From: Tridacna crocea
Taxonomy: Eukaryota > Mollusca > Bivalvia > Cardiida > Cardiidae
Length of the DNA stretch: 64,000 bases
Direction: 5' to 3'
NCBI GenBank assembly: GCA_943736015.1
Contig: OX031073.1
Coordinates: 24,827,210-24,891,209, forward strand
Each line of letters opens with the position of its first letter. Positions within the stretch are counted from its first letter, which is position 1. A program made the translations under genes and the position numbers. Below, piece after piece: positions 1-64,000 of the stretch. The notes below the pieces were generated by a model. The model had not been told where the DNA came from and made no database searches. It saw only the letters and a program-made list of their open reading frames with translations.

Positions 1-262
1 TCCTTCCGCCTTTTCTGCTTCAAACCAAATTCCAATCTGTCATGTATTAATGGAATTATTGAAGATTTTCTTACCTGAAGTTGGGGAATTTTTTCAAATA
101 ACGGTCATTGTTGTTGTGTCACGTGATTCCCCGCCGTGATAAATTCTGTATTGTATTTCTTGAGGAAGGCCATTGGCCAAGCAATGTAAAAAAATGTTTT
201 AAATCATACTGGTTTGTTGAGTCTACAGATATAAAAATGAATTAATTGTTCTGTTAACTTAC

Positions 263-342
263 CGACACATCATCCAAGTTCGGTGCCACATGTATAAATA
301 TAGAGAGGTCATCATCCTTCTTTGAGAGATTTGGCATGATAA
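263..342 (-). CDS. BBS9: BBS9 exon 11; gene continues past left edge
   Basis: Acceptor TTTTAG/TT, donor GTCG/GTAAGT, phase 1 in and 0 out. It encodes MPNLSKKDDDLSIF and VAPNLDDVS, aligning with MTEREDDLNVSVVVSPNFDSVS. No further BBS9 exon is visible in 1-262, so exon 12 lies outside the window. Confidence 0.88.
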
Positions 343-3300
343 CTAAAATACAGAATTACACCAATTAAGTCATTATATGATTATGGATCCATGAAAATCT
401 ATTTTTATCTCAATCATTAAGTAGATTGGTCCTGCTGAAAACTGGCTAAATAGCAAAAAAATTTCTACCCATGTCAGCCTATGTATCCTGACCACAGTGT
501 ATAAACAGCATTTTCTCATAAGGTTTTCTACCCTTTCAATTCTCTAATTTAATCATCATATTTTTTCAGATGCTCTGAATGCCTTTTCGCAGAGCATTAT
601 ATAAGGAAAATGTTCCAAATTAACCCTTAGGCTGCTAGGCTCGACTCACTGACCTTTTGCAGTTAGAGTAGATCAAGATCAGACTACACAGAACATGCAA
701 TCTGATCTTGGGTCTACACTATCTGATCAGGAGATATTATTCTCCTAAAACATAACTTTCAAATAGCAATATTAAGGTTTTTACAATCAAATTGAAAATT
801 TCGTTTTAGCTCTTTAGCAGGATGAGGGGTTAACCCTTTACCACACAACGACGACTTTTAACGCCCTTTGAGGAAGAGGCCTTTGAAAACTTTGTGGGAA
901 AAGGAGAAAATGCTGGTAACCAGCATTTTCTCCTTTTCCCACAAAGTTTTCTACTCTATCAAAGAAATGTTGCATCTTTTGAGCCACTATGAAATTATTG
1001 CCTACAAATGCTTTCAATTTGGATAGGCCTGGATAAAATTCTGCTGTGCGGTAAAGGGTTAAAGGACTTGTGCAAATTCAATTTTCTGCTTTGAAACTGA
1101 AATTGTGCAATAAATGGTTAACTCTTTCCAAAACAACGCAACTTTCTCCCTGTCCAAATTGAAAGCACTTGCAGACAACAATTTCAGTGCGGCTCAAATG
1201 GTGCAACTGTTTACTGACAGGATAGAAAACATTGTGGGAAAAGGAAAAATGCTGGTTACCAGCATTTTCTCCTTTTCCCACAATGCTTTCCAAAGGCTTC
1301 TTTCACAGGGGCGTCAAAAGTCGGGATTGTGTGGTAAAGGGTTAAAAGACTTGTGCAAATTCAATTTTCAGCTTTGAAACTAGCGTGTTTCTGACGTTGT
1401 GTGTAATTATTTTGTGATTGGATCCACAATGTTCCAAAGACAGCAATTTCTACACTGGTATGAAACATTTAACCCTTTACCTCATATGCCAATTTTAGGC
1501 TCTTCCGATTTAGCAGCATAATAAACATATGATGTCAAAAACATGGACAAATGGGGAAACAATTATCCGAGTGAGTGAAAAACATTGTGGGAATAGGAGA
1601 AATTGCTCGTTACGAGCAATTTCTCCTTTTCCCACAATGTTTTCAAAACCTGTCTGTTGTTGACGAGTCAAAATGAGTATCTATGGAATCAAGGGTTAAT
1701 AAATATTAAGAATATTTTTCGACAATGTTTTCTACTCTTCCAAAGACAATAACCATCATTTTTCAGTCACATATAGCGTGTCACCAGCATTTTAACTTAA
1801 ACAAGTCAATCATTTTGTCCAATACCCGCTTTCATCTGGTTTTCTTTTATTGCTTTTTGTAATTGTGCCATTTCTCTGTCCATGTCAGCATAGTTGAGAT
1901 CTCGAGACTCTACAGGTGGGGGTATAAACAGTGCAGGATCAGTTCCCAGGTATGAACACTCTAACCGTCCAGAATCACTTAATGATACTATCACACCTTT
2001 TAAATCTCTGCAGAGAAAAAAAAATCACATTAACTTATATTTATTTGTTTTTGTCTTTTTGTCAGTATTCCTTTAACTCAATTTTTGCTGCAGGATATTT
2101 TTTTAAACAGCTGCAGTATAAAACTTTCAGCAGGACCATGGCAAAAGGCTCTTTCATAAGCAGCTTCTTCTTTGTCACAATGTTTTCACATGCATTAAAA
2201 CATATTTTTTGACAATAATGCCACCTTGACACACTAGACTTTGGTATCTTTTTACTAAAAATTTTGGTCTTTAGTAAGTTACAAAAAAGTATGAAATTGA
2301 CTAATACTATAAAAAGTCAATGTTGTAAAAGTATCAAAATGTACAAACACAGTGTATGAATTTGACAAACTTTGATTCTTTCCTTATTAAGAAATTTGAT
2401 TTAACCCTTTCCCAAACAAGCCTTGGTTTTTACGTGTCTGCAGTACAAGTCTTTTGAAAACACTTTGAGAAAAGGAGAAATTGCTTGTAACAAGCAATTT
2501 CTCCTTTTCTCACAGTGTTTTCTACCCTTTAGTAGAACTTTCTATCATTTTCATCAAATTTAAAATTATTGTCTGCAAACTCTTTCAGTTTGAAAGAGTC
2601 TAAAATTTGTCATTTGGGAAAGGGTTAAGAAAAAACAAAAAATGTTTAATTTGTTTATAATACAAGTCATATTCACAAAATGATGAAACTTCTTTCCCTC
2701 CCACAGCACTATCGAAAAAACTCCAACTAAACTCTTAGAACACTATAATGGAATGTACCCTTCAATTAGGAAAATTAAGCAATAAACTGCTATTTCCAGG
2801 TTGAAATTTGTCTTTTTGGCCTGGAATTTTAAAAAAATCTGCAGATAGTGTAGATCAAAAATCAGACTGAACACTTTGACCATGATCTACACTCTCTGAA
2901 AGCCCTTTGAAGCTTACAGTTTAGGAAAACAAATAAACCCATTACCACTCAATCCCTACTTTTGACGACCCTGAGAAAGAAGCCTTTAGAAAACATTGTG
3001 GGAAAAGGAGAAAATGCTGGTAACCAGCATTTTCTCCTTTTCCCACAATGTTTTCTACCCTTCCCAAATTAAATTTTAAATTTTCAGTCACTTTTATTTT
3101 GTGGAGTGCTTTCCATTTAGACAAACCTAAAATTTTGTTGTTTGGTAATGAGTTAACTTTTTACTAAATGACAAAATTTTAGACTGGTCCAAATTGAAAG
3201 CCTTGCAAATGACAAAATAAACATAACTAAAAAATTGAAATTTGTTTCCAGCAGGGTACAAAACATTGTGAGAAAAGGAGAAAATGCAGGTTACCAGCAT

Positions 3301-6300
3301 TTTCTCTTTTTTCCACAATGTTTTCAAAAGCCTTCTTTCTCAGTGTTATTAAAAGTCGGGATGGTGTGGTAAAGGGCTAAGAACTTACTGAAAATTCCCC
3401 ACCCTCATCATAATGGGGACATGATCTAACTTGGCGGCCCATTTCAGTGTGACATCCTGATGTACCATCATTGTTTGTGTTGTTGTTGCTAGTAGATAAT
3501 TAATGGTCCCTTCTGTCACTAGAAATATAGATAATAAAATTATATTGTCTCTTGAAATGGTCTTGAGTTCCATATCCAGGAGCGGGTGTCAATTTTGGGA
3601 CTGTTCAATTCAGCACAAGCAATGGTGTAGTTTCAAGGAAGCAGAATTGAGAGAGATGTGTGGTGGTGAGGTCCATGGTCGTGAGGTAGAGCGTCGGCCA
3701 CATAACCTAAAGGTCCTGAGTTTGATAAATGGGAACGGTTGTCAACTTTGGGATTTTTCATTGGCCCAGACATTCGGTGTGAGTACTGGTATAGTTCCCA
3801 GGAAGCAGAATTGACAGAGATTAGCATAAGTTGTAAGAACCTGTTTCTCAATCGATGTAGAATAAATGTTTAAACTAACTGAGAGATAATTGTAAGAACT
3901 TGTTTCTCAATTGATTAAATAAGATATCTTTATAACTTAGTGGATAGCTTTTCAAATTTTTCTTTGGGACAAAAACCCTTTGGATAATATTTTCTGCCAT
4001 TCTTAACGTTATATATTTTTTTTTCAAATTCCTTACCACACATCAACGAGGTAGACTTGCCCTATTGAAAGCATTTGCAGAAGACAGTTTAAATGTGGCT
4101 CCAATTGTAGAGTCTGTCTTTAATAGGGTAGAAAATATTGAAAAAAAAAAATGCTGTTACGTCTTTACCATACAAGAAAATTTTAGACTGGTCCAAATTG
4201 AAAGCATTTGAAGACGACAAAATAAAGGTGACTGAAAAATTGAAATTTGTTTTGGGAAGGGTAGAAAACAATGTGGGAAAAGGAGTAAATGCTGGTTACC
4301 AGCATTTTCTCCTTTTCCCACAGTGTTTTCAAGAGGCTTCTTTCTCAGGGACGTCAAAAGTAGGGACTGTGTGGTAATGGGTTAACCCTTTCCAATTCCG
4401 TGATGACTTTTCTATTACCCTTAAAAAGAAGCCTCTGAAACGATTGTGGCAAAAGAAGAAAATGCTGTAACCAGCTTTTCCTCCTTTTTCCACAATACAA
4501 TTAATTGTACATCTCTATAACAGCATAGAAACATATATTTATACTATGATGTGTTTTATATAGATAAACAAAAAAAGAGAGATAAACTTAAGTGTAACTT
4601 ACATGAACAATAGGGTGCAAAACAGCTGACATCATATTCAAACTTCTTTGCATATCTCAGTCTGCCAGATTCAGTCAAACAATACAGGTTTCTCTCCCCT
4701 GAAATTATAATGAATTTGATTCATGAAAAAATAAAAACAACTAAAGTTTGAAGTAAATATCTTCAGTAATTACAGAGATATTATGATATGTCAAACTTTC
4801 TTGAAAATTTCATGTCAAAAATGGAGTATAACTGTCAAAAATATTTTTATAGTTATCAGCCCCTGTTGTTTCATTATCCCTTTTGATAGTTAGCAACTTG
4901 CTTAAGTTTTAACCCTTTCCCACACAATCCCGACTTTTAACAACCCTGAGAAAGAAGCCTTATGAAAACATTGTGGGAAAAGGAGAAAATGCTGGTAACC
5001 AGCATTTTCTCCTTTACCCACTATGTTTTCTACCCTCCCCAATACAAATTTCAAATATTCAGTCACTTCTATTTTGACATCTGCAAATGATTTTAATTAG
5101 GACCAGTCTAAAATTTTGTCGTTTGGTAAAGAGTTAACTCTTTACCACACCTGACTTTTAACAACTCTGAGGAAGAAAGCCTGTTGAAAGCATTGTAGGA
5201 AAAGAAGAAAATGCTGGTAACCAGCATTTTCTCCTTTTCCCGCAATGTTTTCTTCCCTGCCAATGGCAAATGCACTCATTTGAGTCGCATTTAAATTGCC
5301 ATTTGCAAGTGCTATCAATTTTGACAAGTCTAGATATTTCTTGAGTGCTAAAGAGTTAAGTAAATGTCTTCAGTATAAAGAGAGACTGCAAAATGTCACA
5401 GTTTTGGCATGACAACAACGCAAACGACCACTCTGGGGCTATGCCAATAACTTGATGTTTTCTTCAAAAACATTTGAGCTGACAAGGGTAGTATATACAC
5501 TTACCTAAGACTAGAATAGAAGGCGGGGCTGTTTGATAAGTAATTACAGCAACATCTAGAGCTTGTTCTCCAATATTAAAACACCAGTCATACTGAAAGG
5601 TTAATGTGATAAAGTAGTTTAACTGAATCAAAGATAATTTTTGCTGCTTTCAAAAATACTCCAGACATTTAATGGAAGTAGGCTCACATTTTTTCTTGCC
5701 TGTCTTTGAAGCACCTTGTCCAAGGACACTCATATGTAGGAGGGACGAGGATCTTCCGACTGAAAATCAAACACCTGTATTGTTGAGCAAGTGCAGGACT
5801 CAATGTGTTATATACAGTATATAAAAAGTCAAATGTATGAAACATACTTCAGTTGTGATAATCCTTTACACTGAAAAAAAAAAAATCAGAAGAAAAATCT
5901 CCACACTTGCATTGGAAAGTCTATTTTGTATAAAGCATTACAAAATTATATCAAGCAAGTCTTTCCATAAAATGGATCCATTTTCTCTAACAACCAGTGA
6001 AATCAAGAAGTAGAATGGCACATTAACATGCAGACAAATACAAATATCAAAAGATTCTGACTAAGATCAGCCTGAAAATGAGTTGATAGTCTTTGTAGAT
6101 GCATTAACTCTTTACCAAAATGACAAAATTTTGGACTAATCAAAATTGAAAGCATTTGCATAAGACAAATTAAATATGAATCAAAAACTGAAATTGGATT
6201 CGGAAAGGGTAGTAAACATTGTGATAAAAGGAGAAAATGCTGGTTACCAGCATTTTCTCCTTTTCCGACAATGTTTTAAAAAGCTGTCTTTCCCAGGGTC

Positions 6301-9300
6301 GTTAAATGTTAGGATTGTGTGGTAAACAGTTAAACCAGGCTTACAAATAGGGGTATCACGATACTGTGGTCCAAATGTCTATCTTGTATGAAAAATTTCT
6401 TGTCGCAAGCCTAAGTGCAGTATATGTTGCAGGTTTACGACGGACAAATTGAGATACAACTGACACTATAAATACTTACAGTTACCCTTTTCCCAGATTT
6501 AATATTTTGGGATTCTTCTTTACTTTTGGCATCTGTGGCAACAGCCAAAACTTGGTATCTGCACATGAGAAAATAGCACATTTGATAGATACTGCAGTTC
6601 TTTGAGATTTTGCTTTGCCTTACTGCCATCTTAACCCTTTTGCTGCCATACTCACCATTGCATCCAGTTTAATAAAGATCTTTTATTTTCATTGTTCACT
6701 ATGCACCATGTCAAAAAGTATAGATTCAGAAGTTCCCATGTTCGGAGAGTTTACTGTTAAAATTCAATCATTCACTACACAATCCTGACAGAAAAGCATT
6801 TTGAAAAAAATTAGGAAAGATGTTTACCAGATAACAAAATTTTAGATATGTCCGCATTCAAAGCATTTGCAGATGACAATTCAAAAGTGACTCAAATAAT
6901 GGAAAATAACCTTTGACTAGAAATCATTGTGGCAAAAGGAGCAAATGCTGGTTGCCAGCCTTATTCATTTTTTTCCCAACAGTCTCAAGTGCTTTATTTT
7001 CAAGGTTGTTGATAGGATTGTGTGATAAACATTTAAGCCAAACTGCTAAGTACCTTAAATAAAACTTTACATGCCCATAATAAATAGCCATAAATTTTGT
7101 TGCTATTTCGTCATTTGAGGGGAGAAAAAACGTCTTATCAGACAGTGTAGATCCAAGATCAGACTGCTCAGAATGAGGAGTCTGATCTTGATTTACACTG
7201 TCTGCAAAAGATCCTCGAGTTGTGCTAAGCATCCTACGGTTAATATTGACTGATTGATTGTATGGTGTCTAACACCTTTTTCAACAGTATTTCAGTTACA
7301 TAGCAGCAGCCAGTGCACCTATTTGTGCTTTCCTGGAGTTTCTGTTATCAGTACTCTACACAATATTCTTTCAAAGCCACTGGCTGCTTTCCCACATAAC
7401 CATCGTCAAAACATCAATCAGCAGAGAGAGAGGAATGAATCCAGTCGCAATGACTATCATCAATCCTTGCAAAGAAATAAGCCAAGCCAAGGATCAAACT
7501 CGCAGCCCCCTGTTCTCAAGTCCTGTAGGCTACTGACTGAGCTACCAGGGCTCCGCCTTGGGTTAATATACAACAGACAATACAGGCTCCATTATCCAAC
7601 TTACTTGTAACATTCAAGTTGCCACGCGGATGACACTGTTACAAAACTATCTAGTCTGGAGACATATTTCAATGGACCTGGCAGTAAAGACCCAGGTAAA
7701 AACCGGGTAAAGGCAAACGTCTCCTGTTCAAATATTGACACTGCCCCGTCCATAGACTGTACGCATATAAAATCTTTGGCTGAAAGGTTGAAAAAAAGTA
7801 AAGTTCAATTATTTTGCTGATATATAAAACTTTTCATAAAATTTATCACTCATAGATTATAATACAGTTTAACTCAACTATACACTGTGCAGGTCATTTC
7901 TACACTTGTCAAAGACACGTAAGCCATGCCCTATGAAAAAGGAGTTTAATCCTTTAACAAACAATCCCTAGTTTTTACAACCCTTACATAGAAGCCTTTT
8001 GAAAACATTGTGGGAAAAGGAGAAAATGCTGGTAATCAGCATTTTCTCCTTTTCCTACAATGTTTTCTAACCCAGCTGGAAACAAATTTTTTTTTAAATT
8101 TTTGAGTAACATTTATTTTATTATCTGCAAGTGCTTTCAATATGGACCAGTCTAAAATTTTGTCGTTTGGTAAAGAGTCAATGTATGTGCAGAAAGAACT
8201 GACCCAGATCAGCCTGCACAGTCCTGGCAGACTGACCTGTGTTGAAAACTTTTGCATGTGGTAAATCTTCTACATATCCAATGACTATTCTACCTCATGA
8301 TTCAGTCTTTTCTTAGACAAAATGGACATTACAGGTCCATAACAGAGCTCCAGATAAGAGGAACTGATGACATTCTAAATCCGTTATTTCTCGTCCAAAC
8401 CCTATGTTGTGGGTACTCATTAGAATCGTCTCGATGAGACGATTCTAATGAGTACCCATAACATAGGGTTTCTTGGAGAATAACTTATTTTTTCAATTAT
8501 GAAATCAAAATCACTCCCTCTATCTGAAGCTCTGCATAACATGCGATGACTTCCATGGAGATACAATAAACCCCCTTTCCCAAACATAACTCAAGCACTA
8601 TAAAGAAAAGCAAATATGCAATATATTTCAATGGTACAGGTATAAAAGTTAAAGAAAAGCTACCATTTTTACCTTTGCCCACAAATGTTTCTACCCTTAT
8701 GAAGACCCACTTCCATAATTTGATAGATCTACGATTAGACTGTCATGGCTAATTGTCTTGGAGGAGTCTATTACTTTTGTGTCTCGCAAAGATTTAACAT
8801 CCTTTTACTCTTTGGTAGTCCTCGCAATGTATATTTAATATATCCTTATCCTACTAAATAAGTGAAATGAAACTTTCAAGCCATAGTAAAAACCAGAATT
8901 ATGCTAGTACAAAGCTTTCTTCTTTTCCTTTTTTTTTTGGAGGAGGGGGGAGATCTCCTTATCAGACGATGCCTTATCAGGGAAGGCCAATCCAAGATCA
9001 GACTGCACATTCTTGATCTACACTGTTTGCAAAAGGTCCTTGTGTTGCACTTCACAGCCTATGGGTTAAAATTACTGTAGTGACTCATGAAAAGAACAAG
9101 ATAAAAATATGATTCACTTACATTTCACCTGTCCAAATGGTCCAAAACAGAAGTTATACGCTGTTCTCTGAAGTCTGTGCTCATATGACATTGTCATCTG
9201 ATACTGTGTTCCATGCTCAACTGTCCCTGACATTTCTAGAATACAAAATACAGCTGGTGGGGGTTTAACCCATCACAACACAATCCCTACTTTTGATGAC

Positions 9301-12300
9301 CCTAAGAAAGAAGCCTTCAGAAAACATTGTGGGAAAGGAGAAAATGCTGGAAACCAGCATTTTCTCCTTTTCCCACAAAGTTTTCTACCCTTCACAAAAC
9401 AACTTTCAAATTTTCAGTCATTTTTGTTTTATCATCGGAAAATGCTTTCGATTTGGACAAACCTAAAATTTTGTCGTTTGGTAATGGGTTAAACACACCT
9501 TACATGCATATGAACATTATTTTGTCTTATTCTCCGAGTTCTTCAAAATTAGAAAGTAACCATATAAATTAGCTGATCAAATGTTATGTTGTTTTTAAAT
9601 TTAAAAAATTACATATGGAGAATAAGACTTCAGAGAAAGTTTTTATGAATAGTTGGTAAATATGGACCCTGGTTATAATTTCTCGGACATAAAAAATTGT
9701 CCTTATCATAAAAATGATACATTACATTTCACGTGTCTATTTTCAGAAATGTTATGGGTAAAGAAATGTAATTTAAGCTGGGGGGAATTATTTCCCCAAT
9801 CACAGTGAATATTTTCCACCTGCCGAAAATCTGGAACTACTCTTTTTGAAAATATTGGTTATCTCGTTAATTGACTTGAGATCACTGGTATTAAACGTGG
9901 CATTTGTTGACAAAATAATCAGAGGAAATATAATATATAATTTATTTCATCAGCCTGTGGTTAATATGTGGAAATATTTGCCTCAAAATGGAAAAGTCCG
10001 TGAAAATAACTTGTGCCTTTCGGCACTCGTGTGCCTTTCGGCACTCGTACTCGTTATTTTCGCATACCTTTCCCTTTTTCTGAAAATATTTCCCCATATA
10101 ACCACAAGCTGATGAAATAAACTCTATTTATTAGACAAAAGCCTGTGATTTCAGTGTAATCAAATCCTTTTATCTTACAAAAGTTTGGATAAGCTTTTTG
10201 TGATGTCATAGGTAGAGACACTCTTTTTCAGCTCCTTCATATAAATAAACACAGCTGACTTCTATTTCACCATCAATCTGACCTTCAAAACTGATGAATA
10301 CTAACTGCAAAGTTTAAGTTTATGTAATCATAGTTTCAAAGTCTGATAAATGTACTCATATGCAAGTTTTGAACCCCATCTCTGATTCTCTCATTAGTAA
10401 GTTGGTTTTGATAAAAAGAATCTAAATCTCATAGTCTTTCTGCAAACACATTTTTGCCATGTTGTCTCAGATGGTGGTCCAAAGAAGGAAAAGCAATGTG
10501 TGATTTGACACGTGTTTTACAATCTGTTTCATTATAAAACAATCTCACATACCTGCTACATTGTAGACAGCCAGCTTTCTGGGATGCAGAACTGCTAAAT
10601 GTAATTTCTCTGTTCCTCTGTAATTTAGAAAAACAAACAAGACCTTCAAAATACAAGGTATAATAATAATAATAATAATAATGATAATACAGTAATGGAG
10701 TATGATGATGATTGTTTTCTATTCTTGTTAAATTTTTGTCCCAAAATCTGATGGGCCACCTTTAAGTATAAAATAATTTCAGATCTGAAAATAGGACAGT
10801 GTAGCCAAAGTATGTGCATGCCTTTTTTTTTATTGCCATGGTCAACATTCTTTTTGTAATCCCACAGTAGCCAGTGGTGCACTGGTGTTCATGGTATTCT
10901 AATGTGGCCCTTTGAACAAAATTCTTTCTTCACAACATGCTACTTTTTCACACAAATTGTTGAAACAATGTGCAGCAGAAGACAGTGGAATGAATCTTGC
11001 TATAAGGGCCATCATAAATTAACTGTATAACGTGAAATAGTTTGGCTTTGGCAAAGCTGGGGTTCCAACTCATGACTCATGGATTACACCATCTTTATAT
11101 TTCCAACTGAACTATCAGCTTCACTGAACCAAAGTGACTTAACCCATTACCACACAATCCCTACTTTTGACGACCCTGAGAAAGAACCCCTCAGAAAACT
11201 TTGTGGGAAAAGGAGAAAATGCTGGTCACATCCACAATGTTTTCTACCCTTCACAAAGAATGATCAATTTTTTAGTCACTTTTATTTTATCGTCTGCAAA
11301 TGCTTTGGATTTGGACCGGTCTAATTTTCTTGTGTGGTAAAGAGTTAACTCTTTACCACACGAGAAAATTTTAGACTGGTCCAAATTGAAAGCATTTGCA
11401 GACGACAAAATAAAGGTGACTAAAAAATTGAAATTTGTTCTGGGCAGGGTAGAAAACACTGTGGGAAAAGTAGAAAATGCTGGTTACCAGCATTTTCTCC
11501 TTTTCCCATAGTGTTTCCAAAAGGCTTCTTTCTCAGGGGCGTCAAAAGTAGGGATTGTGTGGTAATGGGTTCAATATCGAATCTACTCACGAAACAAATT
11601 TCCCTGCCTCTAACTGCAATACTGGATTCTGTAAAGCTGTTTCCAGTAGAACGTCCTCTGGTTTAAATCCACTCCAACCATTTTCTGTCTTTGTTGGTTT
11701 AGGATTGAATATTCTGACAATACCATGGTAACTTCCAATGATGATTTTATCTGGAAACGTGAAACACAAGCATTACATCTTAACTCTTTACCACACAATC
11801 TCGACTTTTAATGACCTTGAGAAGGAAAGCTTTTCAAAACATTGTGGGAAATGGAGAAAATGCTGGTAACCACAATGTTTTCTACCCTTCCCAAATCAAA
11901 ATTCAATTTTTGAGTTACATTTATCTTGGCGTCTACAAGTGCCTTCAATTTGGACTAGTACACAATTTTGTAATTATAATGCACTTCGGAGGGACTTTGC
12001 CCCATTCAAATTTACTTTTATCTGGCAACATGTCTGGAGTGAAGTTGTCTCATTAATCTTAATAGTAACTTAGTGTCTCCTATTTTCACAAGTTTACAGC
12101 AAAACTGTACCTTCTCTGAATGATACTGCAGAGCACCGCTGGATGTTAAATATATACTTTCATTATCAAGGCTTTGTTCTTGTTGATTTTCTACTTCAAA
12201 GGTATCTTTCTTTCTCTTTATTTTCCTGAGGTAATAAATTCACCTTGTTCTTACAACCTGGAGATAAAGGGTAATTCATAATCTTTGTGAAAAAAGGAGA

Positions 12301-12570
12301 AAATGCTGTTTACCAGCATTTTCTACTTTTCCCAAAATGTTTTCTATTGGGTCAAAGTCGAAGCGAAATCCCCCCCATATTCCTTTTGCAGTCTGCAAAT
12401 GCTATCTGCAAAGACCAATACCAAAACTTAAATGCCGTGTAAACATTTAAATACATACCTAATTCATTTGAGCTATTATCAATATTAGCCACACACAAAC
12501 ATCCTTGGTCAAATTCTTCCTCTTCTCCAACAGTGGTTGACCACCAGTCACGGGCCTTGAACAATGACAT
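263..12570 (-). CDS. BBS9: BBS9 (PTHB1), BBSome subunit; 5' part of gene, 11 exons
   Basis: BBS9 is a core subunit of the BBSome, the coat complex that carries membrane proteins into and out of primary cilia. Its N-terminal half folds as a seven-bladed beta-propeller. I recognise it from a start beginning MSLFKARDWWST followed by EEFDQGCLCVAN, and from blocks such as EHRLQRTAYNF, CVQSMDG, NIGEQALD, HQDVTLKWA and LECSYLGTDP, all close to vertebrate PTHB1 and in the same order. Eleven exons (join of 12459..12570, 11591..11750, 10553..10617, 9122..9235, 7605..7779, 6480..6558, 5505..5592, 4603..4698, 3389..3518, 1826..2007, 263..342, read on the minus strand) have consensus splice sites and compatible phases. 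They total 1281 nt, or 427 codons without a stop. Vertebrate BBS9 has about 890 residues, so the C-terminal half (appendage and hairpin regions) lies beyond position 1. Introns are packed with TTAA-flanked palindromic elements. Confidence 0.95.
620..833 (+). mobile_element. Family B MITE, TTAA-flanked, palindromic
   Basis: TTAA-CCCTTAGGCTGCTA opens it and TAGCAGGATGAGGGG-TTAA closes it: a short terminal inverted repeat with TTAA target duplication, the hallmark of piggyBac-type elements. The middle is a hairpin (GATCAAGATCAGACTAC against GCAATCTGATCTTGGGTC). Its right TTAA is also the left TTAA of the family-A copy at 830. Confidence 0.7.
830..1062 (+). mobile_element. Family A MITE copy, intact core
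   Basis: TTAA at both ends with CCCTTTACC / GGTAAAGGG inverted termini. The core 886-950 is a 65-bp perfect inverted repeat centred on the single A of GGTAACC. The non-palindromic shoulders differ: the right shoulder carries AAATGCTTTCAATTTGGA. Confidence 0.85.
1118..1345 (-). mobile_element. Family A MITE copy
   Basis: TTAA ends at 1118 and 1342. The shoulder with TCCAAATTGAAAGCAC is on the left, so orientation is inverted relative to 830-1062. The core has one deletion in the left arm. Confidence 0.8.
1469..1699 (+). mobile_element. Family A MITE, variant core (AATTGCTCGT type)
   Basis: TTAA ends. The core uses GAGAAATTGCTCGTTACGAG in place of GAGAAAATGCTGGTAACCAG, with both arms changed together. 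Confidence 0.75.
1826..2007 (-). CDS. BBS9: BBS9 exon 10
   Basis: Acceptor CTGCAG/A, donor GCGG/GTATTG, phase 2 in and 1 out. It encodes DLKGVIVSLSDSGRLECSY, LGTDPALFIPPPVESRDL and a helical run MDREMAQLQKAIKENQ. This is the end of the propeller and start of the linker helix in BBS9. Reading past the donor meets a TGA after a few codons, which supports the splice. Confidence 0.96.
2401..2628 (+). mobile_element. Family A MITE, variant core (AATTGCTTGT type)
   Basis: TTAACCCTTTCCCAAACAAG opens it and TTTGGGAAAGGGTTAA closes it. The core arms read GAGAAAAGGAGAAATTGCTT and its complement. It is the same subfamily as 42956-43182. Confidence 0.8.
2934..3156 (+). mobile_element. Family A MITE copy
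   Basis: The left TTAA has mutated to ATAA; the right TTAA (3153) is shared with the next copy. The core is intact. Confidence 0.8.
3153..3380 (-). mobile_element. Family A MITE copy, shares TTAA with its neighbour
   Basis: It abuts the previous copy in inverted orientation through one TTAA; the right end decayed to CTAA. It lies directly beside the donor of BBS9 exon 9. Confidence 0.8.
3389..3518 (-). CDS. BBS9: BBS9 exon 9
   Basis: Acceptor TTTCTAG/TG, donor TTCA/GTAAGTT, phase 1 in and 2 out. It encodes TEGTINYLLATTT, HQDVTLKWAAKLDHVP and MRVGNF, close to the PTHB1 block SEGTINTLIG..YQDVTLKWA. Family A and SINE copies flank it within 80 bp on either side. Confidence 0.95.
3576..3880 (+). 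mobile_element. tRNA-derived SINE (SINE-1), truncated copy plus full copy
   Basis: A tail-only copy (about 3576-3657) is followed by a longer copy (3660-3880). Its head GTCGTGAGGTAGAGCG and GGTCCTGAGTTTGAT resemble pol III A and B boxes; its body carries CATTCGGTGTGAGTACTGG, and it ends in AATAAATGTTTAAACT. The same body recurs at 36101-36300. It lies in the BBS9 intron just upstream (transcript sense) of exon 9. Confidence 0.75.
4160..4385 (-). mobile_element. Family A MITE copy inside a truncated one
   Basis: A partial copy (4033-4150) runs into this nearly full copy, whose right TTAA (4382) begins a further truncated copy to about 4500. That makes three consecutive pieces. Confidence 0.7.
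4603..4698 (-). CDS. BBS9: BBS9 exon 8
   Basis: Acceptor TTTCAG/GG, donor TCAT/GTAAGT, phase 1 in and 1 out. It encodes ERNLYCLTESGRLRYAKKF and CFAPYCS, matching GERNFFCLKDNGQIRF and SCFLPYCS. The intron on its right carries truncated family-A material (4382-4500 lies on its left). Confidence 0.93.
4909..5137 (+). mobile_element. Family A MITE copy
   Basis: TTAA ends; core intact but for one base (CTTTACCCAC). The right TTAA (5134) is shared with the next copy in the same orientation. Confidence 0.82.
5134..5359 (+). mobile_element. Family A MITE copy, tandem with previous
   Basis: Direct tandem neighbour through one TTAA. The core is partly diverged (GTAGGAAAAG against CTTTTCCCGC). Confidence 0.8.
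5505..5592 (-). CDS. BBS9: BBS9 exon 7
   Basis: Acceptor TTTCAG/TAT, donor TTAG/GTAAGTG, phase 0 in and 1 out. It encodes YDWCFNIGEQALDVAV and PPSILVLG, matching DWTLNIGEQALDICIV and VFVLGE of PTHB1. Confidence 0.93.
6104..6333 (-). mobile_element. Family A MITE copy
   Basis: TTAA at both ends; the core has mismatches at GTGATAAAAGG against CCTTTTCCGAC. Confidence 0.78.
6480..6558 (-). CDS. BBS9: BBS9 exon 6
   Basis: Acceptor TGTGCAG/A, donor AACT/GTAAGT, phase 2 in and 0 out. It encodes KYQVLAVATDAKSK and IKSGKRVT. The family equivalent is KYQVLAFATDA followed by SGKRLVV. An alternative donor GG/GTAACT six bases earlier is possible, but GTAAGT fits better and preserves the frame into the next exon. 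Confidence 0.92.
6765..7040. mobile_element. Degraded family A remnants (two pieces)
   Basis: Terminal and shoulder motifs are recognisable (TCACTACACAATCC, TTTACCAGATAACAAAATTTTAG, TTGATAGGATTGTGTGATAA), but the hairpin is broken. Confidence 0.5.
7110..7244 (-). mobile_element. Family B hairpin element
   Basis: CAGTGTAGATCCAAGATCAG against CTGATCTTGATTTACACTGT form the arms. GTGCTAAGCATCCTACGG-TTAA closes it. Confidence 0.65.
7247..7565 (-). mobile_element. tRNA-derived SINE (SINE-2), minus strand
   Basis: Read on the minus strand, the head CCCTGGTAGCTCAGTCAGTA and GCGAGTTTGATCCTTGGC are clear pol III A and B boxes. A 200-bp body follows and ends in TCAATCAATCA-type short repeats. The tail segment with ATGGTGTCTAACACC resembles a 3' end common in molluscan SINEs (recollection, not checked). 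Confidence 0.7.
7605..7779 (-). CDS. BBS9: BBS9 exon 5
   Basis: Acceptor TTTCAG/CC, donor ACAA/GTAAG, phase 1 in and 2 out. Residues include DFICVQSMDG, FEQETFAFTRFLPG and LLPGPLKYVSRLDSFVTV, an unmistakable PTHB1 propeller block. It lies just downstream on the minus strand of a minus-strand SINE copy in the preceding intron side (7247-7565). Confidence 0.94.
7946..8181 (+). mobile_element. Family A MITE copy
   Basis: Left TTAA; right end decayed to TCAA. The core is near-perfect (TGCTGGTAATCAGCA). Confidence 0.78.
8343..8534. mobile_element. Family F MITE with palindromic core
   Basis: Ends CAGAGCTCCAGATAAGAGG and its inverted partner CCTCTATCTGAAGCTCTG. The core 8397-8471 is a hairpin (TACTCATTAGAATCGTCTC with its complement) bounded by AAACCCTATGTTGTGGG. 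CAGAG ends recall hAT elements, but no clean 8-bp target duplication is seen. Confidence 0.6.
8955..9066. mobile_element. Family B fragment
   Basis: AAGATCAGACTGCACATTC and TTGATCTACACTGTTTGC are present with one arm shortened; GTTGCACTTCACAGCC is near its end. Confidence 0.5.
9122..9235 (-). CDS. BBS9: BBS9 exon 4
   Basis: Acceptor TTCTAG/AA, donor AAAT/GTAAGT, phase 1 in and 1 out. It encodes SGTVEHGTQYQ and YEHRLQRTAYNF then FGQVK, matching the PTHB1 block VEHGNQ..YEHNLQRTA..FGGVK. Confidence 0.93.
9265..9492 (+). mobile_element. Family A MITE copy
   Basis: TTAA at both ends. The core is one base short in the left arm (TGGGAAAGG), with centre CTGGAAACCAG. It lies just upstream (transcript sense) of BBS9 exon 4. 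Confidence 0.82.
9690..10125 (+). mobile_element. Family J repeat, copy 1
   Basis: The inner part 9940-10125 has inverted ends TTTATTTCATCAGCCTGTGG / CCACAAGCTGATGAAATAAA and contains a direct duplication GTGCCTTTCGGCACTCGT. The left flank (from ACGTGTCTATTTTCAG) matches, inverted, the right flank of the copy ending near 27265. Confidence 0.65.
10553..10617 (-). CDS. BBS9: BBS9 exon 3
   Basis: A 65-bp exon too short to stand out as an ORF. Acceptor TTACAG/A, donor GCAG/GTATGTG, phase 2 in and 1 out. It encodes GTEKLHLAVLHPRKLAVYN, aligning with the PTHB1 stretch GTEMLHLAVLHSRKL. Joining TC from exon 2 with A restores the conserved serine of KFVSGTE. Confidence 0.93.
10661..10682. repeat. TAA microsatellite
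   Basis: About seven TAA units, in the intron upstream of BBS9 exon 3. Confidence 0.8.
11139..11348 (+). mobile_element. Family A MITE with half-deleted palindrome
   Basis: TTAA ends, but the right arm of the core is missing (TGCTGGTCACATCCACAATG), leaving no hairpin. The right TTAA (11345) is shared with the next copy. Confidence 0.8.
11345..11572 (-). mobile_element. Family A MITE copy, inverted neighbour of previous
   Basis: It shares TTAA 11345; the right end decayed to TTCA. The core is near-perfect. It ends about 20 bp from BBS9 exon 2. Confidence 0.8.
11591..11750 (-). CDS. BBS9: BBS9 exon 2
   Basis: Acceptor TTTCCAG/AT, donor TTTC/GTGAGT, phase 1 in and 2 out. Residues 38-90 include DKIIIGSYHGIVRIF and EAGKFVS, first blade strands of the beta-propeller in the known family. 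The family pattern is PVLQ-EGKFVSGTE across the next junction. Confidence 0.94.
11780..11975 (+). mobile_element. Family A MITE, core reduced
   Basis: Left TTAA; the core lost most of its right arm (TGCTGGTAACCACAATG) and the right end is eroded. Confidence 0.7.
12270..12370. mobile_element. Family A core fragment
   Basis: Only the hairpin (AAAAAGGAGAAAATGCTG with its complement) and short shoulders remain, next to the donor side of BBS9 exon 1. Confidence 0.6.
12459..12570 (-). CDS. BBS9: BBS9 exon 1 (start codon)
   Basis: ATG is at 12570-12568 on the minus strand. Residues 1-37 read MSLFKARDWWST.. and ..NIDNSSNEL, matching the PTHB1 N-terminus from its first residue, which fixes the start. 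The donor is G/GTATGT (phase 1). A family-A element (12625-12852) begins only about 55 bp upstream, so it lies in the 5' UTR or promoter. Confidence 0.95.
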
Positions 12571-12624
12571 GGTTGTGTACCTTCAAGGCTATAATTTTTC
12601 CTGTAAAAATAAGTGGTTATAAAG

Positions 12625-12852
12625 TTAACCCTTTACCAAACAATCCCATATTTTTATGACCCTGACATAGAAGCCTTTATAAAACATTGTGGGAAAAGGA
12701 GAAAATGCTGGTAACCAGCATTTTCTACTTTTCCCACAATCTTTTCTACCCTGCTAGAATTAATTTTCAATTTTTAGATACTTTTATTTTGTGGTCTGGA
12801 AGTGTATTCAATTTGGACCAGTCCAAAATTTTGTCATTTGGTAAAGGGTTAA
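12625..12852 (+). mobile_element. Family A MITE copy upstream of BBS9
   Basis: TTAA at both ends, nearly perfect core. It sits about 55 bp upstream of the BBS9 start codon. Confidence 0.85.
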
Positions 12853-12896
12853 AAATGTATTGTCACCATTCCAGCATTTACCAAACAACCCCCAGT

Positions 12897-13385
12897 GTCA
12901 GTCCTACTAAAACACGCCGTACCAGAGAAATACGCCGTACCATACGCCGTACGGATTAAAATACGCCGTATCAAAATGTGAATTATATTGTGTGCTTTTT
13001 TGGGTATTTTTATATTGAAAAACATATAATCTAACCTAAGTAGCGATATTACTGCCCAATTTTTCATATTTGTCAAGTTATTTGTTGTTATTTGGTACGG
13101 CGACATTCTTGCACCGGTCCAACAGGTACCCGTTATGCTGCACCAATTACATGAGCGCCGTACGAATTTTGAGGCACTAAACAACAAAATTAATAAGAAT
13201 GTATGGTACAATATGAAATTATCTACTTATTTACGAGTTCATGTTGTTCTATTTCATGTCTTATAGAGGTTGCAGGTACATGTAAAGCATTTATACAGCA
13301 GATGTTTACAGAAGGGAAATAACTCTGAAGTTTATACAGAGAACTTTACGTTAAACATCAGTTCAATGAAACCTTGTGGAAAAAC
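12897..13385 (+). repeat. Family M long inverted repeat, left arm
   Basis: From GTCCTACTAAAACACGCCGT to ATGAAACCTTGTGG, about 485 bp, matched in inverted orientation by 15345-15787. The outer end carries clustered ATACGCCGTA motifs. Confidence 0.75.
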
Positions 13386-15344
13386 GAGAAATTGCTTATG
13401 ACCGTTTCTCTTCTTTTCTGATCCTGAAAAATATGGCTTTTGAAAATATCTTGGGAAAAGGACAAAGTACCAGTAACCGGTATTTTCTCCTTCTCATATA
13501 ATGTTTTCTACCCTCCAAGAACAAATTTCAATTGTGTCGTCTGCAAATTTAGAACAGTCTACAATTTTGTCGTTTGGTAAAAATTTAATGATTGTAGAAT
13601 GTGGACTGTATTTTTTCATTCTTTAATCATTTTTTCCATTTAGTGCTGGTTTTTCCATGCTGTACTGTGAAAAAATTGACTTTTATCCATACATCAAATT
13701 TTAGACCCATCCAAACTGAAACAGATTACAGAAAACAATTTTAAACTTGATAAAAATGGCGGAGAGTTCTCCAAAAGGGTAGAAAACACGGTATGGAAAA
13801 ATAAGGATAGGTGAACTTAGATACATCCAATGTGTGTGCCCTAAGTAACACTTTCTCAACCTTTACATGTGCCGATTTGAATGATATCTTCCGAAAATTG
13901 TCATCACAACTCTTGCAATCAATAAACTGTAAATTAATTCTGAGATAGATCTATTATATTTTTTTTTATGTCCGGCATCAGAAGATTGGGGCCATATAGC
14001 TTTACCCTTGTCTGCCTGTCCGTCTGCATAAACGGGGGCATTAGTGTTTCACAAACATGTGTTCTTTTTCTTTTGTCCCGGTGATTTTTTACCAATAAAC
14101 AATGTAAAGAAATTTGACTGGCAAATGTTGATTGATTGATTTTGTGGTTATTTACGCCACTTTAAGTACATTATTTCAATGCGGAAGCTCACATATATTT
14201 ATGTACATCCTGTTTTTTACCAGTAGGCCTACTAGGCAAGGGCCCTGAATTTTCTTGTCCCAGGGAATACCTGAGAAAGAACCCATGTTTTATTTATTGA
14301 GAAAGGGGATGATGAGGGTAACGTCTTTTCCCGTTTACTTCAATGTGTTGGCACTGAGAAGGGCCGTTTTTAAAACAATTTTTCGCAAAGACAGATTTCT
14401 GTGAAATTGGTGGCCTTAGCAAGGGCCGTTGGTGTTTGGAAGGGTCGTTGTTGGTTGGCCCTTAGAAGGGCCGTTTTCTTACAGTCACACTTTTAAAGAA
14501 ACATGGATTTATTATACCCGATCTGTTTCCACATGCAGCGATGTTTCCATTTGCTAAGCGGAACAGCTTCATTCCTTCTTGGAGGTATTTCTTCACATGA
14601 TGACTTGCGAGCCCTTCTTCAGTAGGGTCTTGGAAGCGGCGAAGTGAATGTACTGGCGATTCATTGTCCTCAAGCCTTCTTCTTTTATGTGTTCGTAGGC
14701 TTGTACTGTAGTGCCTTCAGAGCAGTATTCAATTCCTTTTGGTCATATCTATTTTGGTCGTCTAAACCTTTCCTAGACAACCCTTTTTGTTTAAGTGTCT
14801 GCAGTATAAATCTTTTGAAAACACTGTGAAGACAAGAAATTACCCTTGTGTTCTAACCTTTTGGAGAACTTCCCACCATTTTCACCAAGTTTTAAATTGT
14901 CGTCTGCAAACTAGTTCAGTTTGGAAGAGTCTAAAATTTGTTGTTATGGAAAGGGTTAATTCATTCGCAGTGGGCAACGATACTGACTGTAAAACACCAG
15001 AACTAGTAATGTAAAAATGGATTAATGAATGAAAAAATATAGCTGAGTTTTAGTATTACAAATTCATAAAATAGTATCTAGTTTAAAATAATAACAGTGA
15101 AATAAACTAAAAACAAAAGGACTAAGCGTAGAACCACGTCCACGTCGTCGAGTCTGGAAACATTTAAGGGCAAAAAGTTCTATGTACAACCATTTAAACT
15201 TAACCAAACGACAATTTTCAAATGATCCAAATTTGCTGACGACACAAATGAAATTTGTTACGGGAGGGTTACCAACATTTTCTTCTTTTCCCTAGATATT
15301 TTCAATAACCTTATTTTTCAAGACCAGCAATTTCTTATTTTTTC
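13386..15344. other. Intergenic stretch between the family M arms
   Basis: It holds degraded family-A remnants (13430-13600; 14762-14960, without hairpin) and a segment repeating AGGGCCGTT-type motifs (14340-14480). No exon was recognised. Confidence 0.5.
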
Positions 15345-15787
15345 ATAAGGTTTCATTAAAGTAATGAAACGTAAAGTTCTCTGTATAAAACTTCCTCAGT
15401 ACCACAGAGTTATTTCCCTTCTGTAAATATCTGCTGGATGCTTGACATGTACCTACAACCTCTGTAAGACATGAAATAGAACAACACGAACTCGTAAATA
15501 AGTAGATAATTGCATATTGTACCATACATTCTTATTAATTTGGTTGTTTTGTGCCTCAAAATTCGTACGGCCCTCATGTAATTGGTACGGCCTAACAGGC
15601 ACCTGTTGGTCCCGTACAAGAATGTCTAAAATTGCCAATAACTTGACAAATATGAAAAATTGGGCAGTAATATCGCTACTTAGGTTAGATTATATGTTTT
15701 TCAATATAAAAATACCAAAAAAAGCATACAATGTAATTCACATTTTGGTACGGCATATTTTTCTGGTACGGCATGTTTTAGTAGGAC
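15345..15787 (-). repeat. Family M long inverted repeat, right arm
   Basis: Inverted partner of 12897-13385 (GTTAGATTATATGTTTTTCA, GGTACGGCATGTTTTAGTAG). The two matching reading frames are a consequence of the repeat and do not show protein-like conservation. Confidence 0.75.
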
Positions 15788-15814
15788 CCCCCAGTGTTTA
15801 GTATAGTCGTCCTC

Positions 15815-16420
15815 GCTTGTACCGCGTCATCTATGATACCGCGGTAATCTGGAAAATGCCTAATTTGCATATGTAGCTCCACCTAATCACTGTTTACTCT
15901 TTCAAATCGAGAGCAGAAGTTTTCTTTGTATCGCATCGGTCAAAAATAATAGATATTTTTTCATTAATAATAAGTTACTTTCAATATTCACAAATTGCAA
16001 TGATAAAGCACAATTTTCCTCCATGTTTTGAAATTAATTACCCACAACTCTTCAAAAAACCGACAATTTATTTTTGACGAGTAAAGGTCATCTGCTTTGG
16101 CGTCATAGTCCTCGCCGGAAACAAAAAAAAAAGGTACTTAAGTCATATTTTGAATATAAATCTCATATTTTTCATGATTTTCCAAATTTCAGGTGTTAAC
16201 GCGGTACCATAGCGGACTACTTTCGGAGCACTTGTAGTCAACATGTTTGCTTGACCTAGATATATTTGTCTGAAAAACACGACTGAAGCTTTGATAGTTC
16301 AGTTATTGTAACTTTACATGCAACAGTTTATTACAGTATTAGAAAAATTACATGTGAGTTTCCTATCTTGTAGTAATTTTCGGCAAAATTAAGTACCGCG
16401 GTACCATCGAGGACCATCCT
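15815..16420. repeat. Element bounded by TACCGCGGTA-type inverted motifs
   Basis: GTCGTCCTCGCTTGTACCGC and GATACCGCGGTAATC at the left are mirrored by AAGTACCGCGGTACCATCGA and GGACCATCCT at the right, giving ends about 600 bp apart. No coding content was seen. Confidence 0.45.
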
Positions 16421-16930
16421 ACCCTGAAGAACACAAGCTGCAGCAGGTGCAACTAGCTCCTTTTTCCCTTTTGAAACCTCAAAATGTATATTTTTTGGGG
16501 CATGAAATAGATTCTATAGTGCAAGAAAGAGATCAAGATTGATGTTAAAAAAAAATAGGTTCGCATATTTTGCCGAATTCCAGATGAATTTCCACCGTTC
16601 TCTGATTGTTTACATGCATCCAAGGAAAGAAAGCGCAACAATTCGTGGATGAATGTTGATTCTTGACTGCTAGAACAATTAGATCTCTAAAATTTTAATT
16701 TGGTTATGTAGAGTTCAGTGTATTTTACCTACTCTGACCCTTTTCACTGAAGAATCATTCTTTCTCACAAATAAATTTGTAAATTTAATGTACCGACAAA
16801 ACTTGATCGGAAGATAACGAGAAATTATTTTGGCCGACAGCGCATGCGTAGCGGAAATCGGATAAGGCTGTTGTTGTAGTTTGTAGGTAGTGACTAAATA
16901 CTCGGCATTATAGCGCGGAATGCGTTCGAT

Positions 16931-16934
16931 AAAA

Positions 16935-16965
<31 letters not shown>

Positions 16966-16969
16966 ATAG

Positions 16970-17000
<31 letters not shown>

Positions 17001-17019
17001 AGAAAGAAAGAAAGAAAGA
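16931..17019. repeat. AAAT then AAAG microsatellite
   Basis: About nine AAAT units followed by about twelve AAAG units. It accounts for the long apparent minus-strand ORF here. Confidence 0.9.
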
Positions 17020-17274
17020 TATTCACAGAGCTTCCATTTCCTTCTGTTAGGAAGTGAATCGAGATTACACTTAGATCCTTACCGTCTGCTTGTTTATAAT
17101 CATAATCAAGACCGCATACGAATATATATCTTCTAGATTTTTAATCCATACTAGTAGTACTTTATTGTTACTTATTTTACTCGTATATTTGGAGATTTGG
17201 GTTAACTTTTACTGATTTGAATTGTCCAAATGTCCAAAACGGAAGAACTTGAAGACGACAAATACAGCGTCGGC

Positions 17275-17415
17275 TTAACCTTTTACCACATAGTGACGAC
17301 TTTTGAGAAAGAAGCCTTTTTTAAAACATTGAGAGAAAAGGAAAAAATGTTGGTTACCAGCATTTTCTCCTTTACCACAATGTTTTCTTCCCTTTCCCAA
17401 GGCACATTTAAATGA
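17275..17415 (+). mobile_element. Family A MITE, truncated right
   Basis: Left end TTAACCTTTTACCACATAG and a diverged core are present; the right shoulder is lost. Confidence 0.65.
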
Positions 17416-17658
17416 TAAACTTGAATGAGAAAATACTATTTGCGTAAAATCTGATATAGATCCATCCCGCCAGCAAAAGCCTGTGCTTTCACCTTATATG
17501 CTGTTAAAAGAGTTAAAGTTTCCATTTCAACAAAAATATACAGGTAAGTCAATAATTACAAAAGGGAAATGACTATTGTCTATATCATGTTGCATTATCT
17601 CTTATCTCCCTTGATTGAACTCAAACTGTCAAGAGCCATGCATGTTCTTTGAAATTGA

Positions 17659-17889
17659 TTTAACCCTTTACCCCATAAGGCATTTCTATGGTATCTCTAA
17701 TTGACCCTATATAACAGCAAGGATGAAGCAGTTTCATATGTATATATGACACCTTGTGATAGCATGGAAAACATTGTGACAAAAGGTGAAATTGCTCGTC
17801 ACGAGCAATTTCACCTTTTGCCACAATGTTTTCCAAAGGCTCCTACAAGCAAATGTGTAGAAATGAGTATCTGTGGAGTAAAAGGTTAA
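17659..17889 (+). mobile_element. Family A2 MITE (GTGACAAAAGG core)
   Basis: TTAA ends, but different shoulders (GCATTTCTATGGTATCTC, AGCAAGGATGAAGCAG) and a core based on GTGACAAAAGGTGAAATTGC. It is the same subfamily as 22986-23210 and 35655-35883, inverted. Confidence 0.8.
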
Positions 17890-18747
17890 ACAAAATATGC
17901 ATATCGTGGGTCTACTTGTCACAAGCTATAGTTACGAGGTTTTTGAAGTAAACCGACGATATACGAGAGTACAAATAGTATATAGACGCTAACTACGCAG
18001 GCTGCCGTGAATGGAAACTTTTTGCTCTCGCCCAAATTTCCACATGTCAAAGGACCTCTCTTCCTCCTGATTAAGTCCAGCGTTAGACAAAATGACTTTC
18101 ATGGGTCCATAATCATGTGATAACTTGCATATTATCATACATGACGGAGATACCTGTAACCCCCTTTTAATAGAGCATTGTACACTACCTTGCAGGCACG
18201 TAGGAAGCATTTCAAGATGGCGACGGGGGGGGGGGGGGGGCTAACTTCGAAATACTGAGGGTTTTTTTGCGTGGTTGTTGCATTGCACTAAAAACTCATA
18301 TTTTAGTTACTGTGATTTTCAAAATTATTAGCCCCACCCCCACCCCTGTTCCTATGGGCCTGCGGCTTGTTACATCGTTGGTCAAGTAAATTCTAAATTT
18401 TTGGACAGGCATTTTTTTTTTTAATTCATAATGATATGTTTTGATGTCCGTGCGTGTCTATTTTCGGGCGTATCTTATCCTTTCTTGTGATACAGGCTAC
18501 CTAGGGACAAACGTCATGGTTTCCCTAATTATCGGCCATTTATTTATAAGACATTAGGGCAAGACAGGGCTGCCAAGGTCCACTTGCGTAGATAAATAAC
18601 ACATACTGTTTTGTTTGTTTTTATGTTGTTGCTTACAACAATTAATCATTCGCCACTTTTTTTGCTATCAAATTCTTGGGGATTTTTTAGCAACCAAGGA
18701 AAGAGGGAGGCGGGGGGGGGGGGGAGTATTTAAGAGTGAAATGAAGC

Positions 18748-18979
18748 TATGAACCCTTTACCATACAAAAGTAATTTGGACTTGTCCAAATCTGAAGCTT
18801 TTACAGACAATATTTCTAATGTGTTACAATTGATACTACTTGTTCATGCATAGGTAGAAAACATTGAGGGAAAAGGAGAAAATGCTGGTAACCAGCATTT
18901 TCTCCTTTTCCCACAAAGTTTTCAGAGGTCGTCTTTTTTTAGGGTTGTTAAAATTCGTATTCTTGTAGTAAAGGGTTAA
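18748..18979 (-). mobile_element. Family A MITE copy
   Basis: The left end decayed to TGAA; right TTAA; core GAGGGAAAAGGAGAAAATGC nearly intact. Confidence 0.75.
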
Positions 18980-19106
18980 GTAAGTAACATTGGGAAAGAT
19001 GGTATGCCAAATCGTACTTAAAGGCCCAGTTTTTGCCAGAAGTAAACAATGCAGATATTACTATGAATCTAAACTCAATTCATACCATTTAAACGCATGG
19101 GAGTTA

Positions 19107-19760
19107 TTGTGAAGATGACAATATACTATTGTACGGTCGGTCTAAGATCTAGTCGGTGACAGAAAAAACTAGGGCTGTCACTGAATGTGACTTAATACCC
19201 CCGTCAGCGCTTTGACAGAAAAAAGCGTCAAGTTCAAGGGGCGATAATTCCTCAACGAGGAAGGGTTGACTAGTATTTTGTATACAGACGGTCTCACGAA
19301 TGGACGGACGGACAGACACACGGACGGACGGACACACAGACAGACAGGCTGATTCCAGTATACCCCGAAAACATTCGTTTTGCGGGGGTATAAAAAATGA
19401 ATATGAAAACAGGGTAAAAAGACTCCAAGTGGCTTCATCCTTTGTCTACTTTTTACAAGGTTTTGATTTTTTTTTTTTTCTGCAAGCGATTAACCCTTTA
19501 CCACACAATAAAAACGTTTACCGACCATGGGAAACAATCACCTGGAAAACATTGTGGGAAAAGGAGAAAATGCTGGTTACCAGCATTTTCTCCTTTTCCC
19601 ACAGAGTTTTCTACCCTATCAAAGAAAAACTGCATCATTTTAGCCACTATGGAATTGTTACCTGCAAATGCTTTCAATTTGGATAGGTCTAAAATTGTGC
19701 CGTGTGGTGAAGGGTTAACACTTGGACGGACCGTGAAATAACAGACAGTCACCTTCACGA
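19107..19760. mobile_element. TIR element with a nested family A copy
   Basis: GAAGATGACAATATACTATT at the left faces AACAGACAGTCACCTTCAC at the right as inverted ends. It encloses a GACGGACGGACA microsatellite (19290-19345) and the family-A copy at 19490-19718. Similar inverted ends occur at 29272-29470. Confidence 0.5.
19490..19718 (+). mobile_element. Family A MITE copy
   Basis: TTAA at both ends; perfect core apart from one arm-end base. It shares the shoulder (CACTATGGAATTGTTACC type) with 830-1062, so the two are the same subfamily. Confidence 0.85.
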
Positions 19761-19850
19761 TCATTTCAAAGTTTTTAAGCGGTATGATTTAAATTCAAAT
19801 GGTATTTCAAGATACGTCCGAATAGCTAAAGAGAGAGCGGAAAAAATGCC

Positions 19851-20042
19851 AGGGCTCCAGGTTGAGGGGATGATTTTGATTTCAAAATTGAAAATAAAAG
19901 AAATTCTGCACTAAACCCTATGTTGTGGGTACTCATTAGAATTGTCTCGTCGAGACAATTCTAAAGAGTACCTACAACACAGGGTTTCAAGGAGAAATAA
20001 TGGATTTAGAATACGATCACTTCCTCTGATCTGGAGCTCTGA
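19851..20042. mobile_element. Family F MITE, copy 2
   Basis: CAGGGCTCCAGGTTGAGG faces CCTCTGATCTGGAGCTCTG. The core hairpin is at 19913-19988 (ATTAGAATTGTCTCGTCGAG). Confidence 0.6.
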
Positions 20043-20507
20043 AATATTGTTTAAATTTAAAAGTGTGTAGAATAGCTCAGGTGTGTAAACATATATAAAT
20101 TTCCAATATTATGACATAATGTATGGTGAAAGGGATAGATCAACCCAAGAGATTTGTCCTCATTTAAAACCGGAACCGGAAACAGCAGCGACTGATTTGA
20201 AGGCATCCGTGATTTAGAATGTATTTTCTATTCCCATTAGCTCCCGCTAGATGGCATTCTACAAATACGCATCTACCTAATTTGGGCATTTTGGGCACTG
20301 AGGGGGAGTAATTTTTCAAAACAACAACCGTTACTTTGAATATCAAATTAAATAAAAGTTTACTCAATAAAATGCAACCTGGTGCCAATCATTCAGCTTT
20401 GTTCGACTGGTAACCTATGCACCGAACATTTATTAAAACAGCCCCTACATACTTGGCTAAAAGGCTAATAGCTTCGATATAAGACTTATTTTTCCCAGGT
20501 ATACGGG

Positions 20508-20945
20508 GGATGATGCATCTTCACAAGCCAAGGCTGACGATTCACTACGCTACTCTACCCTTGGTGGATCGAGCTTGATTTAAACATTCCCCCGATACGC
20601 TTTTTCATTGGATGCAGCCAGCTCTAGCTGCAACGAATGAAATCGCTCATAGCATTTCATCTTTGATAAAAATAGAATAAGGTCGCGACCGTTCGAATAG
20701 CTGGTAAACATGGAAACCCACGTCCCTCAAGGATGTCTGCTTATCGCTTCAAGTTGTATTCGTAAGCGGTTTGTAAAACGATACTTCATTGACTTTCAGA
20801 AATATGATGTAAAGGGGGGTAATAACCAGTATCCAATAGAGGGCGCATCGCAGGAATCACGAAATCGGGCTCAATCAGCCAAGGTAAGATCTACGCAGTG
20901 ATCGTACCCTTGGCTTGCGAAGATGGGGATGGTGATGCGTCATAT
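20508..20945. mobile_element. Element with imperfect inverted ends
   Basis: ATGCATCTTCACAAGCCAAG at the left and CTTGGCTTGCGAAGATGG at the right are inverted, each with a GATCACTGCGTAG/ACGATTCACTACGC inner block. No transposase was seen. Confidence 0.5.
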
Positions 20946-21060
20946 CAGACTGGTTGAATCTTCGAAGAATATGACATGCGCAGACAACGTTTCTGTTAGT
21001 CGAAATATGTACAGTCTTGCATCCATCAGGAGCATCATTGCTCATGAAGAATAACTGCAG

Positions 21061-21386
21061 TTTCATAAAAGGACAAAATATGTTAAAAGCTGTCTGAAAA
21101 CGAGTATAGAAAAATCTTAAAACACTCGTATTGTTCGCTTTTGGCACCTACTGCGCCTTTAAAGAAGATTGAATAAAACCTAGTGAATCTGACTTTAAAC
21201 ATGACCAAAATTCCACGAATAACTGTTTCATAAAAGGATGAAGTAGGTTAAAGAATGTCAGATAAACGAGTATAGAAAGATCTTAAAATACTCGTATTTT
21301 TCACTTTTTGAAGCTACTGGGCCTTTAAAGAAGACGGAATAAAACCGAGTGAATCTGCCTGTAAAAATGACCGAAATTCCACGAAT
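21061..21386 (+). repeat. Tandem duplication, two units of about 165 bp
   Basis: TTTCATAAAAGGA starts units at 21061 and 21226; both contain AAACGAGTATAGAAA and CCTTTAAAGAAGA, and end with AAATTCCACGAAT. Confidence 0.85.
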
Positions 21387-21546
21387 GTCTTATCGCTCAG
21401 ATGCCGATGTTTTACAAGCATGTTTTGAGTCCCAGGTTTATAGAGAGAGAATGTACGCATGGTGCAGAAATCGAGTTTTTGTATATATATATACATAGAT
21501 CTATACAGCATTTCTCACTCTACCGCACTATGGGGTGTTTAAAACT

Positions 21547-21776
21547 GTTAAACCATTACCACACAATCCCTACTTTTGACGTCCCTGAGGAATAAGCCTT
21601 TTGAAAACACTGTAGGAAAAGGAGAAAATGCTGGTAACCAGCATTTTCTCCTTTTCCCACAGTGTTTTCTACCCTTCACAAAACAAATTTCAAGTTTTCA
21701 GTCACTTTTGTTTTATCGTCTGCAAATGCTTTCAATTTGGACAAGCCTAAAATATTGTCGTTTGGTAATGGGTTAA
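21547..21776 (+). mobile_element. Family A MITE copy
   Basis: TTAA at both ends, near-perfect core. The right TTAA (21773) also starts a family-B element. Confidence 0.85.
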
Positions 21777-21895
21777 ACCATAAGGATGCTAAGCGTGACT
21801 CACTGACCTTTTGCAGACAGTGTAGATCAAGATCAGACTGCACAGAACGTGCAGTCTGATCTTTGATCTACACTGTCCGATATAGACATATTGCC
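21773..21895 (+). mobile_element. Family B element joined to family A
   Basis: TTAA-ACCATAAGGATGCTAAGC, then the hairpin GATCAAGATCAGACTGCAC / GTGCAGTCTGATCTTTGATC. It runs into a poly-C tract. Confidence 0.65.
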
Positions 21896-21936
21896 CCCCC
21901 CCCCCCCCCCCCCCCCCCCCCACACACACACACATA
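21893..21936. repeat. Poly-C run followed by CA repeat
   Basis: About 28 C, then CACACACACA. Its exact length is prone to assembly error. Confidence 0.9.
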
Positions 21937-22028
21937 AAAACACCTTTGTAATTGCGTAATTTGGGTTTTTACTGTCGGCTCACAAATTTCAGTTCACTTA
22001 TTTAGTGCATGTTTAAGGCTAATCAAAT

Positions 22029-22236
22029 AATAAGAATTTGGACTAGAACAATAATGAAAGCATTTCAAAACTGGAAACTAAATAAAGATAAAGAAATGAT
22101 TTCTGTCTGTAATAAGGAAGAAAATATTGTGGGAAAAGGAGAAAATGCTGGCGACCAGCTATATTTTCTCCTTTTTTTCCCCACAATGTTTTCAAAAACT
22201 TTCTTTTTATCATGTGCGTCAAAACTCGGGATTCGT
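22029..22236 (-). mobile_element. Family A MITE, diverged
   Basis: The core has insertions in the right arm (TATATTTTCTCCTTTTTTTC); the ends are eroded. Confidence 0.65.
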
Positions 22237-22239
22237 ATG

Positions 22240-22800
22240 TTCGTATGTCAGTCAGTCAGACAGTCAGTTTGTCTGTCTGTCCTCTCTGCCTGCCTGTCTG
22301 TCTGTTTTTCTGACTCTCTGTCTGTCCATCCGTCCGTCCCTCCGTCTGTCCGTCTGTCTGTCTGTATTTCTGTCTGTCTGTTCGTCCGCCCCCTCTCTCT
22401 ATCTTTCTTCTCTCTGGTGTTTTCCAAAACTTACTAAATCAACTTTTAAAGCTCGTGATCATTTTGTTCTCTTTGAATGATAAGTACGTGTACTTAACCA
22501 ATTTACCGCAATTTAATTTCTATGGGTTTTTTTTTTTTAGATAGGCCAAGGAAAATTTTGAAGGACAGATAAAAAGAATATGGGATAAAGAGGAAAATGT
22601 TTCTGTACTGCATTTTCTCTTTTTTCCTCTTTCGATCACCTAAAATGTCTCTCTCTCTCTCTCTATTTCTCTGTCTCTCTTCTCTCTCTGTCTCTCTCTC
22701 TCTCTCACTGTTTCTCTGTCTCTCTTCTGTTTGTCTCTCTTCTCTCTCCCTCGCTCCTCTCTCTCTCTCTCTCTCTCATTCTCGTCTCTGTCTATATACC
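22240..22800. repeat. GTCT and CT microsatellites
   Basis: GTCT/GTCC-rich tract 22245-22400 and CT-rich tract 22647-22785. They generate spurious Leu/Ser-rich ORFs. Confidence 0.9.
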
Positions 22801-22985
22801 TGTTCCTGTCACACCAAGATCTGGTTTTATTTCCTTTCTAGGGCAATATAGATCAAGATCTGACCGCAAAAAATACGCAGTCATATCTTGAATCTACACG
22901 ACCCACTTCTTTGCCAGATATCGTGACAAGAACTATTTTTAGAAATACAATTCACTTCACGAACGATCTAGAAAAAGAGTATTTA

Positions 22986-23210
22986 ACCATTTACTCCATA
23001 CATACTCGTTTCTACGCATTGCTTGTAGGAGCCTTTGGAAAACATTGTGGCAAAATGTGAAATTGCTCGTGACAAGCAATTTCACCTTTTGTCACAATGT
23101 TTTCTATACAATCAAAAGGTGTCCTATCCACATAAGAAATGGCTTCATCCTTCCTGTTATTTAGGGTCAATTAGAGAGACCATAGAAATGCCTGATGGGG
23201 TATAGACTAT
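22986..23210 (-). mobile_element. Family A2 MITE (GTGGCAAAATG core)
   Basis: TTAACCATTTACTCCATAC opens it; the core is GTGAAATTGCTCGTGACAAG. The right end with GGGGTATAG has lost TTAA. Confidence 0.75.
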
Positions 23211-23274
23211 ACCAAGCCAGCCCTCACATTATTATGGAACCAAAAAATCCGTTTGTCCTACAACTAATTGAATT

Positions 23275-23440
23275 CAGTGGTAAACTGATCCTGCGACACG
23301 CAGATAATTGACCAATAGCAAAAAGTTTCGATCCCGGTCAGCCTGCGCGGAATGCGCAGGCTGACCTGGTCGATACTTTTTGCAGATGCAATAAGCCCCC
23401 TTTTCCCAGGGCAATACTCATTTATCTATAAGCACTACAA
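23275..23440. mobile_element. Family C hairpin element
   Basis: GCAAAAAGTTTCGATCCCGG and CCTGGTCGATACTTTTTGC flank a hairpin centred on CAGCCTGCGCGGAATGCGCA. The outer parts have TTGACCAATAG and CCCAGGGCAATACT. Confidence 0.65.
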
Positions 23441-23611
23441 GAATGAATACCTTTTAAAAGTTGTCTGTCCTAGGGTAAAACGGCAAGATAACGGGGACCA
23501 GAACGCGAGATAAGCATAGATTTAGGGGACAATTTTCTTATCATTTTAGTTCCAAAACAGCACTGTCGCTTGTCCCTAGTCTAGCGCAGTTAGTGGTCTA
23601 ATACAACAGAA

Positions 23612-23690
23612 ATGGTGTCCAACTTATTCTGTCTTGCTTTGGTGCTTGCCACGCAGTCTGCCTACGCGGCATTCTCTTGGACAAATTGCC
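23612..23690 (+). CDS. GM2A: GM2A-like exon 1 (signal peptide)
   Basis: AATGG context ATG. Residues 1-20 (MVSNLFCLALVLATQSAYAA) are a clear signal peptide with a likely cut after Ala19 or Ala20, then FSWTNC. Donor C/GTAAGT, phase 1. The next in-frame reading is a TTA microsatellite in the intron. Confidence 0.9.
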
Positions 23691-25477
23691 GTAAGTTTTG
23701 CTTATTATTATTATTATTATTATTACTCCATTATTATTACGGCCATTATATTTGCAAATATTGCTGTTTGCCATTTTTGCCATTTTCAAAGGTTCCATCA
23801 TGGGGGGGGGGTAGAAAACATTGTGGCAAAAAGGAGAAAATCATCGGCTGGCTACCAACATTTTCCTCTTTTTTTCCCCTGAATATTTTCAAAATCATTT
23901 ATCTTTAGGATTGTTCAAAATCGGGACAGTAAAATTTACTGCCAGTTTTACCAACAAGCAGACATGGTGACGTACCTTGATGCTGTGGTAGATTATCTGC
24001 TCGATTAAAGGTGTCACTATTTGTTTTTTTTTTGCCATATTGAAAATAGATTGAAATGGACCATCTTTGAAGCTTCACAGATAGCTTAACCGTTTACCGG
24101 ACGACAAAATCTTAGCCCCGTCCAAATTGAAAGCATTTGCAGACGACAATTTCAGTGTGGCTCAAACGGTACAATTGTTTAGTGATAGGGTAGAAAACGT
24201 CGTGGGAAAAGGAGAAAATGCTGGTTACCAGCATTTTCTCCTTTTCCCACAATGTTTTCTTAATGCTTCTCTCTCAGAGTTGTCAAAAGTAGGGATTGTG
24301 TGATAATGGGTTAATGGCAAACTGTTTGCTTTTCCGTCTCTTGCTGTCAAAAGTACGTCTTAAGTCCCTCAAAAGCCGTATTATCTCTTTACCACTCAAT
24401 CCCGACTTTTAACGCTCCTGTAAAAGAAGCCTTTTGAAAACACTGTGGGAAAAGGAGAAAATGCTGGTAACCAGCATTTTCTCCTTTTCCCATAATGTTT
24501 TCTACCCTTTCCAAATCAAATTTCAATTTTTGAATCACGTTTGTTTTGTCGTCTGCAAATGCTTTCAATTTGGACAGGTCCAAAATTTTGTCGTTTGGTA
24601 AAGAGTTAAAAAACAACATGTCAACCGATTGCATTTTAATCCAAAGAAACATGGACACCCTAGAATTTGTGATCAAAAACACTTGTAGTGACCCCCAATT
24701 TATGTTAACCGATCTCATTTTAATCCCAAGAAACATGGGCATCATAGAAATTGTGATCAAAAACAGCTGAATTAACCCCCAATTTATGTCAACCAATAGC
24801 ATTTTAATCCAAAGGAGCATGGACGCCCTAGAATTTGTGTTAAAAAAACACCTGTAGTGACCCCCAATTTATGTCAACCGATCACATTTTGATCCCAAGA
24901 AACATGGGCACCGTAGAATTAGTGATCAAAAGCACGTGTAGTGACCCCCAATGTATGTCAACCGATTGCATTTTAATCCCAAGAACCATGGGCACCCTAG
25001 AATTTGTGATCAAAACATTTGTAGTGACCCTCAATTTATGTCAACCGATTGAGGCTTTAACATCCATCCATCCATCCATCCATCCACTAGTGCTTAGACT
25101 CTCAATTACACGTATTAATTACCGGTAGTTTCCTTTTCATACAGTAACCGGCTCATCGGCGATAAACATTCAGGATATTCAGGTGACCCCAGACCCCGTC
25201 ATCATACCTGGGGATGTTCACCTTAAGATAAAGGGGGCCACTACACGAAATATCACCCGTTCCACCTTGACCATTTCGTTAAAGAAAAAAACTTTTCTTC
25301 TTGAGGTTCCAATTCCATGTGTGGGGAACATTGGTTCTTGGTACGTATGTAATCTGTTTGATTGATTGATTTTTGTAACATGGATCCAGCAAGCAAGCGC
25401 CTGAGAGAGAGAGAGAGAGAGAGAGAGAGTCTTATCTTGGTTTTGGCTTGGTTACTTTATTGGGAGAGAAAGAGAAT

Positions 25478-25521
<44 letters not shown>

Positions 25522-28500
25522 GAGTGAGAGTGAAAGAGACAGAGAGAGGCAGTTAAACAGACAGAGAGACAGAGGGAGAGAGAGAGGAATGCAAAGACAG
25601 ACATAAAGACGGAAAGACCGACAGAGAGAGGCAGAGACAGACGCATCAGAAAAAAAGAAGGAGAGGGAGAGAGAGATGGGGAGGATGGGAGAGAAGAAGA
25701 CGAAGAGAGAGACACACACAGAGATAGACAGACAGACACTCATTACACTTTTTTTATGTCTACAGCACCTACAAGGACATGTGCACACTAATTGATAGAA
25801 TGGAGAACGAAAACTGGGACGGGCTTAGTGCTGGGATAGGGACGGATCTTCGCATAATATTCAACAATGCCGAAATTGACCCAAGTGCTTGCCCACTACC
25901 CCCAACAACCCTCGACTTGGCTGATGGTGTTCTGCACTTGCCCAAACCGAATGCGCTACTCTCGTCTTTCTCTGCGGTATATAAATAGAGTTTATTTCAT
26001 CAGCTTGTGGTTAATATGGGGAATTATTACATTCTGTTACTAATAATAGTAACATTTTCCACTAAAAATGGTGTAATATCAGTGTCACGCGAGAGCAGAT
26101 ACGGCTGGGCAACGGGCTGATATCTGATATCCTGCCCGTTGATAAGATATTTGTTCTATATCTACAGCAACAGAACGCTCCCTCGTAAACTAACGTTCTC
26201 AAAACATCCATTTTGAAAAAAATGGCGGAATCGGTCTGTCAATCGCTAGCGGACAAATCTTCAAAACTACAGGCAACGTTGAATCGTTTAACCTACAAAG
26301 ACGTGATAAATAGAGAATAGATTATTGTTGTCTTGGATTGGGAAACTTATCAGGCAATGTGTAGTGTCTATAGGCTAGTAGTTCTAGAAATAGCTCTACG
26401 ATTTTTATCCAGTGAGCCGGGTGAACCGAGCTTGATTAAGTTTCATAATTCGAAGCACCAATCATCTAGATCTATTCTATTTGTCCTGTTTCTCAGTTTT
26501 GATCCGTATCACACTAAATTGAATATTTAGATGGAGAAACAATAATGGCAACATCTTTTTAACAATGAACAAAAATGAAGAACTGTTTATTTAAAACGTC
26601 CTATACAGCACATACGCAGCTCTACGATAGTGATGATGAATGACGTCATGAACGTGACGTTTACCCGCGGAAAAAGGTTGTGTCGAATGGAGACAAGATA
26701 TTTTTACTTTTAGTATTTAAACATGCTAGAAAACCAAAAAAGTCGAGCAATTGATCCCTGAATGTAATAAAGAGGTTATTACACGGCAGATGAGGGCCGG
26801 AGAGTGATATCGGCCCTCCACCTTGAAATCTGCCCTCGGGCTAAAGCCCTCGGGGCAGATATCTAGGTGGCGGGCCGATATCACTCTCCGGCCCTCATCA
26901 GCCGTGTAATAACCTCTAAATATTTGCCGAAAAGGGAATGGTATGCGAAGATAACGAGTGGCTTACGTCAATCGTTATTTTCGCCTACCTTTCCCCTTTG
27001 AGGCAAATATTTCCCCATATTAACTACAAGCTGATGAAATAAATTATATGTTCTATTTCCTCTGATTATTTTGTCAACGAATGTCTCTTTTAAACTAGTG
27101 ATCTCAATTCAATTAATCGAATAACCGATATTTTCAAAAAAAGTTGTTCCATATTTTCGGCAGGAGGAAAATATTCACTGTGACGGAGAAATAATCGGCC
27201 CCAGCTTGAATTACATTTTTTACCCATAACATTTCTAAAAATAGACACATGAAATACAATATATATTTTTTCGGCGTAGCTGAATGATTTCACTTTTGAT
27301 CTACTTTAAGTAGTAGGAGGAAATGAATTGTTAATCATATTGTGATTGGCCAAATGGATGTAAACTATGCAAAACAGTAAATGTAACAGTAGAAATTTAC
27401 CAACACTGGATAAAGGTGTGCATGACTAAAAATCAGGTAATGGTCACAAAAACCTATGTGAATTTGTACCTTATAGCCACACTCTAGCTAAACATATATA
27501 ATTCAAAGTACATGGATAAACTAATAGCACTGAGCATCCGCTTGTTTTCTATTTTGTTTACTGTAGGAGTCTTGGTACCCGTTTTTCCTCGCGTAAATTC
27601 AAACAAAGAATATAACATGATATCAATAGTTTTTGTGTACCCATCGTCCCGATAACAGGTCTAACGCGCCTTTAAGTTGAAGAGTTCCACTATTGGAAAT
27701 GAGATATTGTAAATTCTAACATGAATTCGGCTCAGTTCAATGAAAGCGTTTTAAAATCTGTTATTCTAAATGGCGCACAGCACGTCAAAATGGATGGTCG
27801 GACATTTGCACTCCACGCAGGCTAATCCGAATGGACACTTAAATAAAATATTTACTTTCTGTTTTGAGCAAGTCTACTGTAGCACTAAATCTAATGAAGC
27901 CGTAAAATGCCGCCTCGGATTAATCTGTGTGCACTGCGCAGGCTAATCCGAGATGCCACTATATGCTAATGTCAAAAAGTCCCTTTTGGCGTGTTGCCAG
28001 CCATAGAGTGATGCAATTCTGTATTTAAGTAAGTAAGTTATTCAATGAAATATAATCTGCATCCGCGGTTTTACTCTAAGTATGAATTTTGTTTTCCTTT
28101 CATTAGCAGTTGGTCATGTTAGAATAGAAATAATCTTCTTGTTATCGTGGTTTATTGTTCGATAAACCACTTTATGAGTTATGAAATGAATAAACCACTA
28201 TCATATCGCCCTTGTGGATTATTCATTGTGCCTCATAACCTACAACTGTGGTCTATTTAAGAAATAATCTTCTTCCTATCGTGGTTTATCGTTCAATAAA
28301 CCACAGTTGTGAGTTATGAGGCACAATAAATAATCCACGAGGGCGATATTGCGCCTCATAACTCACAATGTGGTTTATTGAACGATAAACCACGATAGAA
28401 AGAAGATTATTTTGATTCTAACATGGCCAATTCTTAATGAAAGGAAAACAAGCTCAAACTTGGAGTAAACATCCGGATGAAGATTATGTTCCATTGAATA

Positions 28501-29083
28501 ACCCACTCATTGAATGAAATCACTCGATATTGAATGACGTCACCCTGCATGGATTATCGCAGATTTTACCACGCTTTCCTTGCACTATGTTTATAGAGCC
28601 GAATTCACGTGTCATGTTAGAATGAACGATAAACCACGACAGAAAAAAATAGCCTTTTAAGGGAATACCACACACACACACACACACACAAAATGTAATT
28701 TTATGGACCTCAATTATGGATGATTTGTATTGTTTTTTTTTTTTTTTTCTTTTCATATACATTTCAGTTAATTTGGTGAGATGTTAAAAACCTAAATACC
28801 CACCTTTAAGTATATTAAGATTCATTGACGTACATGTAAATGCTAATATTTTATAACTTGTCCCTTCCCATACTCTCACCTCCTAACTTCCTGTATAGAA
28901 ATAAGTGATGTAGAATGATTGGGCTCTAAATGACCCATTTAATTATCTGGTTCTATTTTGCAGGGCGATTACCATTTTCACGTTACAATAACCGAGGACG
29001 CTAGCCAGGAGCAAATTTTCTGTTTGGATTTCATTGTGTCAGTAGATGAGCAATGTTCGGGTCTGGGCTGCTTCATAGGCTAG
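23612..29083 (+). CDS. GM2A: GM2 ganglioside activator-like protein, complete, 4 exons
   Basis: Join of 23612..23690, 25145..25340, 25766..25976 and 28964..29083 gives 606 nt: 201 residues and a TAG. GM2 activator is a small lysosomal beta-cup protein that lifts ganglioside GM2 out of membranes and presents it to beta-hexosaminidase A. The match rests on FSWTNC after a signal peptide (human FSWDNC), VTPDPVIIPGDVHLKIKG (human LEPDPIIVPGNVTLSVMG), the strand LEVPIPC with IGSC, and SAGDYHFHVTI (human TTGNYRIESVL). The mature part has eight cysteines (26, 85, 92, 98, 134, 182, 193, 198), the same number as the vertebrate protein. The pair in the vertebrate PCHCP loop is missing, and two extra cysteines sit at the C-terminus. 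There is one N-glycosylation sequon (Asn62). Molluscan copies of this family may have roles other than GM2 hydrolysis. Confidence 0.9.
23700..23735. repeat. TTA microsatellite in GM2A-like intron 1
   Basis: About nine TTA units directly after the exon 1 donor. Confidence 0.85.
23800..23930. mobile_element. Family A remnant
   Basis: GTAGAAAACATTGTGGCAAA and the decayed hairpin remain after a G run. Confidence 0.55.
24086..24314 (-). mobile_element. Family A MITE copy
   Basis: TTAA at both ends; core GTCGTGGGAAAAGG against CCTTTTCCCACAATG, with one mismatch. Confidence 0.82.
24381..24609 (+). mobile_element. Family A MITE copy
   Basis: The left end decayed to TTAT; right TTAA; near-perfect core. 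Confidence 0.82.
24618..25050 (+). repeat. Tandem array, five units of about 84 bp
   Basis: Units start with ATGTCAACCGAT-type sequence at 24618, 24702, 24786, 24871 and 24955, with a partial sixth at 25038. Each contains ATTTTAATCC, AGAAACATGGGCA and GTAGTGACCCCCAA. A CATC microsatellite follows. It lies in intron 1 of the GM2A-like gene. Confidence 0.88.
25145..25340 (+). CDS. GM2A: GM2A-like exon 2
   Basis: Acceptor CATACAG/TA, donor CTTG/GTACGT, phase 1 in and 2 out. It carries PDPVIIPGDV and IPCVGNIGS. The donor choice is set by the next exon: TG plus C makes the cysteine of the conserved IGSCT. A second donor GTATGT four bases later would put TYKDMC out of frame. Confidence 0.9.
25400..25740. 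repeat. GA-rich microsatellites in GM2A-like intron 2
   Basis: Pure GA at 25402-25428 and 25477-25518, then degenerate GAGACAGA to 25738. The intron is only 425 bp and is almost all repeat. Confidence 0.9.
25766..25976 (+). CDS. GM2A: GM2A-like exon 3
   Basis: Acceptor TCTACAG/C, donor GCG/GTATAT, phase 2 in and 0 out. It encodes TYKDMCTLIDRM (human TFEHFCDVLDML), then FNNAEIDPSACPLPP and LHLPKPNALLSSFSA. A TIR-bearing repeat (family J) starts about 10 bp past the donor. Confidence 0.88.
25987..27265 (-). mobile_element. Family J repeat, copy 2 (large)
   Basis: Inverted ends TTTATTTCATCAGCTTGTGG at 25989 and CTACAAGCTGATGAAATAAA ending about 27043 bound 1.05 kb without a recognisable transposase. 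The sequence to 27265 matches the flank of copy 1 (9690-9940), inverted. It begins just past the donor of GM2A-like exon 3. Confidence 0.65.
26772..26920. repeat. Long hairpin inside family J copy 2
   Basis: GAGGTTATTACACGG and GGCCGGAGAGTGATATCGG are mirrored by CCGATATCACTCTCCGGCC and CCGTGTAATAACCTC. The arms are about 70 bp with a small loop around GGGCTAAAGCCCTCGGG. Confidence 0.85.
27770..28010 (-). mobile_element. Family D MITE, inverted copy
   Basis: CTCGGATTAATCTGTGTGCA / TGCGCAGGCTAATCCGAGA form the hairpin, with CTAATGAAGCCGTAAAATG and a right end CCCTTTTGGCGTGTTGC matching the reversed left end of 48318-48575. Confidence 0.6.
28115..28430. repeat. Family G hairpins
   Basis: CATGTTAGAAT and ATTCTAACATG form outer inverted ends. 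Inside are nested hairpins made of ATCGTGGTTTATCGTTC, AATAAACCAC and GTGAGTTATGAGGCAC with their complements. Related pieces occur at 28600-28650 and 46140-47040. Confidence 0.75.
28672..28750. repeat. CA microsatellite and poly-T
   Basis: About ten CA units at 28671-28690 and a T run at 28733-28748, next to a family-K end (ACCTAAATACCCACCTTTAA). Confidence 0.8.
28964..29083 (+). CDS. GM2A: GM2A-like exon 4 (stop)
   Basis: Acceptor TTTTGCAG/GGC, phase 0. It encodes GDYHFHVTITEDASQEQ, FCLDFIVSVDEQC and GLGCFIG, then TAG at 29081-29083. The FCLDF cysteine corresponds to the C-terminal cysteine of vertebrate GM2A that pairs with the first one; the last two cysteines are an addition. Confidence 0.88.
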   Translation, partial: GDYHFHVTITEDASQEQIFCLDFIVSVDEQCSGLGCFIG

Positions 29084-29113
29084 ATAGGTTACTTCAAATG
29101 TAGGCTTATAAAT

Positions 29114-29119
29114 AATAAA
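29114..29119 (+). terminator. Polyadenylation signal AATAAA of GM2A-like gene
   Basis: AATAAA lies 31 bases after the stop codon; a second AATAAA at 29191-29196 is an alternative. Which is used cannot be told from sequence. Confidence 0.5.
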
Positions 29120-29271
29120 GTATTGGAGTAAATGTGTCGGAGTAAAGGCTAGTGATGTTATATTTATAGCTACTTCAACCTTATACGCCCAATAAAGGCC
29201 AAAGTATCAGACCAGGCGTCACAATCCATTTAAGTTTAAATGATAGCATTTAAAAGTATAGAAAACACTAT

Positions 29272-29470
29272 GAAGATGACAGTCTGTTATTGTGTGCTCG
29301 GGCCATATGTTAGTCGCTGGCAGAAAGAAGGAAGTTTAATAAGGCTAAAAGAAAACAAAAGATACAGCTACCTGACAGGTTTTCAACCTGATTTTGATAT
29401 CAATTTCGCTGTCAACGACTAACTCTTGGACTGACCGTACAATGACAGGTTGTCATCTTCAAAATAATTT
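29272..29470. mobile_element. Small TIR element downstream of the GM2A-like gene
   Basis: GAAGATGACAGTCTGTTATTG faces CAATGACAGGTTGTCATCTTC-type ends, with inner blocks TTAGTCGCTGGCAGAAA and GTCAACGACTAA inverted. It resembles the ends of the 19107-19760 element. Confidence 0.55.
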
Positions 29471-29634
29471 TCATGCTTCAATGGTATGATATAAATGTAA
29501 ATGCATTTAAGCATCCGTTTTGTTTACATTTGGACTTTGTTACTTTAATCTGCTACACAACTGAAATAAAGCTTTCAAGTCGACAATAGTAACCCCAAAG
29601 TTTCAACGTTACTTTTTGGGGACAAGTATCTCGT

Positions 29635-29745
29635 TATCGTACACTGTAGATTCAAGATCAGACTGCACGTTCTGTGAAGTCTGATCTTGATCTACACTGT
29701 CCGCAAAAGGTCCTTGAGTCGTGCTTAGCGGGGTAAAGGTTATGC
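29635..29745. mobile_element. Family B hairpin element
   Basis: CACTGTAGATTCAAGATCAG / CTGATCTTGATCTACACTGT, ending GTCGTGCTTAGCGGGG. A second fragment is at 29880-29955. Confidence 0.65.
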
Positions 29746-30194
29746 GTAAGATACTACTTAACCTTTAAACTGCTAATAAAAATTAAACGATATCTGCAAC
29801 CGATTGTAAAAAAAAAAAACCAGAATGTGGATAAAGTTTTTTTTCTGGAGGTAGGTTGGGGGCAGGGGGGGAGAGATAATCTCCCTATCGGACAGTGTAG
29901 GTTTAAGATCAGACTGCACCTTCTTTAGTGTCTACAAAAGGCCTTCTAGTCGCGTTAATTTTGAAATTCTTGTTCTTCTTTTTGTTCTTATGGCTGACTT
30001 TGTTGTTTGTTACCTGTATTTGTTCTTGCTCATTGTTCTTTTTATTTTTGCTGTTCTTGTTAAGTTCTTCTTCTTATGTTTGTTCTATATCTTGTGTTAA
30101 TTCTCACTATTTTTTTAAATTCTTCCTTCTTGTTCTTGATTTTGTGTGTTTTGATGCTTTTGTGGATGTTCGTGATCGCGCGTTCCTCCTTTGT

Positions 30195-30470
30195 CATCAT
30201 CAGTCGCTGAAAAGTGGACGGGGCATTTGTAAGTCCGAAGGGCATACAATTGCACTCGAAGAAACCTAATGCACCAACACTGAAAGCTGTCTTATATTTA
30301 TCTGACTCTTTTATACCTACCTGCCAATACCCCGCTTTCAAATCAAGGGTCGAGAAGTACTTTTAACCTGCAAGTAAATGTAGCGTGTTTTCTATTTTAG
30401 GAATAGCATACGCATCCTTAATTGTGCGTTTGTCAAGTTTCCTGAAATCTTTACAGGAACGAGTAAAAAA
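30195..30470 (-). pseudogene. Ty3/Gypsy reverse transcriptase fragment, broken
   Basis: The minus strand reads FRKLDKRTIKDAYAIP, then YFSTLDLKAGYWQVGI and PFGLTNAPSTFQRLM. These are conserved blocks leading into the palm of Ty3/Gypsy-type reverse transcriptase. A TAA (plus 30362-30364) interrupts the frame just before KYFSTLD, and the catalytic YxDD block is absent, so it is a dead fragment. It abuts an integrase fragment in the opposite orientation. Confidence 0.88.
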
Positions 30471-30669
30471 AATCCCTAGATCCATTAGAAGAAAGAGTGC
30501 TCCTAAAACTGTGCTACTCGTACCAATTGCGTCTACGGCACCCCTTGAGCTTGTGTGTTTGGATTACCTGAAACTTGATAGGTCCAAAGGAGGCTATGAG
30601 GAAATACTGGTAGTAACAGACTATTGCACCAGGTATGCTCAAGCCTATTTTACATGTAATCAAACAGCC
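30465..30669 (+). pseudogene. Ty3/Gypsy integrase fragment, inverted relative to the RT
   Basis: The plus strand reads IRRKSAPKT followed by STAPLELVCLDYLKLD and EEILVVTDYCTRYAQAY: the linker from the zinc-finger and the first catalytic-core strand (with the first Asp) of a Ty3/Gypsy integrase. The core breaks off after QTA into a tRNA-like sequence, and the remaining catalytic residues are missing. In an intact element it would lie on the same strand downstream of the RT; here the two are head to head. Confidence 0.85.
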
Positions 30670-30860
30670 CACTCGGTTGGTGCTGTGGTGAACGTGTCGG
30701 ACTCATGACCTGGTGTTTTGAGTTTGATACCCGGTTGAGGCAAACTTTCTTTCCGGCGTACTTTCGCCTCTCACCTCTGTTGAAGCATATGAAAAGAGAA
30801 GTCGGCGGCTTTCAAAAGAAAGTTGTGTTAGTATTAGTGTGAGAAAGCCAGGAAACATAT
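30670..30860 (+). mobile_element. tRNA-like SINE segment fused to the integrase scrap
   Basis: CACTCGGTTGGTGCTGTGG resembles a pol III A box, and TTTTGAGTTTGATACCCGG about 40 bp on resembles a B box. It is followed by unique-looking sequence. A degraded tRNA-derived SINE head is the best reading. Confidence 0.45.
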
Positions 30861-31059
30861 GAGCATCAACGACTGCCAGGTCATGGCTTTAAATCCAAAT
30901 ACAAAGACATCTTCCTTTGATCTCATGGGCAGACCAAGGATTTTTTTTCGGAGGGAGGTGGTGGTCCGAGAAATCGAATCTCTACATGTCAAACTTGCTA
31001 CTATATGTAAAGTTTCTTTTTTCTGTCGTGTAAAAACCGGTGTAATTGTATACCTGTGA

Positions 31060-31970
31060 ACAATATTACTAGAAACCTATGCAAGGAAATATTCTTTGAA
31101 TAATAATTGGTCAAAAGTCAGGGCAGACAGTGGTTACTTTGACAAGGCAATGCAGGGTTGCGGGTAGGGGTCCAGACCCCCCCCCCCCCCCGACACCTGG
31201 CCCCCTCCGTAGATTCGCAGATGGTTCTTATTCTTGTTTTTATTTTCTTGGTATTGTGCTTGTTCTTTTTTATACTTGGTTTCCTTCTTATACTATATAT
31301 TTTTCCTACTTTATTTCCATTTTGGCCCCTTTGTTGTTTCGGCTGCTGCTGTTGTTGTTGTTCTTTTTCTTCTTTTCTTACCCTTCTCTTTTTTTTCTTC
31401 TCTTCTTCTTCTTCTTCTTCTTCTCCCCTCCTCCTCCGGTAATTTGATGTTTTTCCTGATTTTGGTGTTAACCACCAATAAATAGACATTTTCTTCTTTA
31501 ATCGGGATATGTAATTTATTTCGACGTTGCCAGAGTACGCTCGGACATAACGGTCACGAATTGGAAAAGGTTTGCAATGAAATGTTAAATGTGTCAAACT
31601 TTTGAGATTTAGTTTTCTTTCACAACTCATGGACACCTTTACAAGTGGGACCTCATAAAATTGGAAATGAAATGTCACTGAAAAGCAATGAGATCAAATA
31701 ATATAGAGCCTATCTTATCGAAAAGTCAAAAAATTAGAATTGAAATGTCATTGAAATGACATAAGATAGAAATCGAAATGTTTCTAGGAAAGTGTACAGT
31801 TATGGAAATGTCGTGAAGGCGACACCTAAAAGTTACTGAAATCGTCTTTAAATTTTGCACAGTTTTGTTACGAGTTCAAAGGCCATAGTTGAAATATGTC
31901 CAGATTTCCGCTAAACACAGACTAAAAAGGGCGAAAAGGGCTTATGTATTTGATTGTAAAGTGATACCTC
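31060..31970. other. Intergenic stretch, low complexity plus no recognised gene
   Basis: It contains a C run (31180-31191), CTT/TTC-rich tract (31360-31440) and a segment repeating GAAATGTCA-type words (31660-31800). The long minus-strand ORF over 31118-31678 is the complement of the CTT tract and has no domain-like features. Confidence 0.6.
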
Positions 31971-31972
31971 TT

Positions 31973-32190
31973 TATCAAACTGGGAAAAACGTATAGACGT
32001 ACCCTAAACTGAAAGCGTTTGCAGACGAATTAATATCTACATCTGTGATTCAAAAATATGAAATATGATATTTGAATAGTTGAAAACGCCGTAAAAGGAA
32101 AAAGAATCTGATTACCAGCATTTTCTCATTTTCGCACAACGTTTTCAAAAGCTTCCTCTACCAGAATCGTTAAGACTCGGGATTGACCAA
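31973..32190 (-). mobile_element. Degraded family A copy
   Basis: CTGAAAGCGTTTGCAGACG and TACCAGCATTTTCTCATTTTC remain; the left arm is lost. Confidence 0.55.
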
Positions 32191-32272
32191 ACTGTGGAAT
32201 CAACCAGCGATTCCACGCCCCCCACATGGTTTCAAGCCCTGTACTGAACTGAGCTAGCAGCCTCAACCTATA

Positions 32273-32558
32273 TTTACCCTCTATCACAAAATCTCTAGTT
32301 TGAACAACTCTGGAAGAGAACGTTTAAAAAAACGTTGTGAGGAAAGGAGAAAATGCTGGTAACCAGCATTTTCTCCTTTTCCAACAATTTTTTTCCATCC
32401 TATTAAAAACATCAATCACCATTTAAGCTACATTTGAGAGACTTTTTTTTCCATCCTATTAAAAACATCAATCACCATTTAAGCTACATTTAAATTGTCG
32501 CCTGCAAATGCTTTCGATTTGCCGCTATCCAAAATCTTGTCGTGTGGTTAAGGGTAAA
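32273..32558 (+). mobile_element. Family A MITE with internal 60-bp duplication
   Basis: The core is near-intact. The shoulder CATCCTATTAAAAACATCAA to AAGCTACATTT is present twice (about 32395 and 32452). Confidence 0.75.
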
Positions 32559-32802
32559 GAGAAGGAAAATATAGAAGAAAAGTGGAGGTAAACTCAGAAA
32601 TTAGCACCATAACATAGGGGATAATGACCTAATGTTTCGTAAGTTAGTAGGAGAAATTACCCCCAACCGTTAATACCTTCCGGTGGTCGTGAGTCAGTTA
32701 TTTTACTTCATTCAATGCGAATCTTGCTGGACCTCAACTCTTATCCTTCGAATAAGGTTATATAAACTTTCAAGATGATAGTAAAGGCCCCCAATAATAT
32801 TT

Positions 32803-33235
32803 TTTAAAGGTGGCCCTTCAGATTTTGGGACGAAAATTTTACAAAGATTAAAACAATCATTCTTCTATTCACATAGCCTTTTAATTTTCATCCATGAAAC
32901 CCCAGTAGTCGAAAAATCTCCGACAACAAGAGAAATTAGAGATTAACTACGGGCCAGGTCGAAACCGACGGGAAACTTGGTCATTTTTTACATGAGCAAC
33001 TCGCTCATTTACGTACCGGAAGTACACAGACGAAGCTTTAAAAATAGCTTCCGATTAGAAGATATTAATTGAAATAATTACATGTTTGTTATGTTATGCA
33101 ATTAAAGCATCATTAGTCACGTGCCAGTTACTTGAAATTCCCACACTGCTTTTTTTTTTTTAATTTTTTGCCGTGAAATCTAAAAATACCTTAAGAGAGT
33201 CCGTGACCTTTTAAGGGACTTTTTATGGTACACTT
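32803..33235 (-). mobile_element. Family K element, inverted copy (partial)
   Basis: AAAGGTGGCCCTTCAGATTT opens it, with GAAACCCCAGTAGTCGAAAA and TCCGTGACCTTTTAAGGG further in. It matches the reverse of 52505-53053. Confidence 0.7.
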
Positions 33236-33717
33236 TCAATGTGTTAGAGACATTCGTTGGCTTTTTTATTTTGCGCCACACGTGTAAATATTACCGATGG
33301 TGTTCAACAGATGAAATAAATTTCGATCTTTTACCGAAAAAAACAAATATCCTCCATTATATTACTTCGAAATTTCCAGATTGTCCCTTTTCGCATGATG
33401 GGTCACAAATGTATTTTCTGTCGATCGTGCTTTTGCAATCGTCAGGGACAACCGTTGGAATATAGATAAAAGAATGAATAAAAGTGCACGAAATGAAGTT
33501 GAAATGGGTTAAAAACTGGCTAAACACAAGTATAGATGTACCTTTAAAGGTCTGAAATGTTCTGAAAAGGTTTAAAATGTTCGATTCGAAATAAACATAG
33601 AAATAAACAAAACAATTTACATACAATTATATAAAACGGACCAACTGGGGCGGGAATCGTGATTCGAGAGTAGAGCTGGGGGAGCTGCTGTATTAGTTAT
33701 ACTCGATGTTTTCACAT

Positions 33718-33800
33718 AGGGCGGCGACCCTCCGTGGCTCACTGATGAAGGCACAAAATTTGAACCCTAGAGGTCCTGGGTTCGATAAAACTCTTTACGT
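33718..33800 (+). mobile_element. tRNA-like SINE head, fragment
   Basis: CCGTGGCTCACTGATGAAGG and GTCCTGGGTTCGATAA look like pol III A and B boxes about 45 bp apart; no extended body is recognised. Confidence 0.45.
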
Positions 33801-33930
33801 TACATAAAATATTCGATACTTGTTACATATCAAGATAGTATACTTGGAGGCTAAACATTTTTTTTTGTACTTTTGACTCTGTCTTTAACACATTGAAAGT
33901 GTACTATACTTGTCTAGCTTAATAAAAATC

Positions 33931-34158
33931 TGAACTCATTACCAAACGACAATATTTTAGGGCTGTCCAATCGAAAGTACTTACAGACGACAAAATAAGA
34001 GTTGCTGAGAATTTGAATTTTGTTAGAAATATAGAAAACATTGTGGGAAAAGGAGAAAATGCTGGTTGCCTGCAGCATTTTCTCCTTTCCCCACAATGTT
34101 TTCTAAAGGCTTCTTTCTCAGGGTCGTCAAAAGTAGGGATTGTGTGGTAATGGGTTAA
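33931..34158 (-). mobile_element. Family A MITE copy
   Basis: Left end TGAACTCATTACCAAACG; right GTAATGGG-TTAA. The core centre carries an insertion (GGTTGCCTGCAGCA). Confidence 0.8.
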
Positions 34159-34443
34159 ATTAAAAAAAGTCGATAGTACGAGTATTGTTTGATTCGAAGC
34201 GTTTGCAGACGACAGAATACGTGCGGCTCAAATGTCAAAGACTAGAAAGTATTGTTGCAAAAAAAAATTCTATCAACCAACTTTTAATCCTTTTTCCGCA
34301 TTACTTTATCACAGTTTTAAAACAAACCCCATCTTTTTAGCCAAATTATAATTTTCATCTGCAAGTCCTCTTGTCATTGACGAGCCTGTAATTATTACCT
34401 TTGTGGTCAACGTCCTTTATGACTCCAAGAAAATCAATACTCT

Positions 34444-34573
34444 TACCAGAGCTCCAAGTTGAGTGAGTGGTTTTTATTTCAAAATTGAAAATGTTTCTTA
34501 TTATCATCTAAACCCTTGGAACAGAAACGATGGATTTAGAATACCATCGCTCCCTCTTATCTGGAGCTCCTTA
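34444..34573. mobile_element. Family F element without its hairpin
   Basis: CCAGAGCTCCAAGTTGAG and CCTCTTATCTGGAGCTCC ends are present, but the CTCATTAGAAT core is missing. Confidence 0.55.
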
Positions 34574-35007
34574 CGGGATGACAACATTTTAGACTGGTCC
34601 AAATTCAAAGCATTTATAAACAACTAACTTGACTCTAAAGCTGAAACTTTTCTTTGTAAAGCTTGAAAGCATTGCGTGGAAAGGAGAAAAAGTAGGTTAC
34701 CAAGATCTTCATTCCCAACAGATTTTTCAAGAGCTTTCTTCCGCATGGTATTGAAAGTTAGGGTCGTGTGGTAAAGGGTAAAATGTTTACCACACGAGAA
34801 AATTTTAGACCTGTCCAAATTGAAAGCATTTGTAGACAACAAAGTAATTGTGATTGGAGAATTGAAATTCGGTTTGGGAAAAGTAAAAAACATTGTGGGA
34901 AAAGGAGAAAATGCTGGTTACCAGCATTTTCTCCGTTTCCCACAATGTTTTCAAAAGGCTTCTTTCTCAGGGTCGTTAGAACTAGGGATTGTGAGGTAAG
35001 GGGTTAA
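34562..35007 (-). mobile_element. Two adjacent family A copies
   Basis: A copy with a shortened core (34562-34783) is followed by one with an almost intact core (34782-35007) in the same orientation. The final TTAA begins a third, degraded copy to about 35228. Confidence 0.75.
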
Positions 35008-35286
35008 ATCTTTACCATGCCACAATGTCTTAGGCTGATCTCAGAAAGAAAAAAAAAAGCAGACGAGAAATTTGATGTGGTTCAAATGCTGGCAGTTTTC
35101 CTTAATAAGTAAGAACACATTGTGAGGGAATGGAGAAAAAGCTGGTTACCAGCATTTTTGTCATTTGCCGACAATGTTATCGAAACTCCTCGGAATTTGT
35201 TAAAACGCGGGAGGATGTGCTTTAGGTCTAATTACAAGCAAACCTCTCATATCGATAACGAGCCATATTTTGTGAGAAGTTGACTT

Positions 35287-35658
35287 AAGGTAGTGGACCC
35301 GTAATAATTCTAGTGCAGCATGGCATAAAATTTCTTGACAGTTAATAAAGACAGATTTATACAGATATGATATTTTTGCACAATTTTATCCTGCCAGAAA
35401 TTCCTTTTATGTCTATCTTGAAATTATTCGTTGATACTTTTGTTAGTTTCCGGAAAAGGGAGGTAATTATCATATTTCTTTGTAATAAGAATATAGTGGT
35501 TTTAGATTTATAAATTATAATTCTATGAAGGACAAAAAAGAAAAAAAAAATGGCTCGGTGAAAGTAGTACAATAAAGCTCATTTTTAATCTTAGCAAATT
35601 TTGTAGGACGATATTATAGTGGAAATAACTGTTTTCTATTACGGGTCCACTACGTTAA
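35287..35658. mobile_element. Family S MITE, TTAA-flanked
   Basis: TTAAGGTAGTGGACCCGTAA faces TTACGGGTCCACTAC-GTTAA. It is 370 bp with no coding content, and its right TTAA starts the family-A2 copy at 35655. Confidence 0.8.
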
Positions 35659-35883
35659 CCCTTTACTCCATTGATACTCATTTCTACACATTGCTTGTAG
35701 TAGCCTTTGGAAAACATTGTGTCAAAAGGTGAAATTGCTCGTGACGAGCAATTTCACCTTTTGTCACAATGTTTTCTATGCTATCAAAAGGTGTCATATA
35801 CCCATAAAAAACGGCTTCATCCTTGCTGTTATTTAGAGTCAATTAGAAATACCATAGAAATGCCTCATAGGGTAAAGGGTTAA
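35655..35883 (-). mobile_element. Family A2 MITE copy
   Basis: TTAACCCTTTACTCCATTG to GGTAAAGGGTTAA; core GTGTCAAAAGGTGAAATTGC with one mismatch. Shoulders match 17659-17889 inverted. Confidence 0.85.
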
Positions 35884-36100
35884 ATTATTTCTACCCTGAA
35901 GCGGAAAATTTATTTCTACTGTAATTTTACTCAGGGAAAATAATTTATGATACCATTAAATATCATCACTATTGTAGCACCTCAACCGAGCTATTTATGG
36001 ATGTTTTGCCTTCATAAAATTATCATTTTCAATTATAAAAATCACTATATCCTCAAGTTAAAGGGGGATTATTATTACCTCCCTTCACCAAAAAGGAGAT

Positions 36101-36300
36101 GGTGTCCGTGGCTGTGAGGTAGAGCCATAAGGTCCTGAGTTCGATTCCCGGGAGGGGGTGTCAACTTTAGGATTTTTCACTGGCCCACACATTCGGCGCG
36201 AGTACTGGTGTAGTTCCAAGGAAGTAGAATCAGGAGAGATTAGTAGAAGTTGTAAGAACTCGTTTCTCAATCGATGTCAAATAAATATGTTTAAACTAAA
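36101..36300 (+). mobile_element. tRNA-derived SINE (SINE-1), near-complete copy
   Basis: The head GGCTGTGAGGTAGAGCC and the near-perfect B box GAGTTCGATTCCCGG are followed by a body shared with 3660-3880 (CACTGGCCCACACATTCGG, GTAAGAACTCGTTTCTCAAT). It ends in TAAATATGTTTAAACTAAA. Confidence 0.8.
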
Positions 36301-36474
36301 CTAAAACCAAAAAGGAAAAGAGATATGAACAGAAACTTTTTAGATGGACATTTCAAGAAATTCTGGGCGCTTAGAAGTGTATAAAATAATTGGATCACAA
36401 TAACTCCTCAATAATCTTAAAAACAACAACAACAGCAACAACAACAACAACAACAAAATACCATGCTGACTAGA

Positions 36475-36595
36475 AGCCTCAGGGGAGGAAAGCCTTAATG
36501 CATCTGCAAAAAGTATCGACCATGTCAGCCTGCGCGGACTGCGCAGGCTGACATGGGTGGATACCGTTTGCTCTTGGTCAGTTTTTTAATGTCCA
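36475..36595. mobile_element. Family C hairpin element
   Basis: GCAAAAAGTATCGACCATG / CATGGGTGGATACCGTTTGC around TCAGCCTGCGCGGACTGCGC. Confidence 0.6.
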
Positions 36596-36613
36596 AAAAC
36601 CACTCTTCCTTTT

Positions 36614-36980
36614 AAGGTAGTACCATTCTAATGAAAAACAGTTATTTCCACAATATTATTATCCTAAAACATTTGCTGTGGATGAAAATGATTATTATTG
36701 TAATGCTTTGACCGAGCCACTTTTTCCATTTTTTCCTGCTTAGAATTATCATTTATGAATCTAAAGCCACTCTATTCTCAATACAAAAGGAGATAGTAAT
36801 TACCTCCCTTTTCAGAAAACTAACAAAAATATCATCATATAATTTCAAGATAGACAACAAATGAATTTCTGCTCGGTTAGAAATGTGCCAATATATTATA
36901 TCAGTGTAAATCCTTATTTATCAACTAATAAGAAATTTTATCCCATGTTGCAGTAGAAGCGTTAGGATGGCAATACCTTA
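36614..36980. mobile_element. Family S MITE, second copy
   Basis: TTAAGGTAGTACCATTCTAA opens it and TTAGGATGGCAATACCTTAA closes it. The interior shares CGAGCCA, GGAGGTAAT/ATTACCTCCC and TATCTTGAAATTAT with 35287-35658, in inverted orientation. Confidence 0.65.
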
Positions 36981-37052
36981 ATACAGTCAATTGTTAGATT
37001 AAATATATAGATTTCATGGTTCCATATCTTTGTGATGACTGGCTTGGTATAA

Positions 37053-38660
37053 TTTATCACGGAGAGGCATTTAGCCGTCGTTTGCCAGAGCATTGCTAAA
37101 TTATATGTTGCGAGGGATATTTAATAAAGTTTATAACACGAGCCTGTGTGCTGTTGGTTGAGAGAGAACAAACAAACAGAGAAAATTTGCCCCCGACATC
37201 GACTTCCGGTAGTAAAATTGGTCACAGAGAGTTTTTAACCCTTTCCCACACGACAAACTTTTGGACTAGACCAAATTGAAAGCATTTGCAGCCGGGAATT
37301 CAACTCTTGCTGAATAGATGATTTCTGTCTATGATAGGGTAGAAAACATTGTGGGAAAAGGAAAAAATGCTAGTTACCAGCATTTTCTCCTTTTCCCACA
37401 ATGTTTTCAAAAGGCTTCTACCTCTGAGTCATAAAAAACCAGGGATTGTTTTGGAAAGAGTTTAGCTCTCTTTTGCCAGAGCAGGGCTGAATCAAATGTT
37501 GCGAGGAGTATCAAATAAAATTTATAACACGAGCTTGTGTGCTGTTGGTAGAGAGAGACCAAACAACAATGAAAATTATCCCCGACAATAACTTCCGGTC
37601 GTATAATTGATGACAGGGAGGCATTAAGCTCTCTTTTGCCGGAGCAAGGCTGAATCAAATGTTGTGAGGGGTATCTAATAAAGTTTATAACACACGCATG
37701 TGTGCTGTTGGTAGAGAGAGAACAAACAAACAGAGAAAAAAATACCCCCGACATCGACTTCCGGTGATTTTAAAAAAGGCATTAAGCCCTCTTTTGCCAT
37801 ATCATTACTGAATTATATCTTGCAAGGGGTACTGATTTAAAGTTTGTAACACTGGGAACTGTGTGCTGTTGGTAGAGAGAGAACAAACAAACAGAAAAAG
37901 ATACCTCCGACATCGACTTCCGGTGGTTTAATTTATCACGGAGAGGTATTAAGCCCTCGTTTACCAGAGCATGGCTGAATTATATCTTAGAAGGGGTATT
38001 TATCAAAGTTTATTTCATGCATTCCGGTAGGATTATCGAGAAATAGCAGTGCAAATATATTTCGATCTTACACTGGTACCACCAGTGTAAATAGCGATGT
38101 TCATGTTCTTGTTGCCTAGGTTAATAGGGAGTGTCCCACAACCAGATGGAAATATGACGTCATTTATCTTACATTTCTCGCGCTAGACGTAATATTGTAA
38201 TGTGTCTCTATGGAGAGGGGTACGCCACGGGGAATAACGGAAAAGAATTGTATTGGATTTTGATAAAGCTCCTCCCAGAAGGGGTTAAAAACATGAAATA
38301 AATAGAATATTTATTTTTTTCACGAAAATATTACCAATGCTGTCCACTCGATGAAATAAATTTTGATCTTTCACCGAAAAAAAAAACAACAAATATCCTC
38401 ATTTTATAACACTGGGAACAGTGTGCTGTCGGTAGAGAGAGAACAAACAAACAGAAAAAAATACCCCCAACATCGACTTTTGGTGGTTATAATTTATCAC
38501 GGAGAGGTATTAAGCCATCTTTTTCCAGAGCATTGCTGAATTACATCTTGCAAGGGGTATTTATCAAAGTTTGTTAAACTGGGAACCGTGTGCTGTTGGT
38601 AGAGAGAACAAACAAACAAAGAAAATTACCCCCGACATCGACTTCCGGTGGGTTCTTCTG
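37053..38660 (+). repeat. Tandem array, about six units of 160-170 bp
   Basis: Units share TATCACGGAGAGG, GCCCTCTTTTGCCAGAGCAT, TGTGTGCTGTTGGTAGAGAG and GACATCGACTTCCGGT (ends near 37210, 37600, 37765, 37923, 38485 and 38648). A family-A MITE splits units 1 and 2. A foreign 350-bp piece (38040-38400), partly shared with 33260-33365, splits units 4 and 5. Confidence 0.85.
37235..37463 (-). mobile_element. Family A MITE inside the tandem array
   Basis: Left TTAA; right end TTTA. Core near-perfect (one G missing in the left arm). Confidence 0.82.
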
Positions 38661-38876
38661 GTGGGGCCAAAGACCTCCTCTTGCAAGGCATGGTATATTT
38701 CTTAACCATCAAGCAAGTCTTTATTGATTTAGGGTTTATTTATCGCCGCCATTCGTTGTTGCTCATGTAGGGCATACCTCCCCCCCCCCACCTTAGGACT
38801 GTTACTTTTATTAATTGGGGATAGTGCGAGACAGAGAACGAAACTAAATCCAAGTAACACCTGGTTCTTTAATTCA

Positions 38877-39085
38877 TTAACAAATATTTTAGGTGTGTCC
38901 AAATCCAAAATATTTGCAGATGACAAAATAAAAGTGACTGAAAATTTGAAACTTGTTAGAGTAGAAACCATTGTGGGAAAAGGAGAAAATGCTGGTTACC
39001 AGCATTTTTTCCTTTTCCCACAATGTTTTCTAAAGGCTTCATTCCAAGGGTCGTCAATAGTAGGGATTGTGTGGTAATAAGTTAA
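38877..39085 (-). mobile_element. Family A MITE copy
   Basis: TTAA at both ends; left terminus shortened; core ACCATTGTGGGAAAAGGAG nearly intact. Confidence 0.8.
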
Positions 39086-39255
39086 TGTGCTCAGTTTATA
39101 GCACCGTCACACCTGACGTCGGTTTTAACGTCTCATCCGAAAGACTGTCAATAATTATAAATGTAGATAGCAAGCAGGGGCTCGAATTCACACCCTCAAG
39201 TGACCCAAGATTTGACGTTTTCAATTCCTGTGTAATGCGGAGAAAGGATCCTACC

Positions 39256-39470
39256 CTACAAAATGACCCATGGGTCATTTCTCTACGTAGAGGAATGACC
39301 CTGGTCATTATTTTACGTACAAAAAATGACCCTGGTCATTATTCTACGTACAAAAAATGACCCCAGAGGGTCATTTTTTTACGTAGAATAATGACCGGGG
39401 TCATTTCTCTACGTATTAAAATGACTTCTGGGGTCATTTCTCTACATAGAATAATGACCCTGCATTTCTC
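39256..39470. repeat. Array of short TGACC/GGTCA palindromes
   Basis: A 20-bp perfect palindrome at 39261-39280 (AAATGACCCATGGGTCATTT) is followed by alternating TCTACGTAGA, GAATGACC and GGTCATTATT blocks. They form at least six overlapping hairpins. Confidence 0.85.
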
Positions 39471-39628
39471 TGCATTACACCTGCACTAAAACAGTTGAGC
39501 TATGCCATCTGGTCGTTGCCATCTCTTCTGTGCCAAAGATATCTATAAACCCGATCTTTTTGTCAGCTTATAGAAAAATCCAATGAAACTCAGGCAGACT
39601 TTTATATCTTATCAGCTTGATTGATTCT

Positions 39629-39851
39629 TTAAAATACAACAAAATTTTGAATTTGTCGAAATTCAAAGCAATTGCAGACGGTAATTTAAGGGTGTCTCCA
39701 GTGATGGAACTGATCTTTAATCGAGTAGAAAACAATGTTGGAAAAGAAGAAAATGCTGGTTTCCAGCATTTTCTCCTTTTCCCACAGTGCTTTCAAAAGG
39801 TATACATTCCTCACGATCTTTGAAAGTGGGCATTGTACAGCAAAGGGTTAA
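39629..39851 (-). mobile_element. Family A MITE copy
   Basis: TTAA at both ends; core TGCTGGTTTCCAGCA, with small mismatches. Confidence 0.78.
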
Positions 39852-39854
39852 ACA

Positions 39855-40330
39855 AGCGGAAAGTGTAAATACAAGATCAGACTGTACGTTCTGTGCAGTC
39901 TGATATCTATCTGTGCCATCTGCATGGAGTCACACCGCAAAATACATGATTCTGATAAATATTTTAGGTTATAATTAAAACGTCCAACATGTTTTTTTTT
40001 TTCAATTCTCTGTCTTGCATGCAAAGCTCTCAACGTATCGGTTGCAGTCCAATCTTGACCTTAGTCGTCTACAAACGCCACTGCTTTCTGGTTTTTTTTT
40101 TTCATGAAGCTCTAACCGTATAGGACAGTCTAAGTTTAGATCAGACGGCACTTTCTTAGCAGTCTTATCTTTAGCTATATGTATGTCATCTACAAAAGCA
40201 GCTGTTTTCTGTCTTACACATAAAGTTCTGCATGTATCGAAAGTCTTAGTCTAAGATCAGACTGCAGGTTCTGTGCAGACTGATCTTTATCTATTTAGTC
40301 CACAAGAGCCGCTATTTTTGCCTGTGACGC
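39855..40330. mobile_element. Family B fragments, three in a row
   Basis: AAGATCAGACTGTACG (39870), TAGATCAGACGGCACTTTC (40135) and AAGATCAGACTGCAGG (40255) each have a partial complement nearby. Confidence 0.55.
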
Positions 40331-40414
40331 TAAAGCAGTTCAAAGGTTATAATTTATTGATAAGAAATGTGGTCTGACTAAGAATGTCGTGACAATTACC
40401 TAGTTATACATCTA

Positions 40415-40620
40415 TCAGGGTCCATGATCATTAACCATTCTTAAAAATACTCTTTACCTTATTCTCAAGAATCTTAAATGCTTAAAGTACTACAACTGCT
40501 GATTAGCTTAACAAAATGGTTTTAAGCCAATCAACAGTTGTTTTACATTCAAATTTTCAAAATTCAGTACCATAAATAACACCATTTAATCAGCAATTCA
40601 CCAATCAATAGAAAGAATCA
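40415..40620. mobile_element. Family H hairpin, degraded
   Basis: TCCATGATCATTAACCATTC and ATTCTCAAGAATCTTAAATG with AAGCCAATCAACAGTTG resemble the family at 49146-49352; the right end is lost. Confidence 0.45.
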
Positions 40621-40756
40621 TGAGTCAGACTGATCCTTTAACATGTAGAAAATTGACCAAGTACAAAAAGTTTGGACTGCGCAGGCCGACCTGGCGATAC
40701 CTTTTGCAGATGCCTTGAGGCCCCTTCTCCAAGAGCATTATTCGAATATAATTTAT

Positions 40757-41285
40757 ATGTCGTAGGCCAGATTGGAATCTAGGCAGATCCGGAATCTGCC
40801 CAGACCAAATTAGAATCACAATTTTGTCTAAACCAAATTAGACTGTTTTCTCAAATTGTTTCCATGATATTTATCCACGTTATGTTTACAACTGAGAGGT
40901 ATTTTTAATAAAAGCAATTTACACGTATTTGTTTTTTCCCAAAGTTTCTTTTTTTTTTCTTTTTTTTTTTGGTTTTTCTTTTTTTGTTTCGCTAAAGTGC
41001 AAAGCATTCATAATTTATTCTTACTCTGAATTTCTGATAATGAACTAGAAAGATATTCCAGTTCATTATCAGAAATTCTTCTTTTCTTTTGGAATTTAAT
41101 TTAAATAAGATGATTTACATATAGTGGCACTATATTCAACGAGAACATGTTCCAATTCAGTCTAGGCAGATGGTAGAGCTATCTAGCAAAACTGGAATCC
41201 TAATTTGGTCAAGGCAGAATTCCACTTAGGGCTAGGCAAACCCCGGATCTGCCTAGATTTCAGTTTGGACTATGACATATACATA
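40757..41285. mobile_element. Family I foldback element, about 530 bp
   Basis: GTCGTAGGCCAGATTGGAAT and TAGGCAGATCCGGAATCTGC at the left are mirrored at the right by CTAGGCAAACCCCGGATCTG and CAGTTTGGACTATGACATAT. The arms run inward for over 200 bp around a T-rich centre. Confidence 0.75.
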
Positions 41286-41295
41286 TAGATACGTT

Positions 41296-41524
41296 TTAAC
41301 CTTTTCCCAAACGACACACTTTTGGAGTAGACCAAATTGAAAGCATTTGCAGACGACAATTCAACTCTTGCTGAAAAGCTGATTTCTGTCTATGATAGAG
41401 TAGAAAACACTGTGGGAAAAGGAGAAAATGCTGGTTACCAGCATTTTCTCCTTTTCCCACAATGTTTTCAAAAGGCTACTGTTCCAGACCCGTAAAAACC
41501 AGGGATTGTTTGGGAAAGGGTTAA
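41296..41524 (-). mobile_element. Family A MITE copy
   Basis: TTAA at both ends (TTTTCCCAAACGAC and GGGAAAGGG termini); near-perfect core. Confidence 0.85.
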
Positions 41525-41694
41525 AAAGCCTCTTCAGGGGAGGGAACTAATCTTAAGACGCACTAAGGTATCCCGGGATATCTTTCCATTTTATTATCAG
41601 TAGGGAAGCAAGAGGAATGCAGTGTGTGAACTAGACTATATATCATAAAGATCAACCCTTACTGTGGTACATTTATACTGATGAGGCATGGTGC

Positions 41695-41780
41695 CATCGA
41701 ATGCAACTTTGTAAACAGTGTAGGTCAAGATTATACTGCAAAGAATAAGCAGTCTGATCTTGCATCTACATTATCCGATA
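41695..41780. mobile_element. Family B fragment
   Basis: CAGTGTAGGTCAAGATTATA / CTGATCTTGCATCTACATTA hairpin. Confidence 0.55.
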
Positions 41781-41964
41781 TATTGAGAGTGGTTTTGCGG
41801 AACAGCTATATTTAGCTCTTTTTGTCTAACAAGCGATTGAAGATACTTGTTTATTTCTCTACGCAGGTCAAAGCGAATAAAATAAATATTTTCGATCAGT
41901 AACAGTGCATACGAATATATCCAGTATTTACTACTTTTTTTTTCCAAAGAAAATCGCAGGAAAA

Positions 41965-42063
41965 TTCGGACAGTGTAGATCAAAGATCAGACTGCACGTT
42001 CTGTGCAGTCTGATCTTGATCTACACTGCCCGCAGAAAGCAATCAAAGTTTTGCCAAGGAGGT
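41965..42063. mobile_element. Family B hairpin element
   Basis: Near-perfect arms CAGTGTAGATCAAAGATCAG / CTGATCTTGATCTACACTG around GCACGTTCTGTGC. Confidence 0.7.
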
Positions 42064-42214
42064 TAAGGGTAAATTACTCTTTGATATGCATACATCAAAC
42101 TCCCCCCCCCCCCTCTTTTTCACTCCCTCTCGAACCACCAAAATATTTACTATAGACTTGCTAAATCTGTGTGCAAATATTATGTATTTTCACCCCCGGG
42201 CTGCTAAGTGCTAC

Positions 42215-42305
42215 CAATGGCATTTTGCGGATAGTGTAGATTAAGATCAGAATTTACAGTCTGATCTTGAACTTACACTGTCCGATCAGAAGATATTCAC
42301 ACCCC
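42215..42305. mobile_element. Family B hairpin element
   Basis: ATAGTGTAGATTAAGATCAG / CTGATCTTGAACTTACACTG. Confidence 0.6.
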
Positions 42306-42346
42306 CCCCCCCTAAAAAAAAGACTGAAATTACAATATTTGACTTT

Positions 42347-42576
42347 TTAGCCCATTACCAAACAACAATATTTTAGACTGGTCTAAATTGAAAGCATTTG
42401 CAGATGACAAAATAAAAGTGACTGAAAATTTGAAATATGTTTTATGAAGGGTAGAAAACATTGTGGGAGGAGAAAATGCTGGTTACCAGCATTTTCTCCT
42501 TTTCCCACAATGTTTTCTAAAGGCTTCTTTCTCAGGGGCGTCAAAAGTAGCCCTGAATTGTGTGGTAATGGGTTAA
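42347..42576 (-). mobile_element. Family A MITE copy
   Basis: The left end decayed to TTAG; right TTAA. The left arm lost a few bases (GTGGGAGGAGAAAATG). Confidence 0.8.
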
Positions 42577-42650
42577 TTGTTGGATGTTGGATAGGAAGTT
42601 TTTAAATTATTTGGTAAGTTTAAGGTTTACGGTACCAAGTTTTAGGATGT

Positions 42651-42882
42651 TTAACTCTTACCAGACAATCCCTTGTTTTTACGACCCTGAGATAGAAGCC
42701 TTTTGAAAACATTGTGGGAAAAGGAGAAAATGCTGGTAACCAGCATTTTCTCCTTTTCCCACAATGTTATCTTTACTGCTGAAAAGAAATTTTAATTTTT
42801 TAGTTACGTTTATTTTGTCGTCTGCAAATGCTTTTAGTTTGGACAAGTCTAAAAATAAATTTGTCGTTTGGTAAATAGTTAA
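42651..42882 (+). mobile_element. Family A MITE copy
   Basis: TTAA at both ends; perfect core to the last arm bases. Confidence 0.85.
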
Positions 42883-42955
42883 GGTTAATAATTGGTAAGC
42901 AGCAAAGCTTTCGGAGCTGGCAGATTGAAAAAAAAAAAATGAAATGCAATCAAAC

Positions 42956-43182
42956 TTAACCCTTTCCCAAACAAGCCCTTGTTTTTACGTGTCTGCAGTA
43001 CAAGTCTTTTGAAAACAATGTGGGAAAAGGAGAAATTGCTCGTAACGTGCAATTTCTCCTTTTCCACAGTGTTTTCTACCCATTTGGAGAACATTCTGCC
43101 ATTTTTATCAAATTTGAAATTGTCGTCTGCAAACTCTTTGAGTTTGAAAGAGTCTAAAATTTGTCGTTTGGGAAAGGGTTGA
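42956..43182 (+). mobile_element. Family A MITE, variant core (AATTGCTCGT type)
   Basis: Left TTAA; right end TTGA. Core GAGAAATTGCTCGTAACGTG. Confidence 0.82.
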
Positions 43183-43450
43183 GTCATCATCAGCTGCCAT
43201 AGATGTAGGATCTGAAACGAGTTTGCATTTGAGATAAAAATTAAAAAAACGAGTCAAGAAAAAATGCTATTGAATGAGTCTTTAGGGAACTTGATAGTTT
43301 TTACACGTTTTGCAAAAAGAATTTCGTAGAATTCTTATATCAAAAGCTAATATATGTCAGATTTTTAAAGACATATATAGGATCTGACATAAGTTCATGT
43401 TTGATATCAGAATTCTATTGACGATTCTGGATAGGGAAATAAAGTTTATT

Positions 43451-43678
43451 TCATCTTTACCACACGAGAAAATTTTAGACTGTTCCAAATCGAAAGCATT
43501 TGCAGAGGACAAAATAAAGGTGGCTGAAAAGTTGAAATTTGTTCTGGGAAGGGTAGAAAAACACTGTGGGGAAAGGAGAAAATGCTGGTTACCGACATTT
43601 TCTCCTTTTCCCACAATGTTTTCTAAAGCCTTCTTTCTCAGGGGCGTCAAAAGTAGGGATTGTGTAGTAATGGGTTAA
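43451..43678 (-). mobile_element. Family A MITE copy
   Basis: The left terminus is eroded; right TTAA; core nearly intact (GGTTACCGACATTTTC). Confidence 0.8.
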
Positions 43679-44036
43679 ATCACGTCATTTCTTTACACTT
43701 AAAATTTCTAAAAATATAATATAAGAAGTTTTTGGACGAGTCTTTGGTGAGCTCTATAACACGTGTTTTTTCTTTGTTGTTGAAGAGTTTCACAGAAATT
43801 ATCTCAAAAGCTTACGAGCCTAAGATTTTATAAATGTCATTCATGGGATCTGACATGAGTTTGTATTTGAGATAAAAGCTTCTTAGTCTACAAATGAAAA
43901 ATGTTATTGAGCCTCTGACTTACTTATAATCGTCTAAGAGTTTTATAAAGTTTCACCTGAAAAGCTAATGAATGTCAGATATTTTTTTTGAATGACATAA
44001 GATCGGACTTGAGTTGGCATTTGAGGTGAAGTTTTG

Positions 44037-44130
44037 TTAAACCTTTACCAATCCATCCATGTTTTTTACGACCCTGTGATAGAAGCCTTTTGAAAACACT
44101 GTGGGAAAAGGAGACATGCTGGTAGCCAGG
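44037..44130 (+). mobile_element. Family A MITE, left half only
   Basis: TTAAACCTTTACCAATCC to the start of the core, then TGGTAGCCAGG; the rest is missing. Confidence 0.65.
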
Positions 44131-44524
44131 TGAAAACAGGGTCTATATTAAGTAATTGTTTTTTATGGATATCCTTACTCTTATTCCCCAAAATATTCTG
44201 AATTTAAAAGTAACCTAACTTCCAAATGGTTAAGCCAATCAGAAATTGTGTTACTTCCATAGTAAGAACTTAACCCTTAGGCTGCTCTTTAAATGAAACC
44301 AAAGCTTCCACTCAATAGTTACAAGAAATATCTTTAAAAAAGATAGACAGCCCGCAGGGGGCATTGAAAATAAACATGTCTACAGTTGTTGACCTATCAC
44401 AAATTTCTATATTTTCATTAGGTATCCAGTTCCAAAAAGTAGGCCCAAAGCCAACGTATTCAGCTATGGCGAAAAATCGAAATGTTGCCATTCAAAGTTG
44501 ATTTCACCGAGGGAAAAAAAAAGA

Positions 44525-44620
44525 AACTCATATCGGACTGTGTAGATCCAAGATCAGACTGCACGTTCTGTGCAGTCTGATCGTGATCTACACAGTCCGG
44601 AAAAGGACCCTGAGTCACCT
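44525..44620. mobile_element. Family B hairpin element
   Basis: GTGTAGATCCAAGATCAGAC / GTCTGATCGTGATCTACAC around GCACGTTCTGTGC. Confidence 0.7.
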
Positions 44621-44806
44621 CTGTAGCCTTAGAGATAAAGATGGTTAGAAAAACAGACCAAAATCTGTTGGGGGCGAAATTCATCGTGGTGAAAATAGGA
44701 TTCCGTACGGACTGTTTAAACACGCCTGATAAGCCACATCACGATTCCGACTTGTAGCAAGTCTATACGCTTACACACATACACGCGCATATTATTGGAA
44801 TTAAAC

Positions 44807-44881
44807 ATGGCGGAATGGTTTGTTGCACTTGGTGCGCACATTTTTGGAATATTTCTGGTTGCTTGGAATTTTTTGTGGTGA
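44807..44881 (+). CDS. Possible short hydrophobic first exon or mini-ORF
   Basis: ATG in a good context (AAACATGG) opens 24 codons (MAEWFVALGAHIFGIFLVAW and NFLW) then TGA. The peptide is one membrane helix. A GTGAGA donor overlaps the stop at about 44878, so it could be the first exon of an undetected gene. No matching second exon was found, and the region is repeat-dense. Treat as a candidate only. Confidence 0.2.
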   Translation: MAEWFVALGAHIFGIFLVAWNFLW

Positions 44882-45999
44882 GAATTTTTATTGAAATGTG
44901 AAAAAAATTATATACTAATGTACAGAAGTTCATCTTTTCTATATGTTTAATCGTCATATTTGCTTTTAGAGAGTAATACTTAAATTTAGAAATTCGGTAA
45001 GAACTAAAAACACGGGTGAGTAATAGTTTGTGTTATTCATTTGAGTGTGTAGGCTACATAGTGCGTATACTTTATGAACAGTTATAGACTTTGATGCTCA
45101 AGAGATATATAGGATCTGAAACGAGTTGGATTTTGTGATAAAATTTTATTAAACAATTCTTACGAAATATGTTATTAAGCGAGGCTTTGGCGAGCTTAAT
45201 AACATTTTTTTTGTGGACGAGTTTAATAATTTTTTACCTCAAAAACCAATGAGTGTCAGATTCTTTTTATCACATAAATGTATAACAAAAATTATTGTTC
45301 ATAATGTGTAAAAACAGAGGCATACATATATAATGTGTAGTGAAATTTACATGAGGCCTATGTGCCTCTTTGACAGGTACATTACGAACGAAAATTAGTT
45401 CCGAAGAAACTTGCATATATTGATTTTGTTTTGAATCTGAACGTGATTAGATTATCATGATTTAGAATTTTAATCATTTAATTTCTTCCAGGAACCTATA
45501 TCAGCAATGGTTTTAAAATGAAGCATATAATTTACAGAGTGTTGACCAAATACAGCACTATTTTTTCTTATCTCACACGTGTGTGAAACAAGAAAATTTC
45601 GTAATGGTTAAATAACATTTAAAACAAGGGTGTTATGTGATAAAAAGTGATATAAATGAATAATTTTGATGACCATGGTAGTGTAACTGGACTTAATTCT
45701 TACTCATATATACTTACGAGAAATAACAAGATTTCCAGAGTGATAATTTTTAATGAGTCAAGCTCCAGCTGGCATGGGGGTGGGGGGAAGCTTGATGCAT
45801 CTCTGTGATATTTATGTACCAAGTTAGTTATCACATAAATTTATTCTCAGAAATTCTATTTAGACCATCTATCGACTGGATTTGGAGGTTGGATGGTCCT
45901 GTGGCTTGCAGAAAATTTATAAATAACAAAAGGTTTCGACTCATGTTTGAGCAGCATGAAGAGCATCTTTCTTTAACCAATTGGCTGCCAGATGCGATC

Positions 46000-46100
46000 T
46001 GCTGACCTTTTGCAGACAGTGTAGATCAAGATCAGACTGCACAGAACGTGCAGTCTGATCTTGGATCTGCACTGTCCGATAAGGAAATATCTTTCCAAAA
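46000..46100. mobile_element. Family B hairpin element
   Basis: CTGACCTTTTGCAGACAGTG, then GATCAAGATCAGACTGCAC / GTGCAGTCTGATCTTGGATC and TCCGATAAGGAAATATC. Confidence 0.7.
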
Positions 46101-46139
46101 AAGAGTACACGTTATTAATAATCAGCTTGAAAGTTAACT

Positions 46140-47040
46140 TAAGAAATAATCTTCTTTCTATCGTGGTTTATCGTTCACTAAACCACAGTTATGAGTAATG
46201 AGGAACACTAAATACGTAATCCACAAGGGTGATAGCCCCAGAGGATTATTCATTGCACCTTATAACTCACAACGTGGTTTATTGAACGATAAACCATGAT
46301 AGAAAGAAGTTTATTTCTATTCTAACATGAAAAACTCTAAATCAAAGGAAAACAAGTTCATACCTAGAGTGAAAACGCGGATGCAGATTATATTTCGTTG
46401 AATAAGCTGCTTACTTCCTTAATACTGAATTACGTCACTCTGTATAGAATAACGTAGATTCTAACATGAAACGTGAACTCGGCTCTATAAACATGATGCA
46501 TCGAAAGCGTGGTAAAATCTATGTTATTATGATGTAGAGTGACATCATTCAATTTAGAGTGACGTCATTCTTTATATTGTAAGTAAGTGAGTTACTCAAT
46601 GGAATATAATCTGTATCCGCGTTACTCAAAGTAAGAGCTGGGTCATATTAGAATCGAAATAATCTTCTTTCTAATGTGGTTTATCGTTCAATAAACCACG
46701 TTGTGAGTTATGAGGCACAATGAATAATTTAACCCACGCGAGCTATCACCCTTGTAGATTATTTAATGTGCCTCATAACTCACAACTGCGGTTTATTGAA
46801 CGATAAACCACGATAGAAAGAAGATTATTTCTTAAATAAGCCATGTTGTGAGTTATGAGGCACAATGAATAATTTAACCCACGCGGGCTATCACCCTTGT
46901 GGATTATTTAATGTGCCTCATAACTCACAACTGTGGTTTATTGAACGATAAACCACGGTAAAAAGAATATTATTTCCTAATTTTACCACGCTTTCGTTGC
47001 ACTGTGTTTATAGAGCGGAATTAACGTGATATATTAGAAT
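46140..47040. repeat. Family G hairpin cluster
   Basis: Three hairpin blocks (46145-46325, 46655-46830, 46835-46975) built from GAAATAATCTTCTTTC, GTGGTTTATCGTTC and GTGAGTTATGAGGCAC with their complements. They are separated by GTGACATCATTC/GAATTACGTCAC-type sequence. Confidence 0.75.
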
Positions 47041-47389
47041 TTTATTTTTCTAACAGGATAAGGATTGATTTAGAGACAACTAAACTTTACTCGAATAGTC
47101 CTGCAGTACATCTTAGAGTGTGTGCACATAGCGTTTTCGACTGGCAGAGGATTGAAAGTGATGAATTTTTCATGTTCTGGGTTTATTTAGGATCTTTCAT
47201 AGGTCGGCATGTGAGACATCTTGGATTTGACATTGGTTGGCGTTTGAGATAAAATTTCGTTGAACGAATTCAGTGAAAATGTTGTCAAGCGGGCTTTTGG
47301 CGAGCTTAATAACATTTTTTTTTTAAAAATGATTTGACAAGGTAAATAACATTTTGTGTCAAACGCTAACGAATGTCAGATTCTTTTTA

Positions 47390-47830
47390 CTACACAACGG
47401 TATTTCACAAATAATGCGTCAACAGATACTAGATCTACCTCAATAATAACCATAATTCCATTCATTTCTGTAAAATACGTACAGAATGAAATAAAAAAAA
47501 AAGTCACACAACTGTGTTGTCAATCGTGTATGAAATAAGAAAATTCGTAATTGGTATTTCACACTGCAAAAAAGGGAAGTTTTTGTGAAACAAAATTTTG
47601 TTATTCGAGTCTAATCACATAACGATATTTCACATATTATAGATCAAAAGATGGGATGCAAGATTATCTATAGATGCACTCGCGGTAATATTTATAAAAC
47701 CCGGTCACTTCTATGAAAAAAGTTCAAAATGACGTCAGAAATGACGTCACATAATTGTGATATTACACGAGTGTAAGATAATAGAATTCGTAATGGGTAT
47801 TATTACACTGAAAACAAGGGAGGCTATGTG
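47390..47830 (+). repeat. Two related units upstream of the CAP-Gly-like gene
   Basis: CGGTATTTCACAAATAATG and CGATATTTCACATATTATAG each begin a unit ending AATTCGTAATTGGTATTTCACACTG-like sequence (split here as AATTCGTAATTGG and TATT-ACACTG). An older copy lies at 45290-45650. The second unit has two TGACGTCA palindromes. Confidence 0.6.
47730..47749. promoter_or_regulatory. Paired CRE-like sites (TGACGTCA)
   Basis: Two perfect TGACGTCA palindromes at 47730-47737 and 47742-47749, about 290 bp upstream of the first exon of the CAP-Gly-like gene. They lie in repeat sequence, so a regulatory role is a guess. Confidence 0.3.
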
Positions 47831-48038
47831 ATAAATATTAAGCCTTTTTTTTTTTTTTTACAGAATATGGCTCCTGTTCTTTTACCGTAAACTATAGGTA
47901 ACTGACAAAGCATAGGACATTGGGACTTTTTTTGTAAAGTATTGTACATTGATTGTGGCTATTGTGATGAAAATGAACATCTAAAAAGTAGTGATTCTAG
48001 ATCTAGTAATTGTTTGAGTGCTGGAGTACACGTCGGCC

Positions 48039-48192
48039 ATGTTGAATAACATGAGAGAAAACGAGACGACGGAAATAACCGAATTGATGGATCGGGTACG
48101 ATCGGAATGCAATGCGGAACACAGCCCGTCTTACAGTAATAAAGCAACATCGTGGACCTGGAACCAGTTTACTGGAGACAGTAATTATAGAG
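48039..48192 (+). CDS. CAP-Gly/coiled-coil gene exon 1
   Basis: ATG at 48039 (MLNNMRENETTEITELMD); the ATG at 48051 is an in-frame alternative. Donor AGAG/GTGAGT, phase 1. The frame is open upstream for seven more codons without an ATG, so a further 5' coding exon cannot be excluded. Confidence 0.7.
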
Positions 48193-51100
48193 GTGAGTTG
48201 ACCTGTTGCTAGACCTGTTCATACCCCACCCCTCCCTCATAATAGGACGTTCCACTGATAGAAAGTCTTGTTTTATGGTGATACTGCTCCCAAGGGAAAT
48301 GATTTACTCGTATTATTGGCTTGCAACACGCGAAAAGGGGCATTCGGAAATTTGCGTAAAATGTCGTCTCGGATCAGCCTGCGCAGTCCGCGCAGGCTGA
48401 TCCGAGACGGCTTTTTACGACTTCATTAGATTTTGTACTTTATCAGATTTACACAAAACGAAAAAAAACATTAAAATCATAAATTTCTTCTTGATAGCGT
48501 GTGCGGACTGCGCAGGCTGATCCGAAAAGACATTTTACGCAGATGTCCAAATTCCTCTTTTCGCGGGTTGCAGAATATATGACCATTATTCCATCCGGAA
48601 GCCTCGCTCTACGGACGCCCACCCCAGATTTTGACTGACACCCCCAACCCCCTCCTCCGCCGTCGCCTTCAAAAAATTTCTTCGGATTTGAATTCAATCT
48701 TTTTTTTTTTGGTAACATAATCGATTATTGCCCCCCCCTCCCCCCCCCCCCCCCCACCATTTTTGCATTACTTTGAAAAGGGGTGTGGAGGTCAAATCAT
48801 CCCAATTTGAGAATTTCTAGGGAAAATCGTGTTTTCCTTCCTCCTCCTCCTACCTCGGTGAAATTTATCGTCAAATTATCGAATAGGATAAACAAAATAA
48901 TTATACAGTTCCGGAAGTGGTATAGGCCTTTCAGAAAAAAAGTAGTGCACTGAATGGAGGCTACGGGAGTCCTCCAGCTTTAGACCCAGATTACCTCGAG
49001 CGGATCGTCTTACCCCATGGCAGGATTTGCAGGGGATATCTTAAAATGGGATACTTGTAAGACTCTAGTCAATGGGTATGTGGGAAAGAAGCTATTCGCA
49101 TGAAAGTACTGACTTGCATTGAGAAGCTAAGAAATCAGAACTGAAGGACTGGGTCCGTATTCACCGACCATTCTTGAGAATATTCTTAGTCTTATTCTTC
49201 AAAGTTTTGTCAGTGTGAAAGTAACAGAACTTCTGATTGGCTAAACCATTTGGTTTAGCCAATCAGAAGTTATGTTACTTTCATAGTTAGAAAATTTTAC
49301 AGAACATGACAAAGAATGTGTTCTTAAGAATGGTTGGTGAATACAGACCCTGGTCTCAGAGATAGCACTGTCGTCACTTAAACAATGAGTGAACGATGCT
49401 CGAGCAAATGGAAGTTTACTGTATCACTGTGAAGCATCACCAAGCAAGTCCGCATATAATTATGGATTCATTAACTCTTTACCATGCAGACGCAAAAAAA
49501 TTTAGACTGGTCTCAATTGAAAGGATTTTCAGACGATATATCAAATGCAACTGAAATGACATTATATGTTGTGGTTCGGGTAGAAAACATTGTAGGAAAA
49601 GGAGTAAATGCTGGTTACCAGCATTTTCTTCTTTTCCCACGATGTTTTCTAAAAGCTTCTATCTCAGGGTCGTAAAAACCACATACTTTGTGGATCGGGT
49701 AGAAAACATTGTGGGAAAAGGAGAAAATGCTGGTTACCAGCATTTTCTTCTTTTCCCATGATGTTTTCAAAAGGCTTCTATCTCAGGTTCGTAAAAACCA
49801 CATACTTTGTGGATCGGGTAGAAAACATTGTGGGAAAAGGAGAAAATGCTAGTTACCAGCATTTTCTTCTTTTTTGTCCCACGATGTTTTTAAAAGGCTT
49901 CTACCTCAGGGTCATAAAAACCGGGGATTGTTTGGTAAAAGGCTAAGTCCCTTAAGTCTGAAAATTGACTGGATATTGAGGTAGAGTATCCTTTGATAAG
50001 AAAAAAAATTTAAAAAGTAATAAAAAGTTTCGACGTAGATCAGCCTTGGTGAACTGCTAATTGTCAGCTGAGTCGGTATTTTTTTTGAAATCCCCTTTTC
50101 AGAGAGTATGCTCATTTGAAATAATTACTTGAGCTGCTCCGAAGCACGGTGTAAAAGTCGGCTTTCTTTCAATCAGTCGACGACGATTATATCGATTGCA
50201 ACACGCGAAAAGGGGCAATCGGGCATTTGCGTAAAGTGTCGTCTCGGATCAGCCTGCGCAGTCCGCGCAGGCTAATCCGAGACGGCACTTTATGGCTTCA
50301 TTAGACTTTGTACCACAGTAGACTTGCGGCGCAAAACAGATAATTACATAAAAACGGAATGTCCCTTTCCGCATATTGCAAGCCAGATATGAAAAAGCAA
50401 CCAGAGTCTTGGAAAAGTATTGTGTGGTAGCTTCAATCTCTTTGCAAATTGATTATTCATGAAGGATGTGAAGTTAAGAACCTGCCAATCGGGTTCTGTT
50501 TTTTTTTCAGACAGTAGCAACGAAATAGTTGGACTCATGGAAGATAAAGAGATAGCTGCCCGAGCAGTGGCGTTTGTTGTAAACAGTACGAGAAAAGGTA
50601 TCATACCACTCTGTGCTGATGTGGCTCACCTGATGAGATCTAAACAAAGGTAAGGCTGTACTTCGGAATCAGTCATGTTAGATTCCTTACTACATGCATG
50701 GATGCTTGGCTGGGCCAGTTTTGACCCCTGGGGCATTATGTGAAGAAACTTGGCAGAGGTCCACTTGGCGATGCCACATACCAAATATCAAAGCTGTACG
50801 CCTTCCAGTTTCAGAGAAGAAGAATTTTAAAGTTATCCTTCTTTGTTCCTATGTTCAAACTTGTGACTCCTGGGGAGGGGCCAGTTTTGACCCCAGGGAC
50901 ATCATATGAACACACTTGGTAGAGGTCTACTAGGAGATGCCACATACCAAAATATCAAAGCTGCACGCCTTCCAGTTTCAGGGAAGATGAATTTTAAAGT
51001 TTTCCCTCTTTGTTCCTATGTTCAAACTTGTGACTCCTGGGGCGGGGCCAGATTTGACCCCAGGGGCATCATATGAACAAAGTTATATACCAAATATCAA

Positions 51101-54100
51101 AGCTCTACGCCTTCCAGTTTTAGAGAAGAATTTTAAAGTTATCCTTCTTTGTTCCAATGTTCAAACTTGTAACCCCGGGTTGAGGTCAGCACTAAAGGAA
51201 AGAAGAAATGAATGAAAACTGAACTAAACGTTTCAATTGTTCTGTTCGAATATGATGAGCGACCAAAGGTCCTCCTATTTCAAAATGTCTGCCATGCTAT
51301 ACTCTATTTTATTCATTTCCTTTTTGGCAATACTCTTTATAAATGTTACTTGTCATGAGAATTAATGTTAGTATAACTAAAAATAGCACCAGGCTCTTAT
51401 CGTTCTTGAACACTGGGTTCAAAAGTGTCTACAATACTGAGTTTCATTTCTTCACATGTTATTATGTGTACGTTTCTTGAACCTTTTACCAAACAAGCCC
51501 AGATTTTTATGACCCTGAGATAGTAGTCTTTTTGAAAACATTTTTTCTAACCTACTGGAAACAAATTCCCTCTTTTTAGTTGCGTTAATCTTGTCGTCTG
51601 CAAGTAATTTCAATTTGGACCAGTCTATTATCTGTCGTTTGGTAAAGAGTTAAATTTAAGGTAGGTCTGAAATAGAATAAAATCTTTTTTGAGGTAATAT
51701 TTGAACTTAGTAATTTAGGCGTGGAAGGACAGTATTTTGGATGATTGTTTCAACATACTCTATATTTTTACACTTTTAGTTTAGAGAGGAAGTTGTACAT
51801 GCTGAAAAAGGAGAACGAGGCTTTTAGATCTTCAAGTGCTGCGTCTTTCCCGAGTCACTCAATGAGCCCAACACCACCCTCACTGAGTTCTTACACGGAA
51901 AACTGTATAAAGGCCTTGCAGGAGCAAAGTCTCGCAGTTCAGGTAAGTAACGAAGTACAGCTCTTCTTATTAAACTGCAAAGAAATTTCTCGCGATCTGA
52001 TTGGATGATATGCCCCTAACATCTATTCCTTTAACCGTTAAAGGGCTGAATTAATACAAGAGACATTTTTAAGTAGGAAAAACGTCTAAAATATTGCTGT
52101 ACCAAGGCTTTATTGGCCAGAATATGTAACTAAACAGTGGACAGTGTAGATCTAAGATCAGACTGCATGTTCTGTGCAGTCTGATCTTGATCTACACTAT
52201 CCACAAAAATCAGTTAAGTCGGTTCCAGCACTTTAAGAGTTAAATTCGCAAAATCCACTTTGTTACGGGAGACCACTCCTTTATGCATTACTTTGTCTCG
52301 ATTTAAATAAAATACTTAAGTAATGCGATAGGAAGAAATGTCTTAAGCTCGGTGGTTTAGGTATCGGTCGGTTAAACTTCGAAAAAAGAGGATATTTGCC
52401 CTCATCGGTTCGAATCCCGCCAGAAGCAGTTTGTTTTTCAGCTAGCTGTGTGTTACGGGAGACACTTCCTTCATGCATGGTTTCCTCCTGATTTAAATAA
52501 CTATCTTAAAGGTGGGTATTTAGAATTTTTACATCTCACCAAATTAAAAAAAATATATATATCACTGAAATTTATTTGAAAAAATAATACAAATCATCAA
52601 TAATTAAGACTCATAGAATTACAAAAAAAAAAAAAATGATGGTGTTCCTTAAAAGGCTACATAGCCTCTTAAGGTATTTTTAGATTTCGCGCCAAAAATC
52701 AAAAAAACATTGAGGGAGTGTCAAGTGACTGGCACATGACTAATAACGCTTAAATTCCATTAAATAACAAATATGTAATAATTATTTTCCATAATGTCTT
52801 CTTCGGACGCTATGTTTGAAACTTCGTCTGTGTGTTCCTGTATGTAAATGAGAGAATTGATCATCTAAAAATAGAACGTGTCTCCCGTTGGTGTCGACCT
52901 GAGCCGTAGTAAATCTCTAATTTCTCGTGTTGTCGGGTGGTTTTCGACTACTGGGGTTTTATGAACGCAAAGTAAAAGGCTTTGTGAGTACAAAGATGAT
53001 CATTTTGCATTTTTGTAAAATTTTCGTCCCAAAATCTGAAGGGCCACCTTTAATACTGAGTTAGGGAGATATCTCTAAAGCCCAATGGTTTTGGTTTTGG
53101 TCTTTTAAACGTTGGAAAACGAGGATATTTGTACGCATGGGTTCGAATCCCGCCAGATGCGGTTTGTATTGCATCATCATGAAGTAAACTGGTCCTTCGA
53201 CATGCAGACAGTTGACCACTAGCAAAAAGGTTTCGACCCAGATTAGCCTGCGTGGACTGTGCAGGCTGATCTGAGTCGATACATTTTTTGCAAATGCATC
53301 AAATACGTTTTCAGAGAGCATGGTTCAAGTTTATGTGACCCATCACGCAAAAAGGGACCGTACCTGGAAATTTTGTACATCAATGAAATGAAAACAGAGC
53401 AACGATAGTTCATGTCAGTTTAAGTTGATAAATCAAAAATGATTGTATAACAAGGTGCAATGGCCACTTTTCTTACAGAAAATGTCATTAAAGCGAAAAG
53501 TGTCAACCCTGGTCAGACTGCGCAATTCGCGCAGTCTGACAAGGGTTGGCACTTTTCGCAGTTCCCAGAAGACCTTTTTTTTGCTTGATGGGTCACATAT
53601 TTCTTAATTTCTTTAATTATCAAGGCTCTTAAAGGTGGGTATTTAGAACTTTTACATCACACCAAATTGAAAAGTTTATACGTCAATGAAATTTATATGA
53701 AAAAAACAATACAAATCATCAGTAATTAAGAATCATAAAATTACAAGAAATAAATTTTTGGTGGTATTCCCTTAAAAGACTACGTAGCTTCTTAAGCTAT
53801 TTTTAGATTTCCCGCAAAAAAATAAAAAAAAGCATTGTGGGAACGCTAAGTGACTTGCACGTGACTAATGACTATTAAATTCCATAACATAACAAACATG
53901 TAATTATTTTCCATAATGTCTAGAACTTCGGATGCTATGTTTGAAGCTTCATCTGTTAATTTCCGGTATGTAAATGAGCGAGTTGCTAATGTAAAAATAG
54001 ACCGTGTTTCCCTCCAGTGTCGACCTGGGCTGTAGTAAATCTCTAATTTATCTAGCTGTCGGATGGTTTTCGACCACTGGGGTTAAATGAATGAAAATTA

Positions 54101-57100
54101 TAAGACTTTGGGAGTATAAGGATGATTTTTTTGTATTTTTGTAAAATTTTCGTCCCAAAATCTGAAGGGCCACCTTTAATGCACGCCTCATCATTAGACT
54201 TGTACCACTTTCCAATTTCCAGGAGCTGTATCGTTCCAATTCACGGTGCAGTGACAGTTCTAGTACCTACAGTTATTCACCTAAACTTGACAAGCCCCGG
54301 GGTGGGAATGCCCGTTTGTTTGGGGTGCAATATTCGCCGGTCACAGACCATGAGAACCGAAAAATCGGCACACAAAGGTAAATTTTAAAATTATACACAA
54401 AATAGTTTCTGGTAATTTTTTCTTTCAACATTTTCCTGCAATTGTACCTTTAAATAACAATTCTATACTTCATATAATCATTATTTGTGGGTAAGTCAGG
54501 ACTTCAACCTGAGTAGCACCAGAGTTTCATATAAGTGGGACTCATGGTATTCTAAAGTCATTCTATCTCTTCGAAACCCAATGTTGAGGGTACTCATTAG
54601 AATCGTCTCGATGAGACGATTCTAATGAGTATCCACAACAAAGGGTTTAGTGGCCAACAATTAATATCTTCAGTTTTGAAATAAAAATCACACCCTTTAA
54701 TTGGAGCCATAAAGCACCTCTATTTTTTTTTTTGTTGTAATTGTTTTCTATCATGCATACGCTCTATATGGAATAAACTGTAAAACAATGTACGTATTGC
54801 ACTAATATTTGTTCCAAAACTTGATTATAAGACTAAGATATATAGTTGTCAAACTTTTATTAACGCTACATTTAACTAATTCACGTCCCACAAGGAGCGC
54901 TGTTAGGTCTATATCCTACTTTTATGTTGAAACTTTTATATTAAACATGTATATAGTTGGTTGTAATAAAGCTTTTCATTATTGCACCTGTTGTTGTATT
55001 AGGGATGTAGATCGTCATCTTGTCGACCATTTGGCTAAACGAAAATTACTTTTCGGATATTAATATACGTAATGCGAAATACGTGATAAATATATATATG
55101 TCAATAGTCCAAACTGGAATCTATACAGATCCGGATTCTGGCTAGACCAAACTGGAATTCTATCTAGACCAAAATACGATTCCAGAGTGACTATGCAGCT
55201 TCACAATCTGCCTAAACCAAATTGGAATATTTTCTCGTTGAATATGTGACTACATATAAACCATCTTATTTAATTTGGACTCCAAAATAAAAGAAGTTTT
55301 AATCAGAAATTCAGAGTTAGAATAAATTTTGAATGTTTTGCACTTAAACGAAAAAAAAAAAAGATGTGGAAAACGGAGAAATTGTGGGGAAAAAAACAAG
55401 TAAATTGCTTTTAATTGAAAATACTTCACAGTTGTAAACATATGTAGATTTATATTATTGAGAAATTTTAGAAAACATACTATTTTTGTCTAAACAAAAT
55501 TATAATTCTAATTTGGTCTAGGCAGATTCCGGATCTGCCCGGGCAAATTGCAGATCTGCCTAGATTCCAATGTTGCCTACGACATATACATTGCTGATAT
55601 GTAATATTCCTCATATGTCATTTTATTGGACTTATACCGTATACCTCAGAATACAAATAAGTTCAATATACATGTAGATACTGAGAATGGTGACTGTGAA
55701 TTTCGGACTACATGTACAACGTTTTTTCCAGTCGTGACTGTTTAAAAGATTGAAATTGTTTTATAAAAGTCCTACCTGATGTGACATGCTAAATCGCCAC
55801 TTCACCATATCGTCGATTTACATAAAAAACCTTGTAACTACAGCTTGAAACCAGCTGTAGTTAAGAGGTTTTTGAAGTAAACCGACGATATATGATCGGA
55901 GTTGCCTGTCGTGTAACTGCTTTTGTAGAGGTTTCTGTGATAGACTATCCAAACTATGAAGTCTTCTGTTCCCTTTATGTTCCTAAAAAGATTAGCTAAA
56001 GAACAATATTATCTTTTATTTACATGTGTTTTTTAATAGATTCAAGCATTCTGTGAATTCAAGCTTCCAAATGTCACAATTATCGAACTCAAAAATAAAT
56101 CACGATATGAAATGTAACAACACCAAAAATACGGTTCCCAAAAGTGATGAACACGACGAAAAAACATGGAACAGAAATGATAATGCAGCATCCATTGATG
56201 ATTCCAGTGATCAAGTTGACCATAAAATCAGTGCTTCAACAGAAGTTGAAGACAATCCAGCCGACCTTAGTGGTTTAAAACTACCAGAATACACCAATGC
56301 AATCGGTAATATGGTATCAGCCCTAGAAGATGAAAGTAAAGTGTCTGAATGTAAGTCTAACACGAATGGAAACTTATCCAACGAATGCAAGGAAGAAGGT
56401 GTTTGTAAGAAAGAAATCAAGACGAGGTCACCAGTTCCAAGGTCACTTCTAGAACGTCGAAGGGTGTCACTTCCGGAAATGACATCACTTCCCAGTGAAC
56501 ACGCTATGCGAGTCAGGTTGGTAAAGTTATTATTTACAATAAAGATCCCACAATTAGTTGAGTATAGTAACGAAGATTATAGATGGACATAAGGCTGTTT
56601 GAACGGATCGACCTGTTGGTTCTTTAAAATAAGACAACGCAGGTATAAAAGTGGGATTGTGCAGTTTACTTTGCGGCAGCTTCAGAGTTTATGCCAAAGT
56701 TCTCATATTGAAGGTCATTTGTCTCATTATTCTGACGTTCTGGAACCTATCCAATTCTTACTGTAAAATTAAGTAACAGAATCTGATTTAGACAGTGGGA
56801 GACTACAACCGTAGATCTTGAAACAAAATAGCTGCAAAGCATATTATGCTGAACCCTAGATACGTTTATTTGGACTGTAGGTATTTTGTTACCAGTTTGA
56901 TAAATCAGCAAAAATTACAGATATCCAGTGAAACTCGAATTTTATTATTTTATCCTAGGAGGGCCGAGTTAATCAAACATACATTTTAAATTCAGAAATA
57001 CGACCCATATACATGTAATCAAAATGTTGTTTTGGGTTAAGAATGTGTACCAAAGCGGACAGTGAGGATAAAGAAATACTCTGCACGTTCTCTATAGTCT

Positions 57101-60100
57101 GATCTTTATCTACACTGTCTTTAGCGGCAACTGATATTCTGAAGAGTGTTTTAAGGGTGCTTATAAGGATTAGCAAGTGTTTCATGAGAGTTTCACAATT
57201 TATGCCAAGGTTGGTCTTGTGTATTTTTAGACTACCAGTGTTAATTACCTCATGGGCATCTCGCGCATTGTTCTTCTTCTGTAGAGTTTTTATGATGTGT
57301 TAATTACGACTCATATGCTACCACGTAAAGGGGTAAATTAAAGAAAGTATATCCTTCTTCTATAATTTCTTCCATCGCATTTTTCTTCTTTTACTTCTTC
57401 TCCTTATTATTATTATTGTTAGTGATAACGATAGTCTATAGATTTACTTTGAAAAATTTAGCTGCACTGACTAAACGCGAACTACGTTATATTATTTACT
57501 CGCGTCTGTGCTGGGTCAGTAAGTCAGTCCATCTACACATGTCTTTATTGACTTGATGTATCTTCCTTTCTGAGCATACTTTGCTAATTTATCAAACATA
57601 TTGACTTAATATGAATTCAATTTCATTTTAAACTCCTCACGTATATTCTCTTTATTTAAGAAAACCTTACTTCTGTCACGAAATATGATTGCCTTGGAAA
57701 CGTAACTGAAATTAAATGGAGAAAAGAAACCACAGAAATCTTCTGTATCAAAACTTTTTATTGAATTAAATTGCAGTTTAGTTTAATCGATTCTTGGTAG
57801 ATTTATCTTAGATATCTTTCTTTGAGTTTTATCGATCAAAGACATGGCTGTATGGGCGTTACATCTGTATAATTATTATCTGTAAAGCAATCCTTTTACT
57901 CAAGTTTGTTTGTCAGCATTAAAGATTTGGTGAGTAAGACTGGGTAGATCTCTGACAAATTTCATGATAGAATTCTGGGCCCAAATTTCTCACAGTATTT
58001 AAAACATTATAAGTCTTATTCTCAAGATTTTTCTAATTTTGAAAGTACATGTACATGTAACTCAGCTTCTAACTAGCTAAACCAAATGGTTTAGTCAATC
58101 AGAGGTTGTATTACATTCTACATTTATGCCCAAACTAAAATTGTCCTCACGAATTGTTAGCAAAAAGAATCACTTAAACGCTAATAGCATGGCGGTGATA
58201 GACTTTTTTCAAAGTTCTCTCTTTTATTCTTTTATTCATATTCGCGTAGGTGCGATTTTTGAATATTCTCTGATATTTTTTTTTCGGTGGATTGTTTAAA
58301 CCATTACGATAAATCGGAGACAATTTTATGGACTTTGAAGCTATCAGGGTCCGTGTTCACCAACCATTCTTAAGAACGTTTTGTTTCTTTGTTTTATTCT
58401 TCAGTATTTTCTACGTTTGTAAGTAACACAACTTCTGATTGGCTAAATCATTCGGTTTAGCCAATCAGAAATTGTTTTACTTACAAATTTAGAAAATTGG
58501 AGAATAAATCCAAGAATATTCTCAAGAATGGTTGGTGAATACGGTCCTGGCCATAGATGCAATGAAAACAATGACTATAGTCATATAACAAATTGTATGC
58601 GTCCTCCTGCTTAGAAATGATTTTGTATGCAGATTTAGGGCTTACCTAAGAATTTGCAATGTTCCTTTTCTAACAAAAAACCTCCATAATCACATAATCT
58701 GTTGTAACTTTAATGCAAGTAAATATTTCTAATTTGTTCAAATTGAAAGATACGAGCAATGAATAATCTCCATCTTCAATACCATTTATATTTATTATAA
58801 TACGATTTGGGTCTACATGTAAGCGTCTGTCTAATTCAGTCTGATAATTTTTGACAGTAGAACATCTGAGACCCTAACTGATTGTCTGCTGTTTTACCTC
58901 TCTCCTATTCATTTTTGGATATTGTTTGCATTTCTCAGGCCCACGTGATGCACTGTTTTATAAATAATGCCTAGAACATTTTGGTAGGTTAAGAATGAAA
59001 TAATATTACATGGTTTCAAATACTTTTTCGCTCCAGACCAAAGCAGTCCAAGCAGATTCAATGTTGTATGACGAACACAGAGACTGATCAAGCCATGGAG
59101 GACCAGTTCCTAAACTGTTAAGTCAAACCTTTATTTATTTTACCATTTACCTTATTGCTCGATTTGTACCGTTAAATAAATTCACATCACACTTCATAAG
59201 AATAGCATGATACCGTTTCAGTTATTTGTCAAACTTCTTTATATTACATTAATAATCATATTGATCTACTAATATCATAATTGTATTGATATCTATCTTC
59301 CTCTAACTCCATATATAGTGTTATCAGTTTTGATTCTTTATTACCTTCGTTACATATTACACTATCTTGTACGTTTGTCATTTTTTATTCCTTATTGCCC
59401 TTTGTTACATCTAGCATCTTTTACAGCCTCACATACCGTACATACTCATCACCTAGATCTATAAGAAACGTAATCAGCTCTTCTTTTTCGCATTTCCCTT
59501 AAGACATTGTACTTTCGTTATCTTCTTCAATTTGCACCGTAATCAGTTTAGTTGTTATTCATTTTTCCCTTTTTTACATCATTTTTATCTGTTATCACTT
59601 TTTGTTAATTTATTCTTTACATCATATATTACCATTTGTGTTATTATCGTTCAATTCTTTATTTCTTTTGGTACATCTCACAACATTATAAGTATTGGAT
59701 TTGAAGCGTTTCCATTCTTTGAAATTCATTCCTTTTGTCTTTTCGCCATTTACATTTCTTAAATTTTACAGCATTGTGTTCCGTTTTATCTTTAGCAGTT
59801 GTTACTTTTCATTGCCTTTATTACATCCTTACTTTTATAGATTTATTCTTGCTATTATTTCACTCACTATCTTAATCAGTTTTTGCAATTATCAGTGTTT
59901 TATTCTTTTTTCCCTATACTGTGTCATACTTTGTCTCGTTCATTCTTACCAGGTTCTGCTTTTATACTGGTAACTTCATACTACATCGTTCATCTTCATG
60001 TTCGATTCGCCCCTTGCTGACTTTCTATTCTATTTCACTATGTTTATTGTAATGTATCAAAGTAAACTTTCATGTGAATGTCCCCCTTGATTTGTGGTCA

Positions 60101-63100
60101 GTATTTTTTGATGTTATTCATCGATTCAACAATCAGTTGATCCATTTGTCATCCACTTAACCCTTTACCAAACGACAAAATTTTAGACCGGTCCAATTTG
60201 AAAGCATTTGCAGACGACAAAATAAAGGTGACTAAAAAATAGAAATTTGTTCTGGGAAGGGTAGAAAACACTGTGGGAAAAGGAGAAAATGCTCGTTACC
60301 AGCATTTTCTCCTTTTCCCACAGTGTTTTCAAAAGGCTTCTTTCTCGGGGGCGTCAAAAGTAGGGATTGTGTGGTAATGGGTTAATATAAACCACTCACC
60401 TATCCATCTATCACTCACTCACCTTTCAACCTTCAACCCACGACCTTTTCACACACAATCTTTTTTTTTTGCAGCTGTCCGAGTGAACGCTAAGCTTGAG
60501 GAAGAACTGAATGTTGCAAGGCAAGAAATCGACCACCTTAAAAAGAGAATATCAAAAATGGAGGTAAAGCTTCATTAGTCAGTTCCCTCTTCTAATTATA
60601 TGGTGATAGGAATATTTTTCCATTTGTTGCAATATTTATATAACTTTCGTGACATTAACTATGTTTTAGCAGATCACCTTGACTAACCCATTTACATTTT
60701 ATTGAACTTTAGCTGTGCTAAATTAGCAAAAGCATCAAACAATTATGTCTGGTCACATGTTATTGTGTGTTAATAAAATAGTATGTATTGATTGAAAAAA
60801 GAATGAAGGTATGGGTATTAAAGTCTGTAGGAAAACTTTGAAGGTAAACGTTTTCATTTTCATAAAGGAAAATCACAACTTTATGAAGTAACTTCTATCG
60901 GACACATTGAAAGTTGGTGCATTTGTTGTCATAGAAAACCGTTGAATATAATTCTGTGTATATATTTTTTTTTTATAGAAAAAACAATGTAAATGAAAAG
61001 TATTGGCGTTTCTTGAAAGTATACACACCGTTTGAACTTTCTAAATAATTAAGAAAACTAATTCAGTTCTAGCCCCAAAACAAGCACCTCCCCTCTAAGA
61101 TGCCTGAAGGATCCCTCTATCGCCACCCTAATGCCCCCACTTCGACCACTTTTATGATGTTTTTCACATATTCTATCTTTGAAAGGCATGTGGTGCGATC
61201 CCGAAGAGTTACAGTAATTACCACGAAGATGACAAAAACGCGGAAGACAACGGTTACTATACTGGGAGTAACAGAACCTCGCGAAATAGTTCGGAACATG
61301 AAAAATCTAGGTAATCTATTGTAAATACTTCTTTCAATAAGTAGGGCTATTTCAACTTATAATTTAGCCATACCCTTGAAAAGGGCACTGAATACATTTT
61401 TAGAATGTGTCAACCAAGGACAGCCTTGAAAGTTCTCGAATAACCTTAGTTGAATATTTTGCTATTAGTTAATTTTCTTTATGTTAAAGAATCAAGTGTA
61501 CCCCCATGTTTTGGTTTGTTGGTAGATGAAACAGTTCTTATGGATCCATCATTGCCTGCTGCCTGGCTTGGCATAATGCATACTAGAGATGCTTTAAATC
61601 CCCATTTAAAAGGTCATGGCTCATAATTACGTTACCCTTCACGCAAAAAGGGACCATTTGGGAATTCTGTACATCAATAAGATGAAAACAGATCAACAAT
61701 AGTGCCGGTCAGTTTCAGCTGATAGCTCAAAAATGATTGTTTAACAAGGTACAATAACCAATTTTCATACAAAAGATGTCATTAAAGCGAAAAGTGTCGA
61801 CTCTGGACAGCCTGAGCAATTCGCGCAGTCTTATCAGGGTTGAAACTTTTGGCAGTTCCCAGAAGGTCCCTTTTTGCGTGATCAGTCAGTAATTCAATAG
61901 GAATTTCTAACATTCTACACGTATAATTTTCACTGTATGAAACAGTGGTTTACTGAAAGGTTCCAAGAGCCATACGACAGCACCAGTATCCTATAAAGGT
62001 CCATTGCCAGGGTGTAAATGTTCTGCGTGTCAAGAGGCGATGGGCAGCGAGGATGATCTTTCACATTATTGTGACCAGTATCTAGAAGAACCGGCCCGCT
62101 ACACTGTCAAGTGAGTTTCACTGTTTATCATGCCACAGGCCTTTGATGCTTCAGTAGTTTAATACTGAAAATTTCGGTTGTCATTTATCGAACGTTGTTA
62201 CTAAAAATAGCACATTTACTCATACCCTCGAAGCCGCATATAATTGATATATACAACATAGAGGAAATGTTGTCGTGTGCTTTTTGGGAATAACAGCTTT
62301 CCATGATCAAGCAATGAAAATTTCGGTCATACATGATAGACAAATGAAGCTTGAAAGGCCTTTACAATCCTGTGTTTTCATGAAGCCTCTTAAAACGTTG
62401 TAGGAACAGAGTGAAATACTAAAAACCTACTTTGTCTCCCTTTCCAATGATTTTTATCTACATTTCTAAAATGATTTATCATTCTAGCCACTTCTTATAT
62501 TTCGTCTGCAAATGCTTTTAATTTGAAACAATTTAAAACTTTGTCTTCTGGAAAGATTTAAACTCATAACCGTATGAAAACTCATAGAGGGGCTAACTGT
62601 TTAAGGCTATTTCACGCATAGAATATGAAAATAGCTTTGGAAAAAAATAAAGATTTATTACTGTTTCAAACAATTAAACAAAAAAAAAACTAGTATCCCT
62701 TTCTCAAAAGGGTCATTTTAGGCAGTTTTTAGCATGTATAAAGTAAGATATTTTTTTATGTACGATCGAATTATTTTCAGTCTATAAACACCAAAAACCT
62801 TACTATTTCACTTATGACTTCGCGTCTCGATTTTTGTGTTCAATCAATGATTTCTTTTATAATACAATGTTACGAATGAGGCGTAGAAAGAAGCTGAAGT
62901 AAAACCAACAACAACATCTTAACAAATAAAAAGATTTATTAATCAAACAAAATGAATTTGCAGATCAATAAGTCGAGTGACTTTACAGATTCCAAATACA
63001 TGCAATGTATTTTTGATAAAGAAAATTCCCTCAATTGTTTCAAATACAATTATACCAACCTTTTATCTGATCCCGAAAATGATCCTTAAACAATCCAGTC

Positions 63101-63788
63101 TTTCAAATTAATATGAGCTCTTCTAATTCCAAGAATAAAATTTAACTTTCAGATCTCAAAATACTCAGATGGTAATCCACAAAGGTGGTCAGCCACAAAG
63201 GGTGTTAATTTAAAAAAAGGTCACCCAATATGATTTTCTAACCCATGATTATAGTATTGAGGAAATAAATTTTGTTTATTTCTAGATCAGAAAGTTTCTG
63301 GAGTCAGAATAATTTCATGTATTACTAATATTGAACAGGTTTCTGATACTGGAGAAAGTTTAGGAATATCATTTCTTCATCTAGATGTTTCTACATGTAT
63401 ATTATAAAGATCATGGCTTTTACATAGACTTTTATTGTTGAACGTAAATAATACACTGATTTGAAGCAATGGAACATCAAGAAAGGTGATAACACCTAAA
63501 AGCAAACACTTGCCATTATAATTTGACATACTTGGTGGGAAGGTGGTGGTTAAATTATAACATGATTCATAATGCATGCCTGATGTTGTTAAACTTTAGA
63601 TGGTTGGACGAAATTACGACGGAATGACACTTTTTTCTTTTATTTCAGTGGTAAGCTTCAAGTTCAGATAGGAGACCATGTGACGACAAAACATCATAAG
63701 AGCGGTTATGTCCGCTATATTGGCCATGTGGACAAACTGACCAATCAGACAAGCTCACTGTTTATTGGACTAGAAGCAGATGACCAAG
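48039..63788 (+). CDS. Coiled-coil protein with CAP-Gly-like domain; 10 exons, 3' end outside window
   Basis: Join of 48039..48192, 50511..50649, 51780..51942, 54223..54377, 56040..56516, 59037..59116, 60475..60563, 61186..61310, 61970..62110 and 63649..63788 gives 1663 nt, or 554 codons in frame. I do not recognise the gene. Visible parts in order: an acidic N-terminus; a helical block (about 60-105) with AARAVAFVVNSTRKG, LCADVAHLMRSKQ and LERKLYMLKKENE; Ser-rich linker (105-200); a long low-complexity acidic region (205-360) ending in SLLERRRVSLPEM; a coiled coil (about 385-420, VNAKLEEELNVARQEIDHL); an Asn/Ser-rich stretch; a Cys cluster CKCSAC; then IGDHVTTKHH and GYVRYIGHVD with LFIGLEADDQ. 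The last block looks like the first half of a CAP-Gly domain, which binds EEY/F tails of tubulin and EB proteins. A cytoskeletal scaffold is the likely role, by inference. Confidence 0.75.
48318..48575 (+). mobile_element. Family D MITE
   Basis: GCAACACGCGAAAAGGGGCA and its inverted partner CCTCTTTTCGCGGGTTGC form the ends. The inner hairpin is CTCGGATCAGCCTGCGCAG / CTGCGCAGGCTGATCCGAG. It lies in intron 1 of the CAP-Gly-like gene. Confidence 0.75.
48725..48757. repeat. Poly-C tract
   Basis: C runs of 7, 18 or so broken by TC; the length is uncertain. Confidence 0.85.
49146..49352. mobile_element. Family H palindromic MITE
   Basis: GGGTCCGTATTCACCGACCA faces TGGTTGGTGAATACAGACCC. The centre ATTGGCTAAACCATTTGG / TTTAGCCAATCAGAAG has no spacer. 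It is the same family as 58348-58552. Confidence 0.8.
49471..49945 (-). mobile_element. Family A MITE with triplicated core
   Basis: TTAA at the left, CTAA at the right. Three hairpin cores (about 49578, 49697 and 49818) are in tandem, each with GTGGATCGGGTAGAAAAC before it and AAAGGCTTCTATCTCAGG after it; the unit is about 120 bp. Confidence 0.85.
50198..50385 (+). mobile_element. Family D MITE, shorter copy
   Basis: TTGCAACACGCGAAAAGGG / CCCTTTCCGCATATTGCAA ends; hairpin GTCTCGGATCAGCCTGCGC with complement. Confidence 0.7.
50511..50649 (+). CDS. CAP-Gly/coiled-coil gene exon 2
   Basis: Acceptor T8-CAG/AC, donor AAAG/GTAAGG, phase 1 in and 2 out. It encodes DSSNEIVGLMEDKEIAARAV and IPLCADVAHLMRSKQ, predicted helical. 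Confidence 0.82.
50703..51180 (+). repeat. Tandem array, three units of about 165 bp
   Basis: Units start near 50708, 50872 and 51040 with GGGCCAGTTTTGACCCC and share ATATCAAAGCTGTACGCC, TTTTAAAGTTATCC and ATGTTCAAACTTGTGACTCC. They lie just after exon 2 of the CAP-Gly-like gene, and the array sequence is in its intron. Confidence 0.88.
51478..51653 (+). mobile_element. Family A MITE that has lost its hairpin
   Basis: Both shoulders are present (CTTTTACCAAACAAGCCC; GGTAAAGAGTTAA), but the core is replaced by GAAAACATTTTTTCTAACC, a clean internal deletion. Confidence 0.78.
51780..51942 (+). CDS. CAP-Gly/coiled-coil gene exon 3
   Basis: Acceptor CACTTTTAG/T, donor TCAG/GTAAGT, phase 2 in and 0 out. 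LERKLYMLKKENEAFR continues the helix of exon 2, followed by a Ser/Pro segment and ENCIKALQEQSLAVQ. Confidence 0.82.
52136..52245. mobile_element. Family B hairpin element
   Basis: ACAGTGTAGATCTAAGATCAG-type arm (split ACAGTGTAGATC, TAAGATCAGACTGCAT) with complement CTGATCTTGATCTACACTAT. Confidence 0.65.
52335..52500 (+). mobile_element. tRNA-derived SINE (SINE-3), copy 1
   Basis: The head AAGCTCGGTGGTTTAGGTAT and B box ATCGGTTCGAATCCCGCC, with a short tail TTACGGGAGACACTTCCTTC. A matching tail (GGGAGACCACTCCTTTATGC) at 52266 suggests a second truncated copy directly upstream. Confidence 0.65.
52505..53053 (+). mobile_element. Family K element, copy 1
   Basis: Ends TTAAAGGTGGGTATTTAGAA and CTGAAGGGCCACCTTTAA are inverted over AAAGGTGG. 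It is 550 bp and contains GTCGACCTGAGCCGTAG and TCGACTACTGGGGTTTTATG. It has a highly similar direct copy 1.1 kb downstream. Confidence 0.8.
53062..53172 (+). mobile_element. tRNA-derived SINE (SINE-3), copy 2
   Basis: Shares AACG(T)GG/GAGGATATTTG and the B box TGGGTTCGAATCCCGCCAGA with the copy at 52335, about 730 bp upstream. It is wedged between the family-K copy at 52505-53053 and a family-C hairpin. Confidence 0.6.
53175..53330. mobile_element. Family C hairpin element
   Basis: GCAAAAAGGTTTCGACCCAG and TCGATACATTTTTTGCAA around TTAGCCTGCGTGGACTGTGC. Confidence 0.65.
53336..53600 (+). mobile_element. Family E MITE, copy 1
   Basis: TGTGACCCATCACGCAAAAA faces TTGCTTGATGGGTCACAT. Hairpin CGAAAAGTGTCAACCCTGG / TTGGCACTTTTCGCAGTTC around CAGACTGCGCAATTCGCGC. 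Confidence 0.75.
53631..54179 (+). mobile_element. Family K element, copy 2
   Basis: Same ends and order as 52505-53053; it stops about 44 bp before exon 4 of the CAP-Gly-like gene. Confidence 0.8.
54223..54377 (+). CDS. CAP-Gly/coiled-coil gene exon 4
   Basis: Acceptor AATTTCCAG/GAG, donor CAAAG/GTAAAT, phase 0 in and 2 out. It encodes ELYRSNSRCSDSSSTYSYS and ARLFGVQYSPVTDHENRK, a Ser-rich, probably disordered part. The ORF seen in another frame here is a shadow. Confidence 0.78.
54540..54715. mobile_element. Family F MITE, copy 3
   Basis: Core GAAACCCAATGTTGAGGG, ATTAGAATCGTCTCGATGAG and complement; the ends are eroded (CACACCCTTTAATTGGAGCC). Confidence 0.55.
55098..55595. mobile_element. 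Family I foldback element, copy 2
   Basis: GTCAATAGTCCAAACTGGAA at the left faces AGATTCCAATGTTGCCTACG at the right, with CAGATCCGGATTCTGG / CAGATTCCGGATCTGCCC inside. A-rich and T-rich centre. Confidence 0.7.
56040..56516 (+). CDS. CAP-Gly/coiled-coil gene exon 5 (largest)
   Basis: Acceptor TTTTTTAATAG/A, phase 2 in. 159 residues of acidic, Ser/Asn-rich sequence ending in PVPRSLLERRRVSLPEM and HAMRV. The donor is taken as GTCAG/GTTGGT (phase 2) because it alone joins in frame to the next exon; the site is weaker than usual. The frame runs on into the intron for some 24 codons before a stop. Confidence 0.75.
56517..59036. other. Intron 5 of the CAP-Gly-like gene
   Basis: A 2.5-kb intron. 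It holds a family-B remnant (57055-57130), a family-H remnant (57970-58150) and the full family-H copy at 58348-58552. The rest shows no recognisable exon or repeat. Confidence 0.55.
58348..58552. mobile_element. Family H palindromic MITE, copy 2
   Basis: GGGTCCGTGTTCACCAACCA / TGGTTGGTGAATACGGTCC with centre TTCTGATTGGCTAAATCATT and complement. Confidence 0.8.
59037..59116 (+). CDS. CAP-Gly/coiled-coil gene exon 6 (predicted short exon)
   Basis: Needed to reconcile phases: exon 5 ends in phase 2 and exon 7 is open only from phase 1. Acceptor CGCTCCAG/A, donor AACT/GTTAAG. It encodes PKQSKQIQCCMTN and ETDQAMEDQFLN, and the last part runs smoothly into the coiled coil of exon 7. No homologue is known to me. 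Confidence 0.6.
59117..60156. other. Intron 6, T-rich stretch
   Basis: The sequence is strongly T-rich with many TTTCATT/ATTTCTT words. The long plus-strand ORFs at 59532-59973 are by-products of this composition (Phe/Ser/Leu-rich, no domain). Confidence 0.6.
60157..60385 (-). mobile_element. Family A MITE copy
   Basis: TTAA at both ends; near-perfect core with the centre ATGCTCGTTACCAGCAT (one mismatch). It ends 90 bp before exon 7. Confidence 0.85.
60475..60563 (+). CDS. CAP-Gly/coiled-coil gene exon 7
   Basis: Acceptor T10-GCAG/CT, donor GGAG/GTAAAG, phase 1 in and 0 out; the other two frames hit stops. VRVNAKLEEELNVARQEID then HLKKRISKME is a clear heptad-repeat coiled coil. Confidence 0.82.
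61186..61310 (+). CDS. CAP-Gly/coiled-coil gene exon 8
   Basis: Acceptor CTTTGAAAG/GCA, donor TCTAG/GTAATC, phase 0 in and 2 out. It encodes ACGAIPKSYSNYHEDDKN and a Ser/Asn/Thr-rich stretch. The longer basic ORF overlapping here in another frame (about 61100-61324) does not connect in phase. Confidence 0.68.
61632..61892 (+). mobile_element. Family E MITE, copy 2
   Basis: GTTACCCTTCACGCAAAAAG to CCTTTTTGCGTGATCAGTC; the same interior as 53336-53600, with a more diverged hairpin. It ends about 80 bp before exon 9. Confidence 0.7.
61970..62110 (+). CDS. CAP-Gly/coiled-coil gene exon 9
   Basis: Donor GTCAA/GTGAGT is good. The acceptor (CCAAGAG/C, start at 61970) is chosen for phase and lacks a strong pyrimidine tract, so the left edge is uncertain by some tens of bases. 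It encodes GPLPGCKCSACQEAM and SHYCDQYLEEPARYTV. The C-x-C-x2-C plus H-x-x-C spacing could bind a metal. Confidence 0.72.
62111..63648. other. Intron 9 of the CAP-Gly-like gene
   Basis: A degraded family-A remnant at about 62380-62565 (CGTCTGCAAATGCTTTTAAT). Otherwise AT-rich sequence with no recognised feature. Confidence 0.5.
63649..63788 (+). CDS. CAP-Gly/coiled-coil gene exon 10 (CAP-Gly-like, first half)
   Basis: Acceptor TTTTATTTCAG/T, donor CAAG/GTATTA, phase 2 in and 1 out. It encodes KLQVQIGDHVTTKHHKSGYV then RYIGHVDKLTNQTSSLFIG and LEADDQ. The pattern (hydrophobic-G-x-x-V, G-x-V-R-Y-I-G, F-I-G-hydrophobic-E) is that of CAP-Gly up to its GKNDG motif, which would fall in the next exon beyond the window. 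Confidence 0.82.
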
Positions 63789-64000
63789 GTATTATGGGTT
63801 GCATTTTTCCATATTTTGATAAGCACGCTTTGCTCTAGAATTAATGCATGTCAAAAATTCATTTAAAAATTATTTAGACAATCATAATATAGGTGCAAGA
63901 TCCGAGAGACTGGGATTCAAATCTCAATTCGATTCAACTAGTCTATGAGGTCATTGCCATAGAGTTGAGTCAGCAGCAATTTTAGATATAGTCTGTTTAC

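Follow-up and report, generated by a model that had tools for sequence, protein, structure and literature searches.

The 64,000-nucleotide stretch of Tridacna crocea contig OX031073.1 analyzed here (the window) carries a single family of short TTAA-flanked elements, each built around a long central palindrome whose two arms change together on the branches that lead to subfamilies. The best reading of the element is a non-autonomous MITE of the piggyBac type with TTAA target sites. The palindrome may act as an internal docking module for the transposase, with a group of three transposase loci (L063, L060 and L046) as its likely source; this combined reading is tentative, with a probability of approximately 0.47.

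Family abundance and element anatomy

An nhmmer model, seeded with the copy at 830-1062 and grown, returned 62 matches in the window (32 on the plus and 30 on the minus strand, with any two overlapping by at most 30% of their length), amounting to 18.2% of the bases and one copy per approximately 1.03 kb. Both model ends were reached by 33 matches under a strict cut and by 35 under a slightly looser one, and the reversed-sequence control gave no matches. The sequence-only reading had correctly called the family abundant, but its count of more than 40 copies (about one per 1.5 kb) was low and its end coordinate of 60,385 fell short, as copies extend to 62,554 (Table 1). The family is genome-wide and is not restricted to the window: its share averages 17.9% over six arbitrary 10-kb stretches, the 1.05-Gb genome contains 183,553 exact occurrences of the 31-bp core of the palindrome, and core-bearing copies are estimated at approximately 0.86 million. 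The copies fall into several subfamilies, and 12,325 genome copies have the core altered at two pairs on both arms.

The length (approximately 230 bp), the terminal inverted repeats in the consensus and the high copy number are those of a MITE. As a sample of coding capacity, 10 of the 20 ORFs in the window that reach 110 aa (measured from stop to stop; the ten are not strictly the longest) were compared with Pfam, giving a single match, to rve and below the cut-off. No match to the palindrome core was found in viral_contigs. A survey of bivalve transposons, in the portion available, mentions abundant unclassified MITEs only (PMC10294476).

The consensus element runs from TTAA through a 13-14-bp terminal repeat (CCCTTTACCACAC-like), a left shoulder of approximately 40 bp, a 67-bp palindrome (33+1+33) and a right shoulder of approximately 90 bp to the second terminal repeat and TTAA. 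The one-base center agrees with the sequence-only reading, whereas the 65-bp length given there does not, and the perfect symmetry it described is unusual in single copies. Among window palindromes without gaps, 2 of 40 are perfect and 22 have at most two mismatches; the corresponding counts are 7 and 32 of 65 for the window plus the six arbitrary stretches, and 14 and 78 of 145 in a wider locus set that includes 30 loci chosen for an exact core. The statement that each intact copy has TTAA sites and fixed ends was likewise too strong. The exact end words TTAACCCTTTACC and GGTAAAGGGTTAA occur six and four times in the window, beside the variants CCCATT, CTCTTT and CCCTTTCCC. Of the 35 near-full window copies, 18 have TTAA within four bases of the expected position on both sides, 16 on a single side and 1 on neither (chance 7% per end).

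A search of 124 kb by ends only (TTAA plus a 9-bp end, at most two mismatches) recovered 42 end pairs, every one overlapping the family model, and 30 of these hold the palindrome; judged by length, the other 12 include pairs spanning two elements as well as copies that are truncated or decayed. The palindrome regularly forms part of the element and is not a search artefact. A duplicated motif shared by terminal repeat and palindrome arm was considered and rejected, the similarity being too weak and only suggestive (159 and 290 of 5,000 shuffles were equally good).

Table 1. Copies of the element in the window, with coordinates and strands from the nhmmer family model; other partial copies are also present.
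Position	Strand	Feature
830..1062	+	Full copy, TTAA at both ends; palindrome (67 bp, perfect) at 885-951
1118..1345	-	Full copy, TTAA at both ends
1469..1699	-	Full copy, diverged subfamily; core symmetrically changed (TTGCTCG.. / ..CGAGCAA)
2401..2628	+	Full copy; core GCTTGTAACAAGC, a third pair state at the position symmetrically changed in 1469..1699
2936..3155	+	Full copy
3154..3378	-	Full copy, abuts 2936..3155
4162..4385	-	Full copy
4909..5137	+	Full copy; right TTAA common to 5134..5359
5134..5359	+	Full copy
6105..6332	-	Full copy
7948..8179	+	Full copy
9265..9492	+	Full copy
11139..11348	+	Copy with most of the palindrome deleted
11346..11571	-	Full copy, abuts 11139..11348
12625..12852	+	Full copy, TTAA at both ends
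14764..14958	+	Copy with collapsed palindrome
17660..17889	-	Full copy, most diverged subfamily
18752..18978	-	Full copy
19490..19718	+	Full copy, TTAA at both ends
21548..21776	+	Full copy; joined flanks match an empty relative in L004, junction gapless, target one letter off TTAA
24086..24314	-	Full copy
24385..24608	+	Full copy, strand opposite to 24086..24314
33933..34157	-	Full copy
34567..35221	-	Three copies head to tail: 34567-34779, 34786-35006, 35009-35221
35655..35882	+	Full copy, most diverged subfamily
37235..37464	-	Full copy
39626..39850	-	Full copy
41297..41524	-	Full copy
42349..42575	-	Full copy
42655..42881	+	Full copy
42957..43180	+	Full copy
43454..43677	-	Full copy
49472..49944	-	Copy with a palindrome-bearing 119-bp inner segment in approximately 2.9 tandem repeats (49569-49922)
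60157..60385	-	Full copy, TTAA at both ends
62380..62554	+	Truncated copy, beyond position 60,385

TTAA duplication and piggyBac-type ends

The joined flanks of the copy at L036:1757-1984 match an unoccupied relative in L041 that has a single TTAA and a gapless junction, and two further empty-site comparisons are gapless at the junction with a target one letter off TTAA. Comparison with an empty site had been named beforehand as a test that could overturn the assignment; TTAA duplication is upheld by the one clean site. The proposal that TTAA together with CCC-type ends marks piggyBac-type transposition is also borne out by the CC-type ends and the many piggyBac transposases in the genome. The piggyBac terminal motif is given as CC[C/T]T in the portion of the source available (PMC2872659); the majority ends here are CCCT, and the CCCA and CTCT variants, which are common, fit that motif less well.

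Conservation and paired change of the palindrome arms

Across 70 near-full copies from the window and the six arbitrary stretches, the palindrome is the least divergent part in every distance class. The most distant pairs differ by 0.627 in the shoulders, 0.303 in the terminal repeats and 0.216 in the palindrome, and the closest copies differ by 0.062 in the palindrome versus 0.117 in the shoulders, i.e., half; since this half-rate is already present among the closest copies, part of the slow change is unexplained by selection on source copies. Within a copy, the two arms differ by 0.105 (64 copies), compared to 0.136 +/- 0.003 when left and right arms were joined across different copies (0 of 2,000 re-pairings as low). 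In total, 67 cells are altered on both arms, compared to 13.0 +/- 3.3 after shuffling and 18-29 when the pairing is slid. The number of pairs with any two-sided change is not high: it is 12, against 8.5 after shuffling (36 of 500 shuffles reach that number) and 11-15 with the pairing slid.

The timing of these changes was read on a tree that relates 150 copies by their shoulders only (70 of the copies coming from unselected sequence). Branches leading to at least four copies carry six paired changes and two single breaks, or 8:2 when the root split, which concerns two pairs, is counted as paired for both, whereas terminal branches carry 20 paired and 413 single changes (Fisher p = 6e-7 for 6:2 and 4e-9 for 8:2). 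Branches to two or three copies (one paired, six single) are no better than terminal ones (p = 0.29), and all internal branches pooled give 7:8 against 20:413 (p = 6e-6). One of the two single breaks at the subfamily level was retained as a G-T mismatch. This coupled change of the arms suggests that the palindrome aids the jumping of the element.

In a rather unlikely alternative, the palindrome has no function and its arms stay matched because one is copied onto the other, either during the repair of hairpins or cruciforms or when replication switches template. The arms evolve in concert without an arm-specific difference (distance between copies of 0.1388 for the same and 0.1387 for opposite arms), the 20 paired changes noted above sit on terminal branches, and at the pair 8 bases from the center, where genome-wide 1,392 cores have one arm changed, 33 have both and 183,553 have neither, the doubles exceed the 2.6 expected under independence approximately twelvefold. 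However, those 33 doubles could also be one small subfamily, and both the terminal branches and the genome-wide counts show inserted copies decaying mostly by single changes, so that arm copying after insertion must be rare. Additionally, arm copying should not slow change, whereas the palindrome changes at one-third to one-half the rate of the shoulders and more slowly than the terminal repeats.

Under the docking reading, a transposase supplied from elsewhere would cut and paste the MITE at TTAA in the piggyBac manner, and the palindrome would be bound much as the palindromes near the piggyBac and piggyBat ends are by the cysteine-rich domains (CRDs) of their transposases; being longer and central, it may serve both ends of the element. 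Copies with two matching half-sites would be mobilized best, so that amplifying lineages would keep their arms matched and their sequence conserved, and each copy would decay after insertion, mostly by single changes.

Candidate transposase source

The genome holds 118 piggyBac transposase matches, many of them fragments, and 30 loci were examined. Among these 30, neither an intact MITE-like end pair nor an intact CCCTTTACC pair within 1.5 kb was found; a CCTTTACCACACA-like end pair at L051 was rejected as that of an autonomous partner because it belongs to flanking MITEs, and an A-rich end pair in L074 was disregarded. The search for an autonomous element with the same ends, proposed in the sequence-only reading, therefore yielded a transposase group with partial flank matches but no intact matching ends at the 30 loci. 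The repeated unit bearing L061-L065 is longer than the 4.1 kb examined, so its ends lie outside that sequence.

The group of L063, L060 and L046 is under strong purifying selection, and its proteins are 57-80% identical to one another and at most 41% identical to the other representatives compared. The L063 protein aligns nearly full-length to piggyBat (9c0f, 9e-40) and piggyBac (6x67, 4e-36), including the Cys/His-rich C-terminus and three aspartates that we take to be catalytic. Palindrome-like pieces lie beside the gene in this group, and two members have a MITE-like right end, TTTGGTAATGAC, located 512 bp (L060) and 361 bp (L063) past the stop codon, with no TTAA following it and no left end found at either locus. 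With at most one mismatch, this word (chosen post hoc) occurs seven times in 124 kb, always in or beside MITEs. When the MITE halves were aligned to hand-picked stretches (p floor 1/501), 6 of 12 tests on the non-coding flanks of the group gave p < 0.01, whereas none of the 20 tests on families A-D and L045 did. Rfam searches of the three loci gave no matches. General sequence contains 11 palindrome-only pieces per 124 kb; counted in the same way, L063 has none, L060 one, L046 five and L074, outside the group, two. The pieces in the flanks of the group may be old MITE remnants. The flank similarities make this group the probable origin of the palindrome and of the transposase alike, and an ancestor of the group may have left the MITE through internal deletion.

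That another piggyBac family mobilizes the MITE, for example family A with its CCCTTTATATAC ends, and that the similarities of the L063/L060/L046 group are old MITE remnants, appears unlikely. Family A does share TTAACCCTTT with the MITE and its copies are 99.9% alike (L051-L053), palindrome pieces without shoulders are found in ordinary sequence and in L074, and 88 of the 118 transposase matches lie outside the 30 examined. Nevertheless, no palindrome-like place occurs in the 32.7 kb made up by twelve bodies of families A-D, although these are near-identical copies drawn from few families. In 16 tests on one element of each family, flank similarity never reached p < 0.01, and the MITE-like right-end word lies downstream of the gene in two members of the candidate group whose divergence is ancient. 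The single p of 0.04 among the family A-D tests is the shared TTAACCCTTT end.

Comparison with known systems

No published piggyBac MITE with a comparable palindrome was found in the open-licence literature searched, in keeping with the earlier suggestion that the feature may be undescribed. The closest published systems are the coral CMITEs and the CRD palindromes of piggyBac and piggyBat. According to the portion of the source available, Acropora CMITEs are piggyBac-type elements with TTAA sites, CCCTTT-like ends in most families, tandem arrays, and an internal region of unexplained origin that varies less among families than the terminal repeats do (PMC2872659), and the interior of the Tridacna MITE is likewise more conserved than its terminal repeats. 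The CMITEs, likened here by description, differ in being approximately 100 bp long with approximately 1,600 copies in A. millepora, and the main text of that paper does not contain the words palindrome or hairpin (PMC2872659). In piggyBat and in piggyBac of T. ni, the transposase dimer binds palindromes near the end through its paired CRDs, and three palindrome-like motifs lie in the piggyBat left end; as described in the available text, these are 14-19 bp long, near the tip and imperfect in piggyBat, whereas the Tridacna palindrome is 67 bp long and central (PMC11707139). Each 33-bp arm is itself far longer than such a CRD palindrome, which is a point against docking. The CRD likeness of the Tridacna MITE lies in its layout and in the Cys/His-rich C-terminus of the candidate transposase.

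The palindrome of the human MITE Made1 consists of its terminal repeats, whereas that of the Tridacna MITE sits between two unlike shoulders. Made1 is also capable of forming a hairpin and is the origin of mir-548 in the part of the source available (PMC1784062), and the Tridacna palindrome could likewise function as a transcript, forming a long hairpin RNA (microRNA-like or a source of siRNA) that shields the element or regulates the host, although this is quite improbable. The copy at 830-1062 has a very stable fold: under DNA parameters its energy is -59.6 kcal/mol (z -11.8), which none of 200 shuffles equalled. An RNA helix would be expected to leave paired changes, and some of those seen pass through G-U, with GC changing to AU where GU is also present (pairs 13/55 and 20/48) and UA to CG where UG is present (8/60). 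However, five of the six pairs richest in two-sided cells show flips (three of AU to UA and two of GC to CG) and not G-U steps, and Rfam gave no match within the window.

A Kolobok-type element, the other known TTAA-duplicating superfamily, was rejected as very improbable: T2-MITE/Xmix of Xenopus are TTAA MITEs with long-lived subfamilies and amplified inner segments (as in Xmix/Xstir), but in the available text Kolobok termini are RR (AG.., with AGGRR ends in T2-MITE/Xmix; PMC6004289), whereas the MITE ends start with CC and therefore indicate piggyBac.

Conclusions

The stronger claim, that approximately one million copies (approximately 18% of a 1-Gb genome) exist because the long internal palindrome is a shared and symmetrical docking site served in trans by a transposase group that purifying selection has long maintained, is doubtful; selection among amplifying copies would then keep the palindrome matched while the transposase group's own ends partly decayed. 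If the reading is right, the Tridacna MITE would, to our knowledge, rank among the most successful MITEs on record, and its hundreds of thousands of replicate palindromes would constitute a natural experiment. The paired changes on subfamily-founding branches would make the internal cis-requirements of a cut-and-paste transposon readable from sequence, and they bear on the question, open for the CMITEs, of a MITE interior that is better conserved than its ends. A nuclear genome can carry a near-perfect palindrome of approximately 67 bp with a one-base center in very high numbers.

Copies and anatomy of the MITE family

A search profile built up from the MITE copy at 830-1062, with an overlap of at most 30% allowed between matches, detected 62 matches to the MITE family in the window, covering 18.2% of bases; 33-35 of these have both ends, depending on the cut used, and the reversed sequence gave no matches to the profile. 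The consensus reads TTAA-CCCTTTACCACAC ... 67-bp palindrome ... GTTTGGTAAAGAG-TTAA, and the palindrome (65 bp in the sequence-only reading) consists of two 33-base arms around a single central base. Perfect palindromes account for 2 of the 40 gap-free ones in the window and 7 of 65 when six arbitrary stretches are included, and those with at most two mismatches for 22 of 40 and 32 of 65, respectively. When 124 kb were searched by the MITE ends only, all 42 end pairs detected lay inside the family, 30 of them with the palindrome. A palindrome-bearing unit is repeated in tandem within a single MITE (see table); the inner segment is therefore capable of tandem expansion, as likewise reported in other TTAA MITEs.

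The window also holds a different, nested inverted-repeat family, at whose two locations the MITE model found no match, a 167-bp tandem that may resemble repeats known in molluscs, and a weak integrase-core match that may be the remains of a retroelement or Maverick.

Coordinates and dimensions of features in the window (w), at other genome loci (L) and in transposase families A-D
Feature	Location	Size	Observation
Nested inverted repeats	w:28089-28451; w:46245-46980	arms ≤96 nt	motif TGTGCCTCATAAC; includes 145-bp tandem, two copies
Tandem	w:50712-51216	167 bp, two copies	GGGCCAGTTTTGACCCCAGGGGCATCATATG...
Integrase core (rve)	w:30367-30705		weak match, below cut-off
Tandem in one MITE	w:49569-49922	119 bp, ~2.9x	palindrome-bearing unit
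Tandem array	L041:1282-4211	~165-bp units	MITE inserted within
MITE, empty relative in L041	L036:1757-1984		joined flanks: single TTAA, gapless junction
MITE, empty relative in L004	w:21548-21776		gapless junction, target one letter off TTAA
MITE, empty relative in L040	L041:9288-9516		gapless junction, target one letter off TTAA
MITE, two relatives	L042:4609-4837		junction less clear in both alignments
Post-stop non-coding block	L060:3040-3100; L063:2985-3050		CATGGGCCATGATTAAGAGCGCCTCC..GTGTGGCCTGGATGTGGCTGGAT in L060
Family A		~2,765 bp	ends CCCTTTATATAC
Family B		~2,606 bp	ends CCCT(T/A)GTCATGC
Family C		2,693 bp	ends CCCTTTCAGCGC
Family D		2,883 bp	ends CCCATTTATGCC

Genome-wide scale and age

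In the assembly containing the window (1.049 Gb, 31 contigs), the exact 31-base core at the centre of the palindrome has 183,553 occurrences (91,934 on one strand and 91,619 on the other), and its backward control has 0 occurrences genome-wide. A 124-kb sample, comprised of the window and six stretches chosen by round coordinates, contains 21 exact cores, or 177,619 per genome when scaled; this value is close to the genome-wide count, so the sample is representative as to exact cores. The core is spanned by 98 of the 125 MITE matches in the sample, giving an estimate of ~0.86 million core-bearing copies per genome (scaled by exact-core count, with a Poisson error on 21 of ~22%). The MITE share of the six arbitrary stretches ranges from 2.3 to 42.7% and averages 17.9%, with a standard error of 5.5 points. 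For 150 near-full copies the median nearest-neighbour distance is 0.13 and the minimum 0.036, and among the 40 of 5,774 candidates scored the best relative of the copy at 830 reaches 91% identity, indicating that the sampled copies are not very recent.

Target site and transposition type

TTAA was present at both ends of 81 of 144 near-full copies across all loci (overlapping loci included) and of 18 of 35 in the window. Target duplication is supported by comparisons with empty sites: of five alignments, three are gapless at the junction, one of them with TTAA itself and two with targets one letter off, and the other two, representing a single query against two relatives, are less clear there. 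At least 440 junction-spanning matches were obtained from 78 queries; MITE-in-MITE or tandem cases, many among the matches listed, were left out. The MITE ends start with CC, like piggyBac (PMC2872659) and unlike Kolobok (PMC6004289), in keeping with the piggyBac-type assignment of the sequence-only reading. Additionally, nine neighbouring copies in the window adjoin within 6 bp, as expected if the TTAA-bearing ends themselves serve as targets.

Conservation and paired change of the palindrome

Among 70 near-full copies taken from unselected sequence, the palindrome distance grows from 0.06 to 0.22 and the terminal-repeat distance from 0.11 to 0.30 over the range in which the shoulders diverge from 0.12 to 0.63; the majority base per column likewise reaches 0.92-0.93 in the arms, 0.83-0.86 in the terminal repeats and 0.74-0.76 in the shoulders. 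The arms also change in pairs: across 121 of 127 listed palindromes (112 distinct), 67 two-sided changed cells were counted (shuffles gave 13 and slid pairings 18-29), chiefly at pairs (matched positions in the two arms) 7/61, 8/60, 14/54, 21/47, 26/42 and 31/37, the last with states GC, CG, UA and also GU. Two-sided change of any kind was seen at 12 pairs, which is unremarkable: shuffles gave 8.5, with 36 of 500 at least equal to the observed number, and slid pairings gave 11-15. The signal lies in a few pairs common to whole subfamilies.

On a tree inferred from shoulders only (150 copies, 80 from loci picked for similarity or exact core), branches to at least four copies carry 6 paired, 5 restoring and 2 single-break changes. 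On branches to two or three copies there is 1 paired change against 6 single ones, and of the changes on terminal branches 413 are single, 20 paired, 6 restoring and 20 of other kinds. Four of the five restoring changes on the large-subfamily branches reflect the root split, seen from either side at two pairs; the last finishes a two-step change at pair 27 via a mismatched intermediate. The paired:single ratio on branches to at least four copies (6:2) differs from that on terminal branches (20:413; Fisher p = 6e-7), as does that of all internal branches pooled (7:8; p = 6e-6); two-to-three-copy branches alone gave a Fisher p of 0.29. Genome-wide, at the pair located eight bases off the centre, 1,392 copies are changed in one arm and 33 in both, with 2.6 doubles expected. 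A core changed symmetrically at two pairs occurs in 12,325 copies. Symmetry is thus a trait of widely amplified lineages, with single insertions decaying mostly singly. Arm-to-arm copying may contribute to arm symmetry; by itself it is insufficient to explain the slow change of the palindrome sequence. Because both sequence and symmetry are constrained, the palindrome points to a symmetrical binding partner.

Candidate transposases

The genome contains 118 matches to PF13843, many of them fragments, and 30 loci were fetched. One group, defined by identity, consists of L063 and its near-identical copies together with L060, at 80% amino-acid identity, and L046, at 57%; it shares at most 41% amino-acid identity with the other representatives compared. 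Its protein is related to piggyBat and piggyBac over nearly the full length and is under strong purifying selection, as shown by saturated synonymous sites in L060/L063 (pS 0.795) with a pN of 0.128. Despite this saturation, a non-coding block 3' of the stop codon is well conserved between L060 and L063; it gave no Rfam match.

When MITE halves were aligned to the non-coding flanks of the group, 6 of 12 tests reached p<0.01; none of 20 tests on the L045 locus and on a single element from each of families A-D did. L046 holds five palindrome-only pieces in 4.1 kb vs. 0.36 expected (from 11 in 124 kb), and a MITE-like right end, without TTAA, lies downstream of the stop codon in L060 (512 bp) and L063 (361 bp). 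The palindrome-like pieces beside these genes may instead be old MITE remnants, which are common in general sequence: counting palindrome-only pieces, there are none at L063, a single one at L060 and, outside the group, two at L074. No palindrome-like places were found in twelve bodies of families A-D (32.7 kb, mostly near-identical copies).

An intact piggyBac-type frame lies in a unit of >4.1 kb shared by L061-L065, L070 and L073; among L061-L065, on five contigs, this unit is 99.5-99.98% identical, and its ends lie beyond the 4.1 kb examined, which likewise counts against the L063/L060/L046 group as the transposase source. Given this identity and the several MITE copies inside, the unit may have spread recently via ends outside it. 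Family A elements (L051, L052, L053 and relatives) have a 624-codon stop-to-stop frame and are 99.9% identical across different contigs; the family has probably been active recently.

Relation to known elements and proposed mechanism

PMC2872659 describes coral (Acropora) CMITEs with a similarly odd conservation order, piggyBac ends and tandem arrays. As far as our searches of open-licence literature show, the palindrome, paired evolution and scale of the present family are undescribed. In piggyBac and piggyBat transposases, two cysteine-rich domains (CRDs) hold palindromes close to the transposon tip (PMC11707139). We propose that the MITE arose by internal deletion and would be mobilised by the L063/L060/L046 group transposase, which would dock on the central palindrome as an enlarged CRD-type site serving the whole MITE.
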